Origin: a virus
IMG/VR virus record: IMGVR_UViG_3300042090_001199
Location: 1 to 45,460 of that record
Length of the DNA: 45,460 nucleotides
Direction: 5' to 3' (one strand)
Shown here piece by piece: positions 1 through 45,460 of the stretch. Within the stretch, counting starts at the first letter, position 1. Every line of letters begins with the position of its first letter. The position numbers were made by a program, and so were the translations under genes. Under the pieces are notes generated by a model. It searched no databases. It had not been told where the DNA came from and saw nothing but the letters and a program-made list of their open reading frames with translations.

Positions 1-455
1 TCCACCCGGCGGCCAGTAAACCCGATGATGCGATCCTCGTTCATCTGATCAAAGATAGGGAACACGTAGCGTCCCTTCATCTGACCCTTGGTGGCAAGCC
101 CGCCGCGAAACTGCTTAAGCGTTTCCTCGGATATGCCACGCCCAATCCAGTATGAATGGTCCTGTACAAGATCGGCCAACACGTCAACCGGCCACGTTTT
201 GGGCAACTCAATCTGTCGAGGTGGCGGGGCTTCAACCTCGACATATCCACTACCTCCAACCCCGGCAATGGCAAAGATGGCCTTGTTGTGCTCGTGATCG
301 CCGGGGTAGACCGCGCAGCTATACTTGCCGTCCCGCCATATCTTGAGGTGGTTGTGAGACGAATCCATTCCCATGCGGCCACAGCAGGGGCACCCGGCGA
401 CCCAGCCGTCAGCGCACGGCTTCACGTTGATGAGTCTGCTAAGATCTAAGCTCAT
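1..455 (-). CDS. dnaG: DnaG-like DNA primase, N-terminal part (cut by window edge)
   Basis: Translating the minus strand from an ATG at 455 gives 151 codons that stay open to the left edge, so the C-terminus is missing. The first 60 residues look like a CHC2-type zinc-binding domain: C14, C22, C24, C25, H34/H36 and C47 around the words CPCCGR and YSCAVYPGDHE. Near residues 131-150 the words FPIFDQMNEDRIIGFTGRR match the segment that precedes the TOPRIM core of DnaG primases. A primase makes RNA primers for the replicative helicase/polymerase complex. The start overlaps the stop of the DnaB-like helicase gene (ATGA), the usual helicase-primase pairing. Only the N-terminal third is visible, so TOPRIM catalytic residues cannot be checked. 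Confidence 0.88.
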   Translation of the reverse strand, partial: MSLDLSRLINVKPCADGWVAGCPCCGRMGMDSSHNHLKIWRDGKYSCAVYPGDHEHNKAIFAIAGVGGSGYVEVEAPPPRQIELPKTWPVDVLADLVQDHSYWIGRGISEETLKQFRGGLATKGQMKGRYVFPIFDQMNEDRIIGFTGRRV

Positions 456-1966
456 ATCACATGCTGTCCCGCCGGGACGGGCTGAGGATGCTGCACATTC
501 TGGATGACATTGGCACGCTCCACCGCTTCCTTGAACGTGCCATACTCGGTTACCTTGAAATTGTGGAAAGAGAAAAGGAGGAAGTTGTCGAGGTACCTAT
601 CCTTGCCGAGCTTATCCTTGAACTTCACCATACAGTCCAAACCTGTTTCATTGGGACCAAGCTGACGTGGGGCAAGCACGGTGAGGCTGTGCGTGGCCTG
701 ATTAGGATCGAGTAGATTGAGCCAGACCTTCTGGTCCAACGTCAGCTTCTCCAGCAGGTAGATGTTGGTGGCAAACTGGGCAATCATGTCAGAGCCCGCT
801 ATCACATTGGTGTTCTGCATCTTGCCGCCGGTCTTGCTGTCCTCGTTCTCGCGGTTGGCTTGGCAGAACACGATGATCGGAAGATTCAGTTCGATGCTGA
901 GATTCTTGAACGCGTCAATCTTCTTGCCTATGTTGAGCGAGAGGGACTTGTCTGAATCGAAATCCGAAGCCGAGTTGAGCTTCAGGTAGTCAACCATGAT
1001 CGCCCCCTTGCGACCATCTCGCATGTGCTTGTAAGCCCAGCGTCGGGCAATGGCCTGTTGGTCTTCAAGGGACTTGCCGCCGACAAAGACATGATCCACG
1101 CATGCGTACAGCGGCTTGATGAATTCCATGGCCGCCTCCACCTTCTTCACCATCTCGGGGTGGCGCTTGTAGGTCTTTTGCAGGATGTAATGTTCCCTGA
1201 TGCCGGTGAACGATGCCACTGCCCTCGCCATGGCCCGCTCCAGACTCATCTCCGTATCTAGAATCAGCGCACGAAACCCCTTGTCCTTTGCCAAGCCGTC
1301 GGCAATCTGCTGCAACATGGACAGGCCGAATGTGCTCTTGCCCACCTTCATGCGGGCGACTATCACGTAGACATTCTGCGGGTCCAGATAGCCGTACATG
1401 TCGTTGTAGATCGGAAACGGCGTCTTGAGACTGCGGGCGCTGTAAGAGTTCTCCTGTGCCAAGAACCCCTCGATGGACGCATACAGGTCCTTCGGCTCAT
1501 CGTCCACGCCGCCCAACAGGTTAACCTTATTATGGAAGGTTCCCATCACGTCGGCAACCAGCTCGGTGGCGGGTGTTCCATCATCTCCTTTGGTGCGCTC
1601 CACAATCTCACGGCCTATCAGGTGAAGCTCCCGACGCACCGTCCACCGCTTGAGCTGCGACGCTATGTCAATCGCTGCGCGGTCATTGACTCCGTTGAGA
1701 TCGACAAGGGAGTTGATGTACTGGGCTGGCTCCAACGCGCCGCCGATCTTGATGTTGAGGGATTCCAGCGTGGCAATCAGGGTGAATCGATTCACCGTTC
1801 CGTTGTTGGCCAAGCATTGCTTGATGGCGCGAAACACGGGACGGTTGGTGTCGGGGCCAAAGTCGAACTCGTTTATCTGCGGGCATTCCGCAAGGATCGC
1901 CCCCTCACTCCTGATTACTGCGGAAAGGAACTGCTTTTCATGATCGAGGGAATAGAGTAGCGACAT
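452..1966 (-). CDS. dnaB: DnaB-like replicative DNA helicase
   Basis: This 504-residue protein has the DnaB layout. Residues 1-110 form the N-terminal domain (EKQFLSAVIRSEG is the typical opening). A RecA-fold motor follows, with Walker A ARMKVGKST at 204-212, in which the first Gly of the P-loop is Ala. The SLE segment TEMSLERAMAR is at about 238-248, and Walker B IMVDYLKL has D326. The family unwinds the replication fork 5'-3' as a hexamer on the lagging strand and binds primase. Its stop overlaps the primase start by ATGA, so the two are translationally coupled. A copy of the conserved CTTGAC/CAAGTC motif (1988-2007) lies 22 bases upstream of its ATG, suggesting a promoter of its own behind the dUTPase gene. 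Confidence 0.93.
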   Translation of the reverse strand: MSLLYSLDHEKQFLSAVIRSEGAILAECPQINEFDFGPDTNRPVFRAIKQCLANNGTVNRFTLIATLESLNIKIGGALEPAQYINSLVDLNGVNDRAAIDIASQLKRWTVRRELHLIGREIVERTKGDDGTPATELVADVMGTFHNKVNLLGGVDDEPKDLYASIEGFLAQENSYSARSLKTPFPIYNDMYGYLDPQNVYVIVARMKVGKSTFGLSMLQQIADGLAKDKGFRALILDTEMSLERAMARAVASFTGIREHYILQKTYKRHPEMVKKVEAAMEFIKPLYACVDHVFVGGKSLEDQQAIARRWAYKHMRDGRKGAIMVDYLKLNSASDFDSDKSLSLNIGKKIDAFKNLSIELNLPIIVFCQANRENEDSKTGGKMQNTNVIAGSDMIAQFATNIYLLEKLTLDQKVWLNLLDPNQATHSLTVLAPRQLGPNETGLDCMVKFKDKLGKDRYLDNFLLFSFHNFKVTEYGTFKEAVERANVIQNVQHPQPVPAGQHVI

Positions 1967-1987
1967 GCTGTAAAGACAATGCTGTAA
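1965..1987. repeat. Short direct repeat ATGCTGTAA before dnaB
   Basis: The nine bases ATGCTGTAA occur at 1965-1973 and again at 1979-1987, between the conserved motif and the helicase start codon. A 14-base period is visible. It could be an operator or chance; no function is assigned. Confidence 0.4.
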
Positions 1988-2007
1988 GGCTTGATTGGAA
2001 AGTCAAG
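1988..2007 (-). promoter_or_regulatory. Conserved promoter/operator motif, site 1 (before dnaB)
   Basis: Read on the minus strand the bases are CTTGACTTTCCAATCAAGCC. They match the window-wide consensus CTTGAC[A/T]-N5-A-[C/T]CAAGTC except for the T of the final GTC. CTTGA and TCAAG form an inverted repeat. The first T of TTGACT lies 40 bases before the dnaB ATG. No convincing -10 hexamer is seen 17 bases downstream. Confidence 0.7.
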
Positions 2008-2018
2008 CCAAAAGGGGG

Positions 2019-3281
2019 TTAGACTCCTGTAGAACCAAAGCCGCCCTCCTTGCGGGTGGTATCTTCCAAGCTGTCCACCAGTTGGAACTCAACGTTGATT
2101 ATGTGTCTAGGAACAATCTGCACCATGCGACATGGTAGCTCAAGATCGGGAGCTGTTTGATCTATCTTGCGCAGAGGAACGATTACCTCTCCCACATAGG
2201 TCCGATCTATGATTCCCACCGAGTTGGCAAGCATATATCCGGTCTTAGATATGGAACTGCGCGGTACCATGTCGAAGTAGTATCCATATGCTGGGGTGAC
2301 CTTAATACCAGTACTGTAGAAGGTGACATCCCCCACCCTCTTATGAACCCCCAGTATGGTAATATCATAGCCCGAATCACTGGCCCGCGCCTTAGAAGGA
2401 GGACACGCATCAGGTCTTGTCTTGGCCCATTTGAACTGCTTGTTCCATCCTCTTGCCCATTCACCCTTTAATACCGCCGGAGTCCATGTGGACCATATGG
2501 CATATAGATCGGCCTTTCTTGATAGATACACCTTGGCATTCTTGTATAGCTTCTCCAAGAAGTCTAAGGCATTGTTGCCACTCCAATATATTCTATAATC
2601 GTCGATGGTACACGGGATACCACAGAAGTCTTTTACCCCCTGTTTGATGAACGGCGAGTAAGACGTGATATCAGCATAGGGACTACGCTTATCATAGGAA
2701 GGGGATGATATACTGCCATCTCCGTCGAAGTAACCACGTATAAAGGCCCACTGAAGATCGTCAGAAGACAGCTTGGGCATCTTGACTATAGCATCTTTCT
2801 TGAGAGACTTGGCCGATGTATCCACTCCAAGCAGTCTACCCGCGTCATCGGTCAGCTCCTTCGAACAGAGTCGTATGCCGACCATATCCTTCCCAGATCG
2901 GAATATAGGCACATCGAAATTGAGGGCCTGCTTGATCCTGTATAGTACATCTACATCCTTTTTGTGGATGATGATCGCTATAGAACCAGTTCTGTGAAAA
3001 GAACCATCGCTGGCGATCCAGCCAAGCAAATATGCCTTGGCTTCACTATCAATAATCTTGAACATACCATCATCCGTATTGTACTTGGCACCCGACCCTT
3101 TCCTGCCACGCCCCTTTAGTGCGCGAGAGCAGTGAAAGCAGATGTATCTCCCATTGTTACGCTTGCGATTGGCCACTGCATCCCTGTGTCGCAACATCTT
3201 GTTTAATACGCACTTGGGCGATAGCTTAAAGTCGCATTCGCATGTAACGAGTTGATGAGAGTTATCTGATAGGTTTGTCAT
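2019..3281 (-). CDS. dut: dUTPase with N-terminal zinc-finger/LAGLIDADG homing endonuclease fusion
   Basis: This is one 420-residue frame with two parts. Residues 1-60 carry a Cys cluster (C14, C16, C24, C48, C51). Residues 83-95 (LLGWIASDGSF) and 179-191 (FIRGYFDGDGSI) are two LAGLIDADG motifs, as in a monomeric homing endonuclease. Residues about 284-420 are a complete dUTPase with all five motifs: DSGYDIT, PRSSIS, ANSVGIIDRTYVGE, RMVQIV and RKEGGFGSTG. dUTPase hydrolyses dUTP to dUMP and keeps uracil out of DNA. No intein splice junction is present: there is no His-Asn before Cys/Ser/Thr and no N-extein. I therefore read it as an end fusion, not an intein. I found no in-frame ATG with a ribosome site near the dUTPase part. 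An AAAGG sequence precedes the ATG at 3281. Confidence 0.88.
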   Translation of the reverse strand: MTNLSDNSHQLVTCECDFKLSPKCVLNKMLRHRDAVANRKRNNGRYICFHCSRALKGRGRKGSGAKYNTDDGMFKIIDSEAKAYLLGWIASDGSFHRTGSIAIIIHKKDVDVLYRIKQALNFDVPIFRSGKDMVGIRLCSKELTDDAGRLLGVDTSAKSLKKDAIVKMPKLSSDDLQWAFIRGYFDGDGSISSPSYDKRSPYADITSYSPFIKQGVKDFCGIPCTIDDYRIYWSGNNALDFLEKLYKNAKVYLSRKADLYAIWSTWTPAVLKGEWARGWNKQFKWAKTRPDACPPSKARASDSGYDITILGVHKRVGDVTFYSTGIKVTPAYGYYFDMVPRSSISKTGYMLANSVGIIDRTYVGEVIVPLRKIDQTAPDLELPCRMVQIVPRHIINVEFQLVDSLEDTTRKEGGFGSTGV

Positions 3282-3302
3282 AGCGCCTTTGGTACGTATG
3301 TA

Positions 3303-3308
3303 TTACAC
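3303..3308 (-). promoter_or_regulatory. GTGTAA element before the endonuclease-dUTPase gene
   Basis: On the minus strand GGTGTAATACATACGTACC lies with its GTGTAA 27 bases before the ATG at 3281. It shares the GTGTAA core, and much of the 18-base context, with the element before the gene at 30701. It is a candidate promoter core; no -35 is evident. Confidence 0.4.
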
Positions 3309-3346
3309 CATCTTTTGCCGTAGTTATACAAGAATCGTCAAGAGTC

Positions 3347-4369
3347 TTACGCCCCACCCTTCTTCGCTATCTTGTAAGTCTTGAATGCCGCTTCGTTGAT
3401 GCTGGTGTAGCCGCCGCACTCCTGACATTGCATCTGGTGCTGCACGGTGCCCGCCGCCGTCACCTTGGTCTTGGATTTTGTCACGTGATCGGAGCCGCAA
3501 TGAGCGCATGTCCACTTGCTGCGACCCTGCACGACGCCCGCATGAGTCTTGGGCTTTACAAACTCGCGCAGCTTGTTCCAGACCTTCTCCAGCAGGACCA
3601 CATCCTTGCCACAATAGTGACACATCTTGGCCATGGCCTCGGGGCAGTGGTGTTCAACGATCTCCTTCCAGAGTCCATAGGTCGTGTGGACCTTCCCGCC
3701 AAACCCAAGATACTTGGCGATATAGTCCAGCTTGTTTGACTGGAAGTAGAAGTAGCGCTTTGCCCACTGGCAGGTGTCCACCGTCTTGTAGTCTGGCATG
3801 GGACGGAGACCATGGAAAATGCAACGAGTGCGGAACCATGGCATGTCGAAGCCGTCGCCATTGTGAGCGACCAGCTCGTCTGCCTCGTTGGCCACCTTCA
3901 GGAACTCGGTCAACATCTGCTTGTCGTCCTGATTCTCGTCCCAGCGAAGGACAGTGACCTTGTCGTCGCCCTCCCACTTGTAGCCTATACAGATGATCTT
4001 TCTCTCCTTGATGATGCTCTCGTGGCCGATGTTAAGCTTGAAGCCGACACCCCACGAGTAGACCACGGTCATGGAGGTCTCAATGTCCCAGAAAAGGCGC
4101 TTCAATCGGACAACCGGAGGCGTTGATGGCCGGGCATAGGAAAACACTCCACCGCCCTTGCGGACCTCTGATATCACCATATCTTTCACGGCCTGATTGA
4201 AAGCGGGGACCGACTGCACGATCCTAGCCGCCCAATCGTACATCTGGGTCTTGCCGACTCCAAGCGTTTCTCCGAGCCAGAACCGGGCCTTCTGCTTGTC
4301 CTCCCCATACATCTTGATGAACCGTTCGATCACTCTATCCGTTAGTTTGGGGTGTGTTAGTTGTGTCAT
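3347..4369 (-). CDS. Stand-alone DEDDy 3'-5' exonuclease with HTH and zinc ribbon
   Basis: The 340-residue protein carries the three proofreading-exonuclease motifs of the DnaQ/PolB superfamily: Exo I FWDIET (D95, E97), Exo II HNGDGFD (N170, D175) and Exo III YCGKD (Y252, D256). The Y-x3-D form makes it DEDDy, similar to the exonuclease part of family B polymerases and to YprB-type nucleases. Residues 1-55 look like a helix-turn-helix. A four-Cys zinc ribbon (C288, C291, C315, C318) lies at the C-terminus. There is no polymerase domain. It probably degrades single-stranded DNA or proofreads for a polymerase encoded elsewhere. A hairpin at 4393-4415 separates it from the upstream nuclease gene, and a GTGTAA element lies 18 bases before its ATG. 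Confidence 0.82.
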   Translation of the reverse strand: MTQLTHPKLTDRVIERFIKMYGEDKQKARFWLGETLGVGKTQMYDWAARIVQSVPAFNQAVKDMVISEVRKGGGVFSYARPSTPPVVRLKRLFWDIETSMTVVYSWGVGFKLNIGHESIIKERKIICIGYKWEGDDKVTVLRWDENQDDKQMLTEFLKVANEADELVAHNGDGFDMPWFRTRCIFHGLRPMPDYKTVDTCQWAKRYFYFQSNKLDYIAKYLGFGGKVHTTYGLWKEIVEHHCPEAMAKMCHYCGKDVVLLEKVWNKLREFVKPKTHAGVVQGRSKWTCAHCGSDHVTKSKTKVTAAGTVQHQMQCQECGGYTSINEAAFKTYKIAKKGGA

Positions 4370-4381
4370 GTTAGAGTGAAT

Positions 4382-4387
4382 TTACAC
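4382..4387 (-). promoter_or_regulatory. GTGTAA element before the exonuclease gene
   Basis: On the minus strand CCGTGTAAATTCACTC places GTGTAA 18 bases upstream of the ATG at 4369, just after the hairpin 4393-4415. It belongs to the intergenic GTGTAA set described in the findings. Confidence 0.38.
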
Positions 4388-4392
4388 GGAAA

Positions 4393-4415
4393 GCCGGGCC
4401 GTTTATGGCCGGGCC
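4393..4415 (-). terminator. GC-rich intergenic hairpin, possible weak terminator
   Basis: GCCGGGCC (4393-4400) and GGCCGGGCC (4407-4415) flank a six-base GTTTAT loop. They pair as 4 bp, a G-G mismatch and 3 bp. In the direction of transcription the hairpin is followed by only TTTCC, so termination would be weak. It sits between the stop of the small nuclease gene and the start of the exonuclease gene. Confidence 0.4.
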
Positions 4416-4445
4416 AGAAAATATTTCGGACGGGACCGGAACAGA

Positions 4446-4865
4446 CTAGAGATCAATGTCATACTTAGATTTGAACCATGCCGGGGACAACGCGTCGAGA
4501 TCGTTGTCAAACACCTCTACAAGCTTGATTCTATTCTGTTCCAGCCACTTGGCTTTGTTATTGTCCCGGTCCATGGCGGCCCCGAACTTGAACCGATTTT
4601 CATGGAAGAAGGCGTTGAAGGAGTGTGTGGCGGAAGGAGAAACCTCGATTGCAATGCGCCGGGTGAAGTTGATGAAGTCCACCCTCATAAGAGTGGACGG
4701 GATGCGGAATTCCATGCATACGACATGTCCTCTCCAATAGGGACGGAGGAATTCCGCCACCTTGGTCTGCGGCTTTGACACGTTGCGTATGTTGTCCCAA
4801 TCAATCAGATACCTTGCTATGTTAACGTTGACCTCAACGCGGGAGTTGAGCTTCTTGAACTTCAC
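4446..4865 (-). CDS. Small PD-(D/E)XK-type nuclease-like protein
   Basis: This 139-residue protein starts at a GTG (4865) that overlaps the recombinase stop (GTGA). The core RVDFINFTRRIAIEVS has the spacing of the D-x(n)-E-x-[S/K] active site of PD-(D/E)XK nucleases. The second half, with D98 near the K of NNKAKWLEQN and the ending VEVFDNDLDAL, recalls Vsr/DUF559-like folds in which a strand follows the active site. Position directly behind the RecA-like gene suggests a repair or recombination role such as a junction or nicking nuclease. The family was judged by pattern only; a hypothetical call is the fallback. Confidence 0.55.
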   Translation of the reverse strand: MKFKKLNSRVEVNVNIARYLIDWDNIRNVSKPQTKVAEFLRPYWRGHVVCMEFRIPSTLMRVDFINFTRRIAIEVSPSATHSFNAFFHENRFKFGAAMDRDNNKAKWLEQNRIKLVEVFDNDLDALSPAWFKSKYDIDL

Positions 4866-6016
4866 TTGCCGGTAATCAGCTTGAGGAATTTCTCATAGAG
4901 AAACGCCGTGATCTTAGGATTGTTCTCAAGCAGCTTGTAGATGTTGTCCCGCCCCCTGATCTTTTCGGGAAGCTCTTCACCCGTCGCCTCCTTGACCTCT
5001 GTTACGAGAGCGGGGGCAATGGTGTACATGGCACCCTTTTCGCTGTCCCTCGTGACCAGCTCCCATTGAATGAGCAGATCGGCAATCTCTCGTTCCACCC
5101 AAACCGAGGTGGCGTTGATGCGTCCGTACTTGATGGGATATCGTATCACGGTGGTGTACTTCTCGTTATTGGACTTGACGATGCGAATCTTGCAGTAGTG
5201 CCCCACGGGCTTGCTGTTGTCATCGTCCGCATTCTCACGAATGACGTCGTCCTTCCAGCGCGGCATGAATTCCAATACCCAGTCGCCCGCGTGTTCAACG
5301 GCGTGCCCACCGGATGAGTTGCCCTGACGCGGGGCCGTAGGAGCGCCCCCGCCTCCACCTGTAGTCACCTTGATGAAGTCTCGCACCTGTGAGATGAACC
5401 ACATGATATGTCCGCGCTTGGCAAGGGCCACACCGGTCTTCTTGAAGAACACCGAGGTGATCACCGCACCACCGGCAACCTGCGCAGCATCTTCATAGGT
5501 CTTTGCCAAATCCGCACGTTTACCCATGGTATCCATGCTGTCGATCATGAAGAAATAACGGACCTTTAGAGGATTGTTGCGAATGAGATCACCAAAGAAG
5601 CTGAACACAAACTCAAACACGTTCGACTCCAGCAGAAGACATGTGCCATCCTTCCATTCCTTGGGATCGGTGGTAAATACAACTCCAGAACGGGCAATCA
5701 CCTCCGGCGAAAGGCGGCCCTCGCTCTTCACATACACGCCCCGGCGCAGCTTGCCCTGATTGACCTTCAGGAAGTGATACATGAAGTCAAGCGTACAGGA
5801 GGTCTTGCCGCCGGTTGTAACGCCCACGGCACGATGGGCACCCGGTTCTAGCCCCCCGTCCATGGCGGCACTCAGAAGCAGACTGGATGCCCGCGTTCTG
5901 TCGGTAATGGTGTCTTCGAAGTTGAAGTGATCTTCCTTGTGCGCGTTCAAGTGCGACAGGGCCTGATCTGACGGAGTGATGACTTTCTCTTCTTCCTTAG
6001 CTGATTGCTTTGCCAT
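4862..6016 (-). CDS. RecA/UvsX-like recombinase
   Basis: The 384-residue ATPase has Walker A GVTTGGKT (G65-T72) and Walker B YFFMIDSMD (D159), the RecA-type order. The glycine-rich, probably DNA-binding loop TTGGGGGAP lies near residues 218-226. RecA-family proteins coat single-stranded DNA and carry out strand exchange in phage recombination-dependent repair and replication. It is shorter and more divergent than bacterial RecA, so a UvsX/Sak4-like phage recombinase is equally possible. Its stop overlaps the small nuclease gene. A near-perfect copy of the conserved motif (6084-6103), buried in the upstream gene, lies 68 bases before its ATG and may drive it separately. Confidence 0.85.
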   Translation of the reverse strand: MAKQSAKEEEKVITPSDQALSHLNAHKEDHFNFEDTITDRTRASSLLLSAAMDGGLEPGAHRAVGVTTGGKTSCTLDFMYHFLKVNQGKLRRGVYVKSEGRLSPEVIARSGVVFTTDPKEWKDGTCLLLESNVFEFVFSFFGDLIRNNPLKVRYFFMIDSMDTMGKRADLAKTYEDAAQVAGGAVITSVFFKKTGVALAKRGHIMWFISQVRDFIKVTTGGGGGAPTAPRQGNSSGGHAVEHAGDWVLEFMPRWKDDVIRENADDDNSKPVGHYCKIRIVKSNNEKYTTVIRYPIKYGRINATSVWVEREIADLLIQWELVTRDSEKGAMYTIAPALVTEVKEATGEELPEKIRGRDNIYKLLENNPKITAFLYEKFLKLITGK

Positions 6017-6019
6017 AGA

Positions 6020-6370
6020 TTAGGTGTTGTATTGATCGGTCAATGCTGATCCCAGCTCGACCCGCTCCATATCCACCATGGGGGACTTGGTTGGTTTGTC
6101 AAGCTGATTCTGAGACGAGGTGAGTTTATAGTACCGCCACGCCGTCTCAAGCTCGTCAGCGCCGCGTGGGGTTTTGAAGAAGGCGAGTGAGTGCATGGTA
6201 TAACCGGGATTGAGTCCCGTCCAGAAGGCTTCATCAGGATACTTGGCCAGAAGATGGTTCAGGTTCTTGACCTCGCGCCCCCACATCACACCCTTGTTTG
6301 GGCCAGTCAGTATCTCCTCTTTGACCAGACGCTTGATCACATCCAGCTTAGTGCGATGCGGCATGCTCAT
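6020..6370 (-). CDS. Unknown 116-residue protein
   Basis: Not recognised. It is a soluble, fairly charged protein whose start overlaps the ClpP-like stop (ATGA) and whose stop is 3 bases before the recombinase gene, so it is part of the same operon. The stretch LDKPTKS near the C-terminus is encoded by the promoter-like motif at 6084-6103, so this part of the reading frame is under double constraint. Confidence 0.75.
   Translation of the reverse strand: MSMPHRTKLDVIKRLVKEEILTGPNKGVMWGREVKNLNHLLAKYPDEAFWTGLNPGYTMHSLAFFKTPRGADELETAWRYYKLTSSQNQLDKPTKSPMVDMERVELGSALTDQYNT
6084..6103 (-). promoter_or_regulatory. Conserved promoter/operator motif, site 2 (inside gene, before recombinase)
   Basis: On the minus strand the bases are CTTGACAAACCAACCAAGTC, a full match to the consensus and 19 of 20 identical to site 7 in the divergent hub. 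It lies within the coding sequence of the 116-residue protein, 68 bases upstream of the recombinase ATG. No clear -10 is seen. Confidence 0.75.
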
Positions 6371-6942
6371 AGTCGTATCTCATCCGCCAACCCGTATTCC
6401 AGAGCCTCCTTGGCGGTCAGGAAGGTGTCAGACGGCCCCAGCAACATCTTCTCCACCTGCTCCCGGGTAAGCTTCGAGCGGGCCGTGTACATGTCGATGG
6501 ACTTCTCCTTGAGCCAATCCTCCTCCTTGCGGCCCGCAATCAGCTCGTGCTGCTTGCCGTACTTGCCAGCCGACCATTGATGTGCAACGATGTAGGTGTT
6601 GTTGGTCAGGATACGCTTGGAACCATAAATGAAGATGCCCAGCCCGGCGCTAGCGATATAGCCCAGCCCTATCGTATCGACGGGGATCTTGGAGCCCACC
6701 ATCGCGTCGATCAGGGCAAACGACGCATACACCTCGCCGCCATATGACGAGATGATAAGGCTCAACCGCTCATGCCGGGCTTTGAGATTTTCCTCCAATA
6801 TCCACTCGATTACCGACTGACAGGAACTGCCGGTGATGTCGGAACAAAAGTACTTGATACCTGCGTCAGACAGGCTCTTGCCGGACTTTGCAGAGGACTT
6901 GTCCTCATTCTTCTCGTCGGGGGAATCAGGTTCGTCGGCCAT
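6367..6942 (-). CDS. ClpP-like serine protease
   Basis: The 191-residue protein has the ClpP/crotonase-fold signatures: ISSYGGEVYASFALIDAM (residues 64-81), nucleophile Ser98 in GYIASAG, His121 in IVAHQ, and Asp172 in the SDTFLTAKEALEYGLADEI region. All three catalytic residues are therefore in place. The first 25 residues are charged and low complexity. Phage ClpP-like enzymes are often head maturation proteases, but here the gene sits between sugar and recombination genes and no head genes are in the window. A regulatory or host-directed protease is as likely. It overlaps the next gene by ATGA. Confidence 0.86.
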   Translation of the reverse strand: MADEPDSPDEKNEDKSSAKSGKSLSDAGIKYFCSDITGSSCQSVIEWILEENLKARHERLSLIISSYGGEVYASFALIDAMVGSKIPVDTIGLGYIASAGLGIFIYGSKRILTNNTYIVAHQWSAGKYGKQHELIAGRKEEDWLKEKSIDMYTARSKLTREQVEKMLLGPSDTFLTAKEALEYGLADEIRL

Positions 6943-6948
6943 AAGATG

Positions 6949-8091
6949 TCAGAGTTTGTAAGTTGCAAGATCATGCTGTACCATGCGGTGGACAAGGTCG
7001 GGGAAAGTCACCTTGGGAGCCCAGCCCAGTTCCTGCCGGGCCTTGGTGGAATCGCCCCAGAGAAGCTCGACGTCGGCGGGACGGTAGAACTTGGGATTGA
7101 TGCGCAATACTGTCTTTGGGATATAGGTGTGATGACTACCGGGGAACGGATCGTAAATAGAGCGCGTTTCAGGATCGTCCAACTGGATCATATCCATAAC
7201 ATAGGCTTCCTCATCAGTGCCTTTCTGTGTGCTCCAGAATAGTGTAAGTCCTGCTTCTGCAAACGCCAATTCCACAAACTCCCTTACCGAATGCGTCTCG
7301 CCTGATGCAAGCACATACTCCTGTGGCGATCCCTTCTGATTCAGCATGCGCCATACTCCATCCATGAAGTCCTCAGCGTGTGACCAATCACGTTTTGCAT
7401 CGATGTTGCCAAGCTCAATCGGTTCGAACGGTTTGCCCTCCTTGATTGCCTGTGCTATCCGAGCAACTCCCAGACTGATCTTGCGGGACACGAAGTACGA
7501 TTGCCTACGTTCTGATTCGTGATTGAATAGAATCGCATGGACAATATACATACCATATGACTCCCGATACACCTTACATATCAACTGAGCTGTACACTTG
7601 GATACACCGTAGATTGAACGCGGAGATAGGGGATGTTTCTCGTCCTGTGGATTGTACTTGACATTCCCAAACTGCTCTGATGAACCAGCGCTATATACAT
7701 GACAATGAGGCACATACTCACGAATAGCCTCAAGGATGTGAATAAGGCTCACTGCGTTAGTTTGCATATGAGCTACGGGATTGGCCCAAGAATCCGCGAC
7801 AAAAGTCTGGGCGGCAAAGTTGATGAAGTAGTCTGGCCGTTCTTCGCGAATCAAACGTCTCACTGCTTCGTGGTCGGTTAGATCCGCATCGGCCATCTTG
7901 ACTCTAGGATGATTAAGAACCCCTTCGAGATTCGATAGGATCGCTTGACTGGTACGACGCAATACAATGATCACGTAGTGATCCGTATTCTTGAGAAGGT
8001 ATTCGGTCATGTAACTGCCGTCTTGTCCAGAGGCACCGGTTACAATCACCTTCTTGGTATATTCAAACCCGCCTTTGACGTTGCTCATCAT
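6949..8091 (-). CDS. gmd: GDP-mannose 4,6-dehydratase
   Basis: This extended short-chain dehydrogenase of 380 residues closely follows Gmd. The NAD(P)-binding loop is VTGASGQDGS (17-26), followed by the RR dipeptide after the second strand and NFAAQTFVADSWANP (91-105). The catalytic set is S137/S138-E139 with Y161-x3-K165 (YGVSK), and the Gmd hallmark ESYGMYIVHAILFNHES spans about 177-193. It converts GDP-mannose to GDP-4-keto-6-deoxy-mannose, precursor of fucose, rhamnose, perosamine and colitose. GGAG lies directly before the first ATG, so the second ATG (8088) may be the true start. Downstream use of its product may involve the ColD-like enzyme at 13705-14961. Confidence 0.95.
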   Translation of the reverse strand: MMSNVKGGFEYTKKVIVTGASGQDGSYMTEYLLKNTDHYVIIVLRRTSQAILSNLEGVLNHPRVKMADADLTDHEAVRRLIREERPDYFINFAAQTFVADSWANPVAHMQTNAVSLIHILEAIREYVPHCHVYSAGSSEQFGNVKYNPQDEKHPLSPRSIYGVSKCTAQLICKVYRESYGMYIVHAILFNHESERRQSYFVSRKISLGVARIAQAIKEGKPFEPIELGNIDAKRDWSHAEDFMDGVWRMLNQKGSPQEYVLASGETHSVREFVELAFAEAGLTLFWSTQKGTDEEAYVMDMIQLDDPETRSIYDPFPGSHHTYIPKTVLRINPKFYRPADVELLWGDSTKARQELGWAPKVTFPDLVHRMVQHDLATYKL

Positions 8092-8657
8092 TCTCCTGCG
8101 TTTTTACCCAACACCACCAACGACCATCGTCCAATAGATCCTCGCGCCCGCTCCATTCCCGACTCCCAATCTATCAGCTCGTCCGGGTCGCTCGGAAGCT
8201 TGTCCAAAGCCAGCTGGGAGGCATATTCAACGTCTATCGGATAAATACCCTCGGCAAACCCGGCGTATGAGAGATTGCAATCCGCTGATAGAAACGTCTT
8301 TACATTGTCTCGGTACATCAGCACATCAACAAGCTGAAGACGACCCATGCCGACATCACTGTCATACCACTCCTCGCATATCCTGTGCATACCAAGCTGG
8401 GCAGCCGGAGACGGAATCAGGGGGGTGGCAGTCAAATATCGCTGTCTGTATCCGTGTCCAGCCGTCTCGTGCACAACATGCAACCATTGCCGCCCCGGCC
8501 TGAACCGATAGGATCGTGGGGGATAATCCGACCCAAACGACTTGTAGTCCACTTCAATTCCCAGCATTAGCTGTGGTAATGAAAGCCCAAGGTCGTCAAG
8601 GGGTCTGAACTGCTCTAACCGAAGGGTTGCTTCCTTGCCTGATTTACCTCTTGTCAT
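8088..8657 (-). CDS. Unknown 189-residue protein
   Basis: Not recognised. It has no signal peptide or membrane segment. The word WLHVVHETAGHGYRQRYL (about residues 58-75) is the most conserved-looking stretch and includes two HxxxxH-like histidines, but I cannot assign a metal site. It is the first gene behind conserved motif site 3, whose TTGACA lies 36 bases before this ATG. It overlaps gmd by ATGA, so it probably heads the transcription unit that carries gmd, the ClpP-like protease and the recombination genes. A GAGG sequence 10 bases before the ATG could serve as a ribosome site. Confidence 0.75.
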   Translation of the reverse strand: MTRGKSGKEATLRLEQFRPLDDLGLSLPQLMLGIEVDYKSFGSDYPPRSYRFRPGRQWLHVVHETAGHGYRQRYLTATPLIPSPAAQLGMHRICEEWYDSDVGMGRLQLVDVLMYRDNVKTFLSADCNLSYAGFAEGIYPIDVEYASQLALDKLPSDPDELIDWESGMERARGSIGRWSLVVLGKNAGE

Positions 8658-8674
8658 TGCCGCCTATCCTCGGC

Positions 8675-8694
8675 GACTTGGTTGACTTGTCAAG
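8675..8694 (-). promoter_or_regulatory. Conserved promoter/operator motif, site 3
   Basis: The minus-strand sequence CTTGACAAGTCAACCAAGTC is a full consensus match. The first T of TTGACA is exactly 36 bases before the ATG at 8657, which would put a sigma70-type transcription start at or next to the start codon. It abuts the stop codon of the 68-residue gene. Confidence 0.75.
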
Positions 8695-8901
8695 TCAGAA
8701 TCGGTAAATCACTTGTCTAGTAGAACGTCTTATACACTGTCCGGTCTGACATGAGATAAATGGCTTGATGGGATCTAGATCGTCAAATGCCAGTTTGGTG
8801 CCATGTTTATACAGGATTCTGGCCACATCCGTAAGAGAGTCCACCTTGACCCCGTCTTCGTGACAAGTGGGTTGCGCGGCGGTTTCTGTGGCGTCTGGCA
8901 T
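8695..8901 (-). CDS. Small unknown protein (68 residues)
   Basis: Not recognised. It lies 3 bases behind the membrane protein gene and ends against conserved motif site 3. The word VKVDSLTDVARILYKHGTK looks like a real amphipathic helix. Support is its fit in the gene run and the absence of a better frame. Confidence 0.55.
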   Translation of the reverse strand: MPDATETAAQPTCHEDGVKVDSLTDVARILYKHGTKLAFDDLDPIKPFISCQTGQCIRRSTRQVIYRF

Positions 8902-8904
8902 GGT

Positions 8905-9261
8905 TTACTGCCCCCAATGCGCCTGAACATACTCCACAATCTCCACAATGCCCGCAATGCCGCCTATCAGGGCTATAATGCCGCCCGCAATGCCGTACCA
9001 GCTCTTGAGCACGTTCTTCACCTTCTCCCGACTTTGTTCAAGCGAAATCACCCTTCCGTTGGTGCGTCTGACGGCGGAATGGGTCAACATGGCGGCGTCT
9101 ACGCTCCATGGTATAAACTGCTTGACGATGGACAGCTGCTCAAGGATATAGCGCTCCGAAGGCGTGGACTGCTCCAGCAACATAGGGGGGATATCACTGG
9201 TGAAAATGGGCTCCTTAAGCTCTGGATATGTAGACTCGGGGACAGGTACGGTGTCGCTCAT
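8905..9261 (-). CDS. Small single-pass membrane protein
   Basis: The start is taken at ATG 9261, giving 118 residues, because the longer frame would run into the end of the reductase gene. Residues 89-111, rich in Ile, Gly and Ala, form one strong transmembrane segment near the C-terminus. It is preceded by a charged amphipathic stretch, EQSREKVKNVLKSW. The N-terminal two thirds would be cytoplasmic if the positive-inside rule holds. A holin, spanin-like or envelope-docking role is possible but nothing in the sequence decides. A GTGTAA element is 26 bases upstream, so it may be transcribed independently of the reductase. Confidence 0.72.
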   Translation of the reverse strand: MSDTVPVPESTYPELKEPIFTSDIPPMLLEQSTPSERYILEQLSIVKQFIPWSVDAAMLTHSAVRRTNGRVISLEQSREKVKNVLKSWYGIAGGIIALIGGIAGIVEIVEYVQAHWGQ

Positions 9262-9281
9262 ATGCAATGGGTTACATGATA

Positions 9282-9287
9282 TTACAC
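9282..9287 (-). promoter_or_regulatory. GTGTAA element before the membrane protein gene
   Basis: The minus-strand sequence GGTGTAATATCATGTAACC lies with GTGTAA 26 bases before the ATG at 9261, in the gap after the reductase stop. It is part of the GTGTAA set. Confidence 0.4.
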
Positions 9288-9331
9288 CAAAACGTAACCG
9301 TTTTACAGGAAAGACTACGTGAATTCGCGTA

Positions 9332-12259
9332 TTATCTAACGGGACAAGCTCCCCCTGCACATTCAAGTTCTGTAAGCACTCCATTACCAACGTCATCGTC
9401 CACTGAATCTAGTAGCTTGATCTTGGCCAACATTTCGTTGTATTGATCCTCCGTGATCTCCTGATAAGGTGCTTGCTGGAACCCATGTTTGTCTCTGAGA
9501 AGAAAGCTCACCGATTTGACACTCTTCTCGTAATTATCCTTAAGCCAATCCTTAAGAACGGGAAGCTCTTCCATATCGTAATAGGCTGTGACCGATACAG
9601 CATTGTCAGACCAAATACTTTGGAGCTTGGCCACCATGTCAAGCTGTTTGGTCACCGACATATCCTTGGCGAGGACAGCCCCCTTGGGTGTCTTGCACGG
9701 AAATGAAACCACCACAGTATCACGGTTTTCGGAATTGTCGAAGTTTTTCACATACTCGACTGGATAACCATGCCTGCGACAAACCTCCACGAGCTTGTCA
9801 TTACTGCCCACACGAACACGCCGGATATAAAACTGAGAATAGGCGGGGTGAATACCGGGAGTGGCACCAGCAAGCAAACTAAGGCTACCACTAGGCTTCA
9901 CAGTGGTCAGCTTGATGCTAGCTGGCAATCCACGTTTCTTGCTCCATTCCTTGTCAAACCTGCGCAGCTCAACATAGCAGTCATCAAGCCAATCAATCTT
10001 GTCGAATGACTGACATATGCCCGTTACACCCAAGCCAAGACGCATGTTCTTGTGAACGATTTCCTCTGTTTCTTTGTGCAAAAACGACATAGCACATATG
10101 GCCTTCTGGGTTTTGTAGAGAAGCTTGGCGCAATCAATAAGAACATCCTTTGTCGGAATGTTATTGAGGTAAAGCTCGGAAAGATTACAGCACTCATAAG
10201 ATGCGAGCCCAATTTCTCCGCATGGATTAGCGCCGTTCAGATTGTCCTTGTCTACGGGATAGAGAGAGCTGTCCTTCAACAAGCCGTCCTTAAGACGGCC
10301 ATATCGTTGAGATAATGGAAGATTGAAGAACCCATAAGGTTCTCCCTTTGCGTAGCCGGTCTTCGAATCAATCATATAGCCATTACTCCATATCTCGTCT
10401 GATATATGATCATAGGAATCGGCGTAGATCGTGTTGTTGGACATGGCCCGCCAATTCGGCACATTGCCCAAACTCCAGTTCTTGGCACGAAGATAGAGAT
10501 AATCGTCGGGATCTCCCAATGCGATCTCTGCCGATCTGCGAACATTGCCTGCCACTACAATGGACCCAATGATGTTGCAGATATCCAACGCGTCTACAGA
10601 CCTGAGCTTTTTCTCTTCCCGGCTTACCATGATCTTGGCTATCTTCTGCATACCTTCAATGAGTATCTTGGGGCCAGATGCCGTGCCACCAAATCCCTTA
10701 ATGGGTTCGCCCGCGCCACGAACAAGGATGGTGGAATACGTGAAAGACTTGCCGGTCACATAATAAGCATCCAAAACTTTACCGAGAAGCTTAACCCACC
10801 CAGCCCGGCTATCAGGCACGATGAAGTCGGCATCCTTGGTCCCCTGATGTTCGATCTTAACTCCCGCCTTGATACGGGGCAATTCGTGGACGTCTTCACG
10901 GCGAATACTGAATCCCACTCCACCACCCAACATTAGATTCTCAAACAGAAACAGAAAAGCTTTAGGTTCATTTATAGAACAGAACCAGCAGTTGCCCGTC
11001 AGAATGTTGCCTTCAATGACAAAGCTATGAGTATCAGGAACTTGCGCACAATAAACCTCTTCAAACAGATCAGTCTTCTCCACGCTTACCACCTTAGCGT
11101 AATTCTCATACCGTTCGGAGGGCTCTTCAAGCTTGGACCTGTGATCAGATCGGATCAGTAATATCTCAGGGTTATCGTTCAGGTTGAACGAGATAGACCA
11201 CAACTCTGACGGCTCGCCGCTAAAAGGATTCTCGTCTCGTTCGAGATATGGATCACCAGTACGGAATCCACATACAGCAGCCACATCTTTAGCAAACAAG
11301 AGCTGATCCTTCTTGGCCGAGAAAAGACGCATACTGCCATTCGCCTTGTTTATTGATCCATCAGCAGCAATCCAGCCAGCTAAGAAGCCCATCAGATAAG
11401 ACTTGTTCTCTCGAATGGACGGTAGCTGCTTCCAAGCATTCGGGAAGCCGCCGTACCGAACATGACGAGGATTTTCCGGGTTGGTCCAGCTCACTCTATT
11501 CAGGATGAAGTATTGCTTACACTCGTCATATGTATTATCGATCAAATCGATGAACGACTCATATCCATTGCACGATCCATCACCAACAATCAAGCCGTGT
11601 TGAATGCCCTGTGGACTTAGATACTGACACATGGTCTTAGCTCGTACCACGGGCACTTTGTCTCCTACCCTGAGCCCCTCTGTGGTTGTCTCTGTACGAT
11701 CAGTATTCCCCTTGTTCAATAGCAGCCAACGATGACCGGGGGTAGCAAGCACTTCCCATCGCTTGGACCCATGCGGGTTAGAGAAAGTCACGCGATCAAT
11801 ATGTTGCTGACCAAAGCTTTTGATGGGGGCTTCTACAAATTTACCGTATGCTGTGACCACCTCCACCGTCTTCCCAACAAGGTCGCCAATGGCCTTCCAT
11901 CCATCTCGGGTTAATACCTTCGTGTTGTACTGGAAGCAGTTAAGCAAGCTATTACCGAAGTACTTCTCCACTGTTGGCGTGCCCAACTGCCACAACATAC
12001 GTCCCGCATAGTTGCATCGCAGATTGAAGATGTGGTCAAACAGTCGTTTAGCCTCCTCCTCTGTATACTCTGCACCAACGCGTTGTGCGCCGTTGATGCA
12101 TCGCCCCACTGTCTGATACCATTCTTCGCTGCCGCCGCCTTCAAGTATCCGAGAATAAGTGCGCTTGTAAACAAAATATCCCATTCCGTTGAAACCGAAT
12201 GGGGCGACTTTGTCCTTGTATGAATTAATGAATGCCGGTGAAAGTATGTCAGGAATCAT
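9332..12259 (-). CDS. nrdJ: Class II (adenosylcobalamin) ribonucleotide reductase with intein
   Basis: The 975-residue frame contains an intein at residues 108-423; the spliced protein would be about 659 residues, near the size of monomeric class II reductases. The extein has NSLLN|CWFCSI (redox Cys), NPCGEIGLASYECCNLSE (thiyl-radical Cys in NPCGE and the partner Cys in ECCNL), PSGSLSLLAGATPGIHP, and the C-terminal shuttle pair ECAGGACPVR. It reduces ribonucleotides using coenzyme B12 and works without an oxygen-dependent metal cofactor, so host B12 would be needed. Two upstream elements precede it, a conserved motif (12317-12336) and a GTGTAA (12287-12292). Assignment to the triphosphate reductase branch is by overall pattern. 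Confidence 0.93.
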   Translation of the reverse strand: MIPDILSPAFINSYKDKVAPFGFNGMGYFVYKRTYSRILEGGGSEEWYQTVGRCINGAQRVGAEYTEEEAKRLFDHIFNLRCNYAGRMLWQLGTPTVEKYFGNSLLNCFQYNTKVLTRDGWKAIGDLVGKTVEVVTAYGKFVEAPIKSFGQQHIDRVTFSNPHGSKRWEVLATPGHRWLLLNKGNTDRTETTTEGLRVGDKVPVVRAKTMCQYLSPQGIQHGLIVGDGSCNGYESFIDLIDNTYDECKQYFILNRVSWTNPENPRHVRYGGFPNAWKQLPSIRENKSYLMGFLAGWIAADGSINKANGSMRLFSAKKDQLLFAKDVAAVCGFRTGDPYLERDENPFSGEPSELWSISFNLNDNPEILLIRSDHRSKLEEPSERYENYAKVVSVEKTDLFEEVYCAQVPDTHSFVIEGNILTGNCWFCSINEPKAFLFLFENLMLGGGVGFSIRREDVHELPRIKAGVKIEHQGTKDADFIVPDSRAGWVKLLGKVLDAYYVTGKSFTYSTILVRGAGEPIKGFGGTASGPKILIEGMQKIAKIMVSREEKKLRSVDALDICNIIGSIVVAGNVRRSAEIALGDPDDYLYLRAKNWSLGNVPNWRAMSNNTIYADSYDHISDEIWSNGYMIDSKTGYAKGEPYGFFNLPLSQRYGRLKDGLLKDSSLYPVDKDNLNGANPCGEIGLASYECCNLSELYLNNIPTKDVLIDCAKLLYKTQKAICAMSFLHKETEEIVHKNMRLGLGVTGICQSFDKIDWLDDCYVELRRFDKEWSKKRGLPASIKLTTVKPSGSLSLLAGATPGIHPAYSQFYIRRVRVGSNDKLVEVCRRHGYPVEYVKNFDNSENRDTVVVSFPCKTPKGAVLAKDMSVTKQLDMVAKLQSIWSDNAVSVTAYYDMEELPVLKDWLKDNYEKSVKSVSFLLRDKHGFQQAPYQEITEDQYNEMLAKIKLLDSVDDDVGNGVLTELECAGGACPVR
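10991..11938 (-). mobile_element. Intein with LAGLIDADG endonuclease in the reductase gene
   Basis: The element covers residues 108-423 of the reductase frame (316 residues). It begins with Cys (CFQYNTKVLT, block A) and has the TPGH block B (173-176). Two LAGLIDADG motifs, QHGLIVGDGS (about 220-229) and LMGFLAGWIAADGSI (289-303), give a homing endonuclease. It ends EVYCAQVPDTHSFVIEGN, then ILTGN followed by Cys. The penultimate His of ordinary inteins is Gly here. The +1 Cys of the C-extein is the reductase's redox-active cysteine, so the gene gives active enzyme only after splicing. Confidence 0.92.
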
Positions 12260-12286
12260 GTGAATGTAACTGGAGACGAAAAGAGA

Positions 12287-12292
12287 TTACAC
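12287..12292 (-). promoter_or_regulatory. GTGTAA element before the reductase gene
   Basis: The minus-strand sequence CCAGTGTAATCTC lies 33 bases before the ATG at 12259 and about 25 bases downstream of conserved motif site 4, giving two tandem candidate control elements for the reductase. Confidence 0.35.
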
Positions 12293-12316
12293 TGGTCTCC
12301 GCTTAGTATCATCACT

Positions 12317-12336
12317 GACTTGATGATTCAGTCAAG
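12317..12336 (-). promoter_or_regulatory. Conserved promoter/operator motif, site 4 (before nrdJ)
   Basis: On the minus strand CTTGACTGAATCATCAAGTC is a full consensus match with a perfect CTTGA/TCAAG inverted repeat. A GATACT sequence 19 bases behind TTGACT could be a -10. The reductase ATG is 76 bases downstream of TTGACT. Confidence 0.72.
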
Positions 12337-12358
12337 AAAAATCGCGCAAAACCGGCGA

Positions 12359-13153
12359 TTATTCGTGTACCACTTCGGGCAGAGGCAACTTCAGTCTGTC
12401 AAAGTATGCCTGATTCCACGTAAGCGAGTTGGTAGACTCGTCCCATCTGTAAGAGCAACCTGCTCCATGGCCAAAATGTTTTGCCTGATAAGCCACCTTG
12501 AGTCGACTGCGCTCGTTGGAAAGCCAGCTAAGATGCCTGATCCACACTACGTTGGGGGGAATCACCAAAGAGGGCAGCTTGTCATCCTTAACGGAAGATG
12601 TTCCATCGAGCTTGGCGTATTCGAAATCGTTGTCATATGAACACTGGGTCAGTACGCGTTCGCCGTACTTGCACCACCATATGCGGGGCGGCTGAAACGG
12701 CTGGACAAGATAGGTGTGATCGTTGAACACGTAGTTCTTGAACGACAGCTTGTACCAAGCCATCAAGGGATAGTGTTCGACAAAGCGGATAATACGGTCG
12801 ATCTGCTCCACGGTATAAAGCTCATCGGCGCAATCTAATATCCACACAAGATCAGCCTTCACGTCCCGCGCCATCAGAACCTGCCGCCCTCGCTCCCGAA
12901 CCTCGGCCTCGGTGGCGTAGTTACGGAACATCACGGATGAAATACGGTCGGAATACTTCAGTGCATATCGCTCCATGGCATCCTCTGTGGCCTTGTCGGG
13001 TCCGGCAGGCAGTAGTCCTTCCATCTCCTTAAAGGTGGCGGAAAGCAGACAGATGTGCATGTCATGACGACGGAACGACTCGATCCACGGGGCAAGCACC
13101 TCGTCAATTACCCCAGCACAGTCGCGACCAACGGCGATTATTCCGAATTTCAT
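12359..13153 (-). CDS. GT-A-type glycosyltransferase-like protein
   Basis: This 264-residue protein opens with a beta strand (MKFGIIAVGRD) and has LVWILDCADELYT with D107, D110 and E111. That is the nucleotide-sugar/metal DxD(E) site seen in GT2-like enzymes that handle sugars through GT-A folds. The following FRNYATEAEVRERGRQV segment resembles the ExxxRN helix often found ahead of that site. It is the last gene of the long glycan operon and overlaps the upstream gene by ATGA. Acceptor and donor are unknown. Confidence 0.65.
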   Translation of the reverse strand: MKFGIIAVGRDCAGVIDEVLAPWIESFRRHDMHICLLSATFKEMEGLLPAGPDKATEDAMERYALKYSDRISSVMFRNYATEAEVRERGRQVLMARDVKADLVWILDCADELYTVEQIDRIIRFVEHYPLMAWYKLSFKNYVFNDHTYLVQPFQPPRIWWCKYGERVLTQCSYDNDFEYAKLDGTSSVKDDKLPSLVIPPNVVWIRHLSWLSNERSRLKVAYQAKHFGHGAGCSYRWDESTNSLTWNQAYFDRLKLPLPEVVHE

Positions 13154-13692
13154 GGCGTAACGACCTGCCTCGAATCCACCTTCATTTCAACAGGACCTCG
13201 TGACTTGGACCACACCTTAATCACTTCGGAAGACGAGGGCGGTTCGGGTTGACGAGTCACAGTCTTGCGACGTAGCAGCCCCAATGGCCTGATGATGTAG
13301 GGCCTCTTCACAATGCCCCCTTCGTACACCCATTCCGGTATCCAACGCAGCTTGAAAGCGTCCCACCACGTGGCCGGATATTCAATCTTAGTCGGTTCCA
13401 GATCGAGGGAAGAGATCATCTCGGCATCACGCTTGATAACGTCGCCAACGGTTAAGGTGGTTTCCTGCCAAAACGGCCTCACTGTGCCAGATGGCTTGCC
13501 ATCAATCTTGACGCCTTCAAGGGAAGCGGGTATTGCCGCATCAGGCAACTCGTGAAGAGCAACGGGTGGCACCGACGTAACAGACAGCTCTGGGCCTGTT
13601 GGTCCTGCGTGAAGAGATAATTTCTTGCCGCTGTGATAGCGCACGGGTAAGCGTTTCTTACCAGCAGTAATCTTGGTTTTGCGTTTGGTCAT
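13150..13692 (-). CDS. Unknown 180-residue protein
   Basis: Not recognised. The first 30 residues are Lys/Arg-rich and the middle is rich in Pro and Trp (TWWDAFKLRWIPEWVYEG at about 106-123). There is no membrane segment. It is coupled to the glycosyltransferase-like gene by ATGA and lies 12 bases behind the ColD-like gene, so it belongs to the glycan operon. Confidence 0.7.
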   Translation of the reverse strand: MTKRKTKITAGKKRLPVRYHSGKKLSLHAGPTGPELSVTSVPPVALHELPDAAIPASLEGVKIDGKPSGTVRPFWQETTLTVGDVIKRDAEMISSLDLEPTKIEYPATWWDAFKLRWIPEWVYEGGIVKRPYIIRPLGLLRRKTVTRQPEPPSSSEVIKVWSKSRGPVEMKVDSRQVVTP

Positions 13693-13704
13693 GGTTGTGT
13701 TGGG

Positions 13705-14961
13705 TTAGGGATTTGAAACGAGAAGATCCACAAGCTCGTCCACCATGTCTGTCGTCACATCCCGGTGAAGACCCACATAGCAACCGTGGTTGTGTATCCA
13801 TTCAGCGTTAGGAAAGTCAGCGGGATTGCCGTAACCTTTCAGGGCAGGCTGGCGCAGTAGGTTGGAGCCGATTATGGGACGACACTCTATGCCGCTCTCC
13901 CGCAGCGCCGCCTTGATCTTACTGAGATTGTCACCTTTCGTGAAAATGGGAAGGCAGAAACCGGAATGTGAGTTGGTCAGAGGCGGTAGGTAGTATAGTG
14001 CTCCCATACGTAGCGGCTCCAATGTCAGTTTGGAAACGTTGGTTAGGCGCTTGTGGTAATGCGCGTAGATACGGTTACGATGCATCTGCGACTCCTTTAT
14101 CCTCTCGAAATCCCTTAGCCCGAACATGGCGTGCACGTCAGTGGGCCGCAGGTTCGTGCCGGGCACCGCGAAGCAGAACTGCGGGTCAATGGACGGGTCC
14201 CTCATCGCGTACTCGTAGGCCGTGGGGTTGTGCGGCCCGAGGGACCGGATGAGGCCGTGATTGCGGAACATCTTGGCAAGCTCGTAGTCCTCGCGGGACT
14301 TGAGGAAGATGAAGCCGCCCTCCACCATCACGCACTGGTGGGAGAAGTAACAGGAGGTGGTGGTGACGTCGCAGGACGCTAGGATGCTTTCCTCCTTGAC
14401 TAAGCCATCACGCCCCCCATGTATCCTGACCTTGGAGAGCGTGTTCTCACACGAGTCCATGTAGAGGTCCGCGTTGTACCGCTTGGCCAACGCGTGCAGC
14501 CGCGCCATGTCGGGGCAGAACCCGATGAGGGCGGTCGGCCAGATGATGATACGCTGGTACTTGCGCCGCGCCAGCTTGGCGACCATCGCCTCCAGCTTGT
14601 CGTAGTCGAAGGAAAGGTCGGTAAGGTTCACGTCGCAGAACCTCACATCGAAGCCCGCATGGATGGCGGGAGACACCGCGCTGATCCACGTCACGGCGGG
14701 CGCGATCACGATGGGACGCGGGCTGCCTGCCTTCTGCGGGTTCTTCAGCTTCCACAGCTCGAACACTAGCTGGTTCGCGGCGCTGCCGGACGAGAGGCAG
14801 AGCGCGTGCATGCCGGATAGCTTGGAGAAGCGACGCTCCAGCTCCTCCACCTTGGCCCCCATGGTGTAGCGGTCATTGCGCAGCAGCCACCAAGCGATGG
14901 CGAGCTTGTCGCGGAGGGTGAAGGTCGAGACGGCCAGCGGCCACGTGAAGGGCTTGGTCAT
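13705..14961 (-). CDS. ColD-like PLP enzyme (GDP-4-keto-6-deoxymannose 3-dehydratase type)
   Basis: The 418-residue DegT/DnrJ/EryC1-fold protein shows NDRYTMGAKVEELERRFSK and SSGSAANQLV (PLP phosphate site, about 57-66), and DSCENT with D169. In the cofactor segment SCYFSHQCVMVEGG the residue normally Lys is H208. His at this place marks the 3-dehydratases ColD and RfbH/E1 rather than aminotransferases. With Gmd in the same window, removal of the 3-OH from GDP-4-keto-6-deoxymannose is the natural reading. RfbH-type CDP-sugar enzymes use an iron-sulfur cluster and remain an alternative. The N-terminal two thirds of the gene are visibly richer in G+C at third positions than neighbours, suggesting recent acquisition. 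It overlaps the upstream gene by ATGA. Confidence 0.78.
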   Translation of the reverse strand: MTKPFTWPLAVSTFTLRDKLAIAWWLLRNDRYTMGAKVEELERRFSKLSGMHALCLSSGSAANQLVFELWKLKNPQKAGSPRPIVIAPAVTWISAVSPAIHAGFDVRFCDVNLTDLSFDYDKLEAMVAKLARRKYQRIIIWPTALIGFCPDMARLHALAKRYNADLYMDSCENTLSKVRIHGGRDGLVKEESILASCDVTTTSCYFSHQCVMVEGGFIFLKSREDYELAKMFRNHGLIRSLGPHNPTAYEYAMRDPSIDPQFCFAVPGTNLRPTDVHAMFGLRDFERIKESQMHRNRIYAHYHKRLTNVSKLTLEPLRMGALYYLPPLTNSHSGFCLPIFTKGDNLSKIKAALRESGIECRPIIGSNLLRQPALKGYGNPADFPNAEWIHNHGCYVGLHRDVTTDMVDELVDLLVSNP

Positions 14962-15338
14962 ACTGCCCCCTTCTCATACCCGATCTTCTGCTCAGTGAAC
15001 GGTGAGTCGGGGAAGAACCGCTGCTGGAGCGCGACCTTGGCCTGCCACCGCTGATGGTTGTTCTGGTCTATGTAGGTACAGTCATCACCGGTCGCGGGCC
15101 GCAGCTTGATCTCATCAATGCGCTCGTACACCCGCAAGTTGGCGTTGTAGAGGTTGCGGTACTCTTGCGAATAGAGCACGGCACAGTACAGCTTACCGCC
15201 CAATGCATCGAGGAGGTACGTCGACATCTCGTCGAGGTTGTCGAGAGCCGCCGCCGTCTTCGTCTTGAGGTACTTGATGTGCAGGCCCGCGCGCATGTCG
15301 AAGACGTAGGCGGCGTGTAGTGGAGGGTGGAGGATCAT
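14958..15338 (-). CDS. Unknown 126-residue protein in glycan operon
   Basis: Not recognised. It is coupled by ATGA at both ends, to the GT9-like gene upstream and the ColD-like gene downstream, and shares the G+C-rich codon use of the latter. The pair may therefore have been acquired together. Visible words are AYVFDMRAGLHIKYLK and YLLDALGGKLYCAVLYSQEYRNLYN. No catalytic motif is evident. Confidence 0.68.
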   Translation of the reverse strand: MILHPPLHAAYVFDMRAGLHIKYLKTKTAAALDNLDEMSTYLLDALGGKLYCAVLYSQEYRNLYNANLRVYERIDEIKLRPATGDDCTYIDQNNHQRWQAKVALQQRFFPDSPFTEQKIGYEKGAV

Positions 15339-16168
15339 GTGAGTAGGCCGCCCTCCTGCGCGAGGGTCATCAGCTCATCCGCCTTCACCGTCTGCGGGTC
15401 GCGGTTCTTGATGTAGATGGCATTGGGGTTCGGCGGAAGGTGAGAGAAGCAGTCGACCATATCAGGGTAGTTGATGCCGTAGAAGCCCAGCACCGGGTGC
15501 TTATATGCGGCGGCAATCGACGAGAAGGCAGTGTCCGCAGTGATGTGGAAGGCAGACGACAGCATAAGCTTGGTCGCCTCGAAGATGGACAGATGCGGCG
15601 CATACGCGTTTGCCAGCCTAACATACTCGAACTTGCCGCCAATCTGAACGGGACTATATCCAGCCGCCTTAAGATACACACACAGCTTCTCACACTCGTC
15701 AACCGGCATGGTCTTGTGCAGCTGCCCCGCGCTTGGAAACAGCGAAAGAGTAATGGTCTTCTTGTGGCCTTCTGAAAGCGGGAACCATTGGACAAGCTCG
15801 TAGGACGTGTCATCAGGAACCTTGAGGCCAAACCTGATGCAGTTCTCCTCTCCATATGTGCGGTAGTTGTACCAGTCGGGGCGGGAGTGGGGCGGCATGG
15901 CATTAAACACCCTGTCGAAGCCACGGAAGTACATGTACTCCCTATCCAGCTTGGTGGGCCAGTTGTCGTAGCCGTCCCAGATGTGAAAGTCGTTGATGTG
16001 CTTGTTGCAGAAGAAGAGGGGCAACGCGTCGCGGTACTTCTCGGCAATGCCGAAGGTGAGCCGGGCATCAGGGAACTGTTGCTTGAATGCGCGGGCAGCC
16101 ACGGTAGCAATCACAAGATCGCCTAGTTGCCCTTGTTGGAACCCTATTGCGTTGGTGATCATGGTCAT
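15335..16168 (-). CDS. GT9-like (heptosyltransferase-fold) glycosyltransferase
   Basis: The 277-residue protein has the GT9 opening GFQQGQLGDLVIATVAARAF with FPDARLTFGI (G-x-LGD-x4-P-type loop). The C-terminal donor site is AFHITADTAFSSIAAAY, followed by PVLGFYG, which corresponds to the D-T-G-x2-H-L-A-x-A-x-G region of ADP-heptose transferases. The His is replaced by Ser here, so the substrate may differ. It is shorter than bacterial WaaC/WaaF (about 320-350). It sits in an unbroken ATGA-coupled run with methyltransferases and the ColD-like gene. Confidence 0.78.
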   Translation of the reverse strand: MTMITNAIGFQQGQLGDLVIATVAARAFKQQFPDARLTFGIAEKYRDALPLFFCNKHINDFHIWDGYDNWPTKLDREYMYFRGFDRVFNAMPPHSRPDWYNYRTYGEENCIRFGLKVPDDTSYELVQWFPLSEGHKKTITLSLFPSAGQLHKTMPVDECEKLCVYLKAAGYSPVQIGGKFEYVRLANAYAPHLSIFEATKLMLSSAFHITADTAFSSIAAAYKHPVLGFYGINYPDMVDCFSHLPPNPNAIYIKNRDPQTVKADELMTLAQEGGLLT

Positions 16169-17463
16169 ACGTGATCAACCACCTCTACCTTTGGTAACGG
16201 AAAGATGAACTTAACCCCTGTCTTATTGATCGTATCAGCCTCCCTCTTGAGTATCTCATCCTTGAAGTGCCACGGGCCGACTAGCACGTAATTGGGGCTC
16301 ATCCGGCGTCCGTCCTCTTCGCTGATCATCTTGATCCCGGTCCCCAGCGTCTTGCCGCCGACCTTCTCGGGAGAACGCTCCCAAGCGTATGGGATCGTGT
16401 TGTGGTCGAGCCCGCAATACTGGATCAACGTGTTCGCCTTGGTGGACGCGCCGTAGAGATGGATCGTTTCGCCACGGTTCTTGATCTCTTCGATCAGCCG
16501 CAATAGGTCATGCTTTTGCAAGGTCACCTTGCTCTTGAACAGGTCGTAAGGCTTGTCAGTATCCAGCTCCAGATCGAACTCCTGAACCCTAATGCGGTTG
16601 AGTGCATCAAGATCTTTCTGCTTGTCATGACTAAAATCATCGTTGTGTACCACCACACACCGAATCGATCCACCGTTGGTGTCATTCAATGTCGCTTTGA
16701 TACAGCGCATGCCGCCGCGTCTGAACACCTCTTCCAGTGTTGCGAGACTGTAATAGAGCAGGTGTTCGTGTACAATGGTGTCGTAGGAGACCTGACGAAG
16801 GGTGGCGGGCAGATAGGCCACCTCGACTATCCAAACACCATTGGGGCTAAGCTGGTTTTTGATTGCGCGTACAAACGCAACAGGATCTTCGACGTCATAA
16901 AACATTGCTATAGAAGTAATGATACCAAAACAATCTTTTCCGTGCGGTGTAGGATTTAACTGAGATGATGGAAAAACGTCATTGATGATTTCAATTTCCT
17001 TTCCCGGTTTGTAAGCGGGATATTTAACACCTGTCTTTCTTGCGATATCAGATGGATCAATTCCAACGCGTCGGATCGACCCCGAATCGGAGTAAAAATT
17101 TAACAACGTGCCGTCGTTGGATGCAATATCAAGTACCCGGGTAACGCACGGCATATAATCTTTGCCTTCCTCTACAATCTCCTTCAAATGATCCCTCATC
17201 GTCTTCGAGATGGCCGACTGGTACCAGTAGTTGGAGTAAAGTACCTGCGGGGGCACAGACACGGAAGTCTGCACCAATCCACAAGCGCCCTCCTGCTTGC
17301 TCACGTCACAACGGACCAGCTTGGTCGGTATCTTGCGGGTTGTCGGCGGCGTCATGCCATCCTTGACGAAGCTGCCCTGTAGATACTGGTCGCCCAGATC
17401 GATGACGTCGGTCAGGTGAGGATTGCCGCAAATCCGGCAGGTCTGTCTGTGTTTGAGATTCAT
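16165..17463 (-). CDS. NDP-sugar C-methyltransferase
   Basis: The start is chosen at ATG 17463 (432 residues) because CAGGAGAG lies about 9 bases upstream and the longer frame overlaps the neighbour's coding sequence. The N-terminal zinc domain has C9, C12, C52 and C61 (CRICGN, IDLGDQYLQGSF). The SAM site is DIASNDGTLL (112-121) with GIDPS. VHEHLLYYS matches the catalytic HEH-type segment, and the C-terminal domain begins near IHLYGASTKANTLIQY. This is the three-domain architecture of TylC3/NovU/EvaC-type enzymes that methylate a carbon next to a keto group of NDP-4-keto-deoxysugars. Gmd or ColD-like products are plausible substrates. Confidence 0.87.
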   Translation of the reverse strand: MNLKHRQTCRICGNPHLTDVIDLGDQYLQGSFVKDGMTPPTTRKIPTKLVRCDVSKQEGACGLVQTSVSVPPQVLYSNYWYQSAISKTMRDHLKEIVEEGKDYMPCVTRVLDIASNDGTLLNFYSDSGSIRRVGIDPSDIARKTGVKYPAYKPGKEIEIINDVFPSSQLNPTPHGKDCFGIITSIAMFYDVEDPVAFVRAIKNQLSPNGVWIVEVAYLPATLRQVSYDTIVHEHLLYYSLATLEEVFRRGGMRCIKATLNDTNGGSIRCVVVHNDDFSHDKQKDLDALNRIRVQEFDLELDTDKPYDLFKSKVTLQKHDLLRLIEEIKNRGETIHLYGASTKANTLIQYCGLDHNTIPYAWERSPEKVGGKTLGTGIKMISEEDGRRMSPNYVLVGPWHFKDEILKREADTINKTGVKFIFPLPKVEVVDHV

Positions 17464-17464
17464 A

Positions 17465-18085
17465 TCATGCTCTCCTGAGCACCCACGATGAATGAGTCGT
17501 GCCAATAAGGAGGTTGTTCTCCTGTGCAAACTGGGTTACAGCCCGCCGCACCTGCTCTCCAGAGAACCAGTCGTGTCCCGCAAACAGACCGTCGTCCCTC
17601 ATCTTAGGGTACCATGCCCGCATGTCGGCAAGAACATTGTCATAGGAGTGCCCCGCATCGATAAAGCAGAATTTGATTGACTTGTCGGCAAAGAGTGCGG
17701 CCATCTCTGCGGACTTCCCGACAAGAGCGGCGGTCAACAAGCGGTCACGTCCATTGTGGGCGAGATTCTTGTAGAACTCGGCCAGCATGCATCGCGGGCC
17801 ATGATCCTCAATCCACTTGCGGCTGGTAAGACCGGATGCGTTCATCACCATATCAAGCGAATGGCCGCCATCCCTGCACATCTCATCGATGTCAAACAGG
17901 TCCACGGCGTACAGCTTGATCTTCTTGTTGGACAGTTTGACCCGATCAATCATCGCGGCAATCGACTCGCCCACGAACGATCCCACCTCGACAAAGACAT
18001 CCCCATCCTTGGCTATGTCTACCGCGTGCTGTTGGACATCTTCAAAGTCGGATACTGGATTATCGAGTCCCTTTTCGAACCACAT
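17465..18085 (-). CDS. Class I SAM-dependent methyltransferase (Methyltransf_24-like)
   Basis: The start is set at ATG 18085 (206 residues) because AAGGAG lies 8 bases upstream and the codon forms a TGATG junction with the upstream stop. The SAM loop is VFVEVGSFVGESIAAM (30-45), an acidic strand end is YAVDLFD, and the metal-type motif FIDAGHSYDNVLADMRAWYP is at about 146-165, followed by GLFAGHDW. This matches the cephalosporin-hydroxylase/macrocin O-methyltransferase-like group often found in glycan gene clusters. It probably O-methylates a sugar; the acceptor is unknown. Confidence 0.8.
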   Translation of the reverse strand: MWFEKGLDNPVSDFEDVQQHAVDIAKDGDVFVEVGSFVGESIAAMIDRVKLSNKKIKLYAVDLFDIDEMCRDGGHSLDMVMNASGLTSRKWIEDHGPRCMLAEFYKNLAHNGRDRLLTAALVGKSAEMAALFADKSIKFCFIDAGHSYDNVLADMRAWYPKMRDDGLFAGHDWFSGEQVRRAVTQFAQENNLLIGTTHSSWVLRRA

Positions 18086-18681
18086 CAGAGAAGCTCCTTG
18101 AGATTGGTGACAATACACACCGCATTGGCATTGTTGAAATACCCGGCTGGAATCGGACGATCACTGTGTCCAAACGGAACATTGAAATCCAATGGATCGC
18201 CTTTCACGTATTCGTTTTTCCAGTTGATGCGCCGCATGATCAGATGTTGTATCTCAGGGTGTGACTTCATGTAAGCATCAAGGAATGGATTATATCCGAG
18301 TCCCCATGTTATAAGGTAACTTGATGCATTTGTCAAGACTTTATTGAGGAAGGTGATCGAATCTTGGTCAGATCCATTGCCATATTCCTTGGTCATCATG
18401 TGCTCGATGGTGGAAATGGAGAGTACATTACGACCTGCATAGTCGATGTCTAACGCGTTAAGCTTCTTGGACTTGGGATGAAGATCCGCAAGATCTGCAA
18501 TCTCGTGATTCTCCCTACCATAATAGGGTATTACCGCTCCTACTTCCAGCGTGGTGTCACCGAACTTATCGAGGAACCAGCGGCCAATGGCCACCTCTAT
18601 ACTACGCTCATTCTGGTATGCCTCGTTAAAGAACTCGCGAGCATAACGCAATCTGATATCATTGATCTGGAACTGGTTCAT
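18085..18681 (-). CDS. Methyltransferase-like protein of the glycan operon
   Basis: The 198-residue protein has a Rossmann-like pattern. TTLEVGAVIPYYG (about 43-55) stands where the SAM loop would be, LNALDIDY is an acidic strand end, and NVLSISTIEHMM recalls the post-motif strand of class I methyltransferases. The canonical GxGxG is not present, so this is a weak family call. It overlaps the upstream gene by 23 bases and the downstream methyltransferase by TGATG. Confidence 0.5.
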   Translation of the reverse strand: MNQFQINDIRLRYAREFFNEAYQNERSIEVAIGRWFLDKFGDTTLEVGAVIPYYGRENHEIADLADLHPKSKKLNALDIDYAGRNVLSISTIEHMMTKEYGNGSDQDSITFLNKVLTNASSYLITWGLGYNPFLDAYMKSHPEIQHLIMRRINWKNEYVKGDPLDFNVPFGHSDRPIPAGYFNNANAVCIVTNLKELL

Positions 18682-19351
18682 AAGGAGTAAAAGAGTAGAC
18701 CGTTTGAGGATTGAATGCCAAGAATCGGTAAGGATGGGCGCTGAAGAGGCGCATCATGTTGCTGATAGCCTGCTCACTAGATATGGATTGAAGCTGTGCG
18801 GCATTGTCCACGGCAAGCTTGGAGGCTATCATAAGATCGCGTGTACGTGTGACAATGGGACGAGACGTAAGGGATGGACAAACGATAAATTGTTCTCCAC
18901 CCGCGATCTTTAGAACACTACTCTCAAACGCAACGCTTAAAATAAGAGGGTTGAGAGTAAGCATGCTTACCGATGACGAAAGATGATTGAACAGTTGATC
19001 GGTCTTGATGCGGAATGGGCCGTCCACAAAAAGGGTGTAGGTGCTCTGCAACAGGGAGGGCATGGAAAAGATCTTGAACACGTCCTTCGTGCGCTCAAGT
19101 TGCGGAAACACTCTAGCTTCAAATCCTTCCGTGGCGACCACCGGCTTGATATCGTTGTCATACAGGTAATCAATGATATCCGGCAAAAGCGCCGTTTCCT
19201 TTTCTGGAAGCTTAATATACGCCAAAGGAATGCCGGGGAATGCCCCGCCACACGCCTCCTTGTAGGCATCTATCATCTTCTGGTAGTTGCGCTCTCCGTC
19301 TTTGAGTTGGGAAGAGGCTATGAGGAACACAATGGTCAGGCTGTCGTTCAT
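18659..19351 (-). CDS. Unknown 230-residue protein in glycan operon
   Basis: Not recognised. It starts with a hydrophobic strand (LTIVFLIASSQ) and shows alternating strand/helix composition (KPVVATEGFEARVFPQLERT, TYTLFVDGPFRIK) that could be an alpha/beta Rossmann-type fold. No nucleotide-sugar DxD is obvious. Its stop overlaps the next gene by 23 bases, and its start is one base behind a stop codon. Confidence 0.7.
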   Translation of the reverse strand: MNDSLTIVFLIASSQLKDGERNYQKMIDAYKEACGGAFPGIPLAYIKLPEKETALLPDIIDYLYDNDIKPVVATEGFEARVFPQLERTKDVFKIFSMPSLLQSTYTLFVDGPFRIKTDQLFNHLSSSVSMLTLNPLILSVAFESSVLKIAGGEQFIVCPSLTSRPIVTRTRDLMIASKLAVDNAAQLQSISSEQAISNMMRLFSAHPYRFLAFNPQTVYSFTPYEPVPDQ

Positions 19352-19352
19352 G

Positions 19353-20096
19353 TTAGGAGATTTCGTTTACCGTATGAGCCACCTCAAGGTTGGTATCCCA
19401 GTATATCTGATCATAGCCAGCCTTGCGGAAGTTCTCGCATATCACCACGGGATCACAGTCGGGAATGCCAAGACGCGGATTGACACCGCCAAACCCAATG
19501 CCTTTCTTGATGGGCTCGGCGCTGTATAGGGCGAAGCAGTTAAACACCGCCCACATCGGCTCAAAACCGCCGGTCTGACCGTCTTCATCCTTCCAATCCG
19601 TCTGGTTGGGTCCCTTGCGTGTGCCCCAGCTGTCGTAGATGTTGTTGGGGCCGGGACGGTCGGCGTGAACGCTCTTGGGAGTGAACACGTCAAGCTTCTT
19701 GCCGTAGTACTTCTCGTGATGGATGATCTTGTCGGCCACGTCGAGGGTATAGGTCACGTCGGCTTCCACAAACAGCACGTGGGACACATCCCTAAGAAAT
19801 GGGAACTGAAATATGCAGCGATTGCGACACTGGGCCAGCAGCTCTACCCTTAACGGGCTCTTGCCGCCGACGAAGCATGGGGCGTTCAGCTTGGTCGAGG
19901 CAATCACATAGTTGGATAGAAACGACCAGTCGTAGGCCGCTATCTTGGCAAAGGAGCCATCCGTGGAATCGTTCTCGAATACAGAGAGAGAGATGCTGTC
20001 GTCCTTGAATGAGGTGGCGATCTCCTTGATCTGGGCATGCCACGTGTCTAGGAATTTGGCTTCGTTACGGATGATGGAGCAGATGAGAACGTTCAT
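19353..20096 (-). CDS. Glycosyltransferase resembling CAP59/CMT1-type mannosyltransferases
   Basis: The 247-residue protein opens ICSIIRNEAKFL, has SVFENDSTDGSFAKI (38-52), then AQCRNRCI and the acidic VLFVEADVTYTLD (about 108-120). The sequence of ENDSTD, an Arg-rich helix and xxxDxD-like acidic strand is the pattern of the fungal CAP59/CMT1 alpha-1,3-mannosyltransferase family. This family also occurs in bacterial and viral glycan loci. The sugar donor may be GDP-mannose, consistent with gmd nearby. Family assignment is by pattern. Confidence 0.68.
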   Translation of the reverse strand: MNVLICSIIRNEAKFLDTWHAQIKEIATSFKDDSISLSVFENDSTDGSFAKIAAYDWSFLSNYVIASTKLNAPCFVGGKSPLRVELLAQCRNRCIFQFPFLRDVSHVLFVEADVTYTLDVADKIIHHEKYYGKKLDVFTPKSVHADRPGPNNIYDSWGTRKGPNQTDWKDEDGQTGGFEPMWAVFNCFALYSAEPIKKGIGFGGVNPRLGIPDCDPVVICENFRKAGYDQIYWDTNLEVAHTVNEIS

Positions 20097-20098
20097 GG

Positions 20099-20911
20099 TT
20101 AGATGGTGACCAAGCGATGCTTATCAAGCTTGACAGGCTCCTTAGGAAACACAGAATAGACCTCCCGCACCGGCTCGTCCTTCCACGCATAGGGGAAGTA
20201 AAGGATGCGGTTATGCTGATAATGCCATGCGTTCGGCGGAATGAAGAGTCGGCATTCACCCCCGACTGCCAACATCATGTGGTGGTCTCCGCTGTCTGTG
20301 CCCACGTACTTGCCAATCACCTTATAGCACGCCGCCAGCTGCCGGATGCTTAGGTCTGGCAGGGATGTGACCATGATATCGTAGAAATCATCGTGGTTGT
20401 TATAGATGTTGGTCTGGATCGTCTTGGTGCCGAAGCTCAACACGGTATGCCCGGCATTCTTGAGAGCGCCAATGATGTCCACACCCAGCTTGGTGGGCAG
20501 ACGGCGGTAATTGCAGATGTCGTCAAACGGCTTGTCCAGCCGGGCGGCGGCTGTCGTATGATTGAAGGCCACCGGGTTCTTGTAGTCCTTCAGAAAGTCG
20601 CGAGCCCACGTTACTTCATCTTCCGTTACGTCAATTGACGGAATGGCATTGCGGTCGGTTACGCCGTAGTGATTGAGGATGCGCTGGGAGAAACAGACAT
20701 CGTCGGCGGACTCGGGTGTGTTGGGAATCGGCCCAGTGGTGAACTGGACCTCGGCCATCCCCTGATAGACAGCGGCAAACAGACGCGTGTGCGGGGCATC
20801 GGGGGCAATCACAAGGGGATTTTCCGCCGCTTTGGCCCGCAAGATGGGAGTGAGGGAAAGCCAGTCGCCGAGAGACCCGGCGGTGTTGGTGATGGTGAAG
20901 CGTTCGCTCAC
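20099..20911 (-). CDS. GT9-like glycosyltransferase
   Basis: The 270-residue protein starts at GTG 20911, overlapping the small upstream gene (GTGA). It has NTAGSLGDWLSLTPILRAKA (N-terminal GT9 loop) and VIGKYVGTDSGDHHMMLAVGG (C-terminal donor site with D-S-G-x-H-H). It is clearly of the heptosyltransferase fold, but smaller than bacterial members. The donor is unknown. Two further GT9-like genes lie in this window. Confidence 0.78.
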   Translation of the reverse strand: MSERFTITNTAGSLGDWLSLTPILRAKAAENPLVIAPDAPHTRLFAAVYQGMAEVQFTTGPIPNTPESADDVCFSQRILNHYGVTDRNAIPSIDVTEDEVTWARDFLKDYKNPVAFNHTTAAARLDKPFDDICNYRRLPTKLGVDIIGALKNAGHTVLSFGTKTIQTNIYNNHDDFYDIMVTSLPDLSIRQLAACYKVIGKYVGTDSGDHHMMLAVGGECRLFIPPNAWHYQHNRILYFPYAWKDEPVREVYSVFPKEPVKLDKHRLVTI

Positions 20912-21096
20912 GAACGAGAACCCTTCACGCCGACTAGCTCACGCAGAGACCTGAGAGCTTGATTGTGCTTCCAATGTGCATCACCATCGATGGACCAGTC
21001 GGTGAATTGGAGCAGGCCGACCAGTTCCGTGATGATAGGCTCTGGCTTTTGAGCGGTGAGGTGGGCTTTTACAGGGCGGTTGTGGTTGTTTTTCAT
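20908..21096 (-). CDS. Small unknown protein (62 residues)
   Basis: The ATG at 21096 forms ATGA with the upstream stop; the longer frame is therefore not used. The protein is basic at both ends with an amphipathic middle (ITELVGLLQFTDWS, WKHNQALRSLRELVG). Not recognised; it may be an adaptor of the neighbouring transferases. Confidence 0.6.
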   Translation of the reverse strand: MKNNHNRPVKAHLTAQKPEPIITELVGLLQFTDWSIDGDAHWKHNQALRSLRELVGVKGSRS

Positions 21097-21830
21097 AGGT
21101 TCAGGGTCTTGCGGACATTGAGGTAATCGGGAACGCCGAGATGGTAGCTTTCCGCGTAGTCTGGAAGCCACACAAGGTGCTTGTATTCGGTGCGTGAGAA
21201 CCCGGCCAGCATGACACGCCACAGCATCTCAGACTGAAGATGCTTGACCTTGTCCCAGTTGTCTTCGATGGCTTTATGGAGGAGGTAGTAATCACGGGAA
21301 CGCAACATCATGGGTTGGAAATCGGTGTAAGGACTCCAGAAGCAGTTGGCCTCGTCACGGAGATGAGGCACGCCGCCATCATAGTCAGCGCGACGAATGA
21401 AGCGGAAAGTCAAAGTATCGGGAGACGCGTCGATCCTTAGGCTCATGTGGTAAAGACACGCCTCAAGAGAATCCTTGTGGCAAACGAATGGTGAATCATC
21501 CTCCAGAAGCAGTACATGCGGGTTCTTGTACAGAGACCATTCCGTGGACATGCGTCGTTGGTCTTCGAGATACGCCCACTGATGAGAGGTGCCGCGTTCC
21601 CACGAGCCAACGGTCAAGATCGTCTTGAAGCCACGATCCACAAGGTTCTTCTCCATCACAGAGGCCACCCCAGTCTCATCTGGTGATACCTTGATGTGTG
21701 CCACTTTCACGGAAAATGAGGTGAGCGGTATCTGCCGGTCAAGATGGTTGAGCGTGTCAAGATACATGCCCTTGTGGCCATAATGTCCCTTGGTGGACGT
21801 GAAGAACATGAGGGAAATAGGGATGTTCAT
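21093..21830 (-). CDS. GT-A-like glycosyltransferase
   Basis: The start is ATG 21830 (ATGA overlap), giving 245 residues. The acidic strand HVLLLEDDSPFV (D111, D112) resembles the GT-A metal/nucleotide-sugar site, as in GT25-like enzymes (xLEDD). The region is preceded by a long helix with WAYLEDQRRMSTEW and followed by an FRFIRRADYDGG segment. Substrates are unknown. It is one of a group of neighbouring, mutually dissimilar transferase-like proteins. Confidence 0.58.
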   Translation of the reverse strand: MNIPISLMFFTSTKGHYGHKGMYLDTLNHLDRQIPLTSFSVKVAHIKVSPDETGVASVMEKNLVDRGFKTILTVGSWERGTSHQWAYLEDQRRMSTEWSLYKNPHVLLLEDDSPFVCHKDSLEACLYHMSLRIDASPDTLTFRFIRRADYDGGVPHLRDEANCFWSPYTDFQPMMLRSRDYYLLHKAIEDNWDKVKHLQSEMLWRVMLAGFSRTEYKHLVWLPDYAESYHLGVPDYLNVRKTLNL

Positions 21831-22705
21831 GGCACGGGTACAATAGGTGGTGTAGGTAGAGCGAGTGGTTTCATATCCTCGGGTTTGTGCGAGTGTATAA
21901 CTGACGTGTCGCCCTTCACAAGGTACCAGTATGCATCGCTCCAAACCTTGTCGCTTTGTATGAGGTCAATTAACTCCTGAGTAAGCGGCTGGGACATGAA
22001 AGCAACTGCCCCTTCCACCGTTCGTGGAAATCCTGCCCTCTTCATCTGGGTAAGAAACCACAAACGCTTGGCTTCACGCTTGGGGAATATCTCGGTTGGC
22101 GTGCCGCCTTTGTGGTGATCAAGACCAAGCAGAGCGTGATTAGACCCGGCTGGATAAGTGAAATAACGGAGGTAGTGAGTTACCCACTCCATAGAATCCC
22201 TCACATCGTTCCTCACGTTCCAGAAACTTTCCTTGGCCAGCTCCATGTTCACGGCATTGCCGTCAAGCTGTGTCGCATACCAGTGCGGGCTGCCACGGAA
22301 CTCCAGCTGATCGTTGTAACGGAAGACCAGACCCTTGCCATAGTTGGCCACCATCGCGACATTGTTCTCATCCATCCACTTGGTCAGGTTGGGCAGATCA
22401 GCACAGAACGCTGGGGACAGGCGTTCGAGAGTGTCGAGGTAAACGAAATGGTCTCCATCCTCCATGGGACCTTGCCAGAGGAAGTGATTCATCGAATACG
22501 AATGCCTTTGACACCATGTGGCATACACCACACATCCACACCCCTTCTGTACATCGAGATAAGCAGCGCCCTTGTCGTTGTCCAATATGGAGCCATGGAA
22601 TGTGAAGCACAGCCCGTCGAAGTACTGGCGAATCGGATCGATCATTGCCGACAGATTGTCGAAATTGCCGGTCGTCGTCATCCCGCATAGATAGAGCTTA
22701 CTCAT
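21827..22705 (-). CDS. GT-A-like glycosyltransferase
   Basis: The start is ATG 22705 (ATGA overlap), giving 292 residues. It opens KLYLCGMTTTGNFDNLSAMI and has CQRHSYSMNHFLWQGPMEDG followed by HFVYLDTLERLSP (D91-T-L-E94). The arrangement is that of small GT2-like enzymes in which an R-N-x(n) helix precedes an acidic D-x-x-E strand end. Nothing shows the sugar or acceptor. Confidence 0.58.
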   Translation of the reverse strand: MSKLYLCGMTTTGNFDNLSAMIDPIRQYFDGLCFTFHGSILDNDKGAAYLDVQKGCGCVVYATWCQRHSYSMNHFLWQGPMEDGDHFVYLDTLERLSPAFCADLPNLTKWMDENNVAMVANYGKGLVFRYNDQLEFRGSPHWYATQLDGNAVNMELAKESFWNVRNDVRDSMEWVTHYLRYFTYPAGSNHALLGLDHHKGGTPTEIFPKREAKRLWFLTQMKRAGFPRTVEGAVAFMSQPLTQELIDLIQSDKVWSDAYWYLVKGDTSVIHSHKPEDMKPLALPTPPIVPVP

Positions 22706-22920
22706 AGGGTGTTCTTCAACTTCCTCGCCATGATCTCGGCATATACCTTGGTGGCCTGCTCGCCATAGATGCGGATGATACAACCAGCGGTATAGACATA
22801 TAGAGTATCCTTGATCGACGATCCCTCGTTGGCCGGACGCCAATCCCAGCCGACCAAGGCGTTCCAGCAGAATCCCATGTGATCATCGGGGGAATACCAC
22901 CATTCAGGTTTCTTGCTCAT
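22702..22920 (-). CDS. Small unknown protein (72 residues)
   Basis: ATG 22920 overlaps the upstream stop (ATGA) and its own stop overlaps the next start. It is rich in Trp and Tyr (EWWYSPDDHMGFCWNALVGWDW) with a C-terminal Lys/Arg-rich helix. Not recognised. Coupling to transferases on both sides suggests a partner protein. Confidence 0.62.
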   Translation of the reverse strand: MSKKPEWWYSPDDHMGFCWNALVGWDWRPANEGSSIKDTLYVYTAGCIIRIYGEQATKVYAEIMARKLKNTL

Positions 22921-23780
22921 AGTTGTGATATGGGTACTCCGTCCACAAACCCTGCCACCGGCCACAGCGGTTGCGGCAGTCCATGTTCCTTGGTCTCGCG
23001 GTTGGCAAGCTCCTCGATAGAGGCAGGATGCTTGTTCTGGTCACCACCAGTCGCCTTCTCCCAATACTGCTTCCACCAAATCGACCGGTCGAGTCGGTCG
23101 GCAAGATTAAGGTAGCCCAGATGATAGACCACCGGCATCCCAGCAGCCACATAGGGTCTAAGATCATCAGCCACCGGCTGGTCGCCAACAGGTCGCAACA
23201 AAGGAAGCCACCTTGCCAGCTTACCATCGGTGTCAATCAGTTCGTCCGTGCTGGTCACGTTGTAATCGGGCTTGCCATCAGGCTTGATACCAAAGTGCAC
23301 GGGACCGCGACGGAAGTGTCCAAGGGCATTGCCACGCTTGTGAATGTACCATTTTCCTGCAGCGTCAAGATACTTGTCCAGCGATCCGTACAGGTTGACC
23401 ACGGGAATGTAGTAGGCGTCGATGAATGGGGTGCGCAAGAGGTGTTCGCCAAGATCGATTATCATCTGCTTGTTTCCACCTAACCGTTCATCGAGGTTCT
23501 GCTGGATCAGCAGGTCACCCTTGCAGTTCTGTAAGGCGGCATTCTCGGTCTTGCCATAGGCGAAGCTGTCCGTTTGAAAGTCAAAGTCCGTCCGAATGAT
23601 AGAGACGGGATACCCCTTGGCCGTGGCATAATCAGCGAAGAGCTGGGCTGTGTCATCGTCCCAGCGTGGCACGGCAACCGAGATGTCGTCGGCATAGTAC
23701 GCCCAGTTGTCGAGGGCACCCTTGTAGTCGAAGTGTTTGTCACGGATGGACCAAGCGGTACTGTAAATACTGGTTGTCAT
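22917..23780 (-). CDS. GT-A-like glycosyltransferase
   Basis: The 287-residue protein has a DGD-free but acidic site, GDLLIQQNLDERLGG with D97 and E98, after a long helix. ISVAVPRWDDDTAQLFADYA is upstream. This order (strand, helix with R/K, then xxDE) is GT2-like. The C-terminal half contains RPYVAAGMPVVYHLGYLNLADR, perhaps an acceptor or product-binding segment. ATGA overlaps occur on both sides. Confidence 0.6.
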   Translation of the reverse strand: MTTSIYSTAWSIRDKHFDYKGALDNWAYYADDISVAVPRWDDDTAQLFADYATAKGYPVSIIRTDFDFQTDSFAYGKTENAALQNCKGDLLIQQNLDERLGGNKQMIIDLGEHLLRTPFIDAYYIPVVNLYGSLDKYLDAAGKWYIHKRGNALGHFRRGPVHFGIKPDGKPDYNVTSTDELIDTDGKLARWLPLLRPVGDQPVADDLRPYVAAGMPVVYHLGYLNLADRLDRSIWWKQYWEKATGGDQNKHPASIEELANRETKEHGLPQPLWPVAGFVDGVPISQL

Positions 23781-24139
23781 AATGGTAGCTCTGCCTGTAC
23801 TGGTCCCAGAGCCACGTTCTTGAGTAAAAGCTTAAGACGTGCGCTGTTGGGTCCGCTGATCTTGTAATCCGATTTGCTGGTGCCGGGCTTTCCTTCGTAC
23901 ATGCACTTGAGGTCTTCCGCTATGTCAGTAAGCGGCACACCTTGATCGATCTGTACAATGACGCCATCGTCGTCCATGATTTCCCACCAGCTTGATGCTT
24001 CACGACGCGAACAATCCCAAGTAACTCGGTAGCCTAGCTTGTGAAAAAACGATTCTACGCCATCATCAACTCGTTTTTTATTAGGGAAAATACGATCCAT
24101 GTAATCGGGGGGACATTCACCTGTAATGTAATGTGTCAT
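23777..24139 (-). CDS. Unknown 120-residue protein
   Basis: Start ATG 24139 overlaps the upstream stop (ATGA). Not recognised. It contains WWEIMDDDGVIVQIDQGVPL (a beta-rich middle) and a Lys-rich end. It is operon-embedded between two transferases. Confidence 0.66.
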   Translation of the reverse strand: MTHYITGECPPDYMDRIFPNKKRVDDGVESFFHKLGYRVTWDCSRREASSWWEIMDDDGVIVQIDQGVPLTDIAEDLKCMYEGKPGTSKSDYKISGPNSARLKLLLKNVALGPVQAELPL

Positions 24140-24966
24140 GACTCTATGTTCCCCCAGCAATTGAACGAGTGTCCGCCCTTGAGATAAGCCTCGGGAATCG
24201 TGCCGGGTACCCACTGGCCTGCTATTGCCGTAGCCCATTCGTCGGGCGTCATGTCGGGAAATACATAAGGTTGCTTGGGCGTGGTGAGCCACCGTACACT
24301 CTTGGTGTCTGTCCTCATTCGCACCCTGCTGCCGTCAGGCTGATCACGGATGGTGTACTTGCCGTTATCGATGAAAAGGGGATATGGCCAACGATAGTGT
24401 ATGTATCCTCGCTGCTTATATAAGGTTTGAATTGCCTCTTCACGCCACATGGTGTGGTGGTAAGGACCAGCGCCACCTGCGGGCAATGGCAGTTCATGCT
24501 CCATGGCGCGATAGAAATCGGTGCCTATGATGTGCGCCCTCTCGCTGTAAATCCCCTCCCCACACGGAGCACCGGCTAAACTGACAGATGTTATCATGTC
24601 ACGACGAGAATCAACACAATCGGGCATGAACAAACCAGTGATTCCACGCAACTCTTCCTGTGTAAAATCCCTGCCGAGCACCTGATCGTTCTGTACATAC
24701 ATGGTGTATCGACCGAATGCCGCTGCCATCACATCCCGTGTGCCAATACCAAGACCGTTGTTTTCCTTGGTTTGAATGAACTGATCAATCAAACCCATCT
24801 TGAAATAGTCGTATCCATACGACTCTTCACCACCATTGTGAAGATAGATTGTCTTGTGAGGAAACTGAATGTGCTCTTTCAACGACTCCAACAACAAACG
24901 CGTCTCTGCTGGCTTGCAGAAATCAAGTACACAAATGGAAACCTGAGGTTCCTGATAATCTATCAT
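24136..24966 (-). CDS. GT2-type glycosyltransferase
   Basis: Start ATG 24966 (276 residues) overlaps the GT4 stop (ATGA). The opening VSICVLDFCKPAETRLLLESLKEH and the strand-helix IYLHNGGEESYGYDYF are classic GT2 features. ENNGLGIGTRDVMAAAFGRYTMYVQND gives the N-x-G-x(n)-R-N-like helix and the acidic end QND (92-94) in place of DxD. It probably transfers a sugar from an NDP donor to a glycan chain. Confidence 0.75.
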   Translation of the reverse strand: MIDYQEPQVSICVLDFCKPAETRLLLESLKEHIQFPHKTIYLHNGGEESYGYDYFKMGLIDQFIQTKENNGLGIGTRDVMAAAFGRYTMYVQNDQVLGRDFTQEELRGITGLFMPDCVDSRRDMITSVSLAGAPCGEGIYSERAHIIGTDFYRAMEHELPLPAGGAGPYHHTMWREEAIQTLYKQRGYIHYRWPYPLFIDNGKYTIRDQPDGSRVRMRTDTKSVRWLTTPKQPYVFPDMTPDEWATAIAGQWVPGTIPEAYLKGGHSFNCWGNIES

Positions 24967-25883
24967 ATGGACAATCCTCCGTACACGTCTATGATTGCTT
25001 TGGCCACTCCCACAGGACTCACCTTGGTCGCCCACGCTTTCTCGTAATGCTTGCGCAACCTACCCTTCATGGTTTGCATTGCGCCGTTGTCCTGCATGTA
25101 GCGGGCGATGAAGTGGGCTACTGACGTAACCGTGGGGGTAATCTCGTTGTACTCTGGAAACAGATCGGGTGGCAACAACTCCTTGCGGGTTGTCATGTCG
25201 TTGCACACAATCGGAATGACTCCAGCCGCCATTGCTTCCAGCACGGTGAGATTCAAACCTTCAACCTTGCCAAGAGACAAAACAAAATCTACGCTGTTAT
25301 ACATGCGGTTCAACTGCTTGTCGTCTAACACGCCAAAATACTCGCCGTATGATGCGTATTCGCCACCGACCAATCCAAGCTGACCGTAGTTGATTCCCAG
25401 TGTGAGAAGCGTGGATACACCCAATGTGAATCTTTTGTTGGGGTCCTGACGTCTACCCACGGAAAGAAAACGGGCATAACGGTCGGGACGTGGTTCGGGC
25501 TTGAACAGCACCGGCTTTATAGGATTGTAGATAACCTGCGAATCCTGCTTGATGTACCGTGTCAGTTGATCCTTAACAAATGCCGAGATACAGGTCACGG
25601 CATGCGCTCGCTTCAGCATCGTGGCAAGCCCCTCAAGGTCATAGTTGGACAGATTGTGCTCTGGAATGTCTAACACGTTGAAGATCACCTTGGCATCCTT
25701 TTTGATCTTTCCGCCATATAGATTGGAAAGAATCTGCTGATAGCCCCCCTCGTCGTTGGAGTACACTATATCGGCCTCGTCTATATGTTCGGCGAGTTGA
25801 TGTCCCAGAGCCACGATACCCTCTTCGATTCTGTCGATCTGGGACCCGTAAAACCTAGAACAGGATTTGGCCCAAAACTTCAC
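24963..25883 (-). CDS. GT4-type glycosyltransferase
   Basis: The 306-residue GT-B enzyme starts at GTG 25883, overlapping the preceding gene (GTGA). The C-terminal half has FLSVGRRQDPNKRF (donor phosphate Arg/Lys, about 140-152), MYNSVDFVLSLGKVEGLNLTVLEAMAAGVIPIVCN with E208 in the EGLxLxxLEAMAAG signature, and a typical helical C-terminus. It is a retaining transferase using an NDP-sugar. It is the second gene of the long glycan operon behind conserved motif site 5. Confidence 0.88.
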   Translation of the reverse strand: MKFWAKSCSRFYGSQIDRIEEGIVALGHQLAEHIDEADIVYSNDEGGYQQILSNLYGGKIKKDAKVIFNVLDIPEHNLSNYDLEGLATMLKRAHAVTCISAFVKDQLTRYIKQDSQVIYNPIKPVLFKPEPRPDRYARFLSVGRRQDPNKRFTLGVSTLLTLGINYGQLGLVGGEYASYGEYFGVLDDKQLNRMYNSVDFVLSLGKVEGLNLTVLEAMAAGVIPIVCNDMTTRKELLPPDLFPEYNEITPTVTSVAHFIARYMQDNGAMQTMKGRLRKHYEKAWATKVSPVGVAKAIIDVYGGLSI

Positions 25884-26086
25884 TGTCCACCATCCTGCTT
25901 CTCGACTTCCAGCCTGTACTGCTCGATGCTGATCTTGCTTGACTCAATGACAAGGGGGCTGTTCGACAAGGCTTGGCTGTTCAATGCCTGCGCTCGTAGA
26001 TAGGCCACGGCTGAATCGATATCGTCGAATATATGCGGTTCCCCACTGACCAATACCTTGAAAACGGTGACGAGATCTTGACTCAT
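25880..26086 (-). CDS. Small unknown protein (68 residues), first gene of glycan operon
   Basis: Not recognised. It is an acidic, soluble protein (FKVLVSGEPHIFDDIDSAVAYLRAQALNS) with a beta-alpha pattern. The TTGACA of motif site 5 lies 36 bases before this ATG, and TTTAAT in between makes a fair -10, so the transcript might begin at or next to the start codon. Everything downstream to 12359 is tightly packed, so this could be the promoter-proximal gene of about 14 kb. Confidence 0.66.
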   Translation of the reverse strand: MSQDLVTVFKVLVSGEPHIFDDIDSAVAYLRAQALNSQALSNSPLVIESSKISIEQYRLEVEKQDGGQ

Positions 26087-26095
26087 TCTACCAGA

Positions 26096-27685
26096 TTAAA
26101 GCACAATTGATTGCAATGTCAAGTCTTTTCTGTCACCACCGTCCAGTGGTAACACAGCTTGCTCAACCGCTTCCTGAGCCACCTGCTCGACCACCTTCTG
26201 CAAAACGGGTTTGGTGCGATGTTTCTTGTAAACCGACCAGTCTCGGATGTATTCAAGCTTGTCTATAGCGCGGGTGCGGGCAACATAGTCTATGTTTTTC
26301 TCCTGTTCTTTCTGCCACGGCTGTATGACGTTGTACGGGAACGGAATAAGCTGCGGCTCAAGAATGAAGACATTATCGGCTTCCAATCCCTTGAAGCGAT
26401 GCACAGTGCTAAGAATGATTCCGGTTCCCATGTCGTCGGAGAAGATCTTTATAATCTTGGCCAAAACTTCCGATACCAACTCACAGTCGTCTGACAAGAT
26501 GTTGATGATCTGTATCTTCTCCATCATGGTTTGGTACTCATGTCGTTCGGTTATATCCCGGTCGGGGTATTTCTTGTTGAGTTTCTCGACCATGCGTTCG
26601 CGCTTGCGGTCGATGCCGTCGTCCATTTCTTCCACCGTCTTGTCCTGATAGGGTTTGAGAAACGAGGTTAGGCTCGCCCCCAAATCATTGCCGCGCACAA
26701 TGGCCTTCCTGCCCTGTTTGATAAAGTCGAGACACAGCTGTACCAAAGGAAAATTGGTGCGGCAGAGAACCACGTCGCCGTCCCTGACGTTCTTGATTGA
26801 CCCCTCGACCACCACCTTGCCCACCGGGGCATTATCCCGAGCTTCTATCTCCGGCACTATTTTCTTGGCGTGCTTCACCACCTCCAAGGGGCAGCGGTAA
26901 GAGATGGACAGGGGCAGCTCTATCGTGTTAGGCTCAGCAAGGGCAATCTCGAACAACTTGGGATCACAGCCAAGATGTCCGTAGATGGATTGCCGGGGGT
27001 CCCCGATCATTACCAGCCTGCCGCCGGGGTTCAACAGCTTGCGAATGAACGTGTACTGTGCTTGGCAGCAGTCTTGGAATTCATCCACGTAAACGATGTC
27101 GTACCCACGATTCTTAAACGTATGTGTGGCAGGTATATAGATCAGGTCGGTAAAATCAATATCCTTGTGATTTGTCGTCACGTCTCTGAACGTTTCCACT
27201 GCATATGCTGGCTCGTCGTCCCAGTCCTCTATGTCGTACACATCGCAGATTTCCTCAGCGTCCCCATAGGTTGACTTCAACGTCAACCTCATGAGATCCA
27301 CTATCTTGCGCACCCTGCCAAAAAACGCCACCCTCTCGTATGGAGGAACCTTCCACCGATTCTCCTTGCTAAGCCTTTGAATCGTGTCGAACACCTTGTC
27401 CTGTTCCACCTCCTTAAACGGATAAAGCTGTTGTACAACGGCATACCCTTGAGAATGTACCGTGGAAGCCTTGACAGAATAGGGCAGTTTTTGCTTTAAG
27501 GTGTTGGCTATGCTCTTGTTAAACGCCAAAAACAAAACCTGTTTGGTGCTGGAAACATACCGCAGGCTTTCCAGTGCGGTTGTAGTCTTGCCAGACCCCG
27601 CCACGGCGTTGATAATCAAGTGACCGTTTGAGTTGCGAATATAGTCAAAAATTGCCTGCTGATATTTGGACGGAATCATACCCAT
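26096..27685 (-). CDS. UvrD/PcrA-like SF1 DNA helicase
   Basis: ATG 27685 is chosen (529 residues); the longer frame upstream is low-complexity hub sequence. A second ATG at 27679 is also possible. Motifs in order are NAVAGSGKTT (Walker A, about 26-35), VYVDEFQDCCQAQ (Walker B), MIGDPRQSIYGHLG (motif III), LSISYRCP (IV), STVHRFKGLEADNVFIL (V) and VARTRAIDKLEYI (VI). It is an SF1A helicase that translocates 3'-5' on single-stranded DNA and works in repair or replication. Its last codons carry motif site 5. It is driven from the divergent hub, with motif site 6 placed 36 bases before the ATG. Confidence 0.92.
   Translation of the reverse strand: MGMIPSKYQQAIFDYIRNSNGHLIINAVAGSGKTTTALESLRYVSSTKQVLFLAFNKSIANTLKQKLPYSVKASTVHSQGYAVVQQLYPFKEVEQDKVFDTIQRLSKENRWKVPPYERVAFFGRVRKIVDLMRLTLKSTYGDAEEICDVYDIEDWDDEPAYAVETFRDVTTNHKDIDFTDLIYIPATHTFKNRGYDIVYVDEFQDCCQAQYTFIRKLLNPGGRLVMIGDPRQSIYGHLGCDPKLFEIALAEPNTIELPLSISYRCPLEVVKHAKKIVPEIEARDNAPVGKVVVEGSIKNVRDGDVVLCRTNFPLVQLCLDFIKQGRKAIVRGNDLGASLTSFLKPYQDKTVEEMDDGIDRKRERMVEKLNKKYPDRDITERHEYQTMMEKIQIINILSDDCELVSEVLAKIIKIFSDDMGTGIILSTVHRFKGLEADNVFILEPQLIPFPYNVIQPWQKEQEKNIDYVARTRAIDKLEYIRDWSVYKKHRTKPVLQKVVEQVAQEAVEQAVLPLDGGDRKDLTLQSIVL
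26104..26123 (-). promoter_or_regulatory. Conserved promoter/operator motif, site 5 (before glycan operon)
   Basis: On the minus strand the bases are CTTGACATTGCAATCAATTG; the last half-site departs from CAAGTC (CAATTG). TTTAAT lies 16 bases behind TTGACA, a near-standard promoter. The first T is 36 bases before the ATG at 26086. It overlaps the end of the helicase coding sequence. Confidence 0.72.
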
Positions 27686-27702
27686 GAATATAAATGATGA
27701 TA

Positions 27703-27722
27703 GACTTGATGGGTAAGTCAAG
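27703..27722 (-). promoter_or_regulatory. Conserved promoter/operator motif, site 6 (before UvrD-like gene)
   Basis: On the minus strand CTTGACTTACCCATCAAGTC is a full consensus match with a perfect CTTGA/TCAAG inverted repeat. The first T of TTGACT is 36 bases before the ATG at 27685. The -10 area is AT-rich (CATTTATATTC), and there is no ribosome-binding sequence. Confidence 0.75.
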
Positions 27723-27748
27723 AAAAATACGCTGTTAAAAAAAATAAG

Positions 27749-27778
27749 CTTGACAAACCAACCAAGTGTGTATATAAT
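27749..27778 (+). promoter_or_regulatory. Perfect sigma70-type promoter over conserved motif, site 7
   Basis: CTTGACAAACCAACCAAGTG (27749-27768) is a consensus match. TTGACA at 27750-27755 is followed by exactly 17 bases and TATAAT at 27773-27778, an ideal housekeeping promoter. The predicted start is near 27785. Transcription would run into the GCGA-repeat and hairpin region rather than directly into a gene, since the first clear rightward gene begins at 28242. Confidence 0.85.
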
Positions 27779-27782
27779 GCGA

Positions 27783-27945
27783 GTGAAGCGAGTGAGAGCG
27801 CAGCGAGTCCCAGCGGTAGCAGGGGACGACGCGAAGCGATGCGCGAGCGAGCGAAACGAGCTTATATGGATCAAAAGCCACGCTTGGGAGAATACGCGAG
27901 AGGAAAAGATAACCCGAACGAGCGGAACAACGTGAAGCGAGTGAG
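27783..27945. repeat. Direct repeat GTGAAGCGAGTGAG in the hub
   Basis: The 14 bases GTGAAGCGAGTGAG occur at 27783-27796 and 27932-27945, about 149 bases apart, within a longer purine-rich stretch of GCGA/GAGC words. They could be iteron-like or part of an RNA. Confidence 0.55.
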
Positions 27946-28001
27946 GGTGAAGTGGGAGAATAAACGCCGGGATTACACGTGTATCGATTCACACCTTCTA
28001 C

Positions 28002-28060
28002 CGCATTCGGCTGCGCCTCATTTGGTGCCTTCGGCACTGAGGACTCGCATACGCTCGTCC
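28002..28060. other. Cluster of hairpins in the hub
   Basis: CGCA-TTCGGC-TGCG (28002-28015) is one small hairpin. CCTCA (28016-28020) pairs with TGAGG (28038-28042) and GTGCC (28025-28029) with GGCAC (28033-28037) around a TTC loop. AGGAC (28040-28044) can instead pair with GTCCT, so the structures at 28016-28042 and from 28040 onward compete. No poly-T follows, so these are not simple terminators. Confidence 0.6.
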
Positions 28061-28203
28061 TATCCTCTTTTCGAAAGATGGGTGGTGTCTTATACACGAT
28101 AGATCGATACCCGTCCAACCATCTACCACTTGGTCACCATGTCAAGGTTTTTCTGGCGCTTCATGGTAGAAGCCGTGATGTTGGTTATGCTGGCGCAAAT
28201 AAG

Positions 28204-28223
28204 CTTGACAATTCAACCAAGTC
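28204..28223 (+). promoter_or_regulatory. Conserved promoter/operator motif, site 8 (before rightward operon)
   Basis: The plus-strand sequence CTTGACAATTCAACCAAGTC is a full consensus match. The first T of TTGACA lies 37 bases before the ATG at 28242. The region between has ATGATG at the -10 distance and no ribosome-binding sequence. Confidence 0.75.
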
Positions 28224-28241
28224 ACTCATGATGGTGTTCAT

Positions 28242-28634
28242 ATGACGGTTCAAGACGTGGTAAACCAGCTGATTATACGGTTCTGTGAGAAGGACGTGTT
28301 CTGTTTCGAGGAGATAGATGCTATCATCACCGACAAGAGCGTTAGCAAGGACAAGGAACTCATTGTGCTTCATGCTCTAAAGTACATGGAAGAGAACGGG
28401 TTAATCGTCAAGATTGACAAGGACAAATGGGTGCTTAGCAGACCAATCACCAGCATAGGTCAGGATGTGGGTTTGTCTATACAGACCTGTATACTCATCA
28501 AGGATACGATCATAGGCTACTACAGAGCCAACAACATGCCTTATGAGAACATCGACGTGTTTAACATACACGAGGGGCATATTCAAACCCTGCTCAGAAT
28601 CGTAAACGACGCTTTGGATAATCAGAAAATCTAA
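28242..28634 (+). CDS. Small winged-helix-like protein, first rightward gene
   Basis: In this 130-residue protein the first 70 residues have the helix-turn-helix-strand-strand composition of a winged helix: CFEEIDAIITDKSVSKDKEL, then ALKYMEENGLIVKIDKDKWVLSRP, where the last part looks like the wing. The C-terminal half is helical. As the first gene behind motif site 8 in the divergent hub it could be a regulator of the phage, but no DNA target is shown. Not matched to a named family. Confidence 0.6.
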   Translation: MTVQDVVNQLIIRFCEKDVFCFEEIDAIITDKSVSKDKELIVLHALKYMEENGLIVKIDKDKWVLSRPITSIGQDVGLSIQTCILIKDTIIGYYRANNMPYENIDVFNIHEGHIQTLLRIVNDALDNQKI

Positions 28635-28638
28635 TACC

Positions 28639-29727
28639 ATGCAAGATAACAGGCTCAATTTGTCAATACCTATCAACGCTCTGTCACTAGGGCAGTTTTC
28701 ATTCAATGTTTTACGAGAGCTGTATCGTCGAAAGATCCAATGCGTGATCTTCCCCAAGGGCGGCGTGGACTTGTCGGCGTACAAGTCTGACCCTCAGTTT
28801 TTTGCATGGATAGAACGCGCCGCAAACGACCGTTTGAAAAAGTTTGACCGCAATGTGCCGACATTGGCCCTGTGGCACTGCAATGGCAGCGAATTCAAAC
28901 CTTCCGACCATCAGTACCTGTTTACGTTTCACGAGACCGATTCTCCCACAGAACACGAGGTGAACATAGTCAATCAGCAGGATCACACGTTTTTCAGCTC
29001 AAGCTGGAGCGTGGGCAATTTCGAGCAGTATGGCGCGAAAAATGTCAGCTTTGTTCCGCTGGGTTTGGATGAGGATTTCACCGAGATAAAGCATCGTCAG
29101 GTATCAGACGAAATCATACACTGGATACTGGTTGGAAAAGCCGAGCAAAGAAAAAACACCCAACTAATCATCCAGCAATGGATCAAAAAATACGGCGGCA
29201 ATAAAAAGCACCGGCTTACTACCTGTGTGAACAATCCGTTCTTCCAGCCAGAACATATGGGGGCGTTCTACGGATCATGTTTTGACGGTAAGCCCAAGCC
29301 TTTCAATGTAAACGTCTTGCCGACGTTGAAGACAAACGTAGAGATGAACCAGCTTTACAACAGCGCTGACATAGACTTGAGCGGGTTTTCAAGTGCGGAG
29401 GGCTGGGGCATTCCCGCTTTCACCGCCACCGCCCTTGGTAAGTGGTCGATTGTGACCAACTGCTCGGCGCACAAGGATTGGGCCACGGCCACCAACTCGA
29501 TCTTGGTCGAGCCTTCGGAAATGCGTCCCTGCTATGACGGCATCTTCTTCAATCCCGGCCAACCCTTCTCACAAGGGAACATATACGCGTTTAAGGCCGA
29601 GCAACTCATGGAGGCATTCGAGCGTGTAGAGAAGCTTGCTAAGACTCCCAATCCCGAGGGGCGGAAAATTCGTGAGCAGTTCACGTACAAGCGGACGGTG
29701 GATGAGATACTGGCGAAGATACCATGA
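28639..29727 (+). CDS. GT4-type glycosyltransferase
   Basis: The 362-residue GT-B protein has an N-terminal domain that includes LWHCNGSEFKPS and FTFHETDSPTEHEV. The C-terminal domain shows WILVGKAEQRKNTQLIIQQW (donor Lys/Arg segment) and MNQLYNSADIDLSGFSSAEGWGIPAFTATALG, which is the acidic EGWGIPxxExxA-like site of GT4 transferases, followed by VTNCSAHKDW. It is similar in design to the gene at 31830. It probably adds hexose to a glycan. It overlaps the next gene by ATGA. Confidence 0.84.
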   Translation: MQDNRLNLSIPINALSLGQFSFNVLRELYRRKIQCVIFPKGGVDLSAYKSDPQFFAWIERAANDRLKKFDRNVPTLALWHCNGSEFKPSDHQYLFTFHETDSPTEHEVNIVNQQDHTFFSSSWSVGNFEQYGAKNVSFVPLGLDEDFTEIKHRQVSDEIIHWILVGKAEQRKNTQLIIQQWIKKYGGNKKHRLTTCVNNPFFQPEHMGAFYGSCFDGKPKPFNVNVLPTLKTNVEMNQLYNSADIDLSGFSSAEGWGIPAFTATALGKWSIVTNCSAHKDWATATNSILVEPSEMRPCYDGIFFNPGQPFSQGNIYAFKAEQLMEAFERVEKLAKTPNPEGRKIREQFTYKRTVDEILAKIP

Positions 29728-30092
29728 CACTTCAAGACTTCTACTACCCCCCCAATGGCACCTCTTGGTACGAGGGCATATATACTGTTAGCGCAGATGG
29801 CACCAAGACCCCGGTGTCTGTCACAGGGGAGTGGGTGATTGAGGCTATATCATTTGCAGACGCAATTAAGGAAGAGGTGTGGACCGTTACTGGAGGTTTG
29901 ATCCAAAGCGGTCAGTTCTTTGGTGGGGCGGGAAGCCTGATGTGTGGCGGCCCCATAGGGGTAAAAATAGGAGAGCATGTTTATCCACTTGACGCATTTG
30001 AACTTGTCGCCACATACGATTTCAGTGGTGGCTACCACATTACCTTTGATGCACATGTGAGCGGAAGCCCGAACGATAACTGGAAACCCTGA
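29724..30092 (+). CDS. Unknown 122-residue protein
   Basis: Not recognised. It is Gly/Tyr-rich and mostly beta (YYPPNGTSWYEGIYTVSADG, GGPIGVKIGEHVYPLDAF) and could be a small beta-sandwich. It is coupled by ATGA to the transferase upstream and by TGATG to the next gene. Confidence 0.65.
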   Translation: MTLQDFYYPPNGTSWYEGIYTVSADGTKTPVSVTGEWVIEAISFADAIKEEVWTVTGGLIQSGQFFGGAGSLMCGGPIGVKIGEHVYPLDAFELVATYDFSGGYHITFDAHVSGSPNDNWKP

Positions 30093-30505
30093 TGCCCGTA
30101 TTCGAATTCCAGTCTGAAGACGGCGAGATCATCTCGGTTCTGGTCCGCAACGACGAACCAGACGAAGCTCGTCATACACAGACGCAAAACGGCAAGGTAT
30201 ACAAGCGTGTTTATGCCGCGCCCCTTGCCGCCAAGGATACCCAGATACGTGATGCCAGCCAAAGTGACTTTGACAGGATGGTGACCGACAAAAACATCAC
30301 TGTCGGCGACGCATGGCAGATTGCGAAGGACCTGTCAGATGCACGCGCACAGAAACACGGGGGTGTAGATCCGGTGAAAGAAAAGTTCTACAAGGATTAC
30401 GAAAAGAAAACGGGGGGCAAACACATCGACGTGAAGAAGCGCGAGGCCATGGAAAAGGCCAAGCGGGTCATGGAGGCCATGGGGGTGGATATCAAGGCTG
30501 TTTAG
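30092..30505 (+). CDS. Unknown 137-residue charged protein
   Basis: The protein starts MPVFEFQSEDGEIISVLVR, a beta hairpin reminiscent of FmdB-type zinc ribbons but without the Cys residues. It continues as a long charged helical region (VKEKFYKDYEKKTGGKHIDV, KREAMEKAKRVMEAMG). The family is not assigned. It is a soluble cytoplasmic protein, last of a short rightward run. Confidence 0.65.
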   Translation: MPVFEFQSEDGEIISVLVRNDEPDEARHTQTQNGKVYKRVYAAPLAAKDTQIRDASQSDFDRMVTDKNITVGDAWQIAKDLSDARAQKHGGVDPVKEKFYKDYEKKTGGKHIDVKKREAMEKAKRVMEAMGVDIKAV

Positions 30506-30701
30506 CCCTGACCTGTTCCAGCCATCGCTCCCTGTGGCCGCCCATCACCCAATTCCACATTGCAAACTGCAAGCCCACGTCGTGACCCATCTTCTCGCTA
30601 AGCAACCACTTATGCACGTCAATAGCCTGCTTTTCAAGCAGGTGAAGCTGATACAGGCTGCTTTGTTCGATTGGAAAAGGTTCTCCGTTCGGTGTACTCA
30701 T
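30492..30701 (-). CDS. Small leftward gene (69 residues)
   Basis: This is the only convincing leftward gene inside the right arm. The translation LYQLHLLEKQAIDVHKWLLSEKMGHDVGLQFAMWNWVMGG reads like a real protein, with a KWLLSEKxGxDVGxxxAxxxW pattern that I recall from short phage and bacterial proteins. A GTGTAA element lies 18 bases upstream of its ATG. It fills the gap between two rightward genes and overlaps the end of the upstream one by 14 bases. Confidence 0.68.
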   Translation of the reverse strand: MSTPNGEPFPIEQSSLYQLHLLEKQAIDVHKWLLSEKMGHDVGLQFAMWNWVMGGHRERWLEQVRAKQP

Positions 30702-30713
30702 GGTACATATACT

Positions 30714-30719
30714 TTACAC
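30714..30719 (-). promoter_or_regulatory. GTGTAA element before the leftward 69-residue gene
   Basis: The minus-strand sequence GGTGTAAAGTATATGTACC places GTGTAA 18 bases before the ATG at 30701. It matches the element at 3303-3308 at most positions over the 18 bases from GTGTAA to the closing TACC. Confidence 0.42.
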
Positions 30720-30729
30720 CGGATTTTAG

Positions 30730-30749
30730 CTTGACATTGCGATCAAGTC
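30730..30749 (+). promoter_or_regulatory. Conserved promoter/operator motif, site 9 (before SSB-like gene)
   Basis: The plus-strand sequence CTTGACATTGCGATCAAGTC is a full consensus match with a perfect CTTGA/TCAAG inverted repeat. It lies 92 bases before the ATG at 30823, divergent from the GTGTAA element of the leftward gene. A TATAAC sequence nearer the gene (about 30785) is a possible second -10. Confidence 0.72.
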
Positions 30750-30822
30750 ACCCATCATGATAGGAAGTGGGGCAAACCGCCCTGCTATAACGAAATAAAC
30801 CCAACAAACAGGACAAACACAA

Positions 30823-31500
30823 ATGGCACTGACAAACGGCAAGAACTTCGCAAGCGGCCCGCTCATCTTTCTGAGCCCCCGTTCGCAAAAGACGGTGGAC
30901 GGCAAGAAGGTAAAGGTGGATTCCCACTTCGAGATCAGCAGGATAGGTGAGGACAAGAAGATAAAACCCTCAACGGAAACCTGCACGACGGTCAGCGGAA
31001 ATCTGATCAAGATAGAGCTAAAGGAAAGAGAGTTTAACGGCAAGATCAACAAGCACGCCGTGCTCTACATCAAGGACGGAGAAGATACGTATCATTTGGA
31101 CCTGACCTATCGCCTGTCCAGCCGCTCGCTCTTCAACGCCATGCTGAACCTGCCCGATGCCAAGAACATCAGCATTGGAATCTACGACAGCAAGAAGGGA
31201 TTCGAAACCTTCTCCCTCCGTCACAATGACGAGGTCATCAAGTGGAAGTACAAGCTGGAGGAGCTGCCTCCCGTGTTCGAGGTCAAGAACAAGAAGGGTG
31301 AAGTGATCCAGAACGACTATTCCGATGTGGATGGATTCTTCGAGACCGGTCTTCGCGAGTTGTCCGAGAGGTTGTTCGGCCCCGGAAAGACGGGCGCTAA
31401 GACAGAAGCCGCCGCTCCTGCCGCCCAAGAGGCCGCCGCCGCGCCTTCAACTACAGAAGCCCCCCCAAAAGAAACGATAGACGAAGACGTACCGTTCTAA
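30823..31500 (+). CDS. SSB-like single-stranded DNA-binding protein
   Basis: In this 225-residue protein residues 1-150 are beta-rich, as expected of an OB fold (GPLIFLSPRSQKTVDGKKVK, HAVLYIKDGEDTYHLDLTYR). Residues about 190-215 are an Ala/Pro/Thr/Glu low-complexity linker. The last nine residues, ETIDEDVPF, form an acidic tail ending in Pro-Phe like that of bacterial SSB, which docks partner proteins such as polymerase, helicase and primase. The tail is the main evidence; the core is not recognisable as the usual SSB family. CAGGAC lies about 8 bases upstream of the ATG. Confidence 0.78.
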   Translation: MALTNGKNFASGPLIFLSPRSQKTVDGKKVKVDSHFEISRIGEDKKIKPSTETCTTVSGNLIKIELKEREFNGKINKHAVLYIKDGEDTYHLDLTYRLSSRSLFNAMLNLPDAKNISIGIYDSKKGFETFSLRHNDEVIKWKYKLEELPPVFEVKNKKGEVIQNDYSDVDGFFETGLRELSERLFGPGKTGAKTEAAAPAAQEAAAAPSTTEAPPKETIDEDVPF

Positions 31501-31502
31501 TC

Positions 31503-31826
31503 ATGAATAACGTATTAAGCCGCGAGCAGGTCTACAAGCTCATTGACGGAGAACGTGCTTATCAAGATGAACGTTGGAATCCTGATACCACAGCCAGTGG
31601 TGGTCTTAATTCTCCACAAGAATGGTTAACCTATATTGCAGACTACACGGCAGAAGCCTTACACGCAGGATGTCGTGAAGCAGATCAAACGGTGCGACCC
31701 AAACAAATGGAAGCTATTCGCAAGATTGCCGCTATGGCGGTAGCGGCCATGGAACAACTTGGTGCACCCGACAGACTAGTAGTGTGGAAGCAGTCCAAAG
31801 CAGGTGGATTAGCCACCAAAGCTTAA
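31503..31826 (+). CDS. Conserved phage protein of the ERxYQ-x-RW type (107 residues)
   Basis: The translation begins with LIDGERAYQDERWN and has SPQEWLTYIADYTAEAL and AIRKIAAMAVAAMEQLGAPDR. I recognise this as a widespread short phage protein, helical and possibly MazG-like, with no proven function. It is more AT-rich at third positions than its neighbours. It lies two bases behind the SSB-like gene, so the two are probably co-transcribed. Confidence 0.72.
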   Translation: MNNVLSREQVYKLIDGERAYQDERWNPDTTASGGLNSPQEWLTYIADYTAEALHAGCREADQTVRPKQMEAIRKIAAMAVAAMEQLGAPDRLVVWKQSKAGGLATKA

Positions 31827-31829
31827 TCC

Positions 31830-33737
31830 GTGCCCCGCAAGAAGATCGTCCTACAGACTAACGCCCCTTGGCTCAAGACGGGTTTGGGCCAAAACGGGCG
31901 TTATCTGATGAAGCACCTGATCAGGACCGGCAAGTACGAGGTGGTGTATTACTGCACCAATCACGTCTTGTCGAATGATCCCAATCTGAGCCGCATGCCC
32001 TGCAAGGCATATGGCGCGATCCCGGCGGACCAGAACATCCTAAATCAGCTCAATCAGGACCCCAATCGGGCTAGGGACGTGGCATACGGCAGTTTCTTCA
32101 TCGATCAGATCATCAAGGATGAGAAACCTGACATCTACTGGGAATCTGATGACCTGTGGTCGTCGAACGGATATATTGACAAGCCATGGTTCAAGGCCAT
32201 CAACTCGGTTTTCCACAAGACGCCCGACTCCATTCCCATTCTTGACGTCGCGTACCAGCAGGCCAAAGCCACGCCCTACTTCTACACGTGGGCACAGTTT
32301 GCCGTGAAGGAAATGCAGAGGGTAGATCCGTCACTAAAGCACATCAAGAGCATCTACGGAATGTCGGATACGGAGCACTTTGCCCCCATTACCAAGAAGG
32401 AGCGTGATGATTTGCGAGCACGGTTCGGACTAGACAAGGACACCACGATCTTCAACATCACCAACCGCAACCAGCTGAGAAAGTGCTTCATTCAGATCAT
32501 CGAGGCGTTTGCATCGTTCAAGAAGGATTATCCATTCGCCAAGGCCAAGCTGCACTTTCACACATCGTTTGCCGAGAAAAATCAGGGCTGGGATATACCC
32601 AAGCTTGCCAAGTTCCACGGATTGAAGGATGAGGATATACTATGTACGTACGTCTGTAAGAACTGCGGCAACTGGCATGTGGCCCCTTACAAGGGAGAAG
32701 ACATCGACTGTCCGTATTGCGGTAGCAAGAAAAGCATGATTACCGCCAGCACCAACCATGGAGTGCCTGACGATGAGATGAAGCTGATGCACGGTCTGTC
32801 AGATGCCGGTTTGTCCATCTTCGATTCTGGCGGCCAAGAATATCAGTCCGTGGCCTCCCTGCTTTGCGGCCAGCCTACGGCAATTAGCGCCTATTCGTGC
32901 GGCGAGGATTTCATGAAGCTGCCTTTCGTTTATCCGGTTGAATGGCTGCCGTACTATCAGCCGGGAACCAACTTCATGAAGGCCACCCCCAAGCTTGAAT
33001 CTCTCAAAGGGTTCATGATCAAGGTGCATAAAATGACCGAAGCGGAGAAGCTTGAGATCGGCGGCATGTCCAGAGACTGGGCGGTCAAGACATTCTCTGT
33101 GGATACTATCGGAAAAAAATGGGAAGATCTATTCGACTCAATGCCACCGAAGGATTGGTCGTCCATCACATTGGATTACAAGCCAAAGAACGTTAACTAC
33201 CCCATGCCAACTATGACGGACAACGAGTTGTGGGTGAAAGCTCTTTACAACAACATCCTGCTGGTTGAACCCGATCCAGAGGGCCACAAGTACTGGCTTA
33301 ACGCTTTGGCTGGTGGCATGACCCGCGATCAAATCTACAGGTATTTCATCAGCGTCGGCCATAGTGATAACGCGAAGAATGCCGCCAAACCGATAGACAT
33401 TGGCGAGAGCTTCGACAACAATGGAAGGAAGAGAATACTTCTGGTCATCAAGGAAAGCGGCGGCGACATCTTCATTGTCACTTCCCTCTTCAAGGGGTTG
33501 AAAGACCTGTATCCAGATGCCGACCTATACGTAGCCTGCGATCCTCAGTTCTTTGATATTCTCGCTGGCAACCAGTATGTGTACAAGACCATGGCTTATC
33601 AGCCATTCATGGAAAGCGAGCTGGCAATGATGCAGCACGTGGATTATTACTACTATCCCGCACTGCCCACCCAAAAGCAGCTTGCGTACCTGACAAAAGA
33701 CAAGATCGGGTTGGACCTAAGTCCCAAAGACTCATGA
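31830..33737 (+). CDS. Multidomain glycosyltransferase (GT4-like, zinc ribbon, DUF4214-like, start of GT9-like domain)
   Basis: This 635-residue protein starts at GTG. Residues 5-45 match the GT4 N-terminal domain (TNAPWLKTGLGQNGRYLM). Residues 276-297 are a four-Cys zinc ribbon inserted in the donor domain (CKNCG and CPYCG). Residues about 330-348 (DSGGQEYQSVASLLCG) are the GT4 acidic site. Residues 466-512 (ALYNNILLVEPDPEGHKYWL and GGMTRDQIYRYF) resemble DUF4214. Residues 534-635 begin a GT9-like fold (RKRILLVIKESGGDIFIVTS, YPDADLYVACDP) that stops short. The missing half is the start of the next gene, which overlaps by ATGA. Such fusions suggest stepwise assembly of a glycan. Confidence 0.8.
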   Translation: MPRKKIVLQTNAPWLKTGLGQNGRYLMKHLIRTGKYEVVYYCTNHVLSNDPNLSRMPCKAYGAIPADQNILNQLNQDPNRARDVAYGSFFIDQIIKDEKPDIYWESDDLWSSNGYIDKPWFKAINSVFHKTPDSIPILDVAYQQAKATPYFYTWAQFAVKEMQRVDPSLKHIKSIYGMSDTEHFAPITKKERDDLRARFGLDKDTTIFNITNRNQLRKCFIQIIEAFASFKKDYPFAKAKLHFHTSFAEKNQGWDIPKLAKFHGLKDEDILCTYVCKNCGNWHVAPYKGEDIDCPYCGSKKSMITASTNHGVPDDEMKLMHGLSDAGLSIFDSGGQEYQSVASLLCGQPTAISAYSCGEDFMKLPFVYPVEWLPYYQPGTNFMKATPKLESLKGFMIKVHKMTEAEKLEIGGMSRDWAVKTFSVDTIGKKWEDLFDSMPPKDWSSITLDYKPKNVNYPMPTMTDNELWVKALYNNILLVEPDPEGHKYWLNALAGGMTRDQIYRYFISVGHSDNAKNAAKPIDIGESFDNNGRKRILLVIKESGGDIFIVTSLFKGLKDLYPDADLYVACDPQFFDILAGNQYVYKTMAYQPFMESELAMMQHVDYYYYPALPTQKQLAYLTKDKIGLDLSPKDS

Positions 33738-34987
33738 GCGATTTAGCCTCAACATACGCACTACAGGCGGGCGTTCCCCTCCACAATCCCGAAATGGAGG
33801 AGTGTTTCTTTCCGCTCAACCATCCGATTGACAAGGCCATTCTCATCCATGCTTTCGGGGGCAAGATCATAGACACACCTCAAGGCAAGCAGGCTGCTTT
33901 TGGTGCCAAGATCTACGATTACTTTGGTGAAGTGGTATCCATGATCAAGCCCATTCTTGAACCACTCGGTTATCGCCTGTATCAGATTGGTGCTCCCGGC
34001 GAACCTGCCGTAAGGGGACTGGAACAGCTTGTCGGCATGACATCTCTTCTTCAATGCGCCTATCTTGTCAAACGCTGCGCTCTGCTCATTGGTAATGATT
34101 CGATGTGGGTTCATCAACGTGGCTCTTTAGGAAACAGCCTTGTTGCTACTTATGGAAGCACATCTAAGCCGCACTTCCCCCATTGGTACGATCCTGCCAA
34201 AACAGTACTGATCGAGTCCCACCGTTTTGGCAAGAAGCCATCTTACATGGCCAACGAGCCTCTTAAGACCATCAACTTGATCACCCCCGAGTCCGTGGCA
34301 AACGCAGCTCTTTCCCTGTTGGGACAGCCCCCCTTGTCAAGACGTTCCTTATCCATTGGACCGTTGTACAATCAGGGCATCATCGAGCTGATACCCGACG
34401 TTGTAATGGACCCACGGATACAGACTCAGGTGCCCCCGATCATCCGCATGGACCTTCTCTTCAATGAGGAAAACCTGTTGAAGAATCTCCAGATGCGCAA
34501 GTGCTCGATTATCACAAACAAGGAGATCGACATCAGCATCCTTGCCCGCTGCCGACCCAACATTGCATCCATCCGTCTGGAGATCGACAAGCTGTCGCCG
34601 GAGTGGATTAAAAAGGTCAGGCGTCTTGGCGTGCAATGCGCGGTGATGGCGGTGGAAAAGGACGAGGCGAAGGTAACGCAGATGAGGCTGGACTACTATG
34701 ACGTGTTACAGCCCAGTGGTTTTGACAGGTTCTTGCCGCCCACCATAGAAGACTTCAAGAAGGAAGTCGAGAAGTATACTCAAAAACCGCTTGACCCCAC
34801 GATTCAGCTGAACACACTGTCGTTCAAGACGAACAAGTTCATACTCAGCGACGGCAAGGTTTATTTGTCAAGGGCTCATTGGGAAGACAAGATTCCAACC
34901 CCAAACACCGAAAACAACACGGGCGTCGTAATTGACAAACCCTCGTTTTGGGAAGAGGGCGCTCATTTTTACATATACCAATCATGA
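33734..34987 (+). CDS. GT9-like C-terminal half plus unknown domain
   Basis: The 417-residue protein starts at ATGA over the previous stop. Residues 1-150 contain VKRCALLIGNDSMWVHQRGSLGNSLVATYG, the donor-binding end of a GT9 enzyme (D122-S-x3-H127). There is no complete N-terminal GT9 loop, which lies at the end of the previous protein. Residues about 225-417 are a separate, unrecognised domain with alternating helices and strands (RRLGVQCAVMAVEKDEAK). The two products may form one enzyme by association. A sequencing error joining them is possible but no slippery site is seen. Confidence 0.7.
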   Translation: MSDLASTYALQAGVPLHNPEMEECFFPLNHPIDKAILIHAFGGKIIDTPQGKQAAFGAKIYDYFGEVVSMIKPILEPLGYRLYQIGAPGEPAVRGLEQLVGMTSLLQCAYLVKRCALLIGNDSMWVHQRGSLGNSLVATYGSTSKPHFPHWYDPAKTVLIESHRFGKKPSYMANEPLKTINLITPESVANAALSLLGQPPLSRRSLSIGPLYNQGIIELIPDVVMDPRIQTQVPPIIRMDLLFNEENLLKNLQMRKCSIITNKEIDISILARCRPNIASIRLEIDKLSPEWIKKVRRLGVQCAVMAVEKDEAKVTQMRLDYYDVLQPSGFDRFLPPTIEDFKKEVEKYTQKPLDPTIQLNTLSFKTNKFILSDGKVYLSRAHWEDKIPTPNTENNTGVVIDKPSFWEEGAHFYIYQS

Positions 34988-35820
34988 CCAAACCATCCAC
35001 ATCAGAACCAGCCGTCGATCAAGAGTCAGAACCTGTTAAACCACCCTATTACCGTGACAGACGCACGGGACTGGTTGCATGTGTAGAGTACAAACGTCTG
35101 CCCAACGGGCGCATCGATTGGAAATCCATGATCAATCCCGCCCATATTGTGTTCAATTCCAAAGCCGACAAGGAGTTGACCGAGCTTTATGGGGCCACGG
35201 CGGACAAGCTGGTATATTCCGAGGTGATCAAGACCAAGGCGGTAGACGACAAACATATCCTGATTCTGTTGGCGGGTTTTGTCGAACTGGCCGACCTGCG
35301 CGGTTATACGTCCATTCATAGTGATATCGCACATGTTACCGCTGGGGCCAACGCCAGTGTGGCCTGCCATATCACATGGCTTCCTAACGAGGAAGAGCCT
35401 TACGCCAAAACCTCCTTCGGTACGGCTGATGCCACTATGGAAAACACGGGGGGCTTCGGTTATCTTGCGGCCATCGCCGGGAATCGGGCTTTTGTTCGTG
35501 CCGTCAAGAATGGCCTTGGCATCTTCGTGCTTGGATTCGACGAGATTGCCAAGAAGGATATGGCTCTTCCCGAGTCGGCTGGCGGCAGTAGTGCCCCTGT
35601 TAACCCTCTTTCGCCCCAAGGCACTCTCCAGAAGGCCGCCGAGGATCTTAAATACACCTTTGATCTGGTCCGCAAGGGCGCGATTAAATACAAGGACAAG
35701 ATGAAGTCAACGGAAGAGGAGATAGGGAAATGGAAAGGGTTCGCGGATGTCCCTCCCCCTGATTGTATGAGCTTGATAGGTCTTCTCCGCAAAAAGGAAG
35801 AAAAGCCCGCTGCGGAGTAA
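34984..35820 (+). CDS. Unknown 278-residue protein, possible single-strand annealing type
   Basis: The ATG at 34984 is preferred (ATGA with the upstream stop). The middle is conserved-looking: HILILLAGFVELADLRGY, then ENTGGFGYLAAIAGNRAFVRAVKNGLGI at about 165-192. NRAFVRAVKNGLGI resembles the RA-x-x-RAL-x-x-LGI helix of RAD52/ERF-like annealing proteins. This is weak evidence and I give it as a suggestion only. The C-terminus is a Lys/Glu-rich helix. It is the last gene before the terminator at 35843-35876. Confidence 0.5.
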   Translation: MTKPSTSEPAVDQESEPVKPPYYRDRRTGLVACVEYKRLPNGRIDWKSMINPAHIVFNSKADKELTELYGATADKLVYSEVIKTKAVDDKHILILLAGFVELADLRGYTSIHSDIAHVTAGANASVACHITWLPNEEEPYAKTSFGTADATMENTGGFGYLAAIAGNRAFVRAVKNGLGIFVLGFDEIAKKDMALPESAGGSSAPVNPLSPQGTLQKAAEDLKYTFDLVRKGAIKYKDKMKSTEEEIGKWKGFADVPPPDCMSLIGLLRKKEEKPAAE

Positions 35821-35842
35821 ATGGGGGTGGATTAGGTCACTG

Positions 35843-35876
35843 AAAGCCGCTCGGCGTAAGAACTGAGCGGCTTTTT
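35843..35876 (+). terminator. Strong rho-independent terminator
   Basis: AAAGCCGCTC (35843-35852) and GAGCGGCTTT (35865-35874) form a perfect 10-bp stem with a 12-base loop and a T-run. It ends the accessory/metabolic run and is followed within 2 bases by a GTGTAA element that precedes the tail module. Confidence 0.9.
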
Positions 35877-35877
35877 G

Positions 35878-35883
35878 GTGTAA
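35878..35883 (+). promoter_or_regulatory. GTGTAA element before tail module
   Basis: GGTGTAAAAGAGG directly follows the terminator. GTGTAA lies 13 bases before the GTG start at 35891, which is close to a -10 distance with the transcript beginning at the start codon. Confidence 0.45.
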
Positions 35884-35890
35884 AAGAGGT

Positions 35891-36358
35891 GTGTCCTCTG
35901 TACTTTCACCTTCAGATCAAGAAGATATCATCAACGGCCTACAAGGTGTCATAGATACCTTTCTAAGACCGATTTATGTATATCAAGAGCCTGAGCAACT
36001 GGTGGTTATCACTTCTCAGAACTACAACCCCATTGATGGATACAACCAGAACAATCTTGGTGTCCAGAACCTAGCCAACTTTTCCATCATCAGCGGCAGG
36101 GTACTCTACGACAAACAGCAAGAATGGGCGTATGTCCGTCCCTATGTTGGTCGTGGACCCAACGAGGGACAGATTAAGATCAAGGATCAGACAACTCGTT
36201 CCGTCCGCATCAAGGTGGACGTTAGCGGTTATGCCTTATTCAGCACGGCGAAACAGATAAAGCTGGATGGGTTCGCATTCAACATAGAGTCTCAACCCCG
36301 CCCACACGGATTGTTTACGCCCACTTCTTGGACGTTCTATTTGGTAAGGAGCATGTAA
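35891..36358 (+). CDS. Small structural protein of the tail module (155 residues)
   Basis: The protein starts at GTG 35891; the AAGAGG just upstream is too close for a normal ribosome site, so the start is not certain. The composition (many Asn, Gln and aromatics; SIISGRVLYDKQQEWAYVRPY, QIKLDGFAFNIESQPRPHG) is beta-rich like phage connector or tail-terminator proteins. It is not matched to a named family. It is the first gene after the terminator. Confidence 0.65.
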   Translation: MSSVLSPSDQEDIINGLQGVIDTFLRPIYVYQEPEQLVVITSQNYNPIDGYNQNNLGVQNLANFSIISGRVLYDKQQEWAYVRPYVGRGPNEGQIKIKDQTTRSVRIKVDVSGYALFSTAKQIKLDGFAFNIESQPRPHGLFTPTSWTFYLVRSM

Positions 36359-36359
36359 C

Positions 36360-37025
36360 ATGGCCACAGCGGTAATGGCAGAGATACTTCGAAGGGTAGC
36401 TCAAGACGTCACTGTCGATAGAGAATTGAGAAAGACAGTTGAGGTGCGTGCTACCCAGATCATGAACGACGCCGCCAAGGGGCTGCGTCAAGAGTTTGAA
36501 AAAGACCCGGTGACAAGAGAGATTGACGGGGGGATTGACGCAGCCAACATCAGCGAGACTCTGGTCGGCGGCACAAGCACGGATCAGAAGAACCTCGCTT
36601 CATTCATAGGTTTCCCCGACGGCACCAAACCCACCGACGAGATACGCAAAAGACTCGATCCCGCCAGTTCAGAAGGACAGGGACCAAAAATTGCAAGCGT
36701 TACCAAGATACAGGACAAGATTCCTCGTTATGTAATCAAGATCAGAGGGCCGGACACTGAAGCCATATACGAGGCCACCCCTCTCCCATGGGGAGATGAG
36801 GGTGGGGATATGTCGTGGGTAGAAGGAATCGAGACGGGAATTCGTGGCTTTAACCAGTTTCTGAATCGTAAAAACCCCAAAGATCACTCTCGTTCCGGTG
36901 GTGGTATTCAAGTTAAAAAAGAGCTGCGTTCTGCCGAGTTCAAACCACGTCCATATCTCACACGTCTGTTTGGAGAATTCAAAGCGTATATCGAGACTTT
37001 TACCAAACAGCATTATCGTCAATGA
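36360..37025 (+). CDS. Structural protein of the tail module (221 residues)
   Basis: The protein has a helical N-terminus (EILRRVAQDVTVDRELRKTVEV) and a charged middle with YVIKIRGPDTEAIYEATPLPWG, ending in KPRPYLTRLFGEFKAYIETF. It could be a head-tail joining or tail-completion protein by position, but I do not recognise it. ATGA overlap with the next gene. Confidence 0.62.
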   Translation: MATAVMAEILRRVAQDVTVDRELRKTVEVRATQIMNDAAKGLRQEFEKDPVTREIDGGIDAANISETLVGGTSTDQKNLASFIGFPDGTKPTDEIRKRLDPASSEGQGPKIASVTKIQDKIPRYVIKIRGPDTEAIYEATPLPWGDEGGDMSWVEGIETGIRGFNQFLNRKNPKDHSRSGGGIQVKKELRSAEFKPRPYLTRLFGEFKAYIETFTKQHYRQ

Positions 37026-37882
37026 AACCCCAGTTTACAACAACCACGCTTTTGTCCGTTGCATCTTGGCTGGACAACATCATCCTCCAAAACGGTCAAG
37101 CATACACCAACTACACCTCCCAGTTCGTATACCAGCCAGACCAGCGTCTTGGCCCCGGGTTTGTAGCTTTTCAAGCACCGTTCAAGGAGTTCGTGTGGGA
37201 TTCTGGCGTGAGTGGGGCAACCGTGTTCAATACCGTTAGCGGTGTGTTAAACGGTCAACCCTTCGTGGCAAGCCGTGGCACATCCGGCATGATGACCGAC
37301 TTTGTGAACGGAAGGGTGATCTTTCCAGTGGCATCGGGTTTCAACTCCAGCATGATCATATCGGGATCTTATGCTTTCAAAGACTTTAACGTCTACTTTG
37401 CAAACCAATCGCAAGAGCAAATCGTCTTCACCAACAAGTACTACCTGAACTCCAGATTTGCAAACACCGGTTTGCCACCAGCTTACGACATGGTTACCCC
37501 CTGCATCTTCATTACCAACGCCAATGAGAGAAACGATAACTGGGCAATGGGGGGTATCTATAACACCGTGTATACCATATCGTTAAACATCCTTGCCGAG
37601 AACATGAGCCAGTTGGAGGGCGCTATGTCTATTTTGGCCGACCAGAAGAACGGGTATATGCCGCAAATCCCCGTGGCGGCATGGCCGCTCAATTTCTATG
37701 GCGACTATCAGGGATCGGGATGGAACTACCAGAAGGCCATATCCCAATACGGGTCTCCCGGCAATCTGTACTTCATCAGTAATGTAAGGGGTACAAAGGT
37801 CAGCGATTACGTAAAGATTGACGAAGCACTATTCCTTGGTATTGTGGATATTACGTTAGAATGGGTAAGGAATCTTCGATAA
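37022..37882 (+). CDS. Structural protein of the tail module (286 residues)
   Basis: The protein is beta-rich and uncharged (FVYQPDQRLGPGFVAFQAPF, GSYAFKDFNVYFANQSQEQI, then a C-terminal VDITLEWVRNLR typical of virion proteins). Placement before two tube-like proteins suggests a tail component such as a sheath or tube-terminator. It is not assigned to a family. Confidence 0.66.
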   Translation: MKPQFTTTTLLSVASWLDNIILQNGQAYTNYTSQFVYQPDQRLGPGFVAFQAPFKEFVWDSGVSGATVFNTVSGVLNGQPFVASRGTSGMMTDFVNGRVIFPVASGFNSSMIISGSYAFKDFNVYFANQSQEQIVFTNKYYLNSRFANTGLPPAYDMVTPCIFITNANERNDNWAMGGIYNTVYTISLNILAENMSQLEGAMSILADQKNGYMPQIPVAAWPLNFYGDYQGSGWNYQKAISQYGSPGNLYFISNVRGTKVSDYVKIDEALFLGIVDITLEWVRNLR

Positions 37883-37894
37883 GGAACTGATACC

Positions 37895-38848
37895 ATGCCG
37901 CTATACTCAGCCGGTCAAGTCAAGATGGAATCAGGCGCATTGTACAATTCCGTCATGTGCGATGTGAATCGTGTTACCAATGTGAGGGTTAGCTATGATC
38001 TGCAACGCGCCAACACCAACAACTTGTATAGGGGCAAACCGCTAGAGGTAAGGCCGATCATCAACTACGTACCTGTCAATGTCACATTTGACATGTACAA
38101 GAGTGACAACAGTTTAGAACAGATGTTGGGACTTGTAAACACCACGGGAGTGGCCGCCGCCATTTGTGACACCAATCCTTGGACGGCCACCTATGGCATC
38201 AGGAGTATGCAGGTTTACTATGCCCCCAACAGTTCTTCGAACTACAACAGCCTTGCGGACATCAAGAGCGGTGTTCTTACCAACTACTCTCTCCAAGGCT
38301 CTATAAACGAAGCAATGAGGCAAAGCATAGGCATGCAGTTCCTCGACATATCTGGAAGCGTCAACACAAATCCCCGTGACATGACGATCTATAACACGGA
38401 GGTGATCAAGCCGGAGAACATCAATCTTACGGGAATCCAGTTTACCGGCTGCGGATTTTCCAATGTCACAATCCAATCTTTCTCCCTATCAATCAGCTTC
38501 ACCCGCATAGCTGTCACGTACATGGGATCGAGATTCCCTCAGTCTCGACCCCTTGTGGATGTAAACGCCTCTCTTCAGGTTCAGGGGTTTATCGAAGGGC
38601 TGTCCAACACCACGGGACTTGCCCAGTACAACAATGGAGATCCCGTTTATGGTCAGGTACAGCTAATCACTTATCCAGCCTGTACTAACACAAGTCCTTG
38701 CACCATAACCATGACTAATCCTTACGTGGATAGTGTATCCCTAGAGGGGCAGGCGGGTAATTTTTCAACCTTTTCCATGTCGTTTTCGCTTCCTCTGGGT
38801 TCCAACCCCCTTAACACGGGTGATGGATCGGTACTTACCATTCAATAA
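37895..38848 (+). CDS. Tail tube-like protein, first copy (317 residues)
   Basis: The sequence has the all-beta, Ser/Thr/Asn-rich composition of tail tube proteins, with QSFSLSISFTRIAVTYMGSR and a closing FSMSFSLPLG. It is about the length of a tube protein with an extra domain. AAGGAACTGATACC precedes the ATG. The next gene shows a similar overall plan, so the two may be paralogues, but I have not aligned them. Confidence 0.62.
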   Translation: MPLYSAGQVKMESGALYNSVMCDVNRVTNVRVSYDLQRANTNNLYRGKPLEVRPIINYVPVNVTFDMYKSDNSLEQMLGLVNTTGVAAAICDTNPWTATYGIRSMQVYYAPNSSSNYNSLADIKSGVLTNYSLQGSINEAMRQSIGMQFLDISGSVNTNPRDMTIYNTEVIKPENINLTGIQFTGCGFSNVTIQSFSLSISFTRIAVTYMGSRFPQSRPLVDVNASLQVQGFIEGLSNTTGLAQYNNGDPVYGQVQLITYPACTNTSPCTITMTNPYVDSVSLEGQAGNFSTFSMSFSLPLGSNPLNTGDGSVLTIQ

Positions 38849-38881
38849 ATCGCCCCAAATCTATAAAATGTCCAAAAAATC

Positions 38882-38887
38882 GTGTAA
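38882..38887 (+). promoter_or_regulatory. GTGTAA element before the major tail-type gene
   Basis: TCGTGTAACCACATCAGG is found in the 76-base gap before the gene at 38925, 43 bases from its ATG. The gap also has an AT-rich TAATACTATC at about 38899, which could be a -10 instead. Confidence 0.4.
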
Positions 38888-38924
38888 CCACATCAGGTAA
38901 TACTATCTATAACCCACTACCACA

Positions 38925-40091
38925 ATGCCCGGCACATCTCCCAGAACACGTCTGATCTTCCAAAACTTGGACCTTTATGTTGGTCCTGCCGCCCTTTCCG
39001 GTAACACCGCTACTGGCCAGCTATATTCGAACGCCGTTTGGGGCGTACAAGCAACTCAGCCCTCTGGTGGTTCCAACCTGATCGCGCAGCTTCAGCACGT
39101 ACAGTCGACCACCCTTAACGTTGTGGTCAACCGTACAGATGTCAACATCTTCGGTCAGCTGAACCGTATCGATCAGGTCATCATTGCTCCTCCCACGATT
39201 ACGTTGGATGCCACATACTTCCCTTCGGATGGATACAATGAGTACTGTTTGGGTCTTGATATTGGCGGACAGTCGTTCCTGTCCGGCATTCTGACAAAGG
39301 TGTCAGACTCCAAGAATTATTTCATCGCAGTGTCCCAGCAGGGTATTGACGATGACACGGTTACCAATCCGAATGCTCGTGACGTATGGTCGATTGGCAA
39401 CGGATTCCTTTCCAATTACACGTTCAACGCCGCCGTTGGCCAGATTACCACGGCTTCTTTCACAGTTGATGCGTTGGCGGTGCAGACTTATACTGGCTCA
39501 AGCGGCCTGCTAACACCCGCCGTAGATCCCGGCACGTCCAATGCACTCACGGGTTGGTGGTTCCAGCTTCCTGTCGCGACAGGCACGCCCTCCAGCAACA
39601 TCCTTTCGGCCCTGCGCCCGGGTGACATATCCCTGAGCTTCCCGTCGAACCTAGGCTTCCTTACTCCTTTGAGCGGCCAGTATGCCGTGAACGTGCAGTC
39701 GGTTGCCGTTTCGCTACCCATCAGGCGCGAAATTCTGAACCGTCTTGGCGCTCCTCTCGGTTACAGCCGTGAAATTCAGTTCCCTGTAAATGGCACGGTT
39801 GCAATTCGTTCGCTGGCCACCGAAGTTCTGCCAAACAGCTTCACTAACCTGTACGCGAACGACGTATTCTACAACGCCCAGTTGAACCTGCGCATGCCCG
39901 GTATCAATCAGACCGGTGCAAACGCGATCATCCTTGGTTTGAACAACGTCAAGCTGGCAAGCGTCGCCTTCGGCAATACAATCAACGGAGACTCCACAAT
40001 TGACCTGAGCCTCACGTACCAAGTTGCTGGCGCAACGTCCCTTGCGGGAATCACCTTCAGCGGCTTCTACGACTACCCCGGCACGTTGTAA
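38925..40091 (+). CDS. Major tail (tube-like) protein (388 residues)
   Basis: It is all-beta and low-charge with repeated small residues (FQNLDLYVGPAALSGNTATG, VQSVAVSLPIRREILNRLGA, SVAFGNTINGDSTIDLSLTY). The gene has its own upstream GTGTAA element and is followed by a palindrome and a strong terminator, the pattern of an abundantly transcribed structural gene. Together with the upstream 317-residue protein it is a good candidate for the tube and its paralogue. A capsid-type role is less likely given the tape measure gene downstream. Confidence 0.65.
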   Translation: MPGTSPRTRLIFQNLDLYVGPAALSGNTATGQLYSNAVWGVQATQPSGGSNLIAQLQHVQSTTLNVVVNRTDVNIFGQLNRIDQVIIAPPTITLDATYFPSDGYNEYCLGLDIGGQSFLSGILTKVSDSKNYFIAVSQQGIDDDTVTNPNARDVWSIGNGFLSNYTFNAAVGQITTASFTVDALAVQTYTGSSGLLTPAVDPGTSNALTGWWFQLPVATGTPSSNILSALRPGDISLSFPSNLGFLTPLSGQYAVNVQSVAVSLPIRREILNRLGAPLGYSREIQFPVNGTVAIRSLATEVLPNSFTNLYANDVFYNAQLNLRMPGINQTGANAIILGLNNVKLASVAFGNTINGDSTIDLSLTYQVAGATSLAGITFSGFYDYPGTL

Positions 40092-40103
40092 GACTAGTCT
40101 TAC
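40088..40103. repeat. Perfect 16-bp palindrome at end of major tail gene
   Basis: GTAAGACTAGTCTTAC is an exact 16-base inverted repeat that includes the TAA stop codon of the tail gene. It precedes the terminator by 12 bases. It has no loop, so it is more likely a protein-binding site or RNA-processing stem than a terminator. Confidence 0.7.
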
Positions 40104-40115
40104 GCTTCACCTATC

Positions 40116-40150
40116 AATGGCCCTCTTTTCAAAGGGGGCCATTTTGTTTT
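40116..40150 (+). terminator. Rho-independent terminator after major tail gene
   Basis: AATGGCCCTC at 40116-40125 and GGGGGCCATT at 40134-40143 form a stem with one G-U pair, followed by TTGTTTT. It separates the major tail gene from the assembly genes. Confidence 0.88.
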
Positions 40151-40169
40151 ATAACCCTCGGGTATTCAC

Positions 40170-40175
40170 GTGTAA
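40170..40175 (+). promoter_or_regulatory. GTGTAA element before tail assembly genes
   Basis: CACGTGTAACATCATGC lies 32 bases before the ATG at 40202, directly after the terminator. Same core and context as the other GTGTAA elements. Confidence 0.45.
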
Positions 40176-40201
40176 CATCATGCAAGGAAAGGCAGTAAAC
40201 T

Positions 40202-40510
40202 ATGGGAAACGAAGGATCACAGACATTTGTGGCCCCCAATCGGGGCTCGGTAATCAAAGCCAAGGTGCGTCTAGGCGTCACAAGGCTGTTTAAGAATTAC
40301 CTGTTTGAATTCGAGTCATTGGTTAGTGCTCATGATGAGGCAATAGCCAAGCTCAAGTCTGCGCTGCCAGAACAGTACAGGATGCATGTGGAACTGGCCG
40401 ACTATCTGAGTGACACCAAGATTGAGATCATGCGCAAAAAGGTGTTGGGGGCGGGCAACGATCTGATCAGGGACGTGGACGATACAGTGGACGCTTTAAG
40501 GATCGAATAA
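40202..40510 (+). CDS. Small tail-module protein (102 residues)
   Basis: The protein is highly helical (YLFEFESLVSAHDEAIAKLK, IEIMRKKVLGAGNDLIRDVD). GGAAAGGCAG precedes the ATG. By position between the major tail gene and tape measure it may be a tail assembly factor. Not recognised. Confidence 0.62.
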   Translation: MGNEGSQTFVAPNRGSVIKAKVRLGVTRLFKNYLFEFESLVSAHDEAIAKLKSALPEQYRMHVELADYLSDTKIEIMRKKVLGAGNDLIRDVDDTVDALRIE

Positions 40511-40535
40511 ACAAGCACACAAGGAACGGAATCAT

Positions 40536-41372
40536 ATGGGACAAGACATCAAAATACTGCACGAGTGGACAACCGAGATCGAAAAGACAATCGATGAGAC
40601 GGTTCCAGAGATCATCAACGGACAAGAGGTGAAAGTCACCCGTCCTGTAAAAAAGCTTGTTGCCACAAAGCTGGCTCTCAAGCAACCAACACGCCGCGAA
40701 CTGCGGGCAGCCGAATTATTCTATGGCACCGAGTTCAATGGGTTTGTCACCATGGGGTTCTTGCCCCGCTCTATTCTGGTCAACAAACATCTTGATTTGA
40801 CCGGCGGCGTGCTGAGTGGCAAAGAGAGAGATCACATATCCAAGCTTACGGTGGATTATTCGGAACTTGAGAAAGATCTGATTCGCGCCATCAACGAGCC
40901 TGAAGACGTGAGGACCAAGATCCAAGCCAAGCTTGCCGCCATTCGCACGGAAATTTCCAATGTTAATGCCGCCAACGAGTCCGTGTTCAGTCAGACCGCC
41001 GAAGTCAAGGCCCAGAACCAGCTGGCGCAATGGTTTGCGTTCTATCTAGTATACATTGACCGCAACGGAAAATGGGAACCCTATTTCGAAGGCGACACCT
41101 TTGAGAAGAAGGAGGAGTTTATGTGGAAACTGGAGGAATCAAATGATGAGTTCTATCTCAAGTCGATTCAAAAGATACTTACCTACATTCACTTCTATAA
41201 CATGGGTGCCAATAAACCCGAGCAGTTCAAGCTGATCGACGAAGAGCTTAAGAAGCAGTTTGATGCCAAAACGGCTCTTGAAAAGGCGGTGAGCCAGCCT
41301 ACCCCGGCTCCAGAGACCGCCGCCGACCAGCCTACCCCGGTTCCAGCCCCATCTAGCGCCGCACCGGCCTAA
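40536..41372 (+). CDS. Tail assembly protein candidate (278 residues)
   Basis: The helical protein has a central region that includes RRELRAAELFYGTEFNGFVT and EDVRTKIQAKLAAIRTEISN. The C-terminal tail has a duplicated QPTP-x-P module (41294-41346). AAGGAACGG precedes the start. The position upstream of the tape measure gene is where chaperones that fold the tape measure protein are usually found, but there is no frameshifted pair (G/GT type) evident. Function is by context only. Confidence 0.58.
   Translation: MGQDIKILHEWTTEIEKTIDETVPEIINGQEVKVTRPVKKLVATKLALKQPTRRELRAAELFYGTEFNGFVTMGFLPRSILVNKHLDLTGGVLSGKERDHISKLTVDYSELEKDLIRAINEPEDVRTKIQAKLAAIRTEISNVNAANESVFSQTAEVKAQNQLAQWFAFYLVYIDRNGKWEPYFEGDTFEKKEEFMWKLEESNDEFYLKSIQKILTYIHFYNMGANKPEQFKLIDEELKKQFDAKTALEKAVSQPTPAPETAADQPTPVPAPSSAAPA
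41294..41346 (+). repeat. Two-copy 20-base repeat encoding QPTPxP
   Basis: CCAGCCTACCCCGGCTCCAG (41294-41313) and a copy with one change (41327-41346) have a 33-base period and encode a Pro-rich linker in the C-terminus of the protein. It is a recent-looking duplication. Confidence 0.85.
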
Positions 41373-41377
41373 CTTCC

Positions 41378-42349
41378 ATGGACGCGCTGCGCCGCGCCTT
41401 TAATGATATCTCGCTTGGGTATAGCCGTGAGACATTAAACGGTCGTACGATCTATATCAAGCATCTTAACTACGCCGATCAGACGGATAATGATGCCAAA
41501 CGAGAAGAGTTCTACAACGAAGCTGCCACGCAAGGCTTGCAGAACAACGAACAGAAGCTGGCCACGCTGATAGATGGAGGGATGTGGAGCGACAAACAAG
41601 AGAAGGAGATAGCCGCCGCCAAGGGTCAGATTACCGCGTTACTGGAAGGCAAGCAGAAGAACATGAGCATGCCTTCCTTGGTACAACACTACACCGACAT
41701 GATCAAAAAGGAGGAGGCATTGTACCTTGAGAAGGTTAATGCACGAAACCGATTGCTTGGTCTTACTTGCGAAACCTATGCCGACCGGCAATTGAACGAT
41801 TATTACATCTACAGCAACCTGTTCAAAGACTCGGCGCTTACCACACCCTTTTTTGCTCAGAACGAGTTTGATTACCTTACCGAAGCAGAGATGGAAGAGG
41901 TAACCAAGGCATATAATCGGGCGATAGACGTATGCTCCGAGAACAACATCAAGAAGCTGGCAATCCAGCCGTTCTTTCAGAACTACTTCGGGCTTACCGG
42001 CGACAATCTGGGACAGTTCTTTGGAAAGCCGATCTGCAGTCTCACCTTCTTTCAGGTGCGCCTACTGGGGTGTGGTGCTCACTTCCGTCACATCTTCTCA
42101 AGCAACGACGTTTCCAAGTTTCCCAAGAACGTACAAGACGATCCAGATCTTCTCAGTGAATATGCCGCTGCCGCCAAGCGTGGCAAGGATGAGATGCAAA
42201 AACAGGGGGCTTACGACGAAGATGCAATCGTGGTGGGGGCCAAGAAGGAAGATGCTGATGTTCTAGGAGTTAAAACTAGACCGGGATTAGCGTCTGAAAT
42301 CGTCAAGAGCGGTGGCGATGTGATCAAGTGGATGCAAAAAAGCCACTAA
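41378..42349 (+). CDS. Tail assembly protein candidate (323 residues)
   Basis: The protein is helical with a Gln/Glu/Asn-rich N-terminal half and a cysteine-containing middle (TCETYADRQLNDYYIYSN, CSLTFFQVRLLGCGAHFRH). It is the gene directly before the tape measure gene. Likely a structural or chaperone protein; not recognised. Confidence 0.58.
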   Translation: MDALRRAFNDISLGYSRETLNGRTIYIKHLNYADQTDNDAKREEFYNEAATQGLQNNEQKLATLIDGGMWSDKQEKEIAAAKGQITALLEGKQKNMSMPSLVQHYTDMIKKEEALYLEKVNARNRLLGLTCETYADRQLNDYYIYSNLFKDSALTTPFFAQNEFDYLTEAEMEEVTKAYNRAIDVCSENNIKKLAIQPFFQNYFGLTGDNLGQFFGKPICSLTFFQVRLLGCGAHFRHIFSSNDVSKFPKNVQDDPDLLSEYAAAAKRGKDEMQKQGAYDEDAIVVGAKKEDADVLGVKTRPGLASEIVKSGGDVIKWMQKSH

Positions 42350-42353
42350 ACTG

Positions 42354-42359
42354 GTGTAA
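42354..42359 (+). promoter_or_regulatory. GTGTAA element before the tape measure gene
   Basis: CTGGTGTAAATCTACATAT lies 32 bases before the ATG at 42386, with AAGGTAAGG as a ribosome site between. It is similar to the element at 9282. Confidence 0.45.
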
Positions 42360-42385
42360 ATCTACATATATACCAAAGGTAAGGC

Positions 42386-45300
42386 ATGGCTGATCCACTG
42401 TTCACGATTGAAGGGCGTTTAGCGATCTCCCCGCAAGAGGAGGCGGCGTTTCTGCGTCGAATGCAGGACATCCAGAACAGGGTGCCCGTATTCAATTTCA
42501 AGACGTCAGGCGGCGGGTTTGCCGACCTCAATCGAGACGTAAGCTCCTTCACCAGCTATCTTGACAGGGCAAACCAACGAGTCATTGGCTTCACTTCGTC
42601 CGTAACCATCTTGTATTCAACGATAAAGGTGTTCAAAGATATCGTGACATCCACCATCGAAGTGGACAAGGCTTTGACCGACATCAACTCGGTCATGAAG
42701 CTAAGTTCGACAAACCTTGACAAGTTCAGCAAGGACTTGTTCGATGCGGCGCGGGCCACATCGTCATCGTTCGGAGAAGCGGCTGAAGCGGCAAAGGATT
42801 TCTCCCGTCAAGGACTGAGTGTTGAGGAGACGCTGAGACGCACCAAGGACGCCTTGACCCTAAGCAGGCTGGCTGGCATCGATCTTTCCGATTCGATTAA
42901 GGAGCTGACGGAGTCCACCAACATCTTCCAGAAGAGCGGGGTAACCACTACCGATGTGGTCAAGGCTCTTACCACTGTATCTTCCCACTTCGCTGTAAGC
43001 ACAAAGGATATCTCGGACGCCTTCACTCGTTTTGGCGCAGTAGCACAGCAAGCCGGGTTGTCGTTCAATCAGACCATCTCGCTAATCACGGCGGTCGAGC
43101 AAACATCCCAGCGTGCGGGTGCCGCCGTTGGAACCGCGCTGACCAGCATCTTTGAAAAGCTGCAACCCAAAGACGCGATTGAACAGCTGAATCATTTGGG
43201 CGTGGTCGTGAAAGACACCTCTGGCAACACGCTGCCCTTGCTCAACATAGTGGAGAATTTGGCAAAACAGTATGGTGGACTTGCCCCCAATATACAGGCC
43301 ACCATAGATAAGATGGTAGGTGGATCACGTCAAATTGAAATCCTCAAGGCTGGTATCATTCAGTTAGCAAACTCCAACGGTACATACATACAAACGAACA
43401 AGCTGTTGGCGAACGGTTCCGACGACGTTACGGCAAGACTGAATGCCCAAAATCAATCTATACAAAATCTTTTAAGCAACTTTGGCACTGCTGCAAAACA
43501 AATCAGTTCGAATATAGGGCAACTTAGTGTAGCACCATTGCTTAAGAATGTCCTTGGTGCTGCGAATGACAATCCAATTACCAAAGCCTTAGAAGACGCC
43601 TCGGGATCTGCAAGTACCGCTGGAGGAAAACTGGCAGAAGGAATATTGCGTGGTCTGGGAGACGCTTTGATATATGGCCTTGGTCCCATTCTAGCTCTGG
43701 CCGCCTCCAAAGTAGTGTCACGTACTTTTGGCTCTTTGTTCAACGATATCAAAGACCAAGCCAGTCTGAACGATGCTGCCAAAGCACAAGCTAGTATACA
43801 GAAAGAAATTATTAACCTATATGCGGCTGGTGGTGACAAGTTGCAGGCACAGCTTGCTACAATGAACAGTCTTGCGGAAAGAGCGGCATATCTTGCCGCT
43901 ATACTTAATGACGTTAGAGCCTCTACTGGCGCACAAGCGGCACAATTATCGGTAGAAGCTGGCTTAGTATCCAAGCTTATTCCTAGGGCCGCATCAGGTT
44001 ATTTATCTGTTGGACAAGAATCGGCAGCGATTGCCGCTGGAGTAGGTGGTGCCCCTCCTACCGCTCATGCAGTGGTGATACCCAATTTTCGCTATGGTCC
44101 CGGCTTGGTAGGACCCATAGTGGCCAATAGTAGTGAATACAAAGTCAATCTTGGATCTGGTGATGCAATTTACAACCAAGACATGATCAAACAACTAGGT
44201 CTCCCTAGTAATGCTACACCCATAGCCGCCGGAGGGTATACCCCATTTGGTCGTGGAGATGGACAGCAGATTTTACGTAATGCTGCCGGACAACCTTTGA
44301 GCAATGATGCCTTGTCGGCAATTAACGATCTGCTAAATACCCTGTCTCAAACCAATGGTTCTGCAATAGCCGGTACGGCTGCCGCCATCAAGAATCTGAT
44401 ATCTAGTCTTAACGCTGATTCACAAAACGCTGTTATTCGGGCAGCGCAGGCCGCCTCTGCACCAGTCACTGGTAGCATTAGCAGTCAGGCAAGCCCAGAA
44501 CTTTTTGCTCAATACCTTGCACAACGTCAGTCCGTTGCGGGTTTTGGTAATCCCGGTACATATAAAGGTGGAAATAGTGGAGGTATAAATGTAGGGCCGC
44601 TGGGAGAAACATTTGCCGAAATACAATTGCAGAAATCTCTCAAGGGACTGTCAAATGATCAGTTGCTAGATCTATTGGACACCACAGGGGGCGCGGGGTT
44701 AACTGGTAATATTACTAGGACACAAGCTATTCAAGGCGCAAGACGGCAATTGATTCCCCACCCAACCGACATAGATCGTATTGCCACGACTATTGGTCTT
44801 GGACGTTCTGGCACACTTAATACCGATTTTGCAAACCAAGTTAAAACATCTTTAGGTGATGGAATGTCATTAGAAGAGGCTTACAAAGAAGCCTCTGACG
44901 CCTATATTCAGGCCGGTGGTTCTGCCAAAAGACTAGCCACTGCCCAGACTAGTTTGTTGGAAAGTTTGATTGGATACGAGAATAGCATTAAACTGGGCAG
45001 TCTTGATCGTATAAGTACACAAGGAAGCATTGGTCGTCAGACAATCCTTAATGCTGCAAACCAGAGCTTGGCGGGAGGTGCATCTTTTGATACGCTAACA
45101 ACCGAACAGCAGGCGGCTGTTGTAAACAAACTCAAACTGGGAGCAATTCAGAAGCTCGGGTTTACTGGGTCTACAGCTGATATACTTAATAACAAGGATG
45201 CGAGCATTCAGATAAATCAGGTAGTGGCTCAACAACTTGCGCAGATTAAATCAGCTAACTCTCTATCGACAAATACGTTGGGTATTGGTGGATCAAACCC

Positions 45301-45460
45301 CGGGTGGTTTTCTCGTGCCAACTCTTATCTTGGTCGTGGTAATCTTGGTTTGGCGGCGGCTATTGGCCTGCCGTTTGCCGGAGGCGCGTTAGATCAATGG
45401 CTTGGCGATGCAGGGGGAACAGATCAGGGCAAAACCATAGGAGCAATATCTGGGGCATTG
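42386..45460 (+). CDS. Tail tape measure protein, cut by right edge
   Basis: The frame stays open for all 1025 codons to the last base, so the protein is longer. The N-terminal region (residues about 70-310) follows the TP901-type tape measure pattern: EVDKALTDINSVMKLSSTNL, ALTTVSSHFAVSTKDISDAF, AAVGTALTSIFEKLQ. The later part is Ala/Gly/Asn-rich with long helices. Tape measure proteins set tail length and may form the DNA channel, so the phage has a long tail. A ribosome site AAGGTAAGG precedes the ATG. Codon use becomes more AT-rich after about 43360. Confidence 0.9.
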   Translation, partial: MADPLFTIEGRLAISPQEEAAFLRRMQDIQNRVPVFNFKTSGGGFADLNRDVSSFTSYLDRANQRVIGFTSSVTILYSTIKVFKDIVTSTIEVDKALTDINSVMKLSSTNLDKFSKDLFDAARATSSSFGEAAEAAKDFSRQGLSVEETLRRTKDALTLSRLAGIDLSDSIKELTESTNIFQKSGVTTTDVVKALTTVSSHFAVSTKDISDAFTRFGAVAQQAGLSFNQTISLITAVEQTSQRAGAAVGTALTSIFEKLQPKDAIEQLNHLGVVVKDTSGNTLPLLNIVENLAKQYGGLAPNIQATIDKMVGGSRQIEILKAGIIQLANSNGTYIQTNKLLANGSDDVTARLNAQNQSIQNLLSNFGTAAKQISSNIGQLSVAPLLKNVLGAANDNPITKALEDASGSASTAGGKLAEGILRGLGDALIYGLGPILALAASKVVSRTFGSLFNDIKDQASLNDAAKAQASIQKEIINLYAAGGDKLQAQLATMNSLAERAAYLAAILNDVRASTGAQAAQLSVEAGLVSKLIPRAASGYLSVGQESAAIAAGVGGAPPTAHAVVIPNFRYGPGLVGPIVANSSEYKVNLGSGDAIYNQDMIKQLGLPSNATPIAAGGYTPFGRGDGQQILRNAAGQPLSNDALSAINDLLNTLSQTNGSAIAGTAAAIKNLISSLNADSQNAVIRAAQAASAPVTGSISSQASPELFAQYLAQRQSVAGFGNPGTYKGGNSGGINVGPLGETFAEIQLQKSLKGLSNDQLLDLLDTTGGAGLTGNITRTQAIQGARRQLIPHPTDIDRIATTIGLGRSGTLNTDFANQVKTSLGDGMSLEEAYKEASDAYIQAGGSAKRLATAQTSLLESLIGYENSIKLGSLDRISTQGSIGRQTILNAANQSLAGGASFDTLTTEQQAAVVNKLKLGAIQKLGFTGSTADILNNKDASIQINQVVAQQLAQIKSANSLSTNTLGIGGSNPGWFSRANSYLGRGNLGLAAAIGLPFAGGALDQWLGDAGGTDQGKTIGAISGAL

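Follow-up and report, generated by a model that had tools for sequence, protein, structure and literature searches.

A 20-bp word, CTTGACW-N5-AYCAAGTC, recurs in the 45,460 bases analysed here (the whole of IMG/VR record IMGVR_UViG_3300042090_001199, classed linear and hereafter called the window), most often just upstream of genes, where it coincides with the -35 element of a promoter. The window is probably a 45-kb fragment of the genome of an uncultured and probably large phage. We propose, with a probability of roughly 0.6, that the sites are middle or delayed-early promoters of the host sigma70 type fused to the dimer operator of a single regulator, which is more likely a repressor. Since our knowledge of large uncultured phages consists mostly of gene lists, a regulon defined by sequence could outline a whole transcription programme without an isolate.

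The promoter family in the window

A search of both strands found six exact copies of the word, and ten copies when one mismatch was permitted; zero exact matches occurred in 100 dinucleotide shuffles, and the reversed word had zero matches in the window at one mismatch. When up to three mismatches were allowed, the window gave 25 matches as compared with 3.9 ± 2.1 in dinucleotide shuffles. The arrangement also depends on spacing, as TTGAC and CAAG stand eight nucleotides apart in 13 cases and at any other distance in 0 to 5. Nine sites had been listed in a first-pass annotation, with coordinates and strands that were all right and six of them exact, and the matrix comparison with random sequence that it proposed gave a clear result: 12 places in the window scored above 18, against 0.07 expected in order-2 Markov sequence, and the leave-one-out scores of the nine were 14.8 to 29.9. 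Among the inexact sites, 1988(-) ends in AAGCC and 27749(+) in AAGTG (one mismatch each), and 26104(-), the poorest of the nine, has two mismatches and ends in CAATTG. The list had overlooked two further members of the family, 18318(-) and 28127(-), each with one mismatch. In the site at 14395(+) the right half is broken, and the site lies antisense within a gene. The members and the features around them are as follows.

1988-2007, minus strand: dyad promoter before dnaB (452-1966), CTTGACTTTCCAATCAAGCC; ATG 22 nt past the word
6084-6103, minus strand: dyad promoter before the UvsX-like recombinase gene (4862-6016); exact word, inside ORF 6020-6370, start 68 nt downstream
8675-8694, minus strand: dyad promoter before ORF 8088-8657 and the gmd/Clp operon; exact word, probably leaderless ATG at 18 nt
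12317-12336, minus strand: dyad promoter before nrdJ (9332-12259); exact word, start 58 nt downstream
18318-18337, minus strand: additional dyad promoter within ORF 18085-18681; TTGACA-N17-TATAAC
26104-26123, minus strand: dyad promoter before the glycan operon, first ORF 25880-26086; two mismatches, probably leaderless ATG at 18 nt
27703-27722, minus strand: dyad promoter before the UvrD-like helicase gene; exact word, probable leaderless start at 27685
27749-27778, plus strand: dyad promoter reading into the non-coding hub; full-consensus TTGACA-N17-TATAAT
27780-28203, no strand: non-coding hub between divergent operons, with GTGAAGCGAGTGAG-like repeats
28127-28146, minus strand: further dyad site, within the hub, with no gene immediately after it; one mismatch
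28204-28232, plus strand: dyad promoter before ORF 28242; exact word, TTGACA-N16-CATGAT, probably leaderless ATG at 19 nt
28242-28634, plus strand: ORF of 130 aa, first gene to the right of the hub; N-terminal winged helix predicted
30730-30758, plus strand: dyad promoter before the SSB-like gene (30823-31500); exact word

The name "SSB-like" is that of the first-pass annotation, and ORF 30823-31500 is without a family match.

Eight of the 11 sites lie no more than 100 nt upstream of a gene start on the same strand (P ~1e-8), and eight are entirely non-coding, though 95% of the contig is coding. The genes originally assigned to the sites stand, except that 6084 and 18318 fall inside upstream genes and that 27749 opens a non-coding hub of about 450 nt. 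The tail module was said to have no such site, and its best candidate (42716; three mismatches, score 10.5) bears this out.

The inverted repeat within the word is CTTGRY-N6-RYCAAG (18 bp), which has 11 matches in the window against 0.05 expected; one of these matches, at 9626, is nrdJ coding sequence, and 26104 is not among them. The repeat of CTTGA and TCAAG noticed earlier is real, in that the outer four pairs (C1-G18, T2-A17, T3-A16 and G4-C15) are retained in 10 or 11 of the 11 dyad sites; the fifth, A5-T14, is retained in six, and the remaining five read CCAAG. C6 and A13 are paired in none of the 11, so the repeat is imperfect. The left half-site contains the -35 hexamer, TTGACW, at every site, and the dyad extends from about -37 to -20, so that it takes in both this hexamer and the upstream half of the spacer. 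Alignment positions 25, 28 and 29 hold conserved A/T, A and T residues, respectively, which indicate a -10 element at a distance of about 16-17 bp, and over all sites the downstream -10 matches come to 44 of 66, compared with 28.6 ± 2.8 at random positions. The family overall thereby has the features of sigma70-type promoters, a TTGACA-like -35 and a TATAAT-like -10 at 16-18 bp. Most of the -10 elements match the consensus at three to five of six positions, with CATGAT, CATCAT and CATGGT as poor examples, and the element is weak or off-spacing at 1988, 6084, 8675 and 28127. Downstream of 8675, 26104, 27703 and 28204 an ATG occurs 18-19 nt past the word, which is where transcription is expected to start, so the four genes are probably leaderless; the same spacing makes 27685 the probable start of the UvrD-like gene.

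Conservation in related phages

Protein searches with UvrD, UvsX, DnaB and ORF 28242 returned few relatives, and a search with nrdJ returned 49, none of them informative for the motif. One contig of 205,168 bp (G051, of which L178 is a part) is syntenic with the entire window at protein identities of 27-67%. Its dnaB promoter has a degenerate dyad, CTTGACCACCTGACCAAGGA, at the orthologous position; the orthologous glycan operon is preceded by ATTGACACGCCCACCAATCT, the counterpart of ORF 28242 by CTTGACATCACGTTCAAGAC about 18 nt before the ATG, and the SSB-like ortholog by CTTGACACCGCGTTAAAGAC, which is degenerate and has TTAAAG. The promoter of the ORF 8088 ortholog has lost the right half. 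There are 51 promoter-like sites with CTTGAC or ATTGAC in G051, and CAA is correctly placed in five of them and in one more (115110) that the filter missed. CAA was enriched at the promoters orthologous to those of the window (3/5 versus 3/47; Fisher P 0.008), a modest effect in a small test. Because most other CTTGAC promoters of G051 are without the second half, we regard that half as an element in its own right that goes with this set of genes.

A second relative, L019, is part of a 33-kb contig (G007) that carries G051-like genes. An exact copy of the word, within CTTGACATTTCGATCAAGTCACTCATGATGG, precedes its ortholog of G051 72772-73239, and CAAGTCACTCATGATGG is common to CTTGACATTTCGATCAAGTCACTCATGATGG and the site at 28204; the corresponding G051 promoter, CTTGACATATTGATCAATAT, also has the dyad. 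The fourth gene of this operon encodes a sigma-like protein in both phages, with a Sigma70_r2 domain in L019 and a weak Sigma70_r4_2 domain in G051.

The expectation that related phages would keep the CAAGTC half was borne out in part: the close relative mostly keeps YCAA(G) but not the final TC. In 73 glycosyltransferase-linked contigs that are more distantly related the complete site does not occur, and no N8 spacing peak was detected. An exact-word scan of IMG/VR gave at least 116 stretches, nearly all with single matches and by a rough estimate about as many as chance would give; among the matches listed, only L019 and L101, a near-identical 8-kb fragment, are related. In the 205-kb contig that includes L215, five matches to TTGAC-N6-RYCAAG were rejected, lying in genes, in tRNA-like sequence or without promoter context; a single site in the L215 hub, CTTGACAGAATTGACAAGGCCCATATAAT, may be related to the dyad family. 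The dyad and the late-type motif described below could be used to recognise fragments of the phage genome.

The hub and the proposed control of the dyad promoters

The hub RNA folded no better than shuffled sequences, Rfam and tRNA searches of the hub found no match, and GC skew showed no clear origin signal there. Two of the promoters that border it are 92% identical across 26 nt (27742-27767 and 28197-28222), likely through a recent duplication. ORF 28242 adjoins the hub in G051 and L215 as well. The model of its product has an N-terminal winged helix (pLDDT 80.9, pTM 0.50; moderate confidence) with no significant structural match, and no Pfam or PHROGs family was assigned to it. It is a weak candidate for the regulator of the dyad sites.

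The first-pass annotation described promoters combined with an operator or activator site. There is good support for a promoter family with an added regulatory element in the placement of the sites, the -10 elements, the ATG spacing, the conservation at orthologs and the lack of the second half at other CTTGAC promoters of G051, whereas we infer that the element is an operator bound by protein, as we do the direction of control and the identity of the regulator. Host sigma70-type polymerase would use the TTGACW -35 and, about 16-17 bp further on, a -10 resembling xATnAT. The proposed regulator, a DNA-binding dimer that the phage most likely encodes itself, would bind CTTGRY-N6-RYCAAG and could in this way switch the operons for replication, nucleotides, UvrD, SSB and glycans in concert; in the simplest sense, a bound dyad would occlude polymerase and so repress. 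Middle or delayed-early timing is suggested by gene content, because in the relatives a dyad promoter heads the operon of the sigma-like protein and the tail genes use the AAC-N13-[CG]GTGTAA motif.

Since most of the -10 elements are weak, activation is the main rival to repression, and the sequence would suit either. A phage activator on the dyad would then help host polymerase at promoters with a poor -10, in analogy with phage T4, and the gene set (replication, recombination, nucleotide metabolism and factors for the late switch) resembles that of the T4 middle genes, which likewise carry a phage-specific element near -30 (PMC2988021). The T4 design itself does not fit, because the MotA box replaces the -35 and T4 middle promoters need an excellent -10 (PMC2988021), whereas here a good -35 is intact at every site, the -10 is mostly weak and the phage element takes the form of an inverted repeat. 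As 27749 is a full-consensus promoter and the 16-17 bp spacing is unlike the stretched spacer of MerR-type promoters, we consider activation rather unlikely. It is a good deal less probable still that a host regulator, such as one of stress or the cell cycle, has the dyad as its operator and wires the phage operons to the state of the host. That the window, itself a fragment, G051 and the L019 contig yielded no dedicated phage repressor would agree with such an arrangement; however, the site differs from one relative to another in the manner of phage-specific operators, no known host box was shown to match it, and scans of genome contigs gave neither a relative nor any context of host or prophage. 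Duplication of ordinary strong promoters within the phage, their CAAG half reflecting shared ancestry with no bound protein, could account for the 92% identical pair but is a very improbable source of the family, given that the remaining sites share little outside the dyad and the -10, that the word shows no variation at A13 and C15-A17 but free variation at positions 8-10 and 12, and that a relative at about 50% protein identity has the half at orthologous positions and lacks it at its other CTTGAC promoters.

Known operator systems and a second promoter class

Dispersed operators over the -35 regions of many lytic promoters, as proposed here in the repressor reading, occur in phages P1 (bound by C1) and phiC31, and the phiC31 sites are inverted repeats. 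P1 and phiC31 are temperate, and their site sequences differ from the dyad; in contrast to these phages, no tyrosine integrase (PF00589) was found in G051, nor in the window or G007.

The nearest described layout is that of the stoperators of L5, a Cluster A mycobacteriophage, with the consensus GGTGG(c/a)TGTCAAG (PMC5712189), in which TGTCAAG is the reverse complement of CTTGACA. In both cases many dispersed intergenic sites have a fixed orientation to transcription and one phage regulator, which here is proposed. In L5 an operator lies across the early promoter Pleft, and after this promoter comes a non-coding transcribed region of about 500 bp, a layout comparable to that of the hub. A monomer binds the L5 sites, which are 13 bp long and asymmetric (PMC9283540), whereas the site described here is an inverted repeat and always lies on a -35. 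Identity with the L5 stoperator was rejected: the 13-bp GGTGGMTGTCAAG had no exact match and seven matches at one or two mismatches, none of which coincides with a dyad promoter. Nor was an L5-like repressor identified; a search for HTH_3 or Peptidase_S24 proteins found none in the window, G051 or G007, at least two of which are fragments.

Outside the dyad family there is a contrasting class of late-type promoters, represented before the tail module by the following site.

35861-35883, plus strand: late-type promoter AAC-N13-GGTGTAA; overlaps the terminator ahead of the tail module, an arrangement shared with G051

The shape AAC-N13-[CG]GTGTAA is one that we take to be like that of ECF-sigma promoters, and we infer that the class is read by the sigma-like protein of L019 and G051. 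Taken together, the two classes may amount to a new phage transcription programme, in which a middle class has an operator built into the -35 of many leaderless operons, one of them encoding the sigma-like protein, and that sigma factor reads a late ECF-like class; we put this forward tentatively, as something short of an even chance. The window has three copies of AAC-N13-[CG]GTGTAA (3325-, 35861+ and 40153+) against 0.12 expected. G051 has 16 copies at the exact spacing as compared with 0 or 1 at others, and many of them lie near structural genes.

The second promoter class and sigma-like proteins

Matches to a second promoter class, AAC-N13-[CG]GTGTAA, were found at three positions in the window:

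3303-3325, minus strand, motif match
35861-35883, plus strand, motif match
40153-40175, plus strand, motif match

The syntenic 205-kb contig G051 (L179-L189) carries 16 copies with exactly the N13 spacing, and structural genes lie close to many of them. A hairpin terminator (window 35843-35876), directly 5' of the tail module, is overlapped by the late-type promoter at 35861-35883, and G051 has the same layout. A phage sigma factor may recognise the second-class promoters. Three sigma-like proteins, with Sigma70_r2 and weak r4_2 matches among them, are encoded on G051 and on the 33-kb sister contig to which L019 belongs:

L019:3813-4493, minus strand
G051 74693-75370, plus strand
G051 59310-59927, minus strand

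The dyad promoter (sigma70-type, with an inverted repeat) heads the operon holding the first two genes.

Hub regions

The non-coding hub at 27780-28203, which is flanked by divergent operons and contains GTGAAGCGAGTGAG repeats, has a full-consensus promoter directed into it. RNA folding of the hub gave a stability no better than that of shuffles. The hub may serve as an origin or yield a non-coding transcript. One similar dyad promoter, CTTGACAGAATTGACAAGGCCCATATAAT, was observed at L215:7640-7660(-) in the hub of a divergent 205-kb contig; this hub adjoins a homolog of ORF 28242.

Intein-like parts and a shared gene block

The nrdJ gene, 9332-12259(-), encodes about 340 additional residues with an intein-like signal, the Intein_splicing match scoring under the family's curated cut-off. 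ORF 2019-3281(-) combines a dUTPase with a LAGLIDADG/endonuclease-like part and is possibly an intein or a fusion. Glycosyltransferase gene 28639 and its neighbours 30092, 31830, 33734 and 34948 form a block common to dozens of large phage contigs (L190-L263).

Follow-up and report, generated by a model that had tools for sequence, protein, structure and literature searches.

The window analysed here, 45,460 bases in all, is the whole of a virus record that is classed as linear and may be a fragment. Its genes are read leftward up to 27.69 kb and rightward from 28.24 kb, and the region between these two points, the hub, is the subject of what follows. The left arm carries replication genes: at the hub a UvrD/Dda-like helicase, and beyond it a B12-type ribonucleotide reductase, a UvsX-like recombinase, a DNA polymerase exonuclease subunit, a dUTPase and a DnaB-like helicase. 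The reductase gene (9332–12259, minus strand, 975 aa) has a weak match to an intein-splicing domain over residues 166–419, below the Pfam cut-off. Both arms, from 6949 to 36000, also have numerous sugar-related genes (glycosyltransferases, a C-methyltransferase, a nucleotide-sugar epimerase and an aminotransferase), a large share for a 45-kb stretch. The final 3 kb (42349–45460) is without a closed rightward open reading frame of at least 60 aa; it may belong to a single large gene truncated where the contig stops, which is conceivable because open-ended frames were left out of the list of reading frames. The left end is matched, with two mismatches, by a single viral contig of 8,092 bases, and for the hub itself there is no nucleotide-level relative among 50,697 phage records. 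The features of the hub, from left to right, are as follows.

26096–27685, minus strand: UvrD/Dda-like phage helicase, first gene of the leftward arm (phrog_1967, E 3e-89), its ATG at 27685
27705–27722, minus strand: P_L1, CTTGACTTACCCATCAAG, with −35 TTGACT at 27721–27716 and −10-like CATCAT at 27699–27694; the helicase ATG is 8–9 nt beyond
27749–27766, plus strand: P_R1, CTTGACAAACCAACCAAG, which with the following TATAAT makes a perfect promoter
27773–27778, plus strand: TATAAT, the −10 of P_R1, after a 17-base spacer (16 in most other copies)
27779–28128, no strand assigned: seemingly non-coding tract, its first ~180 bases GCGA-rich and 69–71% purine on the plus strand
28129–28146, minus strand: P_L2, CTTGACATGGTGACCAAG, with −10-like GATGGT at 28123–28118 (3 of 6 matches), aimed left into the tract; the next clear start in that direction is the helicase's
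28204–28221, plus strand: P_R2, CTTGACAATTCAACCAAG, with −10-like CATGAT at 28227–28232; the start of the next gene is 10 nt beyond
28242–28634, plus strand: first gene of the rightward operon, 130 aa, with coding-like codon use

The original prediction was of a divergent hub with a perfect promoter, and both are borne out, beyond the strength claimed for them. TTGACA (27750–27755), the 17-base spacer and TATAAT (27773–27778) are all exact, and on either strand of the 45,460 bases this is the sole match with zero mismatches (score 12/12). The descriptions of what lies downstream were accurate too. In the reportedly GCGA-rich sequence there are 10 GCGA within 27779–27958, against at most 6 GCGA/TCGC per 180-base window elsewhere; the 14-base direct repeat, GTGAAGCGAGTGAG, is present at 27783–27796 and 27932–27945, within a 21-base repeat of 86% identity; and, as the claimed gap implies, the first clear gene start is at 28242. 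What had gone unnoticed is that the promoter is a family member rather than an isolated oddity, with further copies in the hub at 27705 (−), 28129 (−) and 28204 (+).

The first clue to that family came when a search of the hub against the rest of the window matched 25 bases at 6085–6109 on the opposite strand, and pattern searches then gave a repeated element. Spanning the −35 box and part of the spacer is an 18-bp palindrome, CTTGAC-N7-YCAAG(T), of which the phage has 12 good copies. In addition to the four in the hub, these are:

1990–2007, minus strand: intergenic, the start of the DnaB-like helicase 13 nt past the −10
6086–6103, minus strand: within the end of the gene at 6020–6370, the UvsX-like gene 59 nt on; 24 of 25 bases shared with the copy at 27743–27767
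8677–8694, minus strand: intergenic, a start codon 9 nt past the −10
9626–9643, minus strand: a weaker copy (leave-one-out score 16.1) within the ribonucleotide reductase gene; 1 of its 18 bases differs from the copy at 28129
12319–12336, minus strand: a weaker copy (leave-one-out score 16.0), intergenic, the ribonucleotide reductase gene 49 nt on
18320–18337, minus strand: within the gene at 18085–18681, with TATAAC at spacing 17
26106–26123, minus strand: one end base changed, CTTGACATTGCAATCAAT, at the end of the helicase gene, a start codon 9 nt past the −10
30730–30747, plus strand: intergenic on the right arm, the gene at 30823 lying 65 nt on

Could so short an element recur to this extent by chance? 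Its core palindrome, CTTG-N10-CAAG, has 14 copies where dinucleotide shuffles give 0.94 ± 0.96 (maximum 4), and it is the most over-represented of the 5,888 gapped 4-mer palindromes tested (p 5e-6, ~0.03 when corrected). The refined form CTTGAC-N7-YCAAG occurs 11 times, counting either strand, against 0.06 expected, a figure that is descriptive because that form was chosen after the sites were seen. When each of the 12 sites in turn was left out of the matrix every one was recovered, 10 of them scoring above all non-training positions in the window; the exceptions, at 9626 and 12319, were outranked by one and two positions, respectively.

Several properties independent of how the sites were selected indicate promoters, among them the spacing to the −10. 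At 9 of 12 sites a −10-like hexamer, with A at its second and T at its sixth position, lies exactly 16 bases past the −35 (chance expectation ~0.06 for each site); of the other three, two have TATAAT or TATAAC at spacing 17. The hexamers themselves are mostly poor, with 3–4 of 6 matches. Eight of the 12 copies are intergenic, though only 3.9% of the span is, the other four being inside genes or at gene ends. Eight copies also have a start codon no more than 70 nt downstream of the −10, for which random placement gives a mean of 1.0 and reached eight in none of 20,000 trials. On both arms all copies are oriented along the direction of the genes.

Some copies resemble each other beyond the core, with one partner on the left arm and the other in the hub: 6085–6109 with 27743–27767 (24 of 25 bases), 9626–9649 with 28129–28152 (21 of 24) and 12308–12342 with 27694–27728 (80% of 35 bases). 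Such sister pairs suggest that promoter modules have been duplicated or have undergone gene conversion, and the copies most alike may have arisen by recent duplication rather than being independently conserved sites. A separate observation concerns translation. Shine-Dalgarno-like motifs are scarce, being found at 9 of 45 gene starts (452–42349) where about 11% would have them by chance, and several copies have their start codon only 8–13 nt past the −10, so that mRNAs made from there would have little or no leader, hinting at a host that initiates without reliance on Shine-Dalgarno pairing.

Several familiar types of site were considered for the element and set aside. An iteron-type origin does not suit copies scattered over the whole genome at irregular intervals. 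The idea that selection acts on LDKPTK, a peptide encoded where the 6086 copy lies, does not suit a set in which most copies are between genes. FNR-type sites are TTGAT-N4-ATCAA and MerR-type promoters have a 19-base spacer; neither the half-site spacing nor the promoter spacer of the present element fits.

The explanation we consider probable, with reasonable though not high confidence, is that the hub is the central divergent control region of an uncultured phage, in which a phage-wide palindromic element lets one putative regulator switch gene blocks. Sigma-70-like promoters of host type would carry the element across their −35 box and as far as the middle of the spacer, and as it precedes gene blocks throughout the contig, one DNA-binding regulator, probably phage-encoded, could switch all of them together. 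Its invariant CAAG half sits in the spacer, palindromic with the −35, and sigma-70 makes no strong sequence demand there. We infer that a protein binds the element, and that it would act as a repressor rather than by activation of the type mediated by T4 MotA. The simplest binder would be either a dimeric DNA-binding protein overlapping the −35, i.e., a repressor, or a MotA-like activator, and with the site lying over the −35 the balance tips slightly towards repression. Within such a regulon P_R1, at 27750, comes closest to consensus of all the copies and probably serves the rightward operon as a second, more distant promoter.

The activating counterpart of that reading, which is possible but doubtful, has the copies as a phage-specific promoter class whose CAAGT spacer element is read by an activator or sigma-like factor so that the regulon is switched on. 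It accommodates well an almost invariant −35/spacer element joined to a poor −10 at a fixed 16-base spacing, and T4 middle promoters have a sigma-70 −10 together with a MotA site around −30 (PMC3016281). However, the element holds a near-perfect sigma-70 −35 (TTGACA/T), normally absent from activator-dependent promoters, and is palindromic in the manner of dimer operators. Among the proteins scanned against Pfam and PHROGs there is no MotA or sigma homologue, in a contig that may be incomplete, and the MotA N-terminal domain reached only E 1.4 in the Foldseek search with the model of the 28242 product.

Where might the regulator of the proposed switch be encoded? The motif is not enriched in the phage's protein relatives: in 85 loci collected via the helicase, the exonuclease and ribonucleotide reductase, 1.19 Mb in total, 13 matches score above 16, against 14 in the 45-kb window, which suggests that the regulator is phage-specific. 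In five of the seven loci with helicase homologues (L004, L005, L006, L009 and L010) a divergent hub is not evident, since a same-strand reading frame ends within ~600 bases upstream. The product of the 28242 gene has no relatives in the viral contigs, phages, genome contigs or PDB entries searched. Its N-terminal 70 residues are modelled as helix-helix-helix-strand-strand, a winged-helix-like order, at pLDDT about 58 (45 for the full protein), and the Foldseek matches listed for the model are mostly winged-helix domains, none at E ≤ 0.001. On that fold, modelled at low confidence, the 28242 product could be the regulator, which is a lead rather than a finding, and its gene becomes the first regulator candidate for the phage. 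Sequence alone has yielded a regulon map (the element, 12 sites, their orientation and the expected starts) for a phage that lacks close relatives in culture.

Within the hub the four copies form two divergent pairs, 27705(−)/27749(+) and 28129(−)/28204(+). The outer members are proximal to genes, the helicase (8–9 nt) and the 28242 gene (10 nt), respectively. The two rightward copies are identical at 24 of 26 bases, a stretch that takes in seven upstream bases, and the hub therefore has the look of a divergent promoter pair that was duplicated, its two versions separated by a spacer. It is quite a contrast that the inner copies, P_R1 and P_L2, converge across ~350 bases, and that their nearest clear starts are 465 and 432 nt off, when 8 of the 10 other copies have a start within 70 nt. 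This geometry would suit overlapping antisense leaders of an excludon-like kind, with P_R1 (27750, +) and P_L2 (28145, −) giving the two divergent operons long transcript versions that overlap by ~350 nt and interfere with each other. We regard that as rather unlikely, as the −10 of P_L2 is weak and a duplicated divergent pair with filler could suffice.

The sequence between the inner copies had been proposed to be a structured non-coding RNA or a leader with attenuation, transcribed from 27785. A strong promoter followed by ~450 bases without a clear gene invites such a proposal, as do two hairpins having TGAGG in common. Of the run of hairpins that was described, the overlapping stems at 28016–28042 (−11.4 kcal/mol) and 28040–28066 (−8.1 kcal/mol) can indeed be drawn, but folding is at chance level: the 457 bases of 27785–28241 have a z of −1.0, 20 of 100 shuffles folding equally well, and six sub-windows range from −1.87 to +0.68, the lowest being 28100–28241, where two copies of the DNA motif face each other. 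Rfam gives the tract no match at the gathering score nor at E ≤ 1, no terminator-like site is listed at the competing stems, blastn against phage and plasmid records finds no relatives of the tract, and pattern scans of viral and genome contigs find no exact match to a segment of it. A structured RNA or attenuator is accordingly highly improbable, and the reading based on RNA structure should fall unless transcripts say otherwise.

That a small gene in the tract is expressed from P_R1 is scarcely credible. There are open frames at 27839–28102 (+), 27979–28245 (+) and 27735–28118 (−), but a stop-poor tract of low complexity can produce such frames, and their codon scores of −0.01 to −0.10 bits/codon are non-coding-like (reference genes average 0.24 with a minimum of 0.05, wrong frames −0.22 with a maximum of 0.09), while the gene at 28242 scores as a real gene. 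The frame at 27839–28102 has no family match.

A transcription-primed origin had been a further suggestion. In its R-loop form, RNA from 27785 would anneal over the purine-rich tract and prime leading-strand synthesis, as at T4 oriF. The contig's strongest consensus promoter is at the divergence of gene direction, beside a helicase gene; the purine bias of the tract ranks 3 of 4,528 windows; and the stability of its RNA:DNA hybrid relative to the duplex is in the top ~1% of the window, a value that is permissive only. T4 origins are likewise near points of transcription divergence with phage promoters (PMC3016281). Against this, the minimal T4 oriF and oriG have an A+T-rich unwinding element and the present tract, with a GC content of 0.44–0.72 in 50-base bins, is not A+T-rich. 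The switch in GC skew for which a check had been proposed is absent from the hub, where AT skew alone changes sign and gene direction also turns, and iterons are absent apart from the genome-wide motif. As promoter copies of this kind occur at 12 places, the promoter is not in itself specific to an origin. An R-loop origin is on balance improbable. Quite unlikely, too, is a combined reading in which the inner promoters fire convergently and the same regulator sets the contest of antisense leaders or gates an R-loop origin at the tract; if true, it would couple the timing of transcription to the start of replication.

By analogy, the regulon switch proposed here may work like one of three known arrangements: the middle promoters of T4, the operators of mycobacteriophage L5 or the SPBRE/MrpR system of SPbeta. 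T4 middle promoters similarly join a phage-specific box at −35/−30 to a sigma-70-like −10, and in both phages one such promoter is at a point of transcription divergence near replication genes (PMC3016281). The box in the present phage differs in being palindromic with an intact TTGACA, a MotA homologue was not found among the proteins scanned, and, in contrast to T4 oriF, the sequence downstream is purine-rich. The operators or stoperators of L5 are, like the present copies, many sites distributed genome-wide and oriented with transcription, but they are 13-bp asymmetric sites, found in short gaps between genes as well, and their proposed role is to stop elongation (PMC9283540); the palindromic form and the fixed spacing to the −10 make the present element promoter-associated. 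SPbeta is a Bacillus prophage, whereas no lysogeny genes were identified here in the families scanned. Its SPBRE is a 15-bp motif bound by MrpR, a master repressor with a recombinase fold (PMC10516654), and the present element is instead an 18-bp palindrome on the −35 box. What the two have in common is some ten copies of a short element in promoter regions across the genome, in each case found first by sequence alone (PMC10516654).
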